Virus record (IMG/VR): IMGVR_UViG_3300022594_000012
Location: 1-38,880 of that record
Reading direction: 5' to 3' (one strand)
DNA from: a virus
Length of the DNA: 38,880 nt
Part shown: in pieces, positions 1 to 38,880 of the stretch
Layout: each line of letters opens with the position of its first letter
How positions within the stretch are numbered: position 1 is the first letter of the stretch
Notes under the pieces: generated by a model
Told to the model about the DNA's origin: nothing
The model's database searches: none
Seen by the model: the letters and a program-made list of their open reading frames with translations, nothing else
Position numbers and translations under genes: made by a program

Positions 1-108
1 CCACTACCATCAGCACAATCTATGCGTGTAGGTAAGCGTACTAACGTTCACGTACTCGCAGATGGCGCATTTGTTCCACGAGGGTTGTTCACACCAACCC
101 CAAAATAA
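1..108 (+). CDS. C-terminal end of an unknown protein (5' truncated by the window)
   Basis: Frame 1 is open from the first base to a TAA at 106-108 and would give the last 35 residues of a protein, ending GLFTPTPK. The next gene starts 11 bases later, which fits the tight packing of this genome. An internal ATG at 22-24 exists, so a 28-residue peptide is a formal alternative. No domain is recognisable in so short a piece; its place just before lysis genes says little about its role. Confidence 0.45.
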   Translation, partial: PLPSAQSMRVGKRTNVHVLADGAFVPRGLFTPTPK

Positions 109-119
109 TAGCCCCAAAG

Positions 120-368
120 GTGTTTCCTGACAACAACCCAGTTGCGTCAATTCCGTTGTTAGGAGCCGCCTTCCAGGGGCTATCGGATGCGCTAAACGCT
201 TTGGGTAACATCGGAGCAGACCTACCGCCTGCTGTGCGTAAGAAAGCACAGAAGGTAGTAGTGTCAGCAATCATTGTTACACAAGTAGCCACTCAAGCAG
301 CGGCAACAGCAGTAACGTCAGCGGCAGCCGCCTCTGGCTCCACTTCAACACGAAGGAAACAACAATGA
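120..368 (+). CDS. Small Ala-rich protein with one hydrophobic stretch, upstream of endolysin
   Basis: An 82-residue ORF begins with GTG at 120; no ATG is available upstream in frame because stops lie at 33 and 42. The Shine-Dalgarno-like AAAGG touches the GTG, so the true start is uncertain (TTG at 162 is another option). Residues about 43-68 are hydrophobic and alanine-rich (VVVSAIIVTQ and following), and the tail ends in a basic RRKQQ. The stop overlaps the endolysin start as ATGA (365-368), which suggests translational coupling with lysis. The shape would suit a small membrane-associated lysis protein, but the segment is weakly hydrophobic and I do not assign a function. Confidence 0.6.
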   Translation: MFPDNNPVASIPLLGAAFQGLSDALNALGNIGADLPPAVRKKAQKVVVSAIIVTQVATQAAATAVTSAAAASGSTSTRRKQQ

Positions 369-820
369 GAACATTGCAAGAAGCAATCGATATCTATAAA
401 TCATTCGTAGGTAAAACCCGTGCACAACTCGAGGACCCAAAAACTGGTGCTCCTTGGTTGAAGGGCAAGCCTCACAACTACTTTGACTGCGCATCGGGTT
501 TCTCGTACGCATCAGGTATTGGCCGCGACATCTACTCATGCGGTACTTGGGTACAGCACTTCAAGAACGACAAGACTTGGAAGACCACTGGCCTACCAAA
601 GCGTGGCGACGCAGTTATCTTCTCATGGGATGGTCTAGGTATGCGCCCAGACGGTGGTCAACATGACCACATCGGTCTATGCGCTATCGATGCAGAGCCA
701 GGCAAGGACATCTACTACTTGTCGGCTGACTCAACTGACGCTCGTATCGTGGACCTACACCACGTACCGCTAAAGTTTGTGTCGGGCTATGCAACCATTC
801 CTTGGGCACCAGCTAAGTAA
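365..820 (+). CDS. Endolysin, CHAP-type amidase/endopeptidase
   Basis: This 151-residue protein has the layout of a single CHAP (NlpC/P60 superfamily) catalytic domain that cuts peptidoglycan at the end of infection. The likely nucleophile is Cys42 in FDCASGF. The conserved block before the histidine is visible as PKRGDAVIFSWDG (residues 78-90), followed by HDHIGL with His102 as the likely catalytic base. The link region (CGTWVQHFKN, about 59-68) also resembles CHAP endolysins. There is no separate wall-binding domain, so it is short. It is coupled by ATGA to the preceding gene and abuts a small membrane protein gene. Codons are strongly C-ending, as in the capsid gene, suggesting high expression. 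A virion-associated hydrolase is the main alternative. Confidence 0.85.
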   Translation: MRTLQEAIDIYKSFVGKTRAQLEDPKTGAPWLKGKPHNYFDCASGFSYASGIGRDIYSCGTWVQHFKNDKTWKTTGLPKRGDAVIFSWDGLGMRPDGGQHDHIGLCAIDAEPGKDIYYLSADSTDARIVDLHHVPLKFVSGYATIPWAPAK

Positions 821-985
821 ATGAAGTTTCTTAACGACCTTATCGGGCAGATTTGGACACTGCTCGGTATGTTCGTTGCTTGGATTGTCCTAGAAGGCTC
901 TGCTAAGGCAGTAGTCGGATGGTGCATACTTGTATCACTTATCATCTGGATAATTTCTTATCCCTTGCGAAATCACGATGAATAA
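821..985 (+). CDS. 54-residue membrane protein, candidate holin
   Basis: ATG directly follows the endolysin TAA and opens a 54-codon frame ending at TAA 983-985. The protein has two hydrophobic stretches, roughly residues 9-25 (IWTLLGMFVAWIVL) and 31-47 (VVGWCILVSLIIWIISY), with a short polar turn between them and a charged tail RNHDE. A very small two-helix membrane protein next to an endolysin is the classical arrangement for a class II holin, which would form the hole that lets the endolysin reach the wall. The role is inferred from topology and neighbourhood only. Two other small membrane proteins in this window (1430 and 38169) are competing holin candidates. Confidence 0.7.
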   Translation: MKFLNDLIGQIWTLLGMFVAWIVLEGSAKAVVGWCILVSLIIWIISYPLRNHDE

Positions 986-1035
986 GGAATACTAGAAGAG
1001 CACTTGCAAAAATAACCCATTTCGAAAGGAACACT

Positions 1036-1266
1036 ATGTCAGACGACATCACTCCAGAAGTAACCCCAGAGGTTGCTCCAGTAGTTGACGCACCAGTAGT
1101 TGAAGAAGCTCCTGTTGTTGAAGACGCACCAGTTGAGGCTCCAGTTGAAGATGCTCCAGTAGCAGACGACGCTGACCTTGACGACCTATTCGAAGAAGTT
1201 GAAGCTCTTGAGGACGAAATCGATGAACTCGAAGACGAACTCGACGCTGAAGACGACGCTGAGTAA
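1036..1266 (+). CDS. Acidic repeat protein (APVEEAPV repeats plus Glu/Asp coiled coil)
   Basis: A 76-residue, extremely acidic protein with a good ribosome site (GAAAGGAACACT then ATG). Residues about 9-43 are degenerate Pro-Val-Glu/Asp-Ala repeats (VVEEAPV, VVEDAPV, VEAPVEDAPV); residues 46-76 are almost all Asp, Glu, Leu and Ala with heptad-like spacing (LEDEIDELEDELDAEDD), suggesting a helix or coiled coil. The same PVEEAP repeat occurs at the C-terminus of the zinc-ribbon protein at 2513, so the two probably share an origin. No enzyme motif is present. Acidic phage proteins of this kind may act as DNA mimics or bind basic partners, but nothing here proves it. A terminator follows. Confidence 0.8.
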   Translation: MSDDITPEVTPEVAPVVDAPVVEEAPVVEDAPVEAPVEDAPVADDADLDDLFEEVEALEDEIDELEDELDAEDDAE

Positions 1267-1275
1267 TAACTTAAT

Positions 1276-1476
1276 ATGCTAAAGAGAAAGCCCCTGTCCC
1301 CTAACAACCGTAAGCCTAAAAAACTTATTGGTGAGCTTAAGAGGGCGGGGGCTTTTTCTAATGCAAACAGAAATGCCGGTAGAGAGCTGGCAAGTGTAAG
1401 AACTATTTCTGGTAGAGGCCGAAGTGTTGATGGCTCAACAGGCGGACCAACCAGAGTTGGAAAAAAGCTTAGATAA
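1276..1476 (+). CDS. Doubtful small basic ORF overlapping a terminator
   Basis: An ATG-initiated 66-codon frame gives a very basic peptide (MLKRKPLSPNN start, VGKKLR end). It has no visible ribosome site, it contains the whole inverted repeat at 1287-1355 that looks like a terminator, and its last 47 bases overlap the better supported gene at 1430. Basic small proteins are common in this phage, so it cannot be excluded, but it may be a chance frame. Confidence 0.3.
   Translation: MLKRKPLSPNNRKPKKLIGELKRAGAFSNANRNAGRELASVRTISGRGRSVDGSTGGPTRVGKKLR
1287..1357 (+). terminator. Rho-independent terminator with long structured loop
   Basis: AAAGCCCCTGTCC (1287-1299) pairs with GGGCGGGGGCTTT (1343-1355) as a 13-bp stem with G-T wobbles, followed by further T to 1357. 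The 43-base loop holds a second short stem, TAAGC at 1311-1315 with GCTTA at 1335-1339. The stem plus T-run closes the acidic protein gene at 1036-1266. Confidence 0.6.
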
Positions 1477-1822
1477 TATGGACGTACAGATTCTATATTG
1501 GGCTGCCGGAATAGTAACGGTAGGTACCGCACTGGGTATGCTTTGGCGACTTCTAAAGCCAATTTGCAACCGAGTCCACCTTGTCATGGATAATATTGAC
1601 AACTTTATGAGAGATTGGGCGGGAGAACCCGCAGCCCCTGGTCGTTCCGCCGTGCCAGGTGTGATGGAGCGCTTGAACCGTATTGACGGTGAGTTGAAGC
1701 GAAACGGCGGCTCTTCTATGAAAGATGCTTTAAATCGAGTTGAACGGAAACTCGAACAGATTGACGCTAGACTTGATGATGGCGCAAAAAGATTTAACGA
1801 GATAGAGGCAAATATAAAATGA
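1430..1822 (+). CDS. Membrane-anchored coiled-coil protein, possible holin-like
   Basis: The start at ATG 1430 (130 residues) is preferred over GTG 1424 because AGAGG lies 11 bases before it. After a polar N-terminus there is one membrane segment at about residues 23-42 (ILYWAAGIVTVGTALGMLW), a basic flank, then a proline-rich link (GEPAAPGRSAVPG) and a C-terminal coiled coil (LNRVERKLEQIDARLDDG). This one-helix plus coiled-coil plan is common for small actinophage proteins encoded near lysis genes. The stop overlaps the next start as ATGA (1819-1822). Whether it is a holin, a spanin-like helper or something else cannot be told from sequence. Confidence 0.75.
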   Translation: MAQQADQPELEKSLDNMDVQILYWAAGIVTVGTALGMLWRLLKPICNRVHLVMDNIDNFMRDWAGEPAAPGRSAVPGVMERLNRIDGELKRNGGSSMKDALNRVERKLEQIDARLDDGAKRFNEIEANIK

Positions 1823-2445
1823 TTGTTCCTAAATTTAATGAAAAACGAATTGCTAGCCCCGATTCGGTAGCTGACCCAATAGATAAATTGGTTACCCCTA
1901 CTGCAGAAAAAATTGACGCCAAGCGTAAAAAAGATGCCGAGACTATTAATGCACGTATGAAACAAAAACAGGAATTGGCTGAGAGTCAATGGGCTGCAAA
2001 ACAAGAAGCCAAGAAGAAAGCAGTAAATAGCCAAGATAAGGCTGCTAAGTCGTACATAAACAAAGGAAAAAATCTTACTGCTGCTCAAAAAAAGCAAAAT
2101 GAAGCCGCTAAGTCGTATATGTCGTATGACCCAACTAAAGTTTCAGTTAAAGTTAAAAGCACTAGTCGTAAGCCTGCAGCTAAAACTGGAGTTAAAACAA
2201 AAAATCCAGTAAATAGCTCTAAAGTATCTGGTCAGTCTGGTGGTGCGGCTGGTCGTCCAAAGACTAATGCTGGTACTAAGCCAATTAAGCCAAATACACC
2301 GTCTACACCTAAGACAACTGTAAACAAGACTGCTTCAAGAAACGTGCGTGGAGCTACAAAGCCACCTACTGTAAAACCAGTTGCAGCTGTTACAAAGCCT
2401 GCGGGTGTTGGTAGGCGCAAGAATGGCGCACCTAGGTCTAAGTAA
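1819..2445 (+). CDS. Lysine-rich, largely disordered basic protein
   Basis: A 208-residue protein coupled by ATGA to the membrane protein before it. Residues about 30-100 are a charged helical or coiled-coil region (KRKKDAETINARMKQKQEL) with a repeated block: AAKSY occurs twice, as DKAAKSYINKG and NEAAKSYMSYD. Residues 105-208 are low complexity, rich in Lys, Pro, Thr and Ala (TKPIKPNTPSTPKTT), ending in RRKNGAPRSK. Strong positive charge and disorder suggest nucleic-acid or wall/membrane contact, but no known family is recognised. Codons are A/T-ending, unlike the major virion genes, so it is probably a less abundant product. Confidence 0.75.
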   Translation: MIVPKFNEKRIASPDSVADPIDKLVTPTAEKIDAKRKKDAETINARMKQKQELAESQWAAKQEAKKKAVNSQDKAAKSYINKGKNLTAAQKKQNEAAKSYMSYDPTKVSVKVKSTSRKPAAKTGVKTKNPVNSSKVSGQSGGAAGRPKTNAGTKPIKPNTPSTPKTTVNKTASRNVRGATKPPTVKPVAAVTKPAGVGRRKNGAPRSK

Positions 2446-2512
2446 TATTTAGTTTATGCTTTAAATTTAGCAAAAATAAGGCAATCTAATATAAGACCAA
2501 GGAGTTTATATT

Positions 2513-2776
2513 ATGGCTATTTGCGCTAACTGCAGCTCAGACGCACTATACGTATATCAGGTTAATTCTGTATACGGCATCAACTATTGCCAGCGTCACC
2601 TTCCTTCGTTCCTATCTCGTGGCCCACAGCCTAACCTTTTTGCAGCTCCTGTGGATGAGCCAGTAGTAGCTCCTGTTGAGGAAGCTCCAGTAGAAGAAGC
2701 TCCAAAGACTAAGAAGAACAAAACAGTAGATGACTCTACTCCGGTGGCAGAAGACTCAGATGCCACTAATTCGTAA
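2513..2776 (+). CDS. Zinc-ribbon protein with acidic PVEEAP tail
   Basis: A strong AAGGAG lies upstream of the ATG. The first 30 residues hold a likely zinc site: Cys4-x2-Cys7, then Cys26-x2-His29 (ICANC ... YCQRH). Residues 46-62 carry the repeat VVAPVEEAPVEEAP, close to the repeat in the acidic protein at 1036; the tail is disordered and acidic. The protein is 87 residues. Its small ribbon suggests protein or nucleic-acid binding rather than catalysis. The 3' end overlaps the next zinc-ribbon gene by 17 bases. The preceding 67 bases (2446-2512) are A/T-rich and hold the ribosome site but no convincing promoter. Confidence 0.8.
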   Translation: MAICANCSSDALYVYQVNSVYGINYCQRHLPSFLSRGPQPNLFAAPVDEPVVAPVEEAPVEEAPKTKKNKTVDDSTPVAEDSDATNS

Positions 2777-3002
2777 GTTTGCCGTTCAAGGACACGCAGT
2801 CCCAAACGGTTATAGCAGTCCTCGTGGACCGTTTCCGCCTGAGATTTTCGCGCAGAATCCTCGGGCGTATGACGAATCATTTCAATCCGACTCCTTACCT
2901 GAAGCATTTGATGATGTACGTATGTTCAGGTGCAAATATTGCACCGACGTACTTTACGAGGATGAATTAACAACCCATGATTGCAATCAGGAAGAAGAAT
3001 AA
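2760..3002 (+). CDS. Small zinc-binding protein (CxxC...HxC)
   Basis: ATG 2760 gives 80 residues and a 17-base overlap with the previous gene; ATG 2730 would add ten residues but overlaps more. The N-terminal part holds Pro/Gly-rich GHAVPNGYSSPRGPFPPE. The C-terminal part holds Cys58-x2-Cys61 (RCKYC) and His73-x-Cys75 (THDC), a plausible zinc site, followed by an acidic end. It is the second zinc-ribbon-like protein in a row, which suggests that the pair acts together. No further function is recognisable. Confidence 0.7.
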   Translation: MPLIRKFAVQGHAVPNGYSSPRGPFPPEIFAQNPRAYDESFQSDSLPEAFDDVRMFRCKYCTDVLYEDELTTHDCNQEEE

Positions 3003-3004
3003 AA

Positions 3005-3784
3005 ATGAGCCTTGGAAATGGCACTACAGTAAGTGGTCTTGGAGCCACTAACGACGACGCCCACAACGTCGATGACAAAGGTAACGTTCAGATTGACTTC
3101 GTGTGGGGTAACTTCCCACTCGCGCCAAATGATGACCGGACCGATAAACCAATCCTAAACACTGCCTCATATGGCACTAACCTAGATTTCACCCTTGACA
3201 ACCACGTCATTGTTGAAACTGGCTGGAATGGTTACCCACTATACACCCCAAACACTACCGGTTCGGCTGCTGCTGGCTCGTACGTTAACGGTGTAGAGGT
3301 TCCTGGAGCAATTTACCTCCAGTTCCCAGTTATCCTTGGTGACCTAACTGCTGTTGCAGTAGACAACCTAAACGATGCTGGTTACGCATTGGCTAACATC
3401 ACCACTGCTTCTGGTGCGACTAATACTGCTGGTAACATTACCCGCATTAACGCAACTGCTGCTGGTGTAGCTAACGTGTATGCAACTAGCGCTGACAGCC
3501 TATACCCAGTAGGTACCCAGATTACTATCCAGGCTGGTACTCCAGCAGGTAGCAACCCTGTCAACGTTCCAGCAGCCTTCCTTGGCTCATGGTACGTAAC
3601 TGGTAACGGTTCGGGCTATGTAACCATCGCAGGTTCTGGCTTCACTGTTGCTGACAACACCGGTATTAACGCAACTGGTACCCTAAAGGGTAGAACTGGT
3701 TCTATCAAGGCGTACACCCTTGGTGCAGGTACAACTGCAAACCAGACCACTGCTTCAACCATCACCATCACTCCTTGGGCTTAG
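3005..3784 (+). CDS. Probable abundant virion protein (decoration or fibre-like), unknown family
   Basis: ATG 3005 fits the upstream AGGAAGAAG and starts three bases after the previous stop; the 259-residue product has no signal or membrane segment. The N-terminal part contains QIDFVWGNFPLAPNDDR and the middle DFTLDNHVIVETGWNGYP. Residues from about 130 on are beta-rich, full of Gly, Thr and Asn (TITIQAGT, WYVTGNGSGYVTIAG), typical of extracellular phage beta domains. Codons are strongly C-ending (AAC, ACC, TAC, TTC), as in the capsid and tail tube genes, which points to high expression. Its place upstream of packaging genes would suit a head decoration protein. That role is an inference. Confidence 0.75.
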   Translation: MSLGNGTTVSGLGATNDDAHNVDDKGNVQIDFVWGNFPLAPNDDRTDKPILNTASYGTNLDFTLDNHVIVETGWNGYPLYTPNTTGSAAAGSYVNGVEVPGAIYLQFPVILGDLTAVAVDNLNDAGYALANITTASGATNTAGNITRINATAAGVANVYATSADSLYPVGTQITIQAGTPAGSNPVNVPAAFLGSWYVTGNGSGYVTIAGSGFTVADNTGINATGTLKGRTGSIKAYTLGAGTTANQTTASTITITPWA

Positions 3785-3794
3785 TCGATAGATA

Positions 3795-4433
3795 ATGCCT
3801 GACCTCGAGGGAGCGACGCCAACCGGCTATGAAGATGCCGCGGCGTCCTCCCTTGAGAAGGGGTTTATATCAGACGCAGAGTCTAAATCTTTTTACCAAG
3901 AGTTTCCTAACTCTGGTTACTCTCAGCAGTATGACCCAGATGATTATGGCCAACTAGAGGACGCAGAAGCTCCTGCAGCTCTGACTTCTGTACCAACTTC
4001 TTCAACTAACGTTCGTAGGCCTCGCACAGTAGCTGCGGGCTATGACCCACAACGTAAAGTACTAACAGTTATGTTCCGTGATGGAACACTCTACAACTAC
4101 TACAATGTAGAGCCTGGTACTTGGAAGCTTTTTGACAACTCGTATTCAAAGGGCCCTCTTCTAAATCTTTATAATAAGGGTCAATATGACCCTGGAGTTC
4201 TCCTGGTAACTCCACATCAATATGGTCCAGCTGATACTTCAAACGTTAGCTCGGATGTATTGGCAACTATTTATCGTGTTGCGCGTTCAAGCCAATTCCG
4301 ATATGCTTCTAATAAGGGAACAGTGTACCGCACTGCTCAAGGAAAAGCGTATACTGCGCCTAAGTCCAAAGGCGGACGAGCCCCTAAAAATAATCCACCT
4401 GCCTCGAAAGCACATAAGCCCCACACACCTTAA
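3795..4433 (+). CDS. KTSC-domain protein
   Basis: The 212-residue product has an acidic, disordered N-terminus (1-70), then a KTSC-like domain at about 72-126: RTVAAGYDPQRKVLTVMFRDG, then YNYYNVEPGTWKLF and SYSKGPLLN. These match the pattern of the KTSC family (small beta barrel ending in a Ser-containing loop), usually of unknown role. The C-terminal 60 residues are basic and Pro/Lys-rich (KSKGGRAPKNNPP). It sits in a row of small genes before the terminase, so a packaging or head-related role is possible. The domain call is by motif memory, not a search. Confidence 0.7.
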   Translation: MPDLEGATPTGYEDAAASSLEKGFISDAESKSFYQEFPNSGYSQQYDPDDYGQLEDAEAPAALTSVPTSSTNVRRPRTVAAGYDPQRKVLTVMFRDGTLYNYYNVEPGTWKLFDNSYSKGPLLNLYNKGQYDPGVLLVTPHQYGPADTSNVSSDVLATIYRVARSSQFRYASNKGTVYRTAQGKAYTAPKSKGGRAPKNNPPASKAHKPHTP

Positions 4434-4436
4434 ACT

Positions 4437-4763
4437 ATGCCAAAAGTACACAACATCGGGAAACAACACTTTATACAATTTATGCGACTACCTGCTAAGT
4501 GGGGATTAAGGGTCGCAGTAAAAGGCTATACTCAAGAAGTATTAGAGCCATTTAGAACATCTGAGCCATGGATTATACGGTTACCATTTTACCGAGCACT
4601 TATAATAGGTAAGTGGACAGGAACACAGCCCGATGAAGTATCGGCATTAGAGAACGCACTAAGAGGACGGATATTAAACGATGAAGATTTTGACAAAGAA
4701 AAAGGATGGACCCCAGCCAAGTACGAAGATGCAGAAGAGGGTATCTGGGATTGGGACGTCTGA
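4437..4763 (+). CDS. Unknown 108-residue protein before the terminase
   Basis: It starts three bases after the KTSC gene. The N-terminal half is basic and hydrophobic (FMRLPAKWGLRVAVKG), the C-terminal half acidic and rich in Trp (GWTPAKYEDAEEGIWDWDV). No helix-turn-helix is visible, so I cannot call it the small terminase subunit, though the position just upstream of terL is where that gene often lies. No other family is recognised. Confidence 0.7.
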   Translation: MPKVHNIGKQHFIQFMRLPAKWGLRVAVKGYTQEVLEPFRTSEPWIIRLPFYRALIIGKWTGTQPDEVSALENALRGRILNDEDFDKEKGWTPAKYEDAEEGIWDWDV

Positions 4764-4770
4764 CCTAATC

Positions 4771-4926
4771 ATGTGGGCTGAAAATGCCTTGTTTGTGTTG
4801 GGCAAAGAAATTACGCACCACCAGCGTAATAAGAGCATGGACTCTTTACTAGAGGCTGAGCTGGGTGCCGAGGCACTTCTGGCTATTGTGCGTGAGCTAA
4901 AGAAGCGTGCTGAAAATGAGTGGTAA
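4771..4926 (+). CDS. Small helical protein of 51 residues, overlaps terL start
   Basis: The frame extends upstream to ATG 4681, but that would overlap the previous gene by 83 bases; ATG 4771 lies eight bases after the previous stop and is preferred. The peptide is helical and charged (MDSLLEAELGAEALLAIVRELKKR). Its end overlaps the terminase ATG at 4916 by 11 bases, implying coupled translation. It might belong to packaging, but there is no recognisable motif. Confidence 0.6.
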   Translation: MWAENALFVLGKEITHHQRNKSMDSLLEAELGAEALLAIVRELKKRAENEW

Positions 4927-6559
4927 ATTCGAAGACGAAGACCTAGACGATGACTACGAGGATGCCGCCTGGGCCCTAGATGAAGAGGACCAATTTGAGG
5001 AAATTACGCCTCAAATGTACGCTGAGGAAGAGCTTGACGAATTTGAAGAGCTTGACCAAGACGATGACCTCGATGAGTTCTCTCAGGAGTTTGTAGATAA
5101 ACTTATTGATAAGATGATGCAATTTATGGTTGTCCTTGTCGGACATGACCTGCACCCATATCAAAAACCATTGGCTAGACGTATGATGGAATCTATCATC
5201 ATTAACGATGGTGAAGAAATTACAGCCCTAGCTGCACGTCAGTCAGGTAAGTCAGAAACTATTGCTGACACAGTATCTACGCTTATGGTGCTCCTTCCTA
5301 GACTTGCTAAGATTTACCCTGAGCTATTGGGTAAGTATAAAGACGGCTTGATGGTGGGCTTGTTTGCTCCTACTGAGTCACAGGCTGAAACTTTGTTTAG
5401 CCGTACTGTAACCCGACTTAGCTCGGAGCGAGCTTTGGACGTCTTGAGTGACCCAGAAATCGATGATGTTGCTGCCAAGGTTGGTGGTGTTACAAAAATG
5501 ATTCGACTTAAGAAGTCGGGCAGTAGCCTAACAATGATGACTGCTAACCCTAGGGCCAAGATTGAGTCTAAGTCGTTCCACCTTATCGTTATCGATGAGT
5601 GTCAGGAAGCGGATGACTTTATTGTTAACAAGTCAATCTCTCCTATGCGTGCTTACTATGCCGGTACCATGGTTAAGACCGGAACTCCTACAACTAGCAA
5701 GAACAACTTCTATCGTTCCATTCAGCTGAACCGACGTCGACAAACAGGTAAACGTGCTAGACAAAACCACTTTCAATGGGACTGGCGTGACGTTTCAAAA
5801 TATAATGATAACTATAGTCGTTTTATTAAAAAGGAAATGCTTCGCATTGGAGAAGACTCAGATGAATTCCAGATGTCGTACAACTGCAAATGGCTACTTG
5901 AACGCGGAATGTTTGTCACGAGTTCCATCATGGATGAGCTTGGTGACACGTCTCAAGAGCTCGTCAAAGTCTGGCATCAAACCCCTGTTGTGGTCGGAAT
6001 CGACCCTGCTAGAAAGATGGACTCCACTGTTGTCACAGTTGTCTGGGTGGACTGGGACCGTCCCGATGAGTTTGGCTATTTCGACCATCGAGTCTTCAAT
6101 TGGCTTGAAATCCAAGGAGACGACTGGGAAGAACAATACTTCCAAATAGTTAACTTCCTGAGTAACTATGACGTTCTAGCAATTGGTGTAGACGCCAACG
6201 GTGTAGGTGACGTAGTAGCTCAAAGACTTAAAGTTCTGATGCCTCGTGCAGAAGTTATACCATTAACTTCTAGCCAGTCAGAACAGTCTAGTAGGTTTAA
6301 ACACCTACAAGCCCTGATTCAAAGGGAAATGCTTTCATTTCCTGCCCACGCTAAGACTCGTCGCTTGAACCTCTGGAAACGTTTCTACCAGCAAATGATT
6401 GACGCCGAAATCCAATACAAGGGTAATAACTTTACCGTTGCAGCCCCGAGAGAAGCTTATGCTCACGATGACTTTGTTGATAGTTTGGCTATCGCTTGTT
6501 CTCTTACAAAGGAACTAGTAATGCCAACCGTTGAGGTTGGTAGCAATCCTTTTTATTAA
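4916..6559 (+). CDS. terL: Terminase large subunit (packaging ATPase and nuclease)
   Basis: ATG 4916 (547 residues) is chosen over GTG 4907. The first 55 residues are unusually acidic (EDEDLDDDYEDA, EFEELDQDDD). The ATPase domain has Walker A ARQSGKSE at 107-114 and Walker B LIVIDE at 223-228, with Glu228 as catalytic carboxylate, followed by a TGTPTTS coupling motif near 255-261. The RNase H-like nuclease domain shows Asp363 (VGIDPA), Asp426 (GVDANG) and the Asp518/519/522 cluster (HDDFVDS). It cuts concatemeric DNA and pumps it through the portal encoded downstream. Length and order are typical of intact TerL. No small subunit is identified in this window. Confidence 0.95.
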   Translation: MSGKFEDEDLDDDYEDAAWALDEEDQFEEITPQMYAEEELDEFEELDQDDDLDEFSQEFVDKLIDKMMQFMVVLVGHDLHPYQKPLARRMMESIIINDGEEITALAARQSGKSETIADTVSTLMVLLPRLAKIYPELLGKYKDGLMVGLFAPTESQAETLFSRTVTRLSSERALDVLSDPEIDDVAAKVGGVTKMIRLKKSGSSLTMMTANPRAKIESKSFHLIVIDECQEADDFIVNKSISPMRAYYAGTMVKTGTPTTSKNNFYRSIQLNRRRQTGKRARQNHFQWDWRDVSKYNDNYSRFIKKEMLRIGEDSDEFQMSYNCKWLLERGMFVTSSIMDELGDTSQELVKVWHQTPVVVGIDPARKMDSTVVTVVWVDWDRPDEFGYFDHRVFNWLEIQGDDWEEQYFQIVNFLSNYDVLAIGVDANGVGDVVAQRLKVLMPRAEVIPLTSSQSEQSSRFKHLQALIQREMLSFPAHAKTRRLNLWKRFYQQMIDAEIQYKGNNFTVAAPREAYAHDDFVDSLAIACSLTKELVMPTVEVGSNPFY

Positions 6560-6652
6560 AAATTTGAGTTCACACAGAAAAATCCTCTGTAAAGCCCCAA
6601 ACTAGTAGAGGAAATACTCGAGTTTTCCATCCCCATATTTAAGGAGTTCCCC

Positions 6653-7048
6653 ATGGGTATCGCCCCTAACCCAATGTTCCCAGAGCGTGCACCACAAGGC
6701 TATGAAATCAAGCCTACCGGCAATGAAGAGCGCCGTGGCCCACTACGCTTTGAAGAAGGTATTGCGACTGACACTGACGTCCCTACCGACTTCCAGAAGG
6801 GTATCATGAACGGCTTTGCTGCCGCTCCTGGTCGCCCAAACCGCAACGCCCCAGTATGGCAGAAGCCAGCTGCTGAGACTATGTCAGAGCGTGCACACGT
6901 TGGTTCAGCGTCATGGATTGAAGCACCTACATTCTTGGGTGAATTTGCTCACGGTTCGTTCTCACAGAACGCAGAGCAAGTCATTGAAACCAAGGTTGTT
7001 TCAGGTGGCCGCGTCCAGCGTCTAAACCCAACCGTCGTAAACGACTAA
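6653..7048 (+). CDS. Unknown 131-residue protein, probably highly expressed
   Basis: A strong AAGGAG lies upstream of ATG 6653. The product is soluble, rich in Pro, Gly and Asn, with no membrane or coiled-coil segments (GFAAAPGRPNRNAPVWQKP; SWIEAPTFLGEFAHGSF). Codons are C-ending like those of the capsid gene, suggesting abundance, perhaps in the head. It lies between terminase and portal and is followed by a strong hairpin. The 93 bases before it (6560-6652) hold an imperfect TCCTCT/AGAGGA stem and no clear promoter. Function unknown. Confidence 0.75.
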   Translation: MGIAPNPMFPERAPQGYEIKPTGNEERRGPLRFEEGIATDTDVPTDFQKGIMNGFAAAPGRPNRNAPVWQKPAAETMSERAHVGSASWIEAPTFLGEFAHGSFSQNAEQVIETKVVSGGRVQRLNPTVVND

Positions 7049-7063
7049 TTTCGAGTTTAACAA

Positions 7064-7098
7064 CCTAGCCTCACTTTATTTACTAAAGTGAGGTTAGG
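7064..7098 (+). terminator. Perfect 15-bp hairpin between head genes
   Basis: CCTAGCCTCACTTTA (7064-7078) pairs with TAAAGTGAGGTTAGG (7084-7098), with one G-T wobble and a five-base loop TTTAC. No T-run follows directly (AAGTTAATCTTT), so it may be a weak terminator or an mRNA 3'-end stabiliser for the gene at 6653. Confidence 0.55.
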
Positions 7099-7120
7099 AA
7101 GTTAATCTTTGAGGAGCAAA

Positions 7121-7366
7121 TTGGCTGACGTCCCTGTAAATGAAAAGCTTTACGCTATGGTTGTAAGCCAGGCTAAAGCTAAGTACCGTATTTACCCGAG
7201 CCCGGGTGCATCGCACTGGGTTCACCGACGTTATCTTGAGCTTGGCGGCAAATATATTGACTCTGAAGAAATTGCAGAGCGTAAGAGAATCATGCGTGCC
7301 TGGCAAGAGAAAAAAGCAAAAGCTCACGGGCACGGCAAAGATGATGACAAAAAGGATAGCAAGTAA
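7121..7366 (+). CDS. Small basic protein before the portal gene
   Basis: TTG 7121 is chosen because GAGGAG at 7111-7116 sits four bases upstream; a TTG at 7109 would put that site inside the gene. The product has 81 residues. The centre holds KYRIYPSPGASHWVHRRYLELGG (split here as a YPSPxAS...Y...GG motif), reminiscent of small proteins with a YPS-A-A-Y-GG pattern found in many large viruses; the end is a charged helix and a Lys/Asp/His-rich tail. The stop shares one base with the portal start (TAATG). It is probably co-made with the portal. Function unknown. Confidence 0.65.
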   Translation: MADVPVNEKLYAMVVSQAKAKYRIYPSPGASHWVHRRYLELGGKYIDSEEIAERKRIMRAWQEKKAKAHGHGKDDDKKDSK

Positions 7367-9096
7367 TGTCATTTCTTGATTTCTCGCCCCCAAGCTACAG
7401 AGCTTCATCATCTGACCTTACCATCAGCATCTCCCCTCTGGGTCTTGTAGAACTTGCTGACGAAGAGTTTGAGGTCCACGGTCCTCGTCTAAACCGTTAC
7501 TCGCTTAACTGGGCTATGTATCTTGGCCACCACTGGGGCTATCGCCGTGAGCAGGGCGAAATGCAAATCTCGCTCAACTACTACCGTGCGTTCATTGACT
7601 ATATTGACCGCTTTACTTTTGGTAACGGTGTTCACTTCCGTTCTCCTAAACTAACCGAGGCTATCATTCCTAACCGCTTAGAGCGAGTCTGGGAAATTGA
7701 TAATAACAAGATGAACGTGCTGCTTGAGATGGCACAGCTTGGCTCTATTACTGGTGACTGTTTTGTAAAGGTTGCTTATGAAGAGCCTTGGGAAGACAGC
7801 ATTGGCCGCTTCCACCCAGGACGTGTTCGCGTTCTTCCGCTGAACTCTGCTTTCTGTTTCCCAGAGTTCCACCCACACGACCGCTCACGTCTGCTCAGAT
7901 TTAAGCAGAAGTACCGTTTCTGGGGCACCTCGCTAGAAGGTACTCGTCAGGTATTTACCTATACCGAAATTCTTACCGATGATGTTATCGAAGAGTACGT
8001 CAATGACGAACTAATTGACAGCAGACCTAACCCACTGGGCCAGATTCCTGTTGTACATATTCCAAACATTCCTGTATCAGGTTCGCCTTGGGGCTTGTCA
8101 GACGCACATGATATTATCTCGATTAACCGTTCATATAACGAAATCGCAACCGATGTTGCTGACATCATCAACTACCACGCTGCTCCTGTTACCGTTATCG
8201 TTGGTGCAAAGCAAGGTAACCTTGAAAAGGGCGCTAAGAAGGTTTGGGGTGGTCTTCCTAAAGACGCTCAAGTATTTAACCTTGAGGGTGGCGCTGCAGG
8301 TCTAACTGGAGCTATGCAGTACATGCAGATGCTTAAGTTGTCAATGCACGAAATGATGAACGTTCCTGAGACCGCTCTAGGCCAGGCACAGCCAATCTCT
8401 AACACCTCTGGTGTTGCACTTTCTATCCAGTTCCAACCTTTGATGAACCGTTATGCTCAAAAGGCGGCAGTCTATGGTAAGGGTCTTGAAAGAATCAATG
8501 AGCTTATCATTCTTAACTTGGCAATTAAAGAGCCCGACACTCTTCAATATAACCCGGATGAGGATGGCCCAATTCAGCCAGGTCAGCTAGATAAGCTTGA
8601 CCCTAATGACCCGTTGACCTATTTGTCATACGCTCACTTCCCACCACCTCTACCTCTAGACAAGTTGGTTCTTCTTAACGAGCTCCAGCAGAAGATGTCT
8701 ATGGGCCTTGAGTCTAAAGAAGGCGCTTTGCGTGCTTTGGGCGAAGAGTTCCCAATGGAGAAGCTTGCTGAGATTCGTTCTGAACTTATTGACGATGCTC
8801 AAAGCGAAGGTGCTTTGAACTTGGTCAAGGCAGAGATTTCTAAACAACTTATGGATATCACCGGAATGATGGTTGGACCTGATGGTTCAGCTACTCCAAT
8901 GGACCCAACTATGCTGGGTAATGGAGACGTTTTGGGTGATGGACAACTCGGTCCGCAGGGACAGGGCACTGATGCCCAAGGTGATGCCGAAGCTTCGCAA
9001 GAAGAACTTCAGGCTGGCGACCAGATACGACAGACTTTGATAACTCAAGCTTATGGAACTCAAATTCCATCAAGGCGAACAGTTGACAAAGATTAA
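7366..9096 (+). CDS. Portal protein
   Basis: The 576-residue product has the size, order (directly after terL, before scaffold and capsid) and content of a phage portal, the dodecameric ring through which DNA enters and leaves. Visible features are the N-terminal domain with YYRAFIDYIDRFTFGNGV, a beta-rich wing (GDCFVKVAYEEPW), the SPWGLSDAHDIISINRSYNEI stretch that begins the stem and long helices, and GQAQPISNTSGVALSIQFQP, typical of portal proteins of this type. The C-terminal 90 residues are Gln/Gly/Asp-rich and likely flexible. No fused protease or ADP-ribosyl domain is seen. Confidence 0.9.
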   Translation: MSFLDFSPPSYRASSSDLTISISPLGLVELADEEFEVHGPRLNRYSLNWAMYLGHHWGYRREQGEMQISLNYYRAFIDYIDRFTFGNGVHFRSPKLTEAIIPNRLERVWEIDNNKMNVLLEMAQLGSITGDCFVKVAYEEPWEDSIGRFHPGRVRVLPLNSAFCFPEFHPHDRSRLLRFKQKYRFWGTSLEGTRQVFTYTEILTDDVIEEYVNDELIDSRPNPLGQIPVVHIPNIPVSGSPWGLSDAHDIISINRSYNEIATDVADIINYHAAPVTVIVGAKQGNLEKGAKKVWGGLPKDAQVFNLEGGAAGLTGAMQYMQMLKLSMHEMMNVPETALGQAQPISNTSGVALSIQFQPLMNRYAQKAAVYGKGLERINELIILNLAIKEPDTLQYNPDEDGPIQPGQLDKLDPNDPLTYLSYAHFPPPLPLDKLVLLNELQQKMSMGLESKEGALRALGEEFPMEKLAEIRSELIDDAQSEGALNLVKAEISKQLMDITGMMVGPDGSATPMDPTMLGNGDVLGDGQLGPQGQGTDAQGDAEASQEELQAGDQIRQTLITQAYGTQIPSRRTVDKD

Positions 9097-9129
9097 TGAC
9101 TTTTTTTAAGGCATTATTGAGTTAAGGCA

Positions 9130-9147
9130 CAAAAGTATAAACTTTTG
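9130..9147 (+). terminator. Short hairpin in the portal-scaffold gap, weak terminator candidate
   Basis: CAAAAGT (9130-9136) and ACTTTTG (9141-9147) form a 7-bp stem with ATAA loop, followed by CGTTTTACTT. The whole 133-base gap 9097-9229 is A/T-rich; apart from this and an imperfect TAATG/CATTA stem at the portal stop, I see no definite promoter. The loop region contains TATAAACT, also seen at 13137-13144 before a fibre gene. Confidence 0.35.
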
Positions 9148-9229
9148 CGTTTTACTTATCTTATAACAGTTAAGGTCTAGTGGCATTAATACGGAAAACG
9201 ACCATCGAGAATGAAAAGAGGTTAGCCTT

Positions 9230-9997
9230 ATGGCTGATTTGGAAAACACCCCAGAAGTAGTTGAATCTACTGTACCATCTCCTGCAGAACTATTCGCAGA
9301 GGAAGCTCTATTGCCAAATACTGACAAGGTTGCTGAAGCAATTCAGAAAGCCCGCGCTCAGGAAAAAGATAAGCTATACCCTCAGCTTAACAAGCTGCAA
9401 GAGGAAATTAGCCTACTTCGCAGAGAACGCGAAGAGCGCCAAGCACTTGATGCACAACGAGCTGAAAAGCGCAAACAGCGTGAAGCAGAGCGTGAAGCAG
9501 AAAAGAAAGCTAAAGCTGAAGAAGAGATGTCTTTCAAGAAGCTTCTTAAAACCAAAGAAGAAGAATGGGCATCTAAGCTAGAATCTGAGCGCGTTGAGCG
9601 TGAAAGAGCATTCGCCCTTCTTGAGCGTGAGCGTGAGTTCCAAGAGCTGCAGCAATATCGCCAGCAGCGTCTAGAGCAAGAACGCGACAATATCATTCCA
9701 GAACTTATCGACCTTATTTCTGGAAATACCCGCGATGAAATCGAGCAGAGCATCGCTGGTCTAAAAGAACGCTCTGCGAAAATCTTCGATTCTGTTGCGC
9801 AAGTTGCACAGCAGAGCCGCAAGGAAATGACTGGTTCTCGTATTACGATGCCAGCCTCTGGACCCCTCGACAACGACTCGGACTCACGTATGTATTCACC
9901 TGATGACATCTCTAAGATGTCGCTTCAGGACTATGCGAAGAATCGTTCCAAGCTAATTGGAAATAGCAAAAACAGTGGACAGGGATTGTTCGGGTAA
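9230..9997 (+). CDS. Capsid scaffolding protein
   Basis: A 255-residue, highly charged, mostly helical protein between portal and major capsid genes, the classical place of the scaffold. Residues about 40-150 are a long coiled coil rich in Arg, Glu, Gln and Lys (LRREREERQALDAQRAEKR; EREREFQELQQYRQQRLEQ). The C-terminal part (DDISKMSLQDYAKNRSKLIG) is a short amphipathic region such as scaffolds use to contact the shell. AGAGG sits about ten bases upstream of ATG. No capsid protease gene is visible nearby, so the scaffold probably leaves intact or is cut by an unrecognised enzyme. Confidence 0.85.
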   Translation: MADLENTPEVVESTVPSPAELFAEEALLPNTDKVAEAIQKARAQEKDKLYPQLNKLQEEISLLRREREERQALDAQRAEKRKQREAEREAEKKAKAEEEMSFKKLLKTKEEEWASKLESERVERERAFALLEREREFQELQQYRQQRLEQERDNIIPELIDLISGNTRDEIEQSIAGLKERSAKIFDSVAQVAQQSRKEMTGSRITMPASGPLDNDSDSRMYSPDDISKMSLQDYAKNRSKLIGNSKNSGQGLFG

Positions 9998-10039
9998 TTA
10001 ACCACCTAACCTAAAGACCGCTTCTGAAAGGAGCAAAAA

Positions 10040-11221
10040 ATGGCAGGTTCTGCTATTACAGGTACCGGTGCGCTTGCAGGTGCACCTACCGCTTACTCAG
10101 GTTCGAACAGCCAGCTATCGCAGGCTATTCAGACCATCTGGTCGAAGGAAATTCTGTTCCAGGCGATGCCAATTCTTCGCTTTGAGCAGTTTGCAGTTAA
10201 GAAGACGGAGCTTGGTGTTGCACCAGGTCTTCGCGTTAACTTCCTTCGTTACAAGAACTTCAGCGTGGACCCAACTCCACTAACTGAAGGTGTCCGTATG
10301 ACCACCAACGCTCTAACCGCAGAGCAGATTGCTATCACCGTTGCTGAGCACGGCTATGCAGTTGCAGTTTCAGAACTGCTACTGAACGCTTCGTTCGACG
10401 ACATCATGGCATCGGCTTCACGTTTGCTTGGTCGCCACATGGCACAGTACCTTGACGTACAGGCACGTGACACCCTTTCGTCTGCCACCTCGGCAACGTT
10501 TGGTTATGACCGTACTGCATACGACGGTGCTACCAACTTCAACCTATACCAAGAAGGTAGCGTTGCTACCGCTGTGTCAGGTTCGAACACCTCTGTGGGT
10601 TCGGGTACCAACGCAGGTAAGTACAAGTTGACCACTGGTGCCATCAAGGACGCTGCTCTTGTTCTTGCTTCAAAGAACATTCCTCGTCTAGGTGAGACCT
10701 ACGTCCAGTTCATCCACCCTAAGCAGTCTCGTGACCTTCGCTCGAACCCAGAGTTCATCGAAGTCACCAAGTACGCTGCTCCAGGTAACTTCATGTTGGG
10801 TGAAATCGGCCGTCTATACGACGTCGTGTTCATCGAGACCACTCAGGTCAAGAAGTACGCTACTGGTTCATCGGTTACTGACTACACCTCAAAGGTTGGC
10901 TCAGTTGCAGACCAGACTGGTTACCCTGTAAAGGCTAACACCAGTCCTGGTCTTGGTGGTAACCCAGAACTAGCTCAGTTCGGCAACGGCGCTGGTGGTA
11001 CCGGTTCGGCTTACCCAACCGACACTACCACTCTTACCGCTGACGTGTACGAGTCAATCATGATTGGTGACAACGCATTTGGTCACGCAATCTCGCTTCC
11101 AGTTGAGCTCCGTGACGGTGGTGTGCTAGACTTCGGTCGTGAGCACGCTCTAGCATGGTACGCCATCTGGGGTCTAGGTATTATTACCGACCAGGCTATC
11201 AACAAGGTTTACACCAACTAA
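10040..11221 (+). CDS. Major capsid protein, N4-gp56 family (HK97 fold)
   Basis: A strong AAAGGAG precedes ATG. The 393-residue sequence shows the pattern of the N4-gp56 capsid family: RVNFLRYKNFSVDPTPLTEG (64-83, start of the N-terminal region), VAEHGYAVAVSELLL (101-115), then HPKQSRDLR (226-234), EFIEVTKYAAPGNFMLGEIG (238-257) and DVVFIETTQ. Codons are strongly biased to C-ending and GGT/CGT forms, as expected for the most abundant protein. A Gly/Ser/Thr-rich segment near 175-195 may be a surface loop. The gene is followed by a GC-rich hairpin. Family assignment is from motif memory. Confidence 0.92.
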   Translation: MAGSAITGTGALAGAPTAYSGSNSQLSQAIQTIWSKEILFQAMPILRFEQFAVKKTELGVAPGLRVNFLRYKNFSVDPTPLTEGVRMTTNALTAEQIAITVAEHGYAVAVSELLLNASFDDIMASASRLLGRHMAQYLDVQARDTLSSATSATFGYDRTAYDGATNFNLYQEGSVATAVSGSNTSVGSGTNAGKYKLTTGAIKDAALVLASKNIPRLGETYVQFIHPKQSRDLRSNPEFIEVTKYAAPGNFMLGEIGRLYDVVFIETTQVKKYATGSSVTDYTSKVGSVADQTGYPVKANTSPGLGGNPELAQFGNGAGGTGSAYPTDTTTLTADVYESIMIGDNAFGHAISLPVELRDGGVLDFGREHALAWYAIWGLGIITDQAINKVYTN

Positions 11222-11238
11222 TAGCCAAAAAACGTCGA

Positions 11239-11260
11239 GGGGGGCCCGCAAGGGCCCCCC
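11239..11260 (+). terminator. GC-rich hairpin with GCAA tetraloop after the capsid gene
   Basis: GGGGGGCCC (11239-11247) pairs perfectly with GGGCCCCCC (11252-11260) around GCAA, a GNRA-type loop. No T-run follows, so it may slow or stop transcription partly, or protect the 3' end of the capsid mRNA from exonucleases. Confidence 0.65.
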
Positions 11261-11300
11261 AACACAAACAAACAACACACTAAAACAGGAGAAAAATATC

Positions 11301-11684
11301 GTGGCAAATAAACCCACTAGTCCACAGGACACAACAGGACGCGCAGTCGAAGAGGCTGCAAAGCGTAACGCAGCAGAACTAGCTGCTCGTGCAGAAACAA
11401 TCTCACTATCTCGCGCTGCAGAAGCAGCAAGTCTTGAGAATGAGGTCTTTGACCCAAAGCAACCAGACGCTCCAATCTTGCTTGACGAGGTTGAGGAGCT
11501 AGGTGTCAATGTAGCTGCTGACGAGTACATCATTATCCGTACTATCTCGGATATCGAAGACATGACTTATGGCGTAGTTAATGGAGCCCCACAAAACTAC
11601 ACCTTTAAAGCCGGAGTTAAGTACAAGGTGCCAGTAGATTTGGCTTCATACCTTGCACGTCTAGGTTATACCTGGAAGGCTTAA
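11301..11684 (+). CDS. Head protein downstream of capsid, probable head-completion or decoration protein
   Basis: The start is GTG 11301 with AGGAG ten bases upstream; 127 residues. The first 55 residues are an Ala/Glu-rich helix (RAVEEAAKRNAAELAARAE). The C-terminal half is compact: YIIIRTISDIEDMTYGV, then YTFKAGVKYKVPVDLASYLARLGYTW. That ending resembles small proteins encoded right after N4-gp56-type capsid genes, but their role is not firmly known. It ends just before a strong terminator that closes the head operon. Confidence 0.7.
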   Translation: MANKPTSPQDTTGRAVEEAAKRNAAELAARAETISLSRAAEAASLENEVFDPKQPDAPILLDEVEELGVNVAADEYIIIRTISDIEDMTYGVVNGAPQNYTFKAGVKYKVPVDLASYLARLGYTWKA

Positions 11685-11698
11685 CACCCAATTAAGCT

Positions 11699-11749
11699 GT
11701 CCGTCCTGCTAACCCCCGCCTCCTCGTTAGCAGGACGGACTTTTCTTTT
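11699..11749 (+). terminator. Strong rho-independent terminator after the head genes
   Basis: GTCCGTCCTGCTAAC (11699-11713) pairs perfectly with GTTAGCAGGACGGAC (11726-11740), giving a 15-bp stem with a 12-base C-rich loop, followed by TTTTCTTTT. It separates the capsid operon from the connector and fibre operon. Confidence 0.93.
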
Positions 11750-11778
11750 AGCGTGTATTTCAGGACTTTTTAAGTCAA

Positions 11779-11786
11779 TATAAATA
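11779..11786 (+). promoter_or_regulatory. TATAAATA element, possible late promoter for the connector/fibre operon
   Basis: TATAAATA lies directly after the strong terminator and 20 bases before the ATG of the next operon (11807). It equals the T4 late-promoter core, and no good -35 box is seen 16-18 bases upstream. Whether this phage encodes a matching sigma factor cannot be seen here; it could equally be a -10 element with a poor -35. Confidence 0.35.
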
Positions 11787-11806
11787 CAGAATGTTTTGGA
11801 GGATTT

Positions 11807-13141
11807 ATGGCTAATATTACAAGCCTAATCTCAAGAGTTAGAGTCGAGCTAGGTGACCTAGGCAAGACTTTCGTTACCCATATCACGGGTGATGGAATCA
11901 ATAACCGATTCAACCTCCACTACTCTCCGCTGGACGGCAGAACTGTAGTTGTTAAGCTGACTCTAGCTTCTAATGGCACCACATCTGACATTACCACCAA
12001 AGCTCACATTGAAGAGTCTACTGGTGTTATGGTGCTTCTACAGACAGATAACGTTACCCCCCTTATTCCTGCCGTTGGTGACGTTCTTACTATTAGCGGA
12101 ACATACTTCCGATACTTCACTGGCGCAGAGCTTACTCAGCTTGTTAATGACGCCTTAGTTCAGCACTCGCAAAATGCACTGGATAGCACAGGCCGCAAGG
12201 TTACGATTGACACTCTTCCTGCAAACGAAGAGTACCCGCTAACTATCTACGCGGTTACGCTTGCTCTTTACACCCTAGCTACGGATGCTGCATTTGATAT
12301 CGATATTGCTGCACCTGACGGCGTTAGTATTCCTCGTTCTGAACGTTACCGCCAGCTAATGGAGATGGTACAGACTCGACAGTCTCAGTACCGTGAGCTG
12401 TGTGCTCTCATGGGTATCGGCCTTTACCGCATCGAGGTATTTGACCTCAACCGCATCTCAAAGATGACAAACCGACTTATTCCTCAGTATGTTCCTCAAG
12501 AAGTTGATGACCGCTCATACCCACAGCGCGTCAATCACCCAGCTCCTACCCTTGGAAATGCCCCTACTCCATGGCCTACTGAAGCTGGAGAACTTACTGC
12601 TTACCAGGGTATTGCGTTTAACACTGCTCTTACTTTCAACGACAACTACGCTGGTAAGACGTTTATTGCTAACTTGCTCAACCAGCGTGGTTCAGTGCTC
12701 GTGGTTCAGCCAATTGCACTATCGGTGGCAACTACAGGAACTAGCGTAATCACTGCAGCTTCTAGAACAGCTAACAGCACTACAGTCACTCTCACTACTG
12801 GTGCTCCTCACGGCCTTACTGCCGGAGCTGCGGTTGTAGTTACTGGTGTAGACAGCACGGTAAACGGTGGGGGAACTGTGGCTACTATTTTAGATACTAC
12901 CCACTTCACCATTACCAGTACTATAAACACCGCTCTAGCCCTGACTGGGTTGACTGGCCAGGTCGAGACTAACGTTGCTAAGAACTACACGTTTACCTTC
13001 AACCTAACCTCTGACCAAACCCTAAGACTGGCAGAGCGCACTTACTGGTCGCTTTCTACTGTCGATACGTTCACTAATGAACATATTGAAATAAAGGGCG
13101 GCAACTTCTTTACCGTACGCTCGAGCACCGTTGTACTATAA
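11807..13141 (+). CDS. Head-tail connector (adaptor) protein with C-terminal beta module
   Basis: GGAGG precedes ATG. The N-terminal region (1-220) has the make-up of phage adaptor proteins: ITSLISRVRVELGD, then a helix YFTGAELTQLVNDALVQHSQ, and RSERYRQLMEMVQTRQSQYR. Such proteins form a ring under the portal. The C-terminal region (about 260-444) is beta-rich and includes, at 319-387, a module of the type TVTLTTGAPHGLTAGAAVVV followed by TTHFTITST. The same module type occurs in several other virion proteins here (17490, 32830, 35612). The extension suggests that the connector carries an outer decoration. Connector identity rests on position and N-terminal pattern. Confidence 0.7.
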   Translation: MANITSLISRVRVELGDLGKTFVTHITGDGINNRFNLHYSPLDGRTVVVKLTLASNGTTSDITTKAHIEESTGVMVLLQTDNVTPLIPAVGDVLTISGTYFRYFTGAELTQLVNDALVQHSQNALDSTGRKVTIDTLPANEEYPLTIYAVTLALYTLATDAAFDIDIAAPDGVSIPRSERYRQLMEMVQTRQSQYRELCALMGIGLYRIEVFDLNRISKMTNRLIPQYVPQEVDDRSYPQRVNHPAPTLGNAPTPWPTEAGELTAYQGIAFNTALTFNDNYAGKTFIANLLNQRGSVLVVQPIALSVATTGTSVITAASRTANSTTVTLTTGAPHGLTAGAAVVVTGVDSTVNGGGTVATILDTTHFTITSTINTALALTGLTGQVETNVAKNYTFTFNLTSDQTLRLAERTYWSLSTVDTFTNEHIEIKGGNFFTVRSSTVVL

Positions 13142-13164
13142 ACTTATATTAATTGGAGTAAAAA

Positions 13165-13596
13165 ATGCCTAGAAAAACACTTATACAAAATCGACGAGAC
13201 ACTGCAGCTAACTGGACTAGTGTCAACCCAATCCTTGCTTCTGGTGAGATTGGCGTAGAAACTGATACCAACAAGTTTAAACTCGGTGATGGCACAAGTA
13301 CTTGGACACAGCTGGACTATCAAACTGGTACCCAAGGGCCCGCAGGCCCTACTGGACCACAAGGTCCTCAAGGACCGCAGGGAGAGCCGGGAACTGGCGG
13401 AACTGCTAGTTTTAAGTACCGACCCGATGATGCTCAGTATGTGTACACCATCAATCATAATCTTGGGTTTAACCCAAATGTTAGCGTTATTGATTCCAGC
13501 AGTACGGAGTACTTTGGTGAGGTAACGCACATCAATGTCGATACTCTGACAATAACTTTTACCAAAGCTGTATACGCTACTGCTTACCTATCTTAA
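13165..13596 (+). CDS. Fibre protein with Mtd_N-like head, collagen-like repeats and HNLGF tail domain
   Basis: TGGAGT precedes ATG; 143 residues. Residues 1-52 match the N-terminal domain found in many phage fibres (major tropism determinant N-type): RRDTAANWTSVNPILASGEIG, then ETDTNKFKLGDGTSTW. Residues 55-78 are eight Gly-X-Y triplets (GPAGPTGPQGPQGPQGEP), so the protein is likely a trimer with a collagen-like stalk. The tail, with YTINHNLGFNP and VSVIDSSSTEYFG, resembles the C-terminus of the next fibre (TVNHGFGQW, AQLFDASGN). It lies among connector genes, so it may decorate head or neck. Function inferred as receptor contact or surface attachment. Confidence 0.8.
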   Translation: MPRKTLIQNRRDTAANWTSVNPILASGEIGVETDTNKFKLGDGTSTWTQLDYQTGTQGPAGPTGPQGPQGPQGEPGTGGTASFKYRPDDAQYVYTINHNLGFNPNVSVIDSSSTEYFGEVTHINVDTLTITFTKAVYATAYLS

Positions 13597-13605
13597 GGAA
13601 ATGAA

Positions 13606-16236
13606 ATGTCCAAGTCATATTTAACGGGTATAAACCTAAACGCCAACCCTTTGATGAACGCAAAGGTGCACGTTTGGGGCAGCTCACCCGCTTCATCACC
13701 AAACGTTACTCCAGACGGTACTACTGCCGTAGAAGGTATGATTTCTTCTTATCAGGGAACGTTATACGTATACAAAGGCATTTCTGGTTCTGGAGGTGCT
13801 TGGGCTGCCCTATCTATTACAAGTGGAACAGTTACTGCTGTAACTGGTACTTCCCCGGTTGTTTCTAGTGGTGGAAATACGCCTGCAATCTCTTTGGCTT
13901 CTGGTTACGGAGATACTCTAAACCCATACGCTTCTAAATCTGCAAACTACATTCTAGCCACCCCTAATGGTACCACTGGCGCACCTTCTTTTCGAGCCCT
14001 TGTTTCTGCTGACCTCCCATCTATTGGTAATATTACAAACGCTGGTGCTATTGGCTCTACTTCTGGCCTCGTAGCAGTTACTACTACTTCCGGTGTACTA
14101 ACTACTGCTACTAACACAAACCAGTCTTCTTCAACTTTCCTTCGAGGAGACCTTACTTGGGTAACTCCTACAGATACTAACTATTACCCTACTGCAGTAA
14201 CAATGACTGCAGGAACCACTGCTGGACCACTCGTTGGTCTAACAATGAACTCTGGCTCAGTGACTTCGGCTGCTATTCCGGCAGCAGGTTCTGGAGCTTC
14301 TGGTGTGGTTGTTACGGGTGCCCAGACATTCGATGGCGCTAAGACATTTACGAACCAAGCTACGTTTAACGGTGGTGCGGTAATCGCTGCTGGTCAGACA
14401 CTAAACATGACCAACAACCGAATTACTAACCTTGCTGAACCTGTGTCAAACAGTGATGCTGCAACTAAGTACTACGTAGACAACGTATCTGTTGGTGTTA
14501 ATGCGCACGATGCTGTTGCGGGTGTAGTTGCTGGGTTTACTGGCACATATTTTCCTGGTGGCGGTACTGCAACAAGCGTATCTGGTAACGTTAACACAAA
14601 TACTCTTTCTGTAACTAACAGCGGATTTAATATTGCAGTTGGTCAAACTGTTGCAGGTAGCTCAAACATTCCTACTGGAGCTATTGTAACGTCGGCAAGC
14701 GCACCTAATGGTACTGGCATTACAGTAACTATTGACAAAAACTTAACGGGCACTCTGTCTGCAAACCCATCTATCACTTTCTTGGGTGCTGATGGTGGCA
14801 CTGGTGTTGGCGCAACGCTTACCGCTTCTGCCGTTGGAATCCTTAAATCATCCGATACTAACAGCCAGTACTCTTTTGTTGCTGGTGACCGTGTTCTTCT
14901 ATTGTCGCAGACTACCTCTACTCAAAACGGTGTATACGTTGTAACCACTGCTGGTACAGCTTCTGTTGCTGCTGTATTGACCCGTGCCACAGACTATGAC
15001 AACAGCGAATGGGGCGACATTGCTGCTGGTGACCTAGTGTATGTTATCAACGGTGGTAACGGGGCGGGAACGTATACTTACGGAGGTACTCAGTGGGTTC
15101 AGACTACTAAAGGTATTGCAACAATTGGCTCCGGTGCCAACATTAAGTACAGCGTGCTTATCGGTACTGACAGTCCTTCATTCACGCAGTTCTCTGGTGT
15201 AAACACTGTTCCGTTTGCTACTACTACCTCCGTGGGTATTGCATCCTTCTCAAGCACCTATTTTAGCGTAAATGGTGTTGGTGGAGTTAGCCTTAGCAGC
15301 CTTGGTGCTCTAAACGCAGCTTCAGCAACCAGTGCTACAAATGCAACTAACGTTGCCACAACGTTAGCCTCTTCTAGCTCTACATTTTACCCTACATTTG
15401 TAGGAAGTACCACAAACGGCAACCAGGCAATTAACAACGCTACAACCCTTAGCTTTGTTCCTTCTACTGGTGCCCTAACTGCAGGTTCATTGATTGCTGG
15501 AACTTTAACCGGTGTATCTGGAACATCGTTGGACATTTCGACCCCAGGAGCCGCGACCAGCTCTAACGTCACTATTAAAACGGGTGCAAGCTCTGCCACT
15601 GCTTCTGGAACTATAACAATTGCTACTGGAACAACTAGCCAGACTGGTGGTACTTCTGGAGCTCTTACTCTAAATACCGGTACTGGTGGTGGTACTGCAA
15701 ACAGCTCTGGTGCCATAACAATCCAAACTGGAAACGGTTCAGGAACGTCAGGTAGCTCTGGAAACGTAACTATTGATTCGGGCTCACAGAATGGTAGTGG
15801 AACTTCTGGAACTATATATCTTGGTAACAATTACTCACCTACAATATCAATTGGTAGAACTTCAGGAACAACTACCACTATTTACGGCGCAGTCCAGATG
15901 CCTCAAGTTGGTACTTCTGGTTTTGTGAAAGCCGGTGCTAGCGGAGCGCTGAGTACGTCAACTATTGCGTATGGTGATTTGCCTACTACATCGCTGACTG
16001 CTGTCACAACTACTGGTATTGCTCGTAAAACAACTGCATCAGCAACTACCGGTGCGGGAACCACTATTACCGTGAACCACGGTTTTGGCCAGTGGGTTCA
16101 CGCTCAGTTGTTTGATGCAAGCGGTAACCTTGTTGAAGTTGATATCCAAAACAGTGCAACCAGCAACGGAACAACCATATTTACCTTTGCTGTTACTCAG
16201 GGTGCTACAACATTTAACTACGTAATTATTGGATAG
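13606..16236 (+). CDS. Large fibre protein, 876 residues, repetitive beta structure
   Basis: AAGGAAATGAA precedes ATG. Low-complexity Gly/Ser/Thr/Ala sequence fills most of the protein. A fibre motif TFDGAKTFTNQATFNGG (about 241-257) leads into NRITNLAEPVSNSDAATKYY (271-290), widespread in phage tail fibres. Residues 322-392 form a beta module (NIAVGQTVAGSSNIPTGAIV) that is also found in the sheath. A central segment with SSNVTIKTG, SGTITIATG, SGALTLNTG, SGAITIQTG and SGNVTIDSG (about 645-750) is a regular repeat, probably a beta-helix stalk. The last 75 residues (TVNHGFGQWVHAQLFDASGN) form a terminal domain shared with the gene at 13165. Likely an adhesin. Confidence 0.85.
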   Translation: MSKSYLTGINLNANPLMNAKVHVWGSSPASSPNVTPDGTTAVEGMISSYQGTLYVYKGISGSGGAWAALSITSGTVTAVTGTSPVVSSGGNTPAISLASGYGDTLNPYASKSANYILATPNGTTGAPSFRALVSADLPSIGNITNAGAIGSTSGLVAVTTTSGVLTTATNTNQSSSTFLRGDLTWVTPTDTNYYPTAVTMTAGTTAGPLVGLTMNSGSVTSAAIPAAGSGASGVVVTGAQTFDGAKTFTNQATFNGGAVIAAGQTLNMTNNRITNLAEPVSNSDAATKYYVDNVSVGVNAHDAVAGVVAGFTGTYFPGGGTATSVSGNVNTNTLSVTNSGFNIAVGQTVAGSSNIPTGAIVTSASAPNGTGITVTIDKNLTGTLSANPSITFLGADGGTGVGATLTASAVGILKSSDTNSQYSFVAGDRVLLLSQTTSTQNGVYVVTTAGTASVAAVLTRATDYDNSEWGDIAAGDLVYVINGGNGAGTYTYGGTQWVQTTKGIATIGSGANIKYSVLIGTDSPSFTQFSGVNTVPFATTTSVGIASFSSTYFSVNGVGGVSLSSLGALNAASATSATNATNVATTLASSSSTFYPTFVGSTTNGNQAINNATTLSFVPSTGALTAGSLIAGTLTGVSGTSLDISTPGAATSSNVTIKTGASSATASGTITIATGTTSQTGGTSGALTLNTGTGGGTANSSGAITIQTGNGSGTSGSSGNVTIDSGSQNGSGTSGTIYLGNNYSPTISIGRTSGTTTTIYGAVQMPQVGTSGFVKAGASGALSTSTIAYGDLPTTSLTAVTTTGIARKTTASATTGAGTTITVNHGFGQWVHAQLFDASGNLVEVDIQNSATSNGTTIFTFAVTQGATTFNYVIIG

Positions 16237-16245
16237 TATTAGTCT

Positions 16246-17442
16246 ATGACTAAAAAATATTTAAACAATATCGATTTAAATGGCACACTAACTATTCAAG
16301 GTTCTGGTGGAACTAATGGATATTTTTTAAAAACCGACGGTTCGGGAAATATTTCTTGGGCTTCTCTATCTGGTTCCCTTGGGTATGTTGGTGGCTATCA
16401 AACTACTGCTGCGGCAGGTACGTCAGTTGCGCTTACAGGAATAAACTCCTTAACTAGCACGTCTACACTTACACTGACTACTCCAAGCATAGGTGCGTCC
16501 GGTGGTACCGGGTCATCAACTACACTAACTTCAGGAAGCGTAACCGTTAGCAATGCTTCTGGAAGCTCTACTAGCGGTAACACTGTCATAACCTCTGGTG
16601 CAGCAACGTTATCAAACGCCGGTAACTCGAGCGGTACCGCAACAGCTGGAAATATCTCTTTAGATACTGGCCTTGCTTCGGCTGCTAATGGTTTGGCATT
16701 TGTAAACCAAGGAAGCATTTCAATTGGTGCTGTAAACTCGACTCAAATTCAAATAGGAAACTCGACTAGCACTACTCTACTAGGTGGCCAAACAACTTAT
16801 TCTGCAGGAACTTCATCATTTCCTCCAATAAAACTAACTTCTGGAACAAATACCGCATCTGCAATTGCTGGAGCAATTGAGTACAACGGTGACTTACTGA
16901 CCCTTGTTCACTCTGGAACTGCAGCGGGTAGAAACATGGTTCAGGCAACTGCTTGGGCATATTCAAACGCAAACTCGACCCCTGCAACAACCACAACTCC
17001 AGTATCAATTTTTCAAGCCGGTGCTCAGAAGCTCACGCTAGAAGCAGGAAAGACTTATTACTTTAAGCTTAACTTAGGATTTATTGCTACATTCACTTCT
17101 GGTACTGCATCTATTCAACTAGTACCTACTTTCTCTAACGCACCTGTAAGCATTAACTACACTGCCCTATATCACCCAGGAACTGCGGGTAACGCGCAGG
17201 CATATAGAGTTTCATCAACAACCGCAACTGCAATTAGCCCATCAATTACAGCTACCCAAACCAACGCTGGCGTAATTGTTGAGGGATATTTCCAGTCAAA
17301 CGCTACTACAGGTGGAACCGTTGAATTTAAGTTTCAAATGTCTACTACTGGTAGCTCTACGGTAGTAATTAACGGCTCATACCAGCAAATTACCAAAATT
17401 GGTACTGGTGTTCCTGCTGTGGTTTCTGGTGCTTGGGCTTAA
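16246..17442 (+). CDS. Fibre protein with beta-helix repeats and globular tail
   Basis: Ten bases after the previous stop; no clear ribosome site, so translation is probably coupled. The 398-residue product begins MTKKYLNNIDLNG, like the previous fibre (MSKSYLTGINLNA), so the two N-termini probably share an attachment region. Residues 60-190 have repeats of the kind TLTSGSVTVSNASGSS, NTVITSGAATLSN, GNISLDTG, matching the stalk repeat of the larger fibre. From about 210 on there is a globular beta domain with KLTLEAGKTYYFKLNLGF and SITATQTNAGVIVEGYF, TNF/C1q-like by pattern, possibly the receptor-binding end. Confidence 0.8.
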   Translation: MTKKYLNNIDLNGTLTIQGSGGTNGYFLKTDGSGNISWASLSGSLGYVGGYQTTAAAGTSVALTGINSLTSTSTLTLTTPSIGASGGTGSSTTLTSGSVTVSNASGSSTSGNTVITSGAATLSNAGNSSGTATAGNISLDTGLASAANGLAFVNQGSISIGAVNSTQIQIGNSTSTTLLGGQTTYSAGTSSFPPIKLTSGTNTASAIAGAIEYNGDLLTLVHSGTAAGRNMVQATAWAYSNANSTPATTTTPVSIFQAGAQKLTLEAGKTYYFKLNLGFIATFTSGTASIQLVPTFSNAPVSINYTALYHPGTAGNAQAYRVSSTTATAISPSITATQTNAGVIVEGYFQSNATTGGTVEFKFQMSTTGSSTVVINGSYQQITKIGTGVPAVVSGAWA

Positions 17443-17489
17443 TTAGTCCAAGTTTAGCCGTACAATAAAAGAAGACTCTAGGAGATACA

Positions 17490-18434
17490 ATGCCAGCAAA
17501 AACTACTATCAAACTTAGGGCGGGAACCCAGTCTGGCTGGGCTAGCACCGCCATGACTCAAGCCCTAACTAGCTCATTAATTACTACTGATGCTAGTGGT
17601 AACTTGGTTGCTAGGTATACCATTACAGGTTCTAGCCACACAATTACTGTTGGTCAAGTTCTTACTATTACTGGCGTTACTGTAGCTAGCGGCAACCTTC
17701 CTTACAATATTTCTGGCGGTGTTGTTAGCGGAATTGCCACTACTACGTTTGATATCAAAGTTCCTTCTGGCACTACTGCTGGTGCAGGTTCTGGCGGAAG
17801 CGCCGTTCTTGTTGTTCTAGCTACTGGTGAGGCCGCTGTTGAGACAGATACGTTTAGCCTAAAAGTTGGCGATGGCACAACTGACTGGACAAATATTCCA
17901 TATATTGGTGTACCAAACTTCTATTTAGTCCCTGGCCAAACATCTCTTTCAAATTCTACATCTCCACAGGATTTGTTTGAAAAAAAACTTCCACTTACTC
18001 CAAATACTAACTACCGATTTAAAATTGAGTTTATGCTTGTAGGAATTACTGGAATTAGTAAACACATTACTTTTTCTTTTAAACAGAGTGGTTCCGGACT
18101 GACTGGTTGGAACTTTGCTAGACTTCAATGGTCTGGTGGTACAAACACTAGTGGTACGTATGGTAAATCTACTTCACCTTTTACTGGTTTTGGATTTGCC
18201 GCAACAGTTGGGGCAATTGAAACCGGCTTAATTTTGTACGCAGACAATGCTGACGGTATTGTGTACGCCACAATTGAGGGCATTTTTCAAACTGGTAACG
18301 GTCCCTCTAACTTTGAGCCTAGACTTACATTCAGTGCTACACCGGGAATTAGTGTACAAAATCTAGCTGGTAGCTATGCGACCGTTGAGCAACTATCCCC
18401 TGCAACGATTAACTCCAAGGGTGCTTGGGTCTAG
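17490..18434 (+). CDS. Fibre protein: Mtd_N-like domain split by an inserted beta module, then globular tail
   Basis: AGGAG precedes ATG; 314 residues. The start LRAGTQSGWAST (9-20) and the block ATGEAAVETDTFSLKVGDGTTDW (111-133, shown in pieces as ATGEAAVETD and KVGDGTTDW) correspond to the first and second halves of the N-terminal domain of the gene at 13165 (RRDTAANWTS and ASGEIGVETD). About 85 residues, 25-109, lie between the halves and match the beta module of other virion proteins (HTITVGQVLTITGVT). Residues 150-314 are a beta domain (TNYRFKIEFMLVGI; IVYATIEGIFQTG) like the end of the gene at 16246. A fibre or surface adhesin is likely. Confidence 0.8.
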   Translation: MPAKTTIKLRAGTQSGWASTAMTQALTSSLITTDASGNLVARYTITGSSHTITVGQVLTITGVTVASGNLPYNISGGVVSGIATTTFDIKVPSGTTAGAGSGGSAVLVVLATGEAAVETDTFSLKVGDGTTDWTNIPYIGVPNFYLVPGQTSLSNSTSPQDLFEKKLPLTPNTNYRFKIEFMLVGITGISKHITFSFKQSGSGLTGWNFARLQWSGGTNTSGTYGKSTSPFTGFGFAATVGAIETGLILYADNADGIVYATIEGIFQTGNGPSNFEPRLTFSATPGISVQNLAGSYATVEQLSPATINSKGAWV

Positions 18435-18436
18435 TA

Positions 18437-19039
18437 ATGCGTAGCTCAGACGTTCAGGGTAGATTTAATATAGATTACGAGGCAAAGTCTCTTTACGAAG
18501 GGATTGCTGAAGACCTGGGCGGCACCGTTGGTACTGAAGTTAGCTGGTGGCAATGGTCAGATACCTACTTGGCAGAAAACTACACTGATATCGTAGATGA
18601 TGTCTATGACGTATCTAGCTCAGTTGTTGGTAAAGGTCGAATTTGGCAGTCACCAATCACCGTACCAGTCGTAATGGCTCAGCTTATTCGTTCAACCAAC
18701 GTTATGAACGAACGTGGTTTCTATGTGTCGGATACACTTCGTCTAGTTATCAATATTGATACCATTACAGAATACGTTCCGGATGTTCTAGCTAATCCTT
18801 CTAACCACATCAAGGACCGCATCGTTTATCGTGGAGAAGTATTTGTTCCTACTCGCGTACTTCCTAGAGGTGCGTTTGGAACTCGCTACGCTGTTGCAAC
18901 TATTGACTGCAACCAGATGAACTCTGAAGAGTTGGTCAATGACCCACAGTTTCAGGCTTACGCCTCACCTTCTGTGGCTGATTTTAGAACTTATGGATAC
19001 GGAAATGGCGCTTATGGCGCAGATAGCTATGGAGAGTAA
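18437..19039 (+). CDS. Probable neck / head-closure protein
   Basis: ATG 18437, two bases after the previous stop, is preferred over TTG 18425; 200 residues. The sequence is compact with no repeats: VSWWQWSDTYLAENYTDIVDDVYD, then ITVPVVMAQLIRSTNVMNERGFY and LRLVINIDTITEYVPD, KDRIVYRGEVFVPTRV. The RIVYRGEVFVPTRV part with a small beta barrel is what one expects for head-closure/stopper proteins, which sit between connector and tail. Identity is by position and general shape; I do not recognise a named family. It lies inside a block of fibre genes. Confidence 0.55.
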   Translation: MRSSDVQGRFNIDYEAKSLYEGIAEDLGGTVGTEVSWWQWSDTYLAENYTDIVDDVYDVSSSVVGKGRIWQSPITVPVVMAQLIRSTNVMNERGFYVSDTLRLVINIDTITEYVPDVLANPSNHIKDRIVYRGEVFVPTRVLPRGAFGTRYAVATIDCNQMNSEELVNDPQFQAYASPSVADFRTYGYGNGAYGADSYGE

Positions 19040-19041
19040 TT

Positions 19042-19875
19042 ATGCCACTTGTTAAGCCAACTATTGGTCAGATGAACTGGGGTACAACCCTAAATGCTGC
19101 CCTTGATTACCTAAACACTGACACATCTTCTATGCTGAACTTGGGCAATAGCGTTATCCCAACTACTGATAACGCAGTTACTCTTGGAAGTTCTAGTAAA
19201 AGATTCGCACACCTATACCTTGGTCCTGGAACCCTAAACATCACTGACTCAGTGCTAAGCACTAACGCTGCTATTACGGTAAGCAACGGTGTATTTAACA
19301 TAAATGGAATTACTCAAGCTCAGCTTCCTAGTATTAAACTTACTACCCTAACTTTTGCTGACAATACCTCCATGACAACGGCTGCTAAGCCTTTATATAA
19401 TGGTTCATTTGAGAGCACAGCTTTACAGGTATCTGGTGGAACGACCACTGCTAACCTTGTTACTGTAACTGGAGCTACAAATTCAAAAGGTATTTCGTAC
19501 GATAGTGGTGCTACCAATTCTAAAATTACTTACGCTAATGCTGGGGATTATTACATAAGTTTTAACGGTCAATTTAGGTTTTCTGGTGGAGCTAGCTCAT
19601 ATGACGTTACTGTTTGGTACGCAAAAAACGGAACTCCAGTAACTAACTCTGCTTACACCTACACTTTAACAAGTGCCCAAAATTCTCAAGTACTAGCTAA
19701 CATAACAGACATAGTTACATTAGCTGCTGGAGATTATATTCAGTTCTATTGGTATACACCGGTAGCTCCATCTACAGGACCAAATGGTATTTATCTTTGG
19801 CCAACTTCTGCCGGAACTAACCCGACCAGACCTGCTTCTCCAAGCGTAAATATTAATACATATAACGTAGGTTAA
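19042..19875 (+). CDS. Fibre protein with C1q/TNF-like tail domain
   Basis: GGAGAG at the end of the previous gene serves as ribosome site; 277 residues. The N-terminal part contains PLVKPTIGQMNWGTTLNAALD, then NAVTLGSSSKRFAHLYLGPGT (two overlapping pieces: AVTLGSSSKRF and HLYLGPGTLN), a repeat common in fibre stalks. Residues about 120-255 have the layout of a C1q/TNF-like jelly roll: YNGSFESTALQV, NAGDYYISFNGQFRF, VTVWYAKNGTPV, LAAGDYIQFYWYT. Such domains form trimers and bind ligands at the fibre tip. The protein closes the fibre block before the small basic genes. Confidence 0.8.
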   Translation: MPLVKPTIGQMNWGTTLNAALDYLNTDTSSMLNLGNSVIPTTDNAVTLGSSSKRFAHLYLGPGTLNITDSVLSTNAAITVSNGVFNINGITQAQLPSIKLTTLTFADNTSMTTAAKPLYNGSFESTALQVSGGTTTANLVTVTGATNSKGISYDSGATNSKITYANAGDYYISFNGQFRFSGGASSYDVTVWYAKNGTPVTNSAYTYTLTSAQNSQVLANITDIVTLAAGDYIQFYWYTPVAPSTGPNGIYLWPTSAGTNPTRPASPSVNINTYNVG

Positions 19876-19879
19876 TATA

Positions 19880-20005
19880 ATGCCTTTCCTTTCTCAATCT
19901 CAGCGTGCATGGATGTACGCAAATAAGCCAGAAATGGCTAAAGAGTGGGAAAAGCACACCAAAAAGAAAAAGAAACTACCTAAGAAGGTAAAACATGGCA
20001 AGTAA
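19880..20005 (+). CDS. 41-residue basic protein of a common phage family (PFLSQSQRAWM)
   Basis: ATG 19880 lies four bases after the previous stop. The peptide starts MPFLSQSQRAWMYANKPEMA and ends in a run of lysines (HTKKKKKLPKKVKHGK). The pattern PFxSxxQRxWMxAxxPxxAxxW is widespread as a short protein in phages and plasmids; its role is unknown. It overlaps the next gene by 11 bases in another frame. This begins a chain of ten tiny coupled genes. Confidence 0.8.
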   Translation: MPFLSQSQRAWMYANKPEMAKEWEKHTKKKKKLPKKVKHGK

Positions 20006-20153
20006 AACTGTTAAAATTGCAAAGACTAAGACTTCACGTCCTAAGAAAAATGGTAAGGCACCAGAGACTGTTAAGTCTCACCACTTGGCCAAAGCTACTG
20101 GTAAAAAGGCAAAAGGTGCTGTAAACACTAGCTCAAACTACGGAGTAAAATAA
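19995..20153 (+). CDS. 52-residue Lys-rich protein
   Basis: ATG 19995 overlaps the previous gene by 11 bases and the TAA shares its last base with the next ATG (TAATG). The peptide is very basic (KTVKIAKTKTSRPKKNGKA) with SHHLAKATGKKAKG in the middle. No known family. The overlap pattern, identical at most junctions of this chain, supports that it is a real gene. Confidence 0.75.
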   Translation: MASKTVKIAKTKTSRPKKNGKAPETVKSHHLAKATGKKAKGAVNTSSNYGVK

Positions 20154-20296
20154 TGCAACGCCAAAACCACAAGATTAAAACAAATGAGAAGAACACTCGT
20201 GACCGTATCGGTCGCGGTGGCAAGACTGTGCTGGGTAAGCACGCTGGCCACGTTCCAAAGCCGCCAAAGCGCATTGAACCAAAGAAGGGCAAATAA
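20153..20296 (+). CDS. 47-residue basic protein
   Basis: TAATG overlap at both ends. The peptide is rich in Lys, Arg, His and Gly (RDRIGRGGKTVLGKHAGHVP, then PKPPKRIEPKKGK), with no acidic cluster. Probably binds nucleic acid or another acidic surface; no family recognised. Confidence 0.75.
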   Translation: MQRQNHKIKTNEKNTRDRIGRGGKTVLGKHAGHVPKPPKRIEPKKGK

Positions 20297-20622
20297 TGGC
20301 TGAGAAGAAGAAGCACGCTAAAACTGCTGCTTGGACTCGTGCAGAGGGCAAAAACCCTCACGGTGGTTTGAACGCCAAGGGTCGTGCAAGTGCTAAGGCT
20401 GAGGGACACAACTTGAAAGCTCCAGTCAAGTCAGGAAATAACCCTAGACGGGCTTCTTTCCTAGCTAGAATGGCCGGAAATCCTGGTCCTGAGAGAAAGC
20501 CTAACGGTGAGCCTACTCGTCTCCTGCTGTCACTAGAGGCCTGGGGAGCGTCATCTAAAGCAGATGCTCGTAAGAAGGCTGCGGCTATCCGCAAGGCCAA
20601 CGAGGGCAAAAAGAACAAGTAA
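20296..20622 (+). CDS. DUF6321-like basic protein
   Basis: The 108-residue protein contains AAWTRAEGKNPHGGLNAKGR (11-30), then NLKAPVKSGNNPRRASFLARM, matching the DUF6321 pattern seen in many phage and viral genomes. The end is rich in Ala, Lys and Arg (KADARKKAAAIRKANEGKKNK in part). The family has no assigned role. TAATG overlaps on both sides place it in the same transcript as its neighbours. Confidence 0.8.
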   Translation: MAEKKKHAKTAAWTRAEGKNPHGGLNAKGRASAKAEGHNLKAPVKSGNNPRRASFLARMAGNPGPERKPNGEPTRLLLSLEAWGASSKADARKKAAAIRKANEGKKNK

Positions 20623-20936
20623 TGGGCGCCCGTAAAGTTGCTCGCATAGTACATACCGTTGTAGGTATTACTAGCTCTGATAACCCCGCTGAAAAAGCGG
20701 GCAAGGTTGTAGCTGCTGCGGTAACTGCTGCCCACCCAGTTGTGGGACGTGTTCTCAGAAAACCAATTCGTAAAGCAACTGAGGCAGTTGTAAACAAAGG
20801 AATTGAAATTGCAAAAAAGCCTGAAGTTCAGGCAGCTGTAAAAAATACGGTTTCCACCGCAGGTCGCCACGCTAGGTCTTTAATGGACCAGGGAGTGCGA
20901 AAAGCGAAGGCGTTTAGAGAAGGTAAAAATGGCTGA
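20622..20936 (+). CDS. Basic, Ala/Val-rich helical protein of 104 residues
   Basis: Starts at TAATG and overlaps the next gene by eight bases. The N-terminal half has a moderately hydrophobic helical region (VVAAAVTAAHPVVGRVLRKP) and the C-terminal half basic amphipathic helices (KKPEVQAAVKNTVSTAGR; SLMDQGVRKAKAFREGKNG). It could associate with membranes or DNA. No family recognised. Confidence 0.75.
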   Translation: MGARKVARIVHTVVGITSSDNPAEKAGKVVAAAVTAAHPVVGRVLRKPIRKATEAVVNKGIEIAKKPEVQAAVKNTVSTAGRHARSLMDQGVRKAKAFREGKNG

Positions 20937-21210
20937 AACTAAGAAATTTGGGCCCTATAAGGGTTCTGCTGCTAATGGTGGCCGCCCTATTTATGTATAT
21001 AAAACTAAGGGCAAAGATGGTAAATGGCACACCACTTCTAAGAACAAAGCTCGTGCAGACTACGAAGGCAAGCACGGTAAGCTACCTAGAGATACCGATG
21101 TTGACCACAAAAACAACAAGCATGATGATGACCGTAAGTCTAACCTACGTCCTCTAAAGCATGGTAAGAACACCGCTAAAGAAAACAAACGTAGAGCTGG
21201 TAAAAAATGA
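20929..21210 (+). CDS. Small HNH-like nuclease within the basic gene chain
   Basis: The 93-residue product ends with an HNH-like core: DTDVDHKNNKHDDDRKSNLR (Asp59-His60, Asn72), then PLKHGKNTAKENKRR with His78. There are no zinc cysteines, unlike the larger HNH protein at 21970. The N-terminal part (GRPIYVYKTKGKDGKWHTT) is a small beta segment, similar to DNA-binding parts of HNH homing enzymes. Likely cuts or nicks DNA; whether it is a homing enzyme or part of packaging is unknown. It overlaps neighbours on both sides, so it is integrated into the operon rather than a free insertion. Confidence 0.75.
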   Translation: MAETKKFGPYKGSAANGGRPIYVYKTKGKDGKWHTTSKNKARADYEGKHGKLPRDTDVDHKNNKHDDDRKSNLRPLKHGKNTAKENKRRAGKK

Positions 21211-21362
21211 TTTATGATGATATGGTAAAACAAACGGGCATAGACCCGTTGGCTCCACAGACTTTTGAGCAATACCCGCCACTTAGTGCGGAGCAGCAAA
21301 AGATTGTCGATAGAATAGACCCTAAGATTATAGGCCAAGTGGCAGAAAGTCAGGGAATGTAA
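21207..21362 (+). CDS. 51-residue non-basic protein in the small-gene chain
   Basis: Starts at an ATGA overlap with the HNH-like gene and ends at a TAATG overlap with the next. Unlike its neighbours it is slightly acidic: DPLAPQTFEQYPPLSAEQQK, then IVDRIDPKIIGQVAESQGM. No motif recognised. It could be an antagonist or partner of the basic products. Confidence 0.7.
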   Translation: MIYDDMVKQTGIDPLAPQTFEQYPPLSAEQQKIVDRIDPKIIGQVAESQGM

Positions 21363-21427
21363 TGCCTGAATGCAAGTGCGACAACTGTGGTTGTGGCAAG
21401 AAAGAAGAATCAAATGGCAATGTGTAA
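21362..21427 (+). CDS. 21-residue cysteine-rich microprotein
   Basis: A 22-codon ORF beginning at TAATG and overlapping the next gene by 14 bases. The sequence MPECKCDNCGCGKKEESNGNV has Cys at 4, 6, 9 and 11, closely matching the start of the next protein (MAMCKCGKCAECKK). The four cysteines could bind a metal ion. The gene is below most size limits for gene calling, but the overlaps and the paralogous neighbour support it. Confidence 0.5.
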   Translation: MPECKCDNCGCGKKEESNGNV

Positions 21428-21695
21428 GTGTGGCAAGTGCGCTGAATGTAAGAAGCGTATGGCCGACAAGAAGAAGACCGGCAAGAAGATGCCACCATGG
21501 ATTGGCACTGCTGCTGACAAGAAGCAAGACGCTAAGACCGAAAAGGGTATGACTCCTGCTGAAAAGAAAAAGTTTGAAAAGGCAGACGCCAAGATGGACA
21601 AGGACAAGTCTTTGACCAAGAAGGAAGACACCAAGAAGGACAATGCCTTGGCAAAGCGCATTAAGGCAGCCGACAAAGGAAAGAAGAAGAAATAA
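21414..21695 (+). CDS. Basic protein with N-terminal CxCxxCxxC cluster
   Basis: ATG 21414 is chosen (ATG 21420 is possible). The 93-residue protein starts MAMCKCGKCAECKK with Cys 4, 6, 9 and 12, followed by an almost purely charged sequence rich in Lys and Asp (KKKTGKKMPPW; MTPAEKKKFEKADAKMDKDK). The cluster probably binds a metal. The rest resembles histone-tail-like disordered proteins. Ends at a TAATG overlap. Confidence 0.75.
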   Translation: MAMCKCGKCAECKKRMADKKKTGKKMPPWIGTAADKKQDAKTEKGMTPAEKKKFEKADAKMDKDKSLTKKEDTKKDNALAKRIKAADKGKKKK

Positions 21696-21913
21696 TGGCA
21701 AATAGCATGAAACCAAAAACGGTAGTTAAAGCTGCGTTGAAAAAAGACCCAAGTAACAAAGGACTTAAAGCTGACCTTGCTGGCCTAAAGAAGAAGCCAA
21801 CAAGTAAATCTGTAGCTCGCGGTAAGGCTGCCGGAGAAGCTATGGGTAAGGGAATTGCTAAAGTAATTTCTACTAGCTCAGCTAACCCAGCTGGTATGCG
21901 TAAGAAAGTCTAA
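21695..21913 (+). CDS. 72-residue basic protein, last gene of the chain
   Basis: Starts at TAATG. Sequence rich in Lys, Ala and Gly (KPKTVVKAALKKDPSNKG; KSVARGKAAGEAMGKGIAK) with a short tail SANPAGMRKKV. No family recognised. It is followed by a strong terminator, so it closes the micro-operon. Confidence 0.75.
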   Translation: MANSMKPKTVVKAALKKDPSNKGLKADLAGLKKKPTSKSVARGKAAGEAMGKGIAKVISTSSANPAGMRKKV

Positions 21914-21928
21914 ATTCCAACACAAACA

Positions 21929-21956
21929 AACCCCTTGCATTGCAGGGGGTTTTTTG
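21929..21956 (+). terminator. Rho-independent terminator after the small basic genes
   Basis: AACCCCTTGC and GCAGGGGGTT fold into a GC-rich stem (from 21929) followed by TTTTTT to 21956. It separates the micro-operon from the HNH gene at 21970, whose start lies only 13 bases further. Confidence 0.9.
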
Positions 21957-21969
21957 TTACCCTAGTTTC

Positions 21970-22344
21970 ATGAAGCGCACTAAAAAAGCGATACATAAGC
22001 TGTCTGAAATTGATGATGACCTACTTATGGCTTACTGCTCCGAATGCGAGACTCTAGTAAAGATTCTAAAAGAGATTCGCTCAGACGGTAAGGCGCGTTA
22101 TCGCTGTAAAAACAGGCATCGTGACACCTTAAACCTTACTAAGGCCCCCTATCGCCAGTTCAAAAAAGACCGTTGTGAAGACCCGGACTGCACGGCTACT
22201 ATCCTATACTCATGTCAGCTTACAGTTGACCATATAGACGGTAACCGCCACAATAATGACATTTCAAACCTAATGACATTGTGCCATAACTGCCATGCCC
22301 TAAAGTCTTTCCGCAACAATGACTACGTAAATAAATACGATTAG
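21970..22344 (+). CDS. HNH endonuclease with zinc-binding cysteines
   Basis: ATG 21970 (124 residues) is preferred over starts that would lie inside the terminator. An N-terminal treble-clef-like piece holds AYCSEC (Cys23, Cys26) and YRCKNRH. The HNH core is RCEDPDC (Cys69, Cys74), LTVDHIDGNRHNNDISNL (Asp87-His88, Asn96 region) and LCHNCHALK (Cys105, Cys108). It resembles free-standing homing-type HNH nucleases that lie between phage genes. There is no ribosome site and it lies after a terminator, so it may be expressed on its own or be a recent insertion. Confidence 0.85.
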   Translation: MKRTKKAIHKLSEIDDDLLMAYCSECETLVKILKEIRSDGKARYRCKNRHRDTLNLTKAPYRQFKKDRCEDPDCTATILYSCQLTVDHIDGNRHNNDISNLMTLCHNCHALKSFRNNDYVNKYD

Positions 22345-22373
22345 CCTTTAATTTGGCCTAAAATTCCCTATTC

Positions 22374-22402
22374 TTGACTTGTAGCTGTTCGTGCGAATAG
22401 TT
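22374..22402 (+). promoter_or_regulatory. Weak promoter candidate with internal dyad
   Basis: TTGACT at 22374-22379 is a good -35 box, but the -10 region 17 bases on (ATAGTT) is poor. The spacer holds the dyad TTCG-TG-CGAA (22388-22397), which extends imperfectly on both sides. The gap 22345-22442 holds no gene; the tail operon might start here. Confidence 0.2.
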
Positions 22403-22442
22403 GCCTACTTTGTAGAACCTGCGCCTGAATAAGGATATGCGA

Positions 22443-22649
22443 ATGTCTGACCAGAACTTTAACCCCTGGTGGAAACATGTAAATGACTACCTTCAATTTG
22501 AAGAGCGTCAAGAGTTTCTCCGTGGTGCTATGGGTTATAGACCTAATAATAAGCAAGATGCCATGCTTGGTATGCTGCTTGCGGGTTATACAAATCAGAA
22601 ATTCGAAATCCCTAAAGCGCTAGGTTCTAACCGTGATTATAGACCCTGA
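22443..22649 (+). CDS. Small unknown protein before the tail-completion genes
   Basis: ATG 22443 is preferred over ATG 22437 because AAGG at 22430 then has normal spacing; 68 residues. The sequence is helical with aromatic residues (NFNPWWKHVNDYLQFEERQE; AMLGMLLAGYTNQKFEIP). The end overlaps the next gene by 17 bases. It lies between the HNH gene and neck/tail genes and may be a small connector part; no family recognised. Confidence 0.65.
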   Translation: MSDQNFNPWWKHVNDYLQFEERQEFLRGAMGYRPNNKQDAMLGMLLAGYTNQKFEIPKALGSNRDYRP

Positions 22650-22938
22650 GATTTATACTAAGGCATTTCACGATACGGCCGAGGATATGACTGAAGACCT
22701 TCGAAAAGAAGCTTTGTCACACGGCTGGCACCCAGACGTCGTCAATAACATGCATGTTAAATACAGTGACGACGATGGCTTTACCGTTAAGGTACACCCT
22801 GACTTTTACGACCGTGCTTTTATGCACGAGTTCGGTTCACCTGGCAATCAACCTACTGCGGTTATTCGAAAGTATTCTAATAAAGACAACGCAGCTCATG
22901 AGGTTGTCATTAAACATCTAGAGAAGCACGCAGGTTAA
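22633..22938 (+). CDS. Head-tail joining / tail completion protein, HK97 gp10-like
   Basis: The start is GTG 22633; 101 residues. An N-terminal helix (YTKAFHDTAEDMTEDLRKEA) is followed by a beta part VKYSDDDGFTVKVHPDFYDRAFM (in pieces) and HEFGSPGNQPTAVIRKY. The pattern of an E-F-G motif followed by a proline and a short helix matches HK97-gp10-like proteins, which act at the head-tail junction. It is followed at two bases by the next connector gene. Confidence 0.65.
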   Translation: MIIDPEIYTKAFHDTAEDMTEDLRKEALSHGWHPDVVNNMHVKYSDDDGFTVKVHPDFYDRAFMHEFGSPGNQPTAVIRKYSNKDNAAHEVVIKHLEKHAG

Positions 22939-22940
22939 TC

Positions 22941-23606
22941 ATGGCTTTCTTGCTTGGAGAAGATAAGGCGCTGAAGGAACGACTTCAGGGCATCATTGTG
23001 CATGACCAAAAGGCCGACGGCCAGGGCGTACCTCGTCAGGTAGGCGTGTTCTTCGGACAACCGGACCAAGAACTACGTACCCAGAACTACCCATACATTA
23101 CAATTGACTTGATTGATATTAGCGCTGACCACCAGCGTGAAATGCGTGGTAAGTCAAGTGCTGCCTACTTGGTACCAGATATCGTTACTATCGGAGAAAC
23201 CGATGCCTTTGAAACAGATATTCCTATTCCAGTAACTCTGGACTACCAGATTACTGCGTATTCTCGTAACCCAATGCACGACCGCGTTCTTATGAACCAG
23301 CTTCTGCACTCAAAGCTACCTTTTAGATTTGGCTATATCGAAGTACTAGAGAAAAGCACCACGGTAGGAGACACTACCACTAATCTCAATACTCTTCGAC
23401 GCCTAGATGTTATGGATGTCTCAAAACGCGATATTACAGAAGCGGGTAAGAGACTATTCATGAATGCTGTAACCGTGCGTATTTCGTCAGAGATTCCGCA
23501 GGATACTTATAGGAAACTACTCGGTGTACAACAAGTTGTTAGTAACGTTGGTACTTTGCCTCAAAAGGTGAATAGCGTTAATGAGACCGTCACTGTTCTG
23601 CCATAA
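22941..23606 (+). CDS. Probable tail terminator / head-tail connector
   Basis: It starts two bases after the previous gene and lies directly before the sheath, where contractile phages usually encode the tail terminator or completion protein. The 221-residue product has NYPYITIDLIDISADHQREM, PIPVTLDYQITAYSRNPMHD, then LLHSKLPFRFGYIEVLEK and a C-terminal beta part KRLFMNAVTVRISSEIPQ. The NYPYITIDLI and LDYQITAYSR pieces resemble T4 gp15-like and related terminators. Assignment is by position and shape. Confidence 0.6.
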   Translation: MAFLLGEDKALKERLQGIIVHDQKADGQGVPRQVGVFFGQPDQELRTQNYPYITIDLIDISADHQREMRGKSSAAYLVPDIVTIGETDAFETDIPIPVTLDYQITAYSRNPMHDRVLMNQLLHSKLPFRFGYIEVLEKSTTVGDTTTNLNTLRRLDVMDVSKRDITEAGKRLFMNAVTVRISSEIPQDTYRKLLGVQQVVSNVGTLPQKVNSVNETVTVLP

Positions 23607-23647
23607 ATTGGAAACCCCAGAAAAAATCAACTAACCAAGGAGTCTAA

Positions 23648-25621
23648 ATGACTATTTATAAACACCCTGGAGTTTATGTAAATGAGCTCCCGCTTACAGT
23701 TACCACTAACGCATTTGGCTACTCGGCTATCGCTGCTGGTGCTGTAGTTGCACAATTTGCAAAGGGCCCAACTACGGTTACCCGAGTTACTTCTTATTCT
23801 CAATTTGAAGATAAGTTCGGCAGCCTAAACGGAAGTTATCCAGCTACTTACAGCGTTAAACTATTTTTTGATAATGGTGGAACTGACCTGTATGTACGTC
23901 GTGTAGTTTCTTCACTTGCACCAAGAGCAAGCGTAGTTATTCACGATGACACTGCTGGAACCCCTGCTGTGGTGACTACAATCGAGTCAAAGTACATTGG
24001 TAATGACACCATTAACTTCCGAGTTAAGGTTGACAATAAGACTCTTATTGGCAACTACTATTACTACGATTTCCACGTGTACTACAGCGATGGTGTTCAA
24101 GATGTTGAGGTTGAACGGTTTAACGCTGTTAGCTTTGACCAGCCGGACTCTAGCTCATACATCAAAAGCATTCTTGATGTACTGTCTAGCTATGTTCGCG
24201 TGTCGGGCAATGTTACTGCACCGGGTACGGGTAAATCAGTTGAATCAACATACCTTCCTCTAACGGGTGTCACTACAGAGGTAGGACCTACAAAGTATGA
24301 CTATACTGGTGATGTTGCCTCTGTATCTAACTCTCCAGTTACATTTGTAGCAAATATTACAGGTAAAACTGGAACAGCAGCTTCAGGCTCTGTATCTTTG
24401 ACACTAAACAGCGCAGACGCTGAAATCTCAGTGAATATGGGTATTTCTGGAACCGGAATTGATACTGGAACTACTGTTGCCGCAGTCAATGGCACATCAT
24501 TGACGCTAAGTAAGGTGACTACCAGCTCTCTAAACGCAACAGCACTTACCTTTACAGCTAATATTAGCAATGCAAAAATTAGCGGCCTGAGTGGTTCGGC
24601 ATCTGTTACTTTGGTATCAGCAAACCCTGAAATTTCAGTAGGCATGGGAATTACTGGCCCTGGTATTCAGGATTCAACTACAGTGGCTGCAATTTCTGGA
24701 ACCGCTCTTACATTGTCTAAGAATTTGCTAGTTCAGCCATCAGGAACCGTTTCGTCATTTGCAACGTTTAATGACTTTAACGTTGTTGACCAGCCATTGG
24801 TGTTCTTCTTGCCAGACGTTCACAAGTTCTTTACTTCGGGTAGCGTTGTAGACGCTCAGTACGTCTATAACTCAATTATTGCTTGGTCAGAAACTTACAC
24901 CAGTCGGTTTACGGTTGTTGATACTCCTGCAAACTACGAAGTTACAGATGCAACTTCTTTTGCAAATGGACTTACTGCTACAAGCCGTGCTGCTGTTTAC
25001 TACCCACACATCTACATTAAAGACACTGCCGCTGGTGGAAGCTCGATTCGTAAAGTTAACCCGTCGGGTGCTATTACTGGATTGTACTTGTTTAATGACC
25101 GCAAGTCTGGTCCTTTCAAGACTCCGGCAGGCATCAGTGCAACTCTTGCGGATGCAATTGCAATTGAAAAGCTACTCACCAATGCTGACCTCGATGCTCT
25201 AAACAGCCCGAGCGAACCATTGAACGCTATTCGTAACGTTCCTGGTGCTGGCATCGTTGTTATGGGTGGCCGCACTCTAAAGCAAGACGGTACCGCTAAC
25301 CGCTACATCTCAATGCGCCGTTCGCTGACATATATCGAAAAGAGCTTGTCTGACCTAACTCAGTTTGCTGTTTTTGAGAGCAACAGTGAGGCTCTATGGG
25401 CACGTATTACCACCGTCCTAAGTGCATTCCTGAACACCTACCGTAACCAGGGTGGTCTTCGTGGTGCAAACCCTTCGGACGCATTCTTTGTAACATGTGA
25501 TGCAACTAACAACTCAGCACAGTCAATTGCTGCTGGCATTGTTAACGTTGATGTCGGTGTTGCACTGCAATACCCAGGTGAGTTCGTAGTAATTAACCTA
25601 TCGCAAATCGTTGGCCAGTAG
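23648..25621 (+). CDS. Tail sheath protein with inserted tandem beta modules
   Basis: AAGGAG precedes ATG; 657 residues. The start YKHPGVYVNELPLTVTT is typical of phage sheaths, as are the N-terminal domain YVRRVVSSLAPRASV, the central KSGPFKTPAGISATLAD and the C-terminal domain with GRTLKQDGTANRYISMRR, LSAFLNTYRNQGGLRG and NVDVGVALQYPGEFVVINL. The C-terminal domain polymerises and contracts; the middle part faces outward. Between the N-terminal and central parts (about 225-375) lie two similar segments with NMGISGTGIDTGTTVAAV and GMGITGPGIQDSTTVAAI, absent from ordinary sheaths. Confidence 0.95.
   Translation: MTIYKHPGVYVNELPLTVTTNAFGYSAIAAGAVVAQFAKGPTTVTRVTSYSQFEDKFGSLNGSYPATYSVKLFFDNGGTDLYVRRVVSSLAPRASVVIHDDTAGTPAVVTTIESKYIGNDTINFRVKVDNKTLIGNYYYYDFHVYYSDGVQDVEVERFNAVSFDQPDSSSYIKSILDVLSSYVRVSGNVTAPGTGKSVESTYLPLTGVTTEVGPTKYDYTGDVASVSNSPVTFVANITGKTGTAASGSVSLTLNSADAEISVNMGISGTGIDTGTTVAAVNGTSLTLSKVTTSSLNATALTFTANISNAKISGLSGSASVTLVSANPEISVGMGITGPGIQDSTTVAAISGTALTLSKNLLVQPSGTVSSFATFNDFNVVDQPLVFFLPDVHKFFTSGSVVDAQYVYNSIIAWSETYTSRFTVVDTPANYEVTDATSFANGLTATSRAAVYYPHIYIKDTAAGGSSIRKVNPSGAITGLYLFNDRKSGPFKTPAGISATLADAIAIEKLLTNADLDALNSPSEPLNAIRNVPGAGIVVMGGRTLKQDGTANRYISMRRSLTYIEKSLSDLTQFAVFESNSEALWARITTVLSAFLNTYRNQGGLRGANPSDAFFVTCDATNNSAQSIAAGIVNVDVGVALQYPGEFVVINLSQIVGQ
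24335..24763 (+). repeat. Tandem protein-level repeat inside the sheath gene
   Basis: Residues about 230-304 and 310-372 of the sheath share the order SGSVSLTLNSADAEISVNMG / SGSASVTLVSANPEISVGMG, then TTVAAVNGTSLTLSK / TTVAAISGTALTLSK. The DNA has diverged, so the duplication is not recent. Related modules occur in the fibre at 13606 (residues 322-392) and the baseplate fibre at 35612 (196-262). Confidence 0.8.
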
Positions 25622-25640
25622 TCTAAGGAGAAAATAACCA

Positions 25641-26270
25641 ATGGCAACAGTAATCAATAACCGCTCAACACTTGAGACGGACCCAATCAGAAACTTTAGG
25701 TTTCTGGTTACCTTCAAGCCGCTAAACGCTAGCGATGCAACTTGGTTGGCCACTGGCCTAAACAAGGTCACCGTTGGTTTTACCTCGGTTTCGGGATTGG
25801 CAGTTACCACTGACTCTATCCCTTACCGTGAGGGTGGCTACAACACCACTGTTCACCAGATTCCTGGTCAGACAACCTTCGCCCCTATCTCGCTGCAGCG
25901 TGGTGTCGTTCTTGGCACCAAGCAGCACTGGGACTGGATGCGCCAGTTGTTTGCAACAGTTCAGGGTGGAACCAACCGTTCTAACCAGGCCACTAACTTC
26001 CGTTGCGATGTTGAGATTGCAGTGCTTTCTCACCCAATTGCAGGTTCGGGTGGCGCTAACACTGAGTTGACTGGTGCTAACTACGCCGACCACGTCTCAA
26101 TGCGTTTCCAGGTTTACAACGCCTGGCCAACCAACGTGGCTTACTCAGACCTAAACGCAGGTGACAACGCAATCTTCGTAGAGCAGATGACTCTAGTTCA
26201 CGAAGGTTTCGATGTTAACTGGGCTACTGACCTAACCCCAGCAGGTTCGGCTAAGCCTTTCGCTAACTAA
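25641..26270 (+). CDS. Tail tube protein, T4 gp19-like
   Basis: AAGGAG precedes ATG with a slightly long gap. The 209-residue product starts with DPIRNFRFLVTF (a tube signature), followed by GFTSVSGLAVTTDSIPYREGG and HQIPGQTTFAPISLQRGVV, and WDWMRQLFATVQGG. The F-x-V-x-F start, VSGL and QRG motifs are typical of gp19-like tubes, which stack in hexameric rings inside the sheath. C-ending codons show high expression. It follows the sheath as expected. Confidence 0.92.
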   Translation: MATVINNRSTLETDPIRNFRFLVTFKPLNASDATWLATGLNKVTVGFTSVSGLAVTTDSIPYREGGYNTTVHQIPGQTTFAPISLQRGVVLGTKQHWDWMRQLFATVQGGTNRSNQATNFRCDVEIAVLSHPIAGSGGANTELTGANYADHVSMRFQVYNAWPTNVAYSDLNAGDNAIFVEQMTLVHEGFDVNWATDLTPAGSAKPFAN

Positions 26271-26294
26271 CAAACTAATATAGGAGAATAATTC

Positions 26295-27107
26295 GTGAAC
26301 GAAAAAGTAACAGCTGCTAACCCAGATTTGCTAAACCAACTGGCCCAGCAGGCTATGAATGACAGTCAACAACAAGATGTAATTGTTTCAGAGATTACTT
26401 ACCCGACAGACACATTGGTGCTCCTTCCCGGCGGCTACATTACAGCCGCTGGGGAGGTCATCAAGTCTGCTGAGGTTCGTGAACTCACCGGCAAAGATGA
26501 AGAGTTTATCGGAAAAGCTCAGACTCCTGCCAAGGCTTTTGGTGGCCTACTAGAGCGTGCAGTAATATCTATCGGTGACCTTGCAGTTACCCCAGATATT
26601 ATTGATAACTTGCTAGTGGGCGACCGCGACGCTCTACTACTTGGTATTTATCGAGTTACATTTGGCTCAACCGCAACTTTCTCTGAATTTTGTGGTGGCT
26701 GCGTAGAGTACAAAGATATTTCTATCGATGTCGATGAAGACATCAAGGTGCAAAAACTGAGCAATCCTATTACTGATAGAACCTTTACAGTTCAAGGACG
26801 AAAGCACAAGTACCTTGTTGCTTTGCCTACTGGCTTTACTCAGAAGGCTTTGCTTAATAACCCAGAAAAAACTGTAGCTGAACTAACAACTATGTTGCTT
26901 GAACAAACTGTCCTAGAGATTGACGATGTTCAGGTTCTTGGTAAGGTACAGGTACAAAATATTGGACTAGCTGACCGTCGTGCTATTGGTGAGGAGCTTG
27001 CTAAGCGTGCTCCTGGGCCAAAGTTTGACGATATTGTTGTTACCTGCCCTGACTGTGAGGGAAAGGTCGTGGTCCCGGTAAGTATTGGGGCCTTGTTTCG
27101 GTTCTAG
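26295..27107 (+). CDS. Tail assembly chaperone / T4 gp26-like baseplate protein with zinc cysteines
   Basis: The start is GTG 26295 with AGGAGA nine bases upstream; 270 residues. TYPTDTLVLLPGGYI and SAEVRELTGKDEEFI (36-72), then DIIDNLLVGDRDALLLGIYR (101-120) follow the pattern of the T4 gp26/gp51-type family widespread in contractile phages. Two CxxC pairs, Cys133/136 (FCGGC) and Cys251/254 (TCPDC), likely bind zinc. It sits between tube and tape measure, the place of the assembly chaperone. Its end overlaps another open frame (27082-27261) without ATG; see that entry. The role as chaperone is inferred from order. Confidence 0.75.
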   Translation: MNEKVTAANPDLLNQLAQQAMNDSQQQDVIVSEITYPTDTLVLLPGGYITAAGEVIKSAEVRELTGKDEEFIGKAQTPAKAFGGLLERAVISIGDLAVTPDIIDNLLVGDRDALLLGIYRVTFGSTATFSEFCGGCVEYKDISIDVDEDIKVQKLSNPITDRTFTVQGRKHKYLVALPTGFTQKALLNNPEKTVAELTTMLLEQTVLEIDDVQVLGKVQVQNIGLADRRAIGEELAKRAPGPKFDDIVVTCPDCEGKVVVPVSIGALFRF

Positions 27108-27261
27108 CGTTGCTAACTACAGAGAGCTGTTAGAGGAATGGGGCTTGCTTTCTATTGCGTTTAGTGGATGGACACTGGATGAGATTAAAGAGTTAAGCCC
27201 CAGAGAGAGAACTAACTGGTTAGAGATATCCAGTTTGTTTGGAAGAGTGAATAGGAAGTAG
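27082..27261 (+). CDS. Likely +1 frameshifted C-terminal extension of the chaperone
   Basis: This frame is open from after a TAA at 27079-27081 to TAG 27259-27261 and encodes a plausible protein end: VANYRELLEEWGLLSIAFSG, then WTLDEIKELSPRERTNWLEI. This looks like second chaperone ORFs that precede tape measure genes. It has no ATG or GTG start; only TTG 27085, without ribosome site, is available. It is in the +1 frame relative to the chaperone. The overlap contains TTT-CGG at 27096-27101: slippage of Phe-tRNA from TTT to TTC would continue at GGT 27100 and give a fusion of about 321 residues. A -2 shift is also possible. Independent TTG initiation is the alternative. Confidence 0.65.
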   Translation, partial: VLGPCFGSSVANYRELLEEWGLLSIAFSGWTLDEIKELSPRERTNWLEISSLFGRVNRK

Positions 27262-27262
27262 T

Positions 27263-29584
27263 ATGTCTGATAAAGACTTAACTGGTAAAGATTTAGCAAA
27301 AAATCTTACTACCAGTAAGGCAGCGGCTGCTGATATCGCTAAGTCTGCTAAAAAAATTGAAGATAGCTTAAAGGCTGCTGCCCGAGCTACTACTGGCGCA
27401 TTTGGTGGTGGAATTCGAGCCACCTTTAACCAGATGACGGGTACAAGGCAGTATGGTGTTACTGGAGGAATTCCTGGTCCTGCAACATTTGATAACAGCC
27501 TTATGCGTCCTGGACTTGGTCTTTCGGACTTTACTAACTTCGCTTCCGGAATGTCAAAAGGCTTTTCAAACTTTCTTCCAGATGTAAGTTCTGCAGTTCA
27601 GCGTGCTGGAAACTATTACAACGCCACTATTATGGGTGGTTTTAGAGGCTCTCAAAAACTAAGTAGCAACAACGTTGATGACCGAACTTTTGGTGTCCTA
27701 TCATCTATGGGTGGCGTCACAAGTGCTGGCTCAAGCGCTGAGGTTGCTAATATCTTTGCTAACCAGGGTATGGTCGCTGGTAGTGAAGCATATATGCGAA
27801 ATGTTCGCGCTGTAGGTAACGCTGCTAGATATCTAAACATGGATAACGCCACTGCAGCTAAAGCTATTGGTGGCCTTGGAACAGGTGCGTCTTCCTCTAA
27901 CTTGATGCGTAACTTTGGTATTTATACCACTGACCCGACAACTGGTAAAGAACGCAGTATGTCGGATATTTTTGGTGACCTTGCCAGCAGACTTAGTGGC
28001 GTTAATGGGGCAAATGCAACTCCAGAGGATGTTCAAAACTCAATTCGTAAGGGCGCACTTGGTGCGTCTATTGCAAACTCTGGTTTGACCGATACGCAAC
28101 AGACTTTGTTTAAGCAATACATGATTGAGCGTGCTCAAGGCAACAATATGGACCTTAGCAACCAGTCTACAATGGACAAACTTAACAGTTCAGTAGATAA
28201 CCCTATGAATTCATTTATGAATTTAGAAACTTCGGGTGAGGGTGCTCAAAAGAATGCTACTGGAGCATACCTTGATGGTATTAAGGCTGTAACTGGAACT
28301 CTGACTGGTCTTGACGCTGTGGCTGGGCGACTAGCATCGGTATTAGGTGGAGTTACTTCAGGTATGCAAGTTCTTATGGGTGCCAAAACAACTCAAGGAC
28401 TAATGGGTATGGCGGGCTCCAGTATCAACCTCATCAGTAGTGGTATTGAGGCCATGATGCAGGCTGACCCAACGCACCTTTCAGAGCTATTCTCTGGTAT
28501 GGCTGGTGTTGCTACTGGTGGTGTGGGATTGGCGGCAACTGAAAATACTGCTAATGCTGGTTTTCGGGCAGGAATTTTTGGTGGAAGCGGAGCGACTGGA
28601 GAGGGCGGCCAATATAAAAACTCAAAAACAGGAAGCACTTCTAAAACCGGTGGTGGAGATAACTCAACTCCATTTGGTGGTCTAGACCAGGGTGGCTACA
28701 CCATTACCACTGGTACCAATACTGTTGGCCAGCCTTTGGCAGGAAAATTACCGACTGGTGGTTGGCAATTTACTACTAAAGAACCTAGTGGAAACCACAA
28801 AGGTCAACAGCACAAAGCAATTGATTACCCTGCCCCTAAAGGTACTGCCGTTATGGCTGTTGCTGATGGTGAGGTTGAGGAATTTTTTGATGGGGTTAAA
28901 AAAGACTCTACTATTGACAAAAACGGAAATCCCAATTGGCATGGTGTTGGGGATGGTAAAGGCAATTATGTAAAGCTAAACCATGGCATTGGAAAAAATG
29001 GTAAAAATATTTACACTATTTATGAGCACTTGGGGTCAGTTACCGTAAAAAAGAGTCGTAAAAAGGACGGTGCCGGTGACCAGGTTAAGAGGGGAGATGT
29101 AATTGGTTATGTTGGCCTTACTGGCGATACGTCGGGTGCTCATTTGCATTACGAAGTTAACGAGGGCGCAACCAAAGTTGACCCAAAGAATCTAAGTTCT
29201 CTTCTTGGAAACTCCACTACTACTGGCAAAATTTCAAAAGCGCAAGCATCTGCTGCAAGTAGTTTGGTAAATGCCGTTATGAGTGCCTACGCTGGCGACC
29301 CTGGCGCAATTCAGGCGCTAATGAATGCTACAGGTGTTAGCGCTACAATGTCTAAATATGGCGTCTCTGGAAACTCTACTTCTCCAGCAAATCAGTATGC
29401 AAATGCTGGAGATACTGGTGCTACAGGCGGTGGTGCCGGTGGTGGCAGCAACGTTACAAATAACGTTGGTGGAATCACGGTTAACATAAAAGACGCTAGC
29501 CCAGAGTCTGCTCAAAAGTTTGCTCAAATTGTTCAGGACTACCTAAACAACCAAACTCTAACTTCTAACCTAGGGAGCTACTAA
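27263..29584 (+). CDS. Tape measure protein with M23 peptidase domain
   Basis: AGGAAG precedes ATG; 773 residues. The N-terminal region is Ala/Lys-rich helical, and residues 120-440 are Gly/Ala-rich with helices, typical of tape measures. Residues about 500-650 are a peptidase M23 (LytM-like) domain: HKAIDYPAP with His517 and Asp521, YEHLG with His589, and GAHLHYEV with His627 and His629, so all expected zinc and catalytic residues are present. It likely opens peptidoglycan during DNA entry. With the usual 0.15 nm per residue, tail length would be near 115 nm. The end shares one base with the next start. Confidence 0.88.
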   Translation: MSDKDLTGKDLAKNLTTSKAAAADIAKSAKKIEDSLKAAARATTGAFGGGIRATFNQMTGTRQYGVTGGIPGPATFDNSLMRPGLGLSDFTNFASGMSKGFSNFLPDVSSAVQRAGNYYNATIMGGFRGSQKLSSNNVDDRTFGVLSSMGGVTSAGSSAEVANIFANQGMVAGSEAYMRNVRAVGNAARYLNMDNATAAKAIGGLGTGASSSNLMRNFGIYTTDPTTGKERSMSDIFGDLASRLSGVNGANATPEDVQNSIRKGALGASIANSGLTDTQQTLFKQYMIERAQGNNMDLSNQSTMDKLNSSVDNPMNSFMNLETSGEGAQKNATGAYLDGIKAVTGTLTGLDAVAGRLASVLGGVTSGMQVLMGAKTTQGLMGMAGSSINLISSGIEAMMQADPTHLSELFSGMAGVATGGVGLAATENTANAGFRAGIFGGSGATGEGGQYKNSKTGSTSKTGGGDNSTPFGGLDQGGYTITTGTNTVGQPLAGKLPTGGWQFTTKEPSGNHKGQQHKAIDYPAPKGTAVMAVADGEVEEFFDGVKKDSTIDKNGNPNWHGVGDGKGNYVKLNHGIGKNGKNIYTIYEHLGSVTVKKSRKKDGAGDQVKRGDVIGYVGLTGDTSGAHLHYEVNEGATKVDPKNLSSLLGNSTTTGKISKAQASAASSLVNAVMSAYAGDPGAIQALMNATGVSATMSKYGVSGNSTSPANQYANAGDTGATGGGAGGGSNVTNNVGGITVNIKDASPESAQKFAQIVQDYLNNQTLTSNLGSY

Positions 29585-30849
29585 TGTCAGTATCTCAAGT
29601 ATCATCAGTTAGAGGAAACATTCTTGTTTCTGATTTAAACAGTAGAATTGCTCAACTACGACAGGACATAGTTGACAAAGATACTCAAATCGCAGCCCGT
29701 ACCCTTATAGCACCTCCAAATGACCCAGACTTAATTGACCTACAAAATCAAAGAGCGGCTAAGTTAAGTCAAATTGCTCAACTACAAAGCCAACTTGATT
29801 CCTTAACTACTAACAATAGTCAGAGTAGTTTTATTGCAACGAAGGCTGCTGCTGACTCTGGAACATCCTACGTTCCCGGTTCTTTTATGAACACTAATGG
29901 CTATAACCTTGGACATGTTCAAAAACCAAGTAACGTTTTGCAGTATAACGTCCCCAGTGTAGTTGATGCTTATTACAGTACCCGTACTGACTTTCTAACT
30001 GCTGCAGGATTTTCTTCAGATAGGCCTGGAACTGTAGCGTCGGCTAGTGAGCTATGGTCTGGCTCTAAATCTAGCAAGGGAATGATTGTTGCGTATGTTC
30101 CTCCAGCAAACACAGTTGACTATCAAGGTGGCACAGCACCTTCTAGCTCTGTTATTACAGCGGGAACTAATTACGGATTCCAGTTTATGTATAACCCAGC
30201 AACAATAAGTATGAGCTACTCAGGTATCCCAAACGTTGACCAGGGCTACGAGATTAGTGGCCAAGATAAGTTTGTTATGTATGGCACTAACGTTACTCAG
30301 AGTAGCATTGGTTTTCAACTTCTTATTAATCGCATGTTCGATATGAAGTACTACAACTCTGATGGAACGCTAAAGTCTGGTGGACAAAAAGCATACGGAG
30401 GTAAACAGCCTTCTGCAACTGACCTGCAGCAAATTTTTACCATGGGAACTATGTACGACGTAGAGTACCTACTAAGAACACTTCTTGGGTATACCTTAAA
30501 AAGCTTTTTGAGACCAGGAGCAACTGCTGATATGGGCTATCTGGGTGCTCGTCCTGTAGAGCTTCACTTAGGTAAGAACCTCCGCTACTTAGGTACTGTT
30601 ACTACTCTTCAGGTAGACCACGTAATCTTTAACGAGCAGATGGTCCCACTGTTTACTAACGTTCAAATTGGCTTCAACCGTCTACCAGATTACCCGCTTA
30701 TCAAAACTGGTGCTACTACACCTCCTACTCCGCAGCTGCAGCCGCCAACGCTATACACTGGCGAAGGCGAACTTCCTGGAATGGACGCAGGTGACCTTGG
30801 AATTGGTGGCCTTGGCGGCGGTGGCGGCAAGAATGCATACATTAACTAG
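29584..30849 (+). CDS. Baseplate hub / tube-initiator-like protein
   Basis: Starts at TAATG after the tape measure; 421 residues. Residues 15-80 are a coiled coil (NSRIAQLRQDIVDKDTQIAA; KLSQIAQLQSQLDS). The main part contains YGFQFMYNPATISMSYSG (195-215 region), QSSIGFQLLINRMFDMKYY, VEYLLRTLLGYTLKSF and ELHLGKNLRYLG, followed by VIFNEQMVPLFTNVQIGF. The F-NP-TI motif recalls the tube-initiator proteins (CIS tube/Afp7-like) that pair with a LysM protein. The end is Gly-rich. It lies directly before the LysM gene, which fits that pairing. Confidence 0.7.
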   Translation: MSVSQVSSVRGNILVSDLNSRIAQLRQDIVDKDTQIAARTLIAPPNDPDLIDLQNQRAAKLSQIAQLQSQLDSLTTNNSQSSFIATKAAADSGTSYVPGSFMNTNGYNLGHVQKPSNVLQYNVPSVVDAYYSTRTDFLTAAGFSSDRPGTVASASELWSGSKSSKGMIVAYVPPANTVDYQGGTAPSSSVITAGTNYGFQFMYNPATISMSYSGIPNVDQGYEISGQDKFVMYGTNVTQSSIGFQLLINRMFDMKYYNSDGTLKSGGQKAYGGKQPSATDLQQIFTMGTMYDVEYLLRTLLGYTLKSFLRPGATADMGYLGARPVELHLGKNLRYLGTVTTLQVDHVIFNEQMVPLFTNVQIGFNRLPDYPLIKTGATTPPTPQLQPPTLYTGEGELPGMDAGDLGIGGLGGGGGKNAYIN

Positions 30850-30856
30850 GTGAGAC

Positions 30857-31132
30857 ATGATTTATTCAGATAGCAGATACGCAACGGGAATTGTTCTGAA
30901 GGCTCAGGACGCTAGAAGTGGTGACTATGTTACCGCTGTTTATCGTGACTGGCCGGTAATTAATTCTCAGTTTTATTACTACACTTGGGTTGAAGGTGAC
31001 CGACTTGACCAGGTTGCTAACCTCCTTCTTGGTAGTGCTTCCTTCTGGTGGCGAATTATGGACCTTAATCCAGAGTATCTTGACCCATTCAGCATTCCAG
31101 TTGGTGCTGTAATTAGGATTCCTAGTGTCTAG
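30857..31132 (+). CDS. LysM-domain baseplate protein (gp53-like)
   Basis: AGGTGAG precedes ATG; 91 residues. A LysM-like domain fills the C-terminal half: YYYTWVEGDRLDQVANLLLG (40-59), then SFWWRIMDLNPEYLDPFSIP and VGAVIRIPSV. In contractile phages this small protein (T4 gp53 type) bridges hub and wedge of the baseplate, rather than binding peptidoglycan. It overlaps the next gene by eight bases. Confidence 0.85.
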   Translation: MIYSDSRYATGIVLKAQDARSGDYVTAVYRDWPVINSQFYYYTWVEGDRLDQVANLLLGSASFWWRIMDLNPEYLDPFSIPVGAVIRIPSV

Positions 31133-32411
31133 TTTGGTTCATAATAAATTTAGAAAAGGTACTAACTTTACAGTTAGTTGGCCATCTGTGCCGTCCTTTG
31201 GGTTGCAGCCTTTGAGAATAGATTTAATTCAAAAGCAATATCATCACGATGTTGCTGTACTAGAGTACTCTATGGTTAGCCCTCTTTATTTTGATACTGT
31301 TAAAACTGGACTATTGGTTGAGTTTACCTGGACTCAAGAAGGTTTGAGTAGAACTTGGATTGGCTACGTATCGTCTATTGACCGAGTAGTAAATAGCCGT
31401 CGTGATATTAGAATGAAAATCCACTGTGTTGGTGCTAGCTACCCACTAAAGCAGCGAGTTACTAGGGTATTCCAAAACTCAACTATTCCAGAAGCTGTAG
31501 AGGTTATATCAAAAGAATTCGGGTTTAATTACCGTGGCGTAAATGATAGTAGGAGATTTCCTCAGCTTACTATGGCGGGTCACTCATACTGGGAGTGGAT
31601 GCACGAACAGGCTAAAAGAATTGGTTATGTCCTTGTTGTTGATGGTACTAACCTGACGTTTAAGCCAACAGATGATGTTATTAATGAGCATTTTAGTACT
31701 ACCCCAGTAATGAGCTATGACCCTACTCCAACAACTTTAAATAACCTATATTTAGATAGAACTCTGGACTACTTTAAAGCACTCAATGGCGAGCACATTG
31801 AAACTGCTAAAGAACTGCGTATGAACAAGATTGTTGGTGGTGTCGACCCTGTTACTAATGAGGTTATAGTGTCTACCTCTCAGCCTAATACTCTTGGAAA
31901 CTCAATTAGAGATAACGTTAGTGACGTTTTATTTGATGAGTATAAGACTACTGAAGTTGCGAATGGTGGTAACGCCGTAATTCAAGCTGCAACTGGTAGG
32001 GCTCAGATGGCTCGCTTTAATTTGCCTGCTGAAGCAAAAGGTCAGGGTGACCCTAGATTAGTGCCTTTTGGAACAGTGATTATAGCTGGAACCGGCGAAT
32101 TAACTGACGGATATTGGATTGTTGAGGAAGTAACTCATTCAATTCACCGCTCTGGGGACTATATGGCTAGTTTAAAAATTGCTACAGATGGCTTAGGAAA
32201 TACTAGCCAATCGACGTTTAGAAGCAGAGATAATAGTACTGTTGGCAGTGTAAACTTAAATGAGGCTCTTAAAAATAAAGGCAAACACTCTAGGTTGTTC
32301 TCTAGAGAAGATGCTAGGCCTGTATTTTTTCATAACGTTGTTAAAGTAGATAACCAGGGTTTTAATCGTACTCCTGCATCATGGAGGAGTGGAAAGGCTA
32401 AGGCTAGATAA
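31125..32411 (+). CDS. Baseplate hub protein, gpD/gp27-like
   Basis: GTG 31125 (428 residues) overlaps the LysM gene; TTG 31134 is an alternative start. NFTVSWPSVPSFGLQPLRID and VLEYSMVSPLYFDTVKTG, then VEFTWTQEGLSRTWIGYVSS resemble the first hub barrel; LKQRVTRVFQNSTIPEAVEV, and GHSYWEWMHEQAKRIGYVLV are the typical gpD/VgrG-type middle part. It forms the trimeric hub to which the spike binds. Codons are A/T-ending, as in other low-copy baseplate genes. The end shares a base with the next ATG. Confidence 0.85.
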   Translation: MSSLVHNKFRKGTNFTVSWPSVPSFGLQPLRIDLIQKQYHHDVAVLEYSMVSPLYFDTVKTGLLVEFTWTQEGLSRTWIGYVSSIDRVVNSRRDIRMKIHCVGASYPLKQRVTRVFQNSTIPEAVEVISKEFGFNYRGVNDSRRFPQLTMAGHSYWEWMHEQAKRIGYVLVVDGTNLTFKPTDDVINEHFSTTPVMSYDPTPTTLNNLYLDRTLDYFKALNGEHIETAKELRMNKIVGGVDPVTNEVIVSTSQPNTLGNSIRDNVSDVLFDEYKTTEVANGGNAVIQAATGRAQMARFNLPAEAKGQGDPRLVPFGTVIIAGTGELTDGYWIVEEVTHSIHRSGDYMASLKIATDGLGNTSQSTFRSRDNSTVGSVNLNEALKNKGKHSRLFSREDARPVFFHNVVKVDNQGFNRTPASWRSGKAKAR

Positions 32412-32833
32412 TGGCTAATCAAAATCCTATCGAATATGCTATAAAATTGCCTTTTTCTTTCGATAGCTATGGCAACGTTTACAAAACAAGTAACCAAAAC
32501 GAGATATGGAAAGACAGAGTAATTTCGGCTTTGGGTACTGCTGCGGGTGAGCGAGTAATGCGCTCGGACTATGGAACAAAAATTCCATCACTGTTTTTTG
32601 ATACTCAGGATGCACTTGTGGCAGGAATTACTAAGGAAATTACCGCTGTTTTTGCTAGCTATCTTCCTCTACTAACCTTGCTAGGTGTGAGGGTTGCTTA
32701 CGATGAGCTAACTGGCCAAATGACTGCAGACGTTAGCTATAAACTTCCAAATCAGACTTCTGACATAACTTCGGTAAACCTAAGCTCTGTAATAATTAAC
32801 AAAGCTAATCCCCCATATGAGGAGAAACTATGA
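32411..32833 (+). CDS. Baseplate wedge protein, gp25-like
   Basis: Starts at TAATG; 140 residues. It contains the family core GTAAGERVMRSDYGTKIPSL (42-61) with Glu47-Arg48 and the D-Y-G turn, after the helix EIWKDRVISAL. The C-terminal beta part is VRVAYDELTGQMTADVSY. gp25-like proteins start sheath assembly on the baseplate. Followed by an ATGA overlap and GAGGAG for the wedge J gene. Confidence 0.88.
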   Translation: MANQNPIEYAIKLPFSFDSYGNVYKTSNQNEIWKDRVISALGTAAGERVMRSDYGTKIPSLFFDTQDALVAGITKEITAVFASYLPLLTLLGVRVAYDELTGQMTADVSYKLPNQTSDITSVNLSSVIINKANPPYEEKL

Positions 32834-35169
32834 CCACTCCATCAAGCAATATCCCCGTCTCAGTAGACTACACGAGTCGTGATTACTACTCACTTCGTGA
32901 TGCACTAATCAATCGTGTTATTGCTAGAGTTGGCCAGAACAGGTGGACTGGAAATGACCCATCTGACTTTGGTGTAGCTCTTATTGAATCATTTGCGTAT
33001 ATGGGTGACCTGGTCAACTACTATATTGACCGAGTGGCTAATGAGTCCTATTTGGGAACAGCTACTCAGAGACAAAACGTTTTGAATCTTGCTTCCATGA
33101 TTGGGTATACAGCGGGTGGGTATACTTCAGCAGTTGCCAACGTTACCTTAACAACTATCGGTGGATACAACGCCCCGATTGGTGCCTCACAACTTACCGG
33201 TGGAATAGCTAGAATAGTAACCGCTAACGATAATACATTTGCTGAAGGCGATAAAATTGTTGTATATGGTCGTGACCGCTCTGAGTACAATGGCTTGGTT
33301 ACTATCACAGGAAAACCTCTTGGAACAAACGAAATTGAGTATGTTCCTGCAAGTTTTTCAGTTACTGCTTCAGGTGACGGTGCAGCTGTAACCTACACAA
33401 CCACAGGGTCTCACACTTTATTATTGGGACAAATTGTAACTATTAGTGGATTCACGGGTGGCTCTGCTGGGTTTAACCTTGCAAATAAAACAATAACCGG
33501 TGTTACTGATACAACGTTTACGGTAGCAGGAACGCCATCTGGCTCATCTACCGGTAGCGGAATAGTTGTGTACGCTGACATTGCCACATCTTCTGATGTC
33601 GGAGGATTTGTTCACAGTGTTGGATTTGCAAATGTTCCTGCGGGAACCCAAATAGTTGCTGACGTAACGCAAGACAACACCGTTACTCAACTTATTTTTA
33701 CTACATTGGCTCAGGCAAGTGTGCCGTTTATTAACCCTAATGGAACTGTAGGAACTACTACTGTTCTAGCTAGACATGGAATAGATGTTGCTACGCTTCC
33801 TGGTAACCAGGCAAGTACCGCAATTAGCCCCGACATTAATGGAGAGCTAATTGGTTACTCGTCAGGTTTGCCAGACCAATCATTTTCTTTGCTTGAAACT
33901 GAAGTGGATATTTCAACCATTAAGATTTATGTTGAAAATGGTAACGCGTTTGAGACTTGGACTTCTGTCCAGCATCTTGAAGACCATTTGGGGACTGACA
34001 AGGTATTTAAAGTAGTTATTGATGGTGACTATAATATTTATATTCAGTTCGGTGATGGTATTGGCGGAGCAATTCCAACTGCGGGTAACCGCATCAAGGC
34101 GTCATACTTTGTTGGTGCTGGGCTAATCGGTAACATTCCTAAAGGCTCGATGACATCTATATACGATGTTCCTGGAGCAACAGGCACCACTAAAACCCTA
34201 ATTATGTCTAAAGTAATTCCAGCAAACCTAGACGCCGCGACTGGCGGTGAGATGCCTGAAACCCTTGACAGTATTAGGCACAATGCTCCTAGGGCTCTTC
34301 GTGCTCTTACTAGAGCGGTTACTCTTGAGGACTTTGCAAACTTGGCTGTCTCTATCCCACAGGTTGGAAAGGCAAATGCTGTTGCAGCATTGCCAACTTC
34401 AGTATCTGTGTATATTGCCCCCGAGAGAAGTTCCGGAAATTCAGAGGCTACCCCAGGCATAGATAACACTGGAACGGTAACCTCTTCTTTGGTTACTTTG
34501 AAGGGGTTGGTGGCTGGTTACCTCTCAGATAAAGTTCAAATTGGAACTACTGTTAACGTTCTAGACCCAAGATATACTTTTGTGCATATTAAAATTCAAT
34601 ACTCAAAGGTTAGTAGCTATTCCCAGGCAGATATTGAGGCAGCAATTAAAGCAAAATTATTGACAGAGTATTCTTACGAAAACCTTGATTTTCAAGCTAC
34701 AATCACCCCCCAAAGTATTGAGAATGATTTACGGTCAATTGATGGCATTACTAATATTTACATCAGTGACCTTGGTACGGTAGATAGCAGCGGCCGTAAT
34801 ACCCTTGCCGGTGCTCCAGATGAAATTTTTGTTTTTTCAACAAACTCGACATATCTGAATTTGCGGGCTGCAAATACTACTACTGGGTTGAATGGCCTAC
34901 AACTTGTAGCTGGTACTACGCTAGCGTTAACACCGGCGTTTAACCCTAGTATATTTGTGTATACTGCTGCCACATCAAACTCTTCTGTCAATGTTACGGC
35001 AACAAGCTCAGATTCTGGACAAAGCATTTCTATTTCTGGTTTGAACACTGGAAGCGGGGCTTCAAGAACAGTATCTTTGTCTACTGGAAATAACACCATA
35101 CCGGTAGTCGTTACTGCTGCGGACGGTGTTTCAACCCAGACCTATACTGTAACGGTTGTTAAGTCATGA
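32830..35169 (+). CDS. Baseplate wedge protein, J/gp6-like, with extra beta modules and cadherin-like end
   Basis: ATGA overlap and GAGGAG upstream; 779 residues. The start YTSRDYYSLRDALINRV and SDFGVALIESFAYMGDLVNY, then ATQRQNVLNLASMIGYTAGG is diagnostic of J-like wedge proteins; later RALTRAVTLEDFANLAVSIP and the C-terminal wedge part with SYSQADIEAAIKAKLL agree. Two copies of a beta module (about 108-172 and 176-250) are inserted early. Residues 674-779 are a cadherin-like beta sandwich (LQLVAGTTLALTPAFNPSIF; TVSLSTGNNTIPVVVTAADG; TYTVTV). So the wedge probably carries surface decorations. The stop overlaps the next start as ATGA. Confidence 0.92.
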   Translation: MTTPSSNIPVSVDYTSRDYYSLRDALINRVIARVGQNRWTGNDPSDFGVALIESFAYMGDLVNYYIDRVANESYLGTATQRQNVLNLASMIGYTAGGYTSAVANVTLTTIGGYNAPIGASQLTGGIARIVTANDNTFAEGDKIVVYGRDRSEYNGLVTITGKPLGTNEIEYVPASFSVTASGDGAAVTYTTTGSHTLLLGQIVTISGFTGGSAGFNLANKTITGVTDTTFTVAGTPSGSSTGSGIVVYADIATSSDVGGFVHSVGFANVPAGTQIVADVTQDNTVTQLIFTTLAQASVPFINPNGTVGTTTVLARHGIDVATLPGNQASTAISPDINGELIGYSSGLPDQSFSLLETEVDISTIKIYVENGNAFETWTSVQHLEDHLGTDKVFKVVIDGDYNIYIQFGDGIGGAIPTAGNRIKASYFVGAGLIGNIPKGSMTSIYDVPGATGTTKTLIMSKVIPANLDAATGGEMPETLDSIRHNAPRALRALTRAVTLEDFANLAVSIPQVGKANAVAALPTSVSVYIAPERSSGNSEATPGIDNTGTVTSSLVTLKGLVAGYLSDKVQIGTTVNVLDPRYTFVHIKIQYSKVSSYSQADIEAAIKAKLLTEYSYENLDFQATITPQSIENDLRSIDGITNIYISDLGTVDSSGRNTLAGAPDEIFVFSTNSTYLNLRAANTTTGLNGLQLVAGTTLALTPAFNPSIFVYTAATSNSSVNVTATSSDSGQSISISGLNTGSGASRTVSLSTGNNTIPVVVTAADGVSTQTYTVTVVKS

Positions 35170-35585
35170 TAAAAGATTCTGCTGGTAATCAAAGATTTTA
35201 CGGCATATACAGAGCTGTAGTTTTTGACAACAAGGACCCCAATAATCAGGGAAGACTTCGCCTTCGTATTCCTCAAGTTTTGGCAAACACGCCAACTGGC
35301 TGGGTTTGGCCAAGTAATCCTGCGGGAGTAACTGTTGGTACTCCGGAAATTGGCCAAGGTATTTGGGCAATGTTTGAAGGTGGCGACCCTTCTCACCCAA
35401 TGTGGGTTGGTGTTTTTGGTAAAGAAATGGGCTCACATACCAATGTTGCAATCAAACCTGCGCCCTCTAGTAAGGCCTTGCCATCAAACGTAAAGGTCTT
35501 ATATAACGAAGATGGCAGTAAAAGTATTGACCTTATTAACAGTTTAATTAGCGTTGCGTCGGTTATTGACGGCGGAAGCGCGTAA
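35166..35585 (+). CDS. Baseplate spike protein with gp5-type OB fold
   Basis: 139 residues, starting at ATGA. IYRAVVFDNKDPNNQGRLRL and RIPQVLANTPTGWVWPSNPA, then GQGIWAMFEGGDPSHPMWVG are the standard gp5/VgrG OB-fold motifs. There is no lysozyme domain or long needle; the C-terminus is short and ends SLISVASVIDGGSA. The same ending occurs in the next protein (SIVAGVIDGGTP). It probably sits on the hub encoded at 31125 and leads the puncture. Confidence 0.85.
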   Translation: MIKDSAGNQRFYGIYRAVVFDNKDPNNQGRLRLRIPQVLANTPTGWVWPSNPAGVTVGTPEIGQGIWAMFEGGDPSHPMWVGVFGKEMGSHTNVAIKPAPSSKALPSNVKVLYNEDGSKSIDLINSLISVASVIDGGSA

Positions 35586-35611
35586 AATAATAAAGAAGCC
35601 TAGGAGAAAAA

Positions 35612-36652
35612 ATGGCTAATTACCCAAGAGTTGCCGTGTCGTTTACTGACAGAGTTGATGAGCGGGATACAGTAGTTGCACTTGATGTAAACTCGCTTTA
35701 CTATGAAGTTGCCGCTATTGCTACTGATTTAGGTGCTGGAACAACCAGTATGGGCAGTAGCACGCCGGGCCTAAAATACAGTGCTGCTTGGGGTATTGGG
35801 TCGTTTGATTCAACTATAACCACTTGGAACGGTGGTTTACAGGCTCGTATACAAAATATTGAAAATGGTCTATACAAAACATATTACGGCAGCTTAGACA
35901 TTACTGGTAAAGATGGCTTTAACACAATAAAAAGTCTTAATGCAAAAAACGTTGGTCTAACAATTCTTCAGGGAACCGTAACTTCTGCTACAGTAACCTA
36001 TGGCGCGTCTGATGGAACTACAATCAGCTATAACGCGTCTAACACGTTTACTGTAGGACAAAAAGTTACTGTTACTGGTTTAGGAATTGCTACTGGCAGC
36101 CCACTAAACTTGTCTCAACAGACCATCACTTCCTTAATTGGCTCAGCACCTACGTATGCTGGGTTTACTATGGCTTCGCCTACTGTAACTGGAGTTACTG
36201 CGGCTACTGTTGGTGGAAGTACTTCTCTAAATGTTACTGGAGACATTAGCCAGGTATTTACTGGTATGCAAATTATTGGTACTGGCATAGTTTCAGGAAC
36301 TAAGGTTTCTGGAGTCAGCGGTCAAGTTGTCCAAATGGATACTGCTGCAAGTAGCAGCAGCAGTGGAAGTGTAAGCATTACCTTTAAAGTTATTGGAACT
36401 TCTAGCGGTACCGGCTCGGCAACAGCATATCAAACCACATCACTGCAAGAGTGGCAAAAAGATGGTGGAACTGTAGTTGCCTCAATTAGCCCAGATGGAA
36501 ACCTACTTGCTGTAGGAACTGCAGCAATTGGTGGTAATACATCTGTTGGTGGAACATTGTCGGTTACCAAAGCCGCTACATTTAGCGATGTAGTCAACAT
36601 CTCTGGTGCGGTTTCGATTGTTGCCGGTGTCATTGATGGCGGAACCCCATAA
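35612..36652 (+). CDS. Baseplate-associated fibre-like protein with two beta modules
   Basis: AGGAG precedes ATG; 346 residues. The N-terminal part (VSFTDRVDERDTVVALDVNS) and LQARIQNIENGLYKTYYGSL, are probably attachment parts. Residues 120-190 carry one module type (NTFTVGQKVTVTGLGIA) and 196-262 the other (SQVFTGMQIIGTGIVSGTKV). The C-terminal part has ASISPDGNLLAVGTAAIGGN and TLSVTKAATFSDVVNI, a common phage fibre pattern, ending with VIDGGTP as in the spike gene upstream. The combination suggests a surface protein attached to the baseplate. Confidence 0.75.
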   Translation: MANYPRVAVSFTDRVDERDTVVALDVNSLYYEVAAIATDLGAGTTSMGSSTPGLKYSAAWGIGSFDSTITTWNGGLQARIQNIENGLYKTYYGSLDITGKDGFNTIKSLNAKNVGLTILQGTVTSATVTYGASDGTTISYNASNTFTVGQKVTVTGLGIATGSPLNLSQQTITSLIGSAPTYAGFTMASPTVTGVTAATVGGSTSLNVTGDISQVFTGMQIIGTGIVSGTKVSGVSGQVVQMDTAASSSSSGSVSITFKVIGTSSGTGSATAYQTTSLQEWQKDGGTVVASISPDGNLLAVGTAAIGGNTSVGGTLSVTKAATFSDVVNISGAVSIVAGVIDGGTP

Positions 36653-36665
36653 TTAAGGAATAGCC

Positions 36666-38165
36666 TTGGCTAAGTATAATGATTTTAAGTATGGTTCTGG
36701 CAAAACCTATGGCGACATTTCTGTTGCGGCAAACTCTGTTGCTCCGTTTATTGCATATGCGGAAAACTACGGCGTAGTTAAGTTAACTTGGACTAATCCA
36801 ACTACTAACTCAGGCTCTACAATTTCTAGGGGTAGGATTGTTAGGAACCAATATGCCTATCCTGAAACTCCAGATGATGGCGTAATTATTTATGACTCTA
36901 CCTCGGTTGAAGGCAACTCTCAGGGCTATCCTGATAGCACTAACCTGTCCAGTGGGAGGTTTGTGTTTTACTCATTTTGGATACAATTTTCAGATAATAG
37001 TTGGCAATTAGTTGATACTACTGAGACTCTGGTTCCCTCTAGACACTCATCTAGAATTTATCCTAAATTTACTGATGAAAATAACCAGCAAGTTCCAGCG
37101 GACATTCTTCTTCAGACAACTCACGAGCGATTCTTGAGCTATATTCCTCGAGTATTTACATCATCTAGCAGTTTGTTAGATGCTCCAGATGAGACAAGTG
37201 ATTTGTCTTTGTTTTTGCAAGGATTCTCATTCACCATTGATGAGTTCTTAACTTATGGACAGCTAGTTCTTCCGGGCTTAAGTGGAAAGTACACAAACAG
37301 TGGAATTCTAAAACTTCAAGGTGACCAGCTAGGTGTAGCTAGGGACCCGCAAGGTTTGACTAAAACTCAAAAGTACCTAGTAAGAGACGCTGTATATATC
37401 TACTCTAAAAAGGGTACGACTGCTGGTCTCACAAGGTTTATATCAGCTCTAACAAATTACTCCCCAACAATTGGCGTCGGCCCTAACATGATGTTGTCTT
37501 TGCAAAATAGTACTTTCTATAATGGCACAGGTTTTTGGAAAGCATCAGTTGGAACAACTTTATCGGCAATTAATGGGACTACACCAACACCGGGTGGTAG
37601 CGAATCAGTCGTAGATACTACGTGGATTGCACAGTACGACTGTACTTCGGTAACTGGATATCCTACTATGAACTTGGGTACAGAATCTCCTATTTCTCAG
37701 GGAATTCCAGTGACTGCTGGTACTGAATACACTTTAAGCTATTACTTAAAAAGCAATAACTCTTCTGCGCGTGTTTATGGTCAAGCAATATTGTGGTTTG
37801 ACCAGCATGGGAAACAAATACAACAGTCAATCGATGTCTCTGGTCAATCCACTTCCACTAGCTGGGCAAAGAAAACATACGCAGTTACGGCACCTACTGG
37901 TGCTGTCTTTGCTGCAATTAGCATGGTGTTTATTGCTGGCTACGTTTACTATTTGGATAGAGTTCAATTTGCATCTTCTTTGTTTACTGGCTACTCAGAA
38001 GCTCGAGCAATAAACATCATCATTCCTTCATCAACCTACTTTACTCAGACCAGGCTACAGAAAGTTCCTCGACTTCTTTTTGAATTACCTAAGTATTTGC
38101 CTATTAACACCGCTTATTTTGTGACTTCTCCGAATGGGCTTGAAGGTTCTGGCATTACCTCGTAA
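36666..38165 (+). CDS. Tail protein I-like baseplate protein with carbohydrate-binding-like domain
   Basis: Start TTG 36666 with AAGGAA upstream; 499 residues. Residues 20-120 look like a fibronectin-type or Ig-like domain (GVVKLTWTNPTTNSGSTISR; FVFYSFWIQFSDNSWQLVD). Residues 150-270 match tail protein I: HERFLSYIPRVF, FLQGFSFTIDEFLTY, LKLQGDQLGVARDPQGLT, TAGLTRFISALTNY. Residues about 274-445 resemble a jelly-roll carbohydrate-binding module (NSTFYNGTGFWKASVGTT; YTLSYYLKSNNSSARVYGQA; WFDQHGKQI), which may bind cell-surface sugars. It connects wedge and fibres. Confidence 0.75.
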   Translation: MAKYNDFKYGSGKTYGDISVAANSVAPFIAYAENYGVVKLTWTNPTTNSGSTISRGRIVRNQYAYPETPDDGVIIYDSTSVEGNSQGYPDSTNLSSGRFVFYSFWIQFSDNSWQLVDTTETLVPSRHSSRIYPKFTDENNQQVPADILLQTTHERFLSYIPRVFTSSSSLLDAPDETSDLSLFLQGFSFTIDEFLTYGQLVLPGLSGKYTNSGILKLQGDQLGVARDPQGLTKTQKYLVRDAVYIYSKKGTTAGLTRFISALTNYSPTIGVGPNMMLSLQNSTFYNGTGFWKASVGTTLSAINGTTPTPGGSESVVDTTWIAQYDCTSVTGYPTMNLGTESPISQGIPVTAGTEYTLSYYLKSNNSSARVYGQAILWFDQHGKQIQQSIDVSGQSTSTSWAKKTYAVTAPTGAVFAAISMVFIAGYVYYLDRVQFASSLFTGYSEARAINIIIPSSTYFTQTRLQKVPRLLFELPKYLPINTAYFVTSPNGLEGSGITS

Positions 38166-38168
38166 GAT

Positions 38169-38435
38169 ATGTCTATGGATATATTTTTTCTAACTCTAAT
38201 AGTAGGTATGGCGACAGGCTTTGTGCTTGAGCTTGTGGTAACCATTCTTAGCACGGTAATATCTGCGAGGATTCTTCGCATGGTTTTGATACTACCTGCT
38301 TCGTACACCGCGGCTTATTTTTTGGCCATACCATTCCCTGAATTGTGGGTTGTTGGGGCCGCAGCTAGCTTCTTGACATTGCTAGTGTTGCGCTGGTTAG
38401 ATAAACCTGTTACGATTCAAAATATTCGTCGTTAA
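38169..38435 (+). CDS. Small membrane protein, about three helices
   Basis: 88 residues from ATG 38169 (ATG 38175 also possible), three bases after the previous stop, no clear ribosome site. Hydrophobic stretches cover about residues 5-30 (IFFLTLIVGMATGFVLELVV), 38-55 (MVLILPASYTAAYFLAIP) and 60-76 (VVGAAASFLTLLVL). The C-terminus is basic (RWLDKPVTIQNIRR). It may be a holin far from the endolysin or a membrane protein of another kind. Its neighbours are a structural gene and a regulator. Confidence 0.7.
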   Translation: MSMDIFFLTLIVGMATGFVLELVVTILSTVISARILRMVLILPASYTAAYFLAIPFPELWVVGAAASFLTLLVLRWLDKPVTIQNIRR

Positions 38436-38446
38436 GAAAGGTTCAA

Positions 38447-38880
38447 ATGGATGAGTTATTCCTATTATCGTTAACTCCATCTGAACTTCGTACTTACTTA
38501 GCGTTACGGCATCTAGCTGATTCTTCTGGCCTCATCAAAGCAACTATGGTTGAACTTGGTGAGGTGACTGGGTATTCTCGTGAGAGCATTCGTCTAGCTG
38601 TTCGTGACCTTGAGAGTCGTGGTTTAGTTCAAACACATCGCACCAAACGCAACCTGGGTAAGTTGTACAAAAATGAGTATCAACTATTGCAAGTTGACTT
38701 GGCATCAACAGCTGTCTATACTGATACTACTAGTCAGCTGACTACAGTAACTACTAAAGCAGTAAATACTTCGTATTTACTGGGGGCTGACGCCCCAAGG
38801 GAGGCAAAAATGAAAAAGGAGATTCTGGTGGGCAAATGGAATCCAGAAGAAGACGACAACATCGCAGGTGTTGGTCGTTT
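38447..38880 (+). CDS. Winged-helix DNA-binding protein, 3' part beyond the window
   Basis: ATG 38447 with AAAGG upstream; the frame stays open to the end of the window (144 codons). Residues about 10-80 form a winged-helix domain: PSELRTYLALRHLADSSG, MVELGEVTGYSRESIRLAVR (recognition helix), and DLESRGLVQTHRTKRNLGK with the wing. The following part is Thr/Ser-rich (TAVYTDTTSQLTTVTTKAVN). An in-frame ATG at 38810 has a near-perfect AAGGGAGG five bases upstream, so a second, shorter product (MKKEILVGKWNPEEDDNIAG) may be made. A phage regulator or replication initiator is likely. It marks the start of non-structural genes. Confidence 0.75.
   Translation, partial: MDELFLLSLTPSELRTYLALRHLADSSGLIKATMVELGEVTGYSRESIRLAVRDLESRGLVQTHRTKRNLGKLYKNEYQLLQVDLASTAVYTDTTSQLTTVTTKAVNTSYLLGADAPREAKMKKEILVGKWNPEEDDNIAGVGR
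38760..38782. promoter_or_regulatory. Perfect 10-bp inverted repeat within the winged-helix gene
   Basis: CAGTAAATAC (38760-38769) and GTATTTACTG (38773-38782) are perfect inverted copies around TTC. As DNA this is a candidate operator; as RNA it is a stable hairpin. It lies inside the winged-helix coding region, just before the second hairpin and the strong internal ribosome site. Confidence 0.65.
38783..38804 (+). promoter_or_regulatory. Second hairpin and strong internal ribosome binding site
   Basis: GGGGC (38783-38787) pairs with GCCCC (38792-38796) around TGAC. AAGGGAGG follows at 38797-38804 and an in-frame ATG at 38810. The two adjacent hairpins could control access to this start. 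Confidence 0.5.

Follow-up and report, generated by a model that had tools for sequence, protein, structure and literature searches.

Nine copies of a small β module of about 65 residues (60-70) lie within six unrelated virion proteins of one phage, and at sites that sheath and wedge share with their relatives the occupant is exchanged: a module of one family, T1, a module of another, T2, or nothing. We consider it very probable that the modules are independently folding barrels that come and go as cassettes and pass from phage to phage and from protein to protein, the host protein offering a tolerant site. The window, the whole stretch of DNA analysed here, is the complete IMG/VR entry IMGVR_UViG_3300022594_000012, of 38,880 bases. 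It carries the gene set of a contractile-tailed phage, with terminase, portal, major capsid protein, putative connector, fibres, sheath, tube, tape measure and baseplate, the protein names resting on homology and position. With the Streptomyces phages BRock, LuckySocke, pSt2308 and GiJojo it shares 30-37% identity in sheath, wedge and connector. Five of the modules are T1 and four are T2, as follows.

12728-12964, + strand: T1 in the putative head-tail connector (CDS 11807-13141); core 12770-12952, profile E 1.7e-11
14566-14784, + strand: divergent T2 (T2b) in the large fibre (CDS 13606-16236); hhalign 92% to T2
17571-17816, + strand: T1 in the fibre of CDS 17490-18434, splitting Mtd_N; core 17607-17795, profile E 1.8e-7
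24365-24559, + strand: T2 module A in the tail sheath (CDS 23648-25621); profile E 7.5e-20
24587-24763, + strand: T2 module B in the tail sheath, in tandem with A; profile E 1.4e-13
33199-33309, + strand: T1 module A (divergent, partial match) in the J-like baseplate wedge (CDS 32830-35169); E 1.4e-5, hhalign 86%
33367-33561, + strand: T1 module B in the same wedge; profile E 2e-18
36005-36178, + strand: T1 in the baseplate fibre (CDS 35612-36652); profile E 1.6e-9
36197-36388, + strand: T2 in the same baseplate fibre, immediately 3' of its T1; E 1.1e-10

Both family profiles were built largely from other phages and were run over the entire record with a cut-off of E<=1e-3. The T1 profile, A9, contains 30 sequences, wedge copy B being the sole window copy among them, and the T2 profile, A8, contains 27, sheath copy A included. 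A first-pass annotation, made from the letters alone, had picked out nine segments in two module families, and its coordinates proved right to within a few residues. A9 found five matches, the five T1 segments of that annotation, and none beyond them at the cut-off. A8 found 24365-24559, 24587-24763 and 36197-36388, three of the four T2 segments, and again nothing further at E<=1e-3; it missed the large-fibre copy. Judged by profile comparison, that copy is a divergent T2: it matches the T2 profile with an hhalign probability of 92% (single-comparison E 5.5e-7), and its A8 score of 13.2 bits lies above the maximum of 10.9 among about 5,200 shuffles. The weakest T1 is wedge copy A, which together with its two orthologues matches the middle of the T1 profile alone (hhalign 86%) and scores 20.9 bits, where no shuffle exceeds 13.8. 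This copy and the large-fibre T2 are thus weak family members, and both are weak in pairwise BLAST among the nine segments. The stronger pairs are, for T1, the 17490 fibre with wedge B (1e-10) and with the baseplate fibre (1e-5), and for T2, sheath A with sheath B (5e-14) and with the baseplate fibre (4e-8); the connector copy reaches 1e-3. As a control, random 75-residue pieces of module-free window proteins gave hhalign probabilities that were mostly 2-5% or less; one piece reached 26%, in a partial match that overlaps a T2. Taken as sequence evidence, these comparisons show homology within T1 and within T2.

What kind of fold do the modules have? AlphaFold models were made of one isolated module from each family, wedge B for T1 and sheath A for T2, from alignments of 30 and 27 rows, with one row omitted entirely; the families were folded from separate alignments, as a joint alignment put T2 rows onto T1. 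The T2 model has six strands (pLDDT 93.4), and the T1 model comprises seven strand segments plus a short helix (pLDDT 87.1). The predicted T1 superposes across its full length on the FCCH domain of ubiquitin E1 (UBA6 215-296; Z 8.8, rmsd 2.3, 79/81 residues), and next on the phi92 and endoNF/K1F endosialidase barrels (Z 8.2 and 7.8). The closest structure to the T2 model is the decoration protein of Arthrobacter phage Bridgette, 8eci (Z 9.2, 71/74 residues), followed by the LKA1 tailspike (Z 8.4) and the Mystique tail tube (Z 7.3); Z values of 6-9 fall in a range shared with common barrels. For 8eci the likeness extends to sequence, since the T2 profile matches it at E 7e-5, so that sequence-profile similarity and the same predicted fold are both present. 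For T1 the sequence match to the Pfam FCCH model, E1_FCCH (PF16190), is weaker. Wedge copy B scores 15.2 bits (E 0.023), below the gathering cut-off of 29.5 bits; weak matches occur in 6/14 T1 members, the best at 5e-4, and among 77 representative module-bearing proteins five match at E<=1e-3, the best at 2e-7. The Pfam matches of T1 and T2 members list no Ig family, an absence that does not prove exclusion. Because the structural neighbours are barrels, both modules are predicted to be six-stranded β-barrels rather than Ig-like sandwiches.

The first-pass annotation treated T1 and T2 as separate families. Each is indeed recovered by its own profile, and yet they are probably two branches of one fold: the profiles match each other with an hhalign probability of 79%, and their PDB neighbours overlap (E1 FCCH domains, endosialidase barrels, the LKA1 tailspike, the Mystique tail tube and the CUS-3 coat protein). 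Foldseek E-values to the PDB are modest, 0.02-0.05, so that common ancestry of T1 and T2 is likely, not proven. The outcomes that would have spoken against the two families, no profile-profile similarity or different folds, did not occur. A bolder proposal would join T1 and T2 with the decoration protein of Bridgette type, the barrels of endosialidase and tailspike, the coat insertion domain of P22 type and the Mystique tube barrel in one homologous superfamily of virion barrel cassettes, a promiscuous fold next to that of the Ig-like domains, for which sheath, wedge, connector and fibre proteins would have conserved landing sites open to any member. We put this forward tentatively, and rather doubt that it holds.

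The sites themselves are most clearly seen in the sheath. Eight sheath relatives (L007-L014), 58-79% identical over the matched parts, are 526-534 residues long against 657 in the window, and all eight lack both T2 modules, which are missing from the other sheaths examined as well. The empty site reads DYTGDTGSLA-TVASYT in L014, where the window has DYTGDVASVSN-[T2]-[T2]-PSGTVSSFAT, and the end of the insert is the point at which similarity to the solved sheath of a Streptomyces contractile system resumes (query residue 366). Occupants of this site include two T2 in the window, three T1 in another phage (L069) and probably, to judge from a single-domain E of 4.9e-5, one divergent T1 in a further one (L072); in most other phages there is none. 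A second sheath site holds a T1 in L015.

The connector T1 takes the place of a short β-turn in an LtfC-like sandwich domain. Where the window carries T1, a plain turn is seen in at least seven orthologues, which are 352-361 residues long; the turn in relatives is given by NLVVDDNGDGTYTATL, and one example of the empty site is NLV-VDDNGDGTYTATLSL. For one orthologue (L140) Pfam assigns this region to the LtfC-like sandwich. T1 of the 17490 fibre sits inside Mtd_N, the second half of which resumes at residue 108 (profile position 14, Pfam), and the adjoining protein (CDS 13165-13596) has Mtd_N unsplit. For the wedge, 60 of 98 orthologues have no detected module. Wedge inserts cluster near residue 490 and in an N-terminal region (reference residues ~101-138), where sliding of the pairwise alignments leaves the insertion point uncertain, at most by some tens of residues; this region holds T1 in most module carriers, T2 in L072, or nothing. 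Presence and absence at the same site among orthologues, with clean borders, is observed.

Modules are also shared between proteins that are otherwise unrelated. The large-fibre T2 matches a module in the gp36666 orthologue of a sister phage, G006 (L056:13780-15489), at 65% identity over 79 residues (E 7e-33), and the two proteins have no other similarity in that comparison. The matching module is absent from the window's own gp36666 and from L055, and the large-fibre orthologues of two sister phages, G006 and G005, lack the T2. Is this the trace of a recent transfer? At the DNA level the pair is 62% identical, with 33/79 third positions equal and unrelated flanks; synonymous positions are nearly randomised, so the transfer is old relative to synonymous change, and the two proteins may instead have acquired the module independently from a third source. 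Further pairs of non-homologous proteins share modules at 50-68%, and gp36666 orthologues have T1 or T2-like modules at several positions. The earlier claim that the same small domains occur in unrelated virion proteins and were moved as cassettes is borne out by the empty sites and by the 65% cross-protein pair. For the copies in the 17490 fibre, baseplate fibre, connector and wedge, the nearest sequences are same-site orthologues, at 57-66%. From these sequence relationships the modules look as though a shared pool had supplied them at different times, after which they were passed on by descent; whether a given difference is a gain or a loss is judged from parsimony. No direct repeats beyond control flank the modules and no recombination mechanism is seen, while base composition of module and host protein is close, the largest gaps being 0.517 versus 0.476 in the connector and 0.422 versus 0.470 in the large fibre. 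These two features give no sign of a mobile DNA element.

Several other accounts of the nine copies deserve consideration. The likeness might be compositional, with low-complexity stretches rich in Thr, Ser, Gly and Val converging on GxxVxVxG without homology. The modules and the surrounding fibres are indeed rich in Thr, Ser and Gly, and tblastn of single modules against annotated phages found no match; low-complexity filtering probably masked them. Against this, each of the nine copies scores higher with its own family profile than all of the ~5,200 composition-preserving shuffles of modules and host proteins, the equally Thr/Ser-rich remainder of the fibres has no profile match, the predicted models are compact and confident, and there are sequence matches to Pfam E1_FCCH and the Bridgette decoration protein. 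We find convergence by composition hardly credible. One might think instead of a recent burst of copying inside this phage, given nine copies in one record and a tandem sheath pair that is 51% identical in amino acid sequence. Modules in different window proteins are, however, only 30-41% identical to each other, and every copy except that of the 17490 fibre, whose best match in another protein is the window's wedge, finds its best match among non-homologous proteins in another phage, with a score above that of any other window protein. Spread by copying within the genome is accordingly rejected, except perhaps for the sheath pair, which may be a local duplication even though its DNA is identical at only 98/198 positions; a recent burst as the general cause is very improbable.

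A more serious possibility, still an improbable one, is that the modules are ancestral in each host protein and were inherited vertically with many losses and no movement between proteins. In its favour, the nearest relatives do have the connector and 17490-fibre modules at the same site. It accounts poorly for different module families at one site in different phages, for the lack of the sheath T2 in nearest relatives and other sheaths alike, and for the 65% match in a non-homologous protein, though there is one such pair for the window phage. Cassette exchange remains our preferred reading. Six-stranded barrels of ~60-70 residues, FCCH/endosialidase-barrel-like in T1 and decoration-protein-like in T2, would fold independently and would be plugged into surface turns, or between domains, of unrelated virion proteins; a host-protein site that is tolerant could then be occupied by different barrels, with cassettes being gained, lost and exchanged among phages and among proteins.

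How widespread are such modules? In a limited IMG/VR sample there are at least 361 modules in at least 235 proteins, so that the number of host proteins, which had seemed unusual in this phage, is not special to it. The survey queries were a consensus-like T1 sequence and a DNA pattern of the T2 motif, which biases the sample to consensus-like members. The proteins fall into 84 host groups, an upper estimate for this sample, as grouping was by BLAST between module-masked proteins at E 1e-6 and distant homologues may be split. Among representative hosts, Pfam finds the families of nozzle, SU10-type adaptor, collar, sheath, J-like wedge, minor tail L, tail tube, Dit and minor capsid proteins, and PHROGs those of head decoration, tail fibre and wedge. 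Related records differ strongly in their T1 load, with seven in G009 and six in G020; the T1 profile search found none in G013, G015, G017 and G018, although any of the records may be a fragment.

What might the barrels do? We infer that they are surface-exposed, non-catalytic accessory domains that weakly touch the cell envelope or cement neighbouring subunits. Adhesion and stability would be the leading candidate roles, which the sequence does not separate. That the barrels are purely structural cement, serving subunit contacts and virion stability rather than envelope binding, is a genuine contender to which we give somewhat less than even chances. The closest T2 structure is a capsid decoration protein, and similar barrels occur in a tail tube and a capsid insertion domain; their occurrence in spikes and fibres, together with a mosaic distribution that marks them as dispensable, would instead suggest an adaptive accessory role. 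Variation in phage tails is usually thought to be tolerated mainly in the fibres. In this phage the same small barrel is also taken up, at defined sites, by the sheath, the baseplate wedge and a putative neck protein, and relatives differ in its presence or type. Such sites are natural insertion points, and the barrels interchangeable parts, for contractile machines. Natural phage pairs, with versus without a barrel or with T1 versus T2 at one site, make the role of promiscuous β domains testable.

How do these modules compare with known systems? The sheath had been singled out as an unusual host, a point that does not stand, as add-on domains of the sheath are known; they are usually Ig-like, sit at a distance from the tube and have proposed roles in adhesion or stability, cementing among them (PMC9230969). 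The mosaicism survey of Smug et al. 2023 (PMC10684548) describes unrelated phage proteins with homologous domains, and recent shuffling in receptor-binding and baseplate proteins; a text search of the article found no mention of the tail sheath, which is among the hosts here. E1_FCCH, from ubiquitin E1, is predicted to have the same barrel as T1 and its Pfam model matches some module-bearing phage proteins, whereas the window T1 copy tested falls below the Pfam cut-off and there is no ubiquitin-system context here; our literature search found no paper linking FCCH domains to phage virions. The endosialidase β-barrel (PF12195), the LKA1 tailspike, 8eci and the P22/CUS-3 coat I-domain, the last described as a six-stranded β-barrel (PMC11243222), are likewise barrels embedded in virion proteins, with predicted fold similarity. 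Each is described in a single protein, however, and sequence supports homology to T2 for 8eci only. The first-pass annotation had compared the modules with Ig-like domains. The promiscuous Ig-like virion domains (Fraser et al. 2006, as cited in PMC9230969 and PMC8718954) are indeed alike in being small β domains, probably accessory, that occur in many unrelated virion proteins and are horizontally exchanged. Domain swapping of this kind is known, and that part of the comparison holds; the fold differs, being a predicted six-stranded barrel of FCCH/endosialidase type and not an Ig sandwich, and the modules here lie inside host turns or between domains, with empty sites and T1/T2 exchange at one site. 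Shuffling of domains among virion proteins is thus already established. This analysis adds a predicted barrel outside the Ig class that would serve sheath, connector and wedge as a promiscuous cassette: a second fold of this kind, with its own empty sites and interchangeable occupants.

At its C-terminus the J-like baseplate wedge (CDS 32830-35169) has a Cadherin-like sandwich domain (window 34921-35160, aa 698-777; PF12733, E 2.3e-12). Many of its orthologues carry a C-terminal extension of ~80-115 residues at this place and others are without it, a distribution which suggests a further add-on at this end of the protein. In one orthologue of the putative head-tail connector (L141:627-1916), the T1 module is absent from its usual site, and a different insert of roughly 66 residues (aa 336-402) occupies a loop further along that domain.

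Within the tape-measure protein (CDS 27263-29584) there is a Peptidase_M23 domain (window 28808-29185, E 3.3e-18), which probably serves in cell-wall passage. A small ORF at window 20929-21210 is HNH endonuclease-like, as judged by eye only.

The related phage G007 encodes a protein of roughly 1175 residues (L170:3650-7174) with at least three T1 and at least two T2 modules, and its homologues on several other contigs vary in length and module content. The adjacent proteins L299:12036-13364 and L299:13483-14814, which fall into separate groups once modules are masked (a grouping that may split distant homologues), have T2 modules that are 68% identical; this neighbouring pair is a candidate for local copying.

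Follow-up and report, generated by a model that had tools for sequence, protein, structure and literature searches.

A reshuffling island of small, mostly basic proteins that includes a DUF6321 gene in the late region of an aquatic contractile-tailed phage

The window analysed here is a linear virus record of 38.9 kb, probably a genome fragment, from an aquatic, contractile-tailed phage. Its late region contains ten tiny consecutive ORFs, all located head-to-tail on the plus strand between positions 19880 and 21913 (Table 1), as described in the first-pass annotation. The ORFs overlap at all nine junctions, by a single base in TAATG at five, by four bases in ATGA at one, and by 8 to 11 bases at the remaining three, so that the earlier description of the junctions as almost all TAATG or ATGA applies to six of the nine. 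Eight of the ten products are strongly basic, with net charges of +10 to +19, and the statement that they are mostly basic thus holds for all except p7 and p8. The array closes with a hairpin that corresponds to the strong terminator noted earlier.

Table 1. Coordinates in the window of the ten ORFs and of the features that follow them.
Feature	Position	Strand	Description
p1	19880..20005	+	41 aa, basic, PFxSxxQRxWM type
p2	19995..20153	+	52 aa, basic
p3	20153..20296	+	47 aa, basic
p4	20296..20622	+	108 aa, DUF6321 domain protein
p5	20622..20936	+	104 aa, basic
p6	20929..21210	+	93 aa, basic, HNH-like
p7	21207..21362	+	51 aa, acidic, net charge -4
p8	21362..21427	+	21 aa, Cys-cluster peptide, net charge -1
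p9	21414..21695	+	91-93 aa (ATG at 21414 or 21420), Cys cluster and helical Lys-rich domain
p10	21695..21913	+	72 aa, basic, no relative found
Intrinsic-terminator-like hairpin	21928..21952	+	11-bp stem, T tail
Free-standing HNH endonuclease gene	21970..22344	+	past the terminator; PF01844 24.6 bits (cut-off 21.4)

Non-identical relatives were identified for nine of the ten ORFs (p1 to p9), mostly within the same island of other phages. In comparisons with these relatives, changes were in excess at third codon positions and the median pN/pS values ranged from 0.20 to 0.64, as compared with 0.34 and 0.40 for the adjoining structural genes; judged by these patterns, p1 to p9 are under purifying selection. 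The largest sets of distinct relatives were obtained for p4 (94; median pN/pS 0.25), p9 (46; 0.36), and p1 (29 to 35 in islands; 0.35), the latter with invariant residues A14, P17, A20, T27, and L33. Smaller sets were found for p2 (six; 0.48), p3 (four; 0.40), and p8 (six; third-position excess of 36 versus 8 and 9), and the median value for p6 was 0.23. The p5 protein had four distinct relatives of 38% to 53% identity, the two best of which were located in the syntenic islands L088 and L089, and the weakest value of the set, 0.64. Two distinct relatives, of 80% and 57% identity and both in syntenic islands, were found for p7. The idea that p5 and p7 are private to the window phage and one near-identical contig was dropped when dedicated scans gave further relatives.

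No relatives of p10 were found in IMG/VR. Its own-frame synonymous codon score of 0.162 was like that of other genes and above those of all other frames, and it was counted as coding on its codon usage alone. Own-frame codon scores were positive for eight of the ten ORFs and negative for two long antisense ORFs (20358-20870 and 21060-21716), which look like by-products of Lys-rich coding. That the ten ORFs are a coding artefact, since Lys-rich stretches also give rise to long antisense ORFs, is next to impossible given the nine conserved frames with their third-position excess and the codon scores, and for p1 to p9 this comparison of sequences already refutes it. The first-pass annotation had named a lack of frame conservation in related phages as grounds for abandoning its reading; the late-region locus is real and the frames of p1 to p9 are conserved.

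The p4 protein, earlier described as DUF6321-like, matched PF19846 (DUF6321) across profile positions 1 to 72 of 72 (E = 2e-20; 73.6 bits against the curated Pfam cut-off of 28.5) and is a member of this family. Its AF2 model was helical, with a mean pLDDT of 81.5, and gave no PDB match at E <= 0.001 and a Z score of at most 2.3 in a second look; the convincing BFVD matches were DUF6321 proteins or fusions. It was also noted that one BFVD match is a DUF6321 protein named Ferritin/DPS, and that a Dps/ferritin-like ORF, recognised by eye, is located just upstream of p1- and p4-type genes in contig L052 (2275-3984). The model of p9 was likewise helical (mean pLDDT 73.8), and its fold comparison gave no match.

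The HNH-like core reported earlier was located in p6, which matched a PHROG HNH endonuclease (E = 9.5e-6) and contained the conserved D-H, N, and final H/N positions, with D59, H60, N72, and N81 invariant among 36 sequences. However, the HNH_3 score of 22.5 bits was below the Pfam cut-off of 24.8, and we therefore refer to p6 as HNH-like and not as a member of an HNH family. By its conserved residues, p6 may be a packaged nuclease or an agent of island mobility. No functional assignments were obtained for p1 to p3, p5, p7, p9, and p10 with Pfam, PHROGs, NCBIfam, and PADLOC, nor for p8 with Pfam and PHROGs. The PADLOC anti-phage defence models matched none of the nine proteins p1 to p7, p9, and p10, and its nuclease models were matched solely by the neighbouring HNH gene at 21970. 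A DNA search with the island against annotated phages gave no match.

To compare the island among related contigs, loci were collected in two sets. The first was picked by p4, and a second set was therefore fetched via the downstream tail-terminator gene; among the contigs of this set with sufficient upstream sequence, the small-gene families were again present, with or without p4. The island extends from a minor-tail gene (18434-19039 in the window) to the neck genes. The 54 distinct islands spanned 3.2 kb at the median and encoded a median of 11 small ORFs, of which 9 were basic; together they contained about 16 families in 50 different gene orders. The most widespread members were the p9-type (39 islands) and p4 (35) families, followed by p6 (34) and p1 (29). 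Junction counts across the 54 islands were not taken as evidence, since the ORF caller rewards short overlaps. In sister contigs with terminases of 70% to 80% identity, p4 was found elsewhere, upstream of the terminase gene at a distance of a few kilobases, often together with p6 or the F7 family. In many related contigs, a gene of the same family as the HNH gene at 21970-22344 separated p9 from the neck genes, and this recurrent gene past the terminator marks an insertion site.

Two families that are absent from the window's own island, F20 (phrog_17747) and F16 (phrog_14910), were found together, adjacent and in the same order in 24 of 24 islands. Loci with the pair include L002, L018, L084 (MEP402), and L083 (Hodr). 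The two families are also paired in other phage types and are fused in phage Hodr, and they likely represent a two-component unit. The locus as a whole is a reshuffling island and no fixed operon: the synteny search proposed in the first-pass annotation recovered the same families in related islands but not their order, and its suggestion of a previously undescribed fixed functional unit does not stand in view of the 50 orders and of the absence of the whole island from the soil relative GiJojo.

The fibre-like gene that adjoins the island (19042-19875 in the window) was conserved at 74% to 81% in its first ~70 residues and differed in the remainder. Its counterpart in L009 (7374-7589) encodes only 71 aa, with the conserved start joined to the end motif GFLYVCVATNTWKRTAL.SW, which also occurs as a separate ORF in L002 (region 5299-6437) and L012. 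This gene looks like a shuffling adhesin. Outside the island, the window contained a Lys/Ala/Pro-rich ORF of 208 aa (1819-2445) that belonged to no family.

The portal protein of the window phage was 55% identical to the portals of Streptomyces myoviruses such as BRock and GiJojo, and by this kinship its host is probably actinobacterial. The genes for the terminase, portal, scaffold, capsid, minor-tail, tail-terminator, sheath, and tube proteins were present in the same order in GiJojo, whereas the segment between the tail spike and the tail terminator in GiJojo contained two larger genes alone. None of the island families was found in 44 kb of GiJojo, and DUF6321 was absent from its entire genome. 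The island, which is conserved and reshuffled among the related contigs, is thus accessory, and since GiJojo has the same morphogenesis genes, it is unnecessary for such virions.

The DUF6321 domain was identified in 473 of 50,697 annotated phage records, mostly of cyanophages and pelagiphages, and had no assigned function; nor was any description of it found in a literature search. Searches of bacterial genomes gave just 11 metagenome-assembled contigs, from a wide range of phyla, and those of plasmids gave none. The family is therefore phage-borne, and an origin from bacteria or plasmids was rejected. In the Methylophilales phage MEP402, the DUF6321 gene and the micro-ORFs of F20 and F16 lie immediately upstream of the terminase gene, and in the Pelagibacter phage HTVC033P the DUF6321 gene is part of a late cluster with the same two families. 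These clusters, for which no description as a unit was found in the literature, resemble the window's island in that DUF6321 and micro-ORFs share one late cluster, but they differ in virion type, host, and the presence of F16 and F20.

In cyanophages, DUF6321 is encoded between the terminase genes, a stretch for which frequent gene turnover has been described (PMC3037559), either as a small protein (Syn1_112) or as the C-terminus of larger ones. These T4-GC 119/DUF6321 proteins (Syn1_112, SSM1_115, SSCSM1_29, S-CREM2 gp137) share with p4 the Pfam domain, the late position, and the location in a variable region, but in many cases follow other small domains or a leader within one protein and belong to phages of another family and host. 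We also noted a contig, L070 (5589-9398), in which DUF6321 lies in the middle (residues ~803-903) of a repeat-rich protein of 1269 aa.

Cyanophages also provided the virion data. In the published mass spectrometry table for S-CREM2 virions, ORF137 (108049-109521) is listed with 4 unique peptides and its neighbour ORF136 with 8 (PMC10665884). We mapped the DUF6321 domain to ORF137 (40.8 bits; cut-off 28.5), so a DUF6321 protein is present in S-CREM2 virions; ORF136 is basic, with a net charge of +23. The DUF6321 protein of S-SCSM1, SSCSM1_29, which adjoins the terminase, is labelled "virion protein" in its record. As we counted 48 such labels, as compared with 45 proteins reported by mass spectrometry (PMC9602691), and several predicted structural genes have no label, the label most likely denotes detection, which strongly suggests that the protein is in the virion.

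In contrast, the DUF6321 protein of S-SZBM1 (SSZBM1_192) was not among 30 detected virion proteins (PMC9146016), and that of S-SM1 was called hypothetical although the virion proteome was analysed. Fourteen virion proteins were detected in S-CREM1, which contains the DUF6321 gene SCREM1_179. Negative proteomes weigh little here, since digestion with trypsin leaves few usable peptides from small proteins rich in Lys and Arg; there were 1 to 6 such peptides for each of p1 to p10. The well-detected S-SZBM1_195 (87 aa) was considered as a DUF6321 protein and rejected, as it is a different, acidic protein. This protein, encoded next to the small terminase subunit (L187, 13378-13641) and called hypothetical, had the third-highest emPAI in the virion table and is perhaps a head decoration protein.

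The internal proteins of T4 carry capsid-targeting propeptides of 10 to 19 residues, in which residues 4 and 7 matter, and the T4 head protease cuts after L/I-x-E (PMC9026906). Of 57 distinct cyanophage-type DUF6321 proteins, 18 began with a strict T4-like leader pattern, which preceded several different second modules; the pattern was found in 5 of 495 ORFs of cyanophage isolates, 2 of which were DUF6321 proteins themselves. Furthermore, two to four residues ahead of the conserved domain Trp, every one of the 57 proteins had a Glu with G/S/A after it, as compared with a Glu in 29% of five-residue windows of the same proteins; in both counts the proteins are related and not independent. This Glu resembles a prohead-protease site, and together the two signals strongly suggest head targeting in cyanophages. 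The proposal that the fusions are polyproteins cut at every module was not adopted, as internal sites were only weakly enriched (37 versus 27.3 +/- 5.0, with the domain boundary excluded).

Standalone DUF6321 proteins, including p4, lacked this Glu and started at about the same point. The HTVC033P micro-ORF gp37, a neighbour of DUF6321, was found fused to DUF6321 in the cyanophage-type contigs L269 and L270 (54% identity over 41-42 residues; E about 1e-11), and we read the fusions and the separate micro-ORFs as two probable routes to the same kind of domain.

No capsid-targeting leader was found in p4 and its close relatives, and we therefore do not class the window proteins as T4 internal proteins. 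A PHROGs scan of ten left-end and head-region proteins of the window, which is a fragment, recognised the terminase, portal, and major head protein but no head protease, and no protease is annotated between the portal and capsid genes in GiJojo. The resemblance to T4 IPI, IPII, IPIII, and Alt is that these are small accessory proteins, variable between related phages, that travel inside the head and leave it with the DNA (PMC9026906), and that a comparable leader and Glu processing-like site are seen in cyanophage DUF6321 proteins. The window proteins differ in that they are leaderless, come as ten separate micro-ORFs in a shuffling late island, have no recognised head protease beside them, and have no sequence relation to T4 internal proteins that we could see.

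In our proposal, the late operon carries an accessory island that reshuffles, and the ten genes represent one of its alleles. The island's products would be packaged in the head with the DNA and then ejected, as the T4 internal proteins are. The products would be DNA-associated, at least some would leave the head with the genome, and the varying members, other than p4 and p9, may be host-facing accessory genes. In cyanophages, a capsid-targeting leader or other small domains precede DUF6321, with a protease-like site where the domain begins; p4 is a free-standing ORF whose start lies close to the point at which processing would have the domain begin.

We consider the chances to be about even that the microproteins of the island, which vary from phage to phage, are associated with the DNA, packaged in the head, and probably ejected. 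Packaging in the head is favoured by the location of such genes in the late region of unrelated phages, next to those for neck, tail, or terminase proteins, whereas the leaderless p4, the head module of the window with no recognisable protease gene, the non-detection in S-SZBM1, and the hypothetical status in S-SM1 argue against it. The earlier suggestion that the products are packaged with the DNA gains support for the DUF6321 family, from the S-CREM2 peptides, the S-SCSM1 label, and the cyanophage leaders; the virion evidence is limited to this family, as no member of the other island families turned up in the cyanophage loci. For the other nine products we infer packaging, as we infer packaging of p1 to p10 in this particular phage, DNA binding, ejection, and action on the host. 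A more far-reaching and rather doubtful version is that the island belongs to an undescribed class of head-packaged microprotein cassettes, whereby phages without a head protease would encode, as separate reshuffled micro-ORFs, the same small basic domains that protease-bearing cyanophages make as leader-borne or Glu-cut fusions, and would inject a customised mixture.

The high positive charge would also fit structural aids to DNA condensation or packaging, such as protamine-like counter-ions or terminase-side factors that would remain with the genome in the head and have no task in the next host, and DUF6321 genes are indeed located beside the terminase in Methylophilales phages, cyanophages, and the sister contigs. 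Yet the virion module of GiJojo works without the island and the rapid turnover of its members would be unusual for such a role, which makes this explanation unlikely. Quite unlikely, too, is that the products are late intracellular host-takeover proteins that bind the nucleoid or RNA and stay unpackaged. Capsid-targeting-like leaders and a protease-like site would then be purposeless, and the genes are placed in structural operons, although detection in virions would be carry-over, against which the authors of both cyanophage studies warn after CsCl purification (PMC10665884, PMC9602691), and two other virion studies gave no evidence for the DUF6321 protein. It is improbable that the locus is a selfish hot spot, where the HNH genes (p6 and 21970-22344) drive insertion or gene conversion and the small genes are mostly passengers: p6-type genes occur in 34 of the 54 islands, p6 retains the catalytic positions and a second HNH gene recurs beside the island, but the small genes are under purifying selection and the same families occur without this HNH context in phages of other hosts and virion types.

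The link between DUF6321 and the virion, together with the T4-like leader, gives a testable role to a gene family that is very common in aquatic phages and, through DUF6321, to the kind of tiny gene that annotations mostly leave as hypothetical. The island itself offers a natural series of gains, losses, and reshufflings with which the functions of packaged or injected proteins may be probed.
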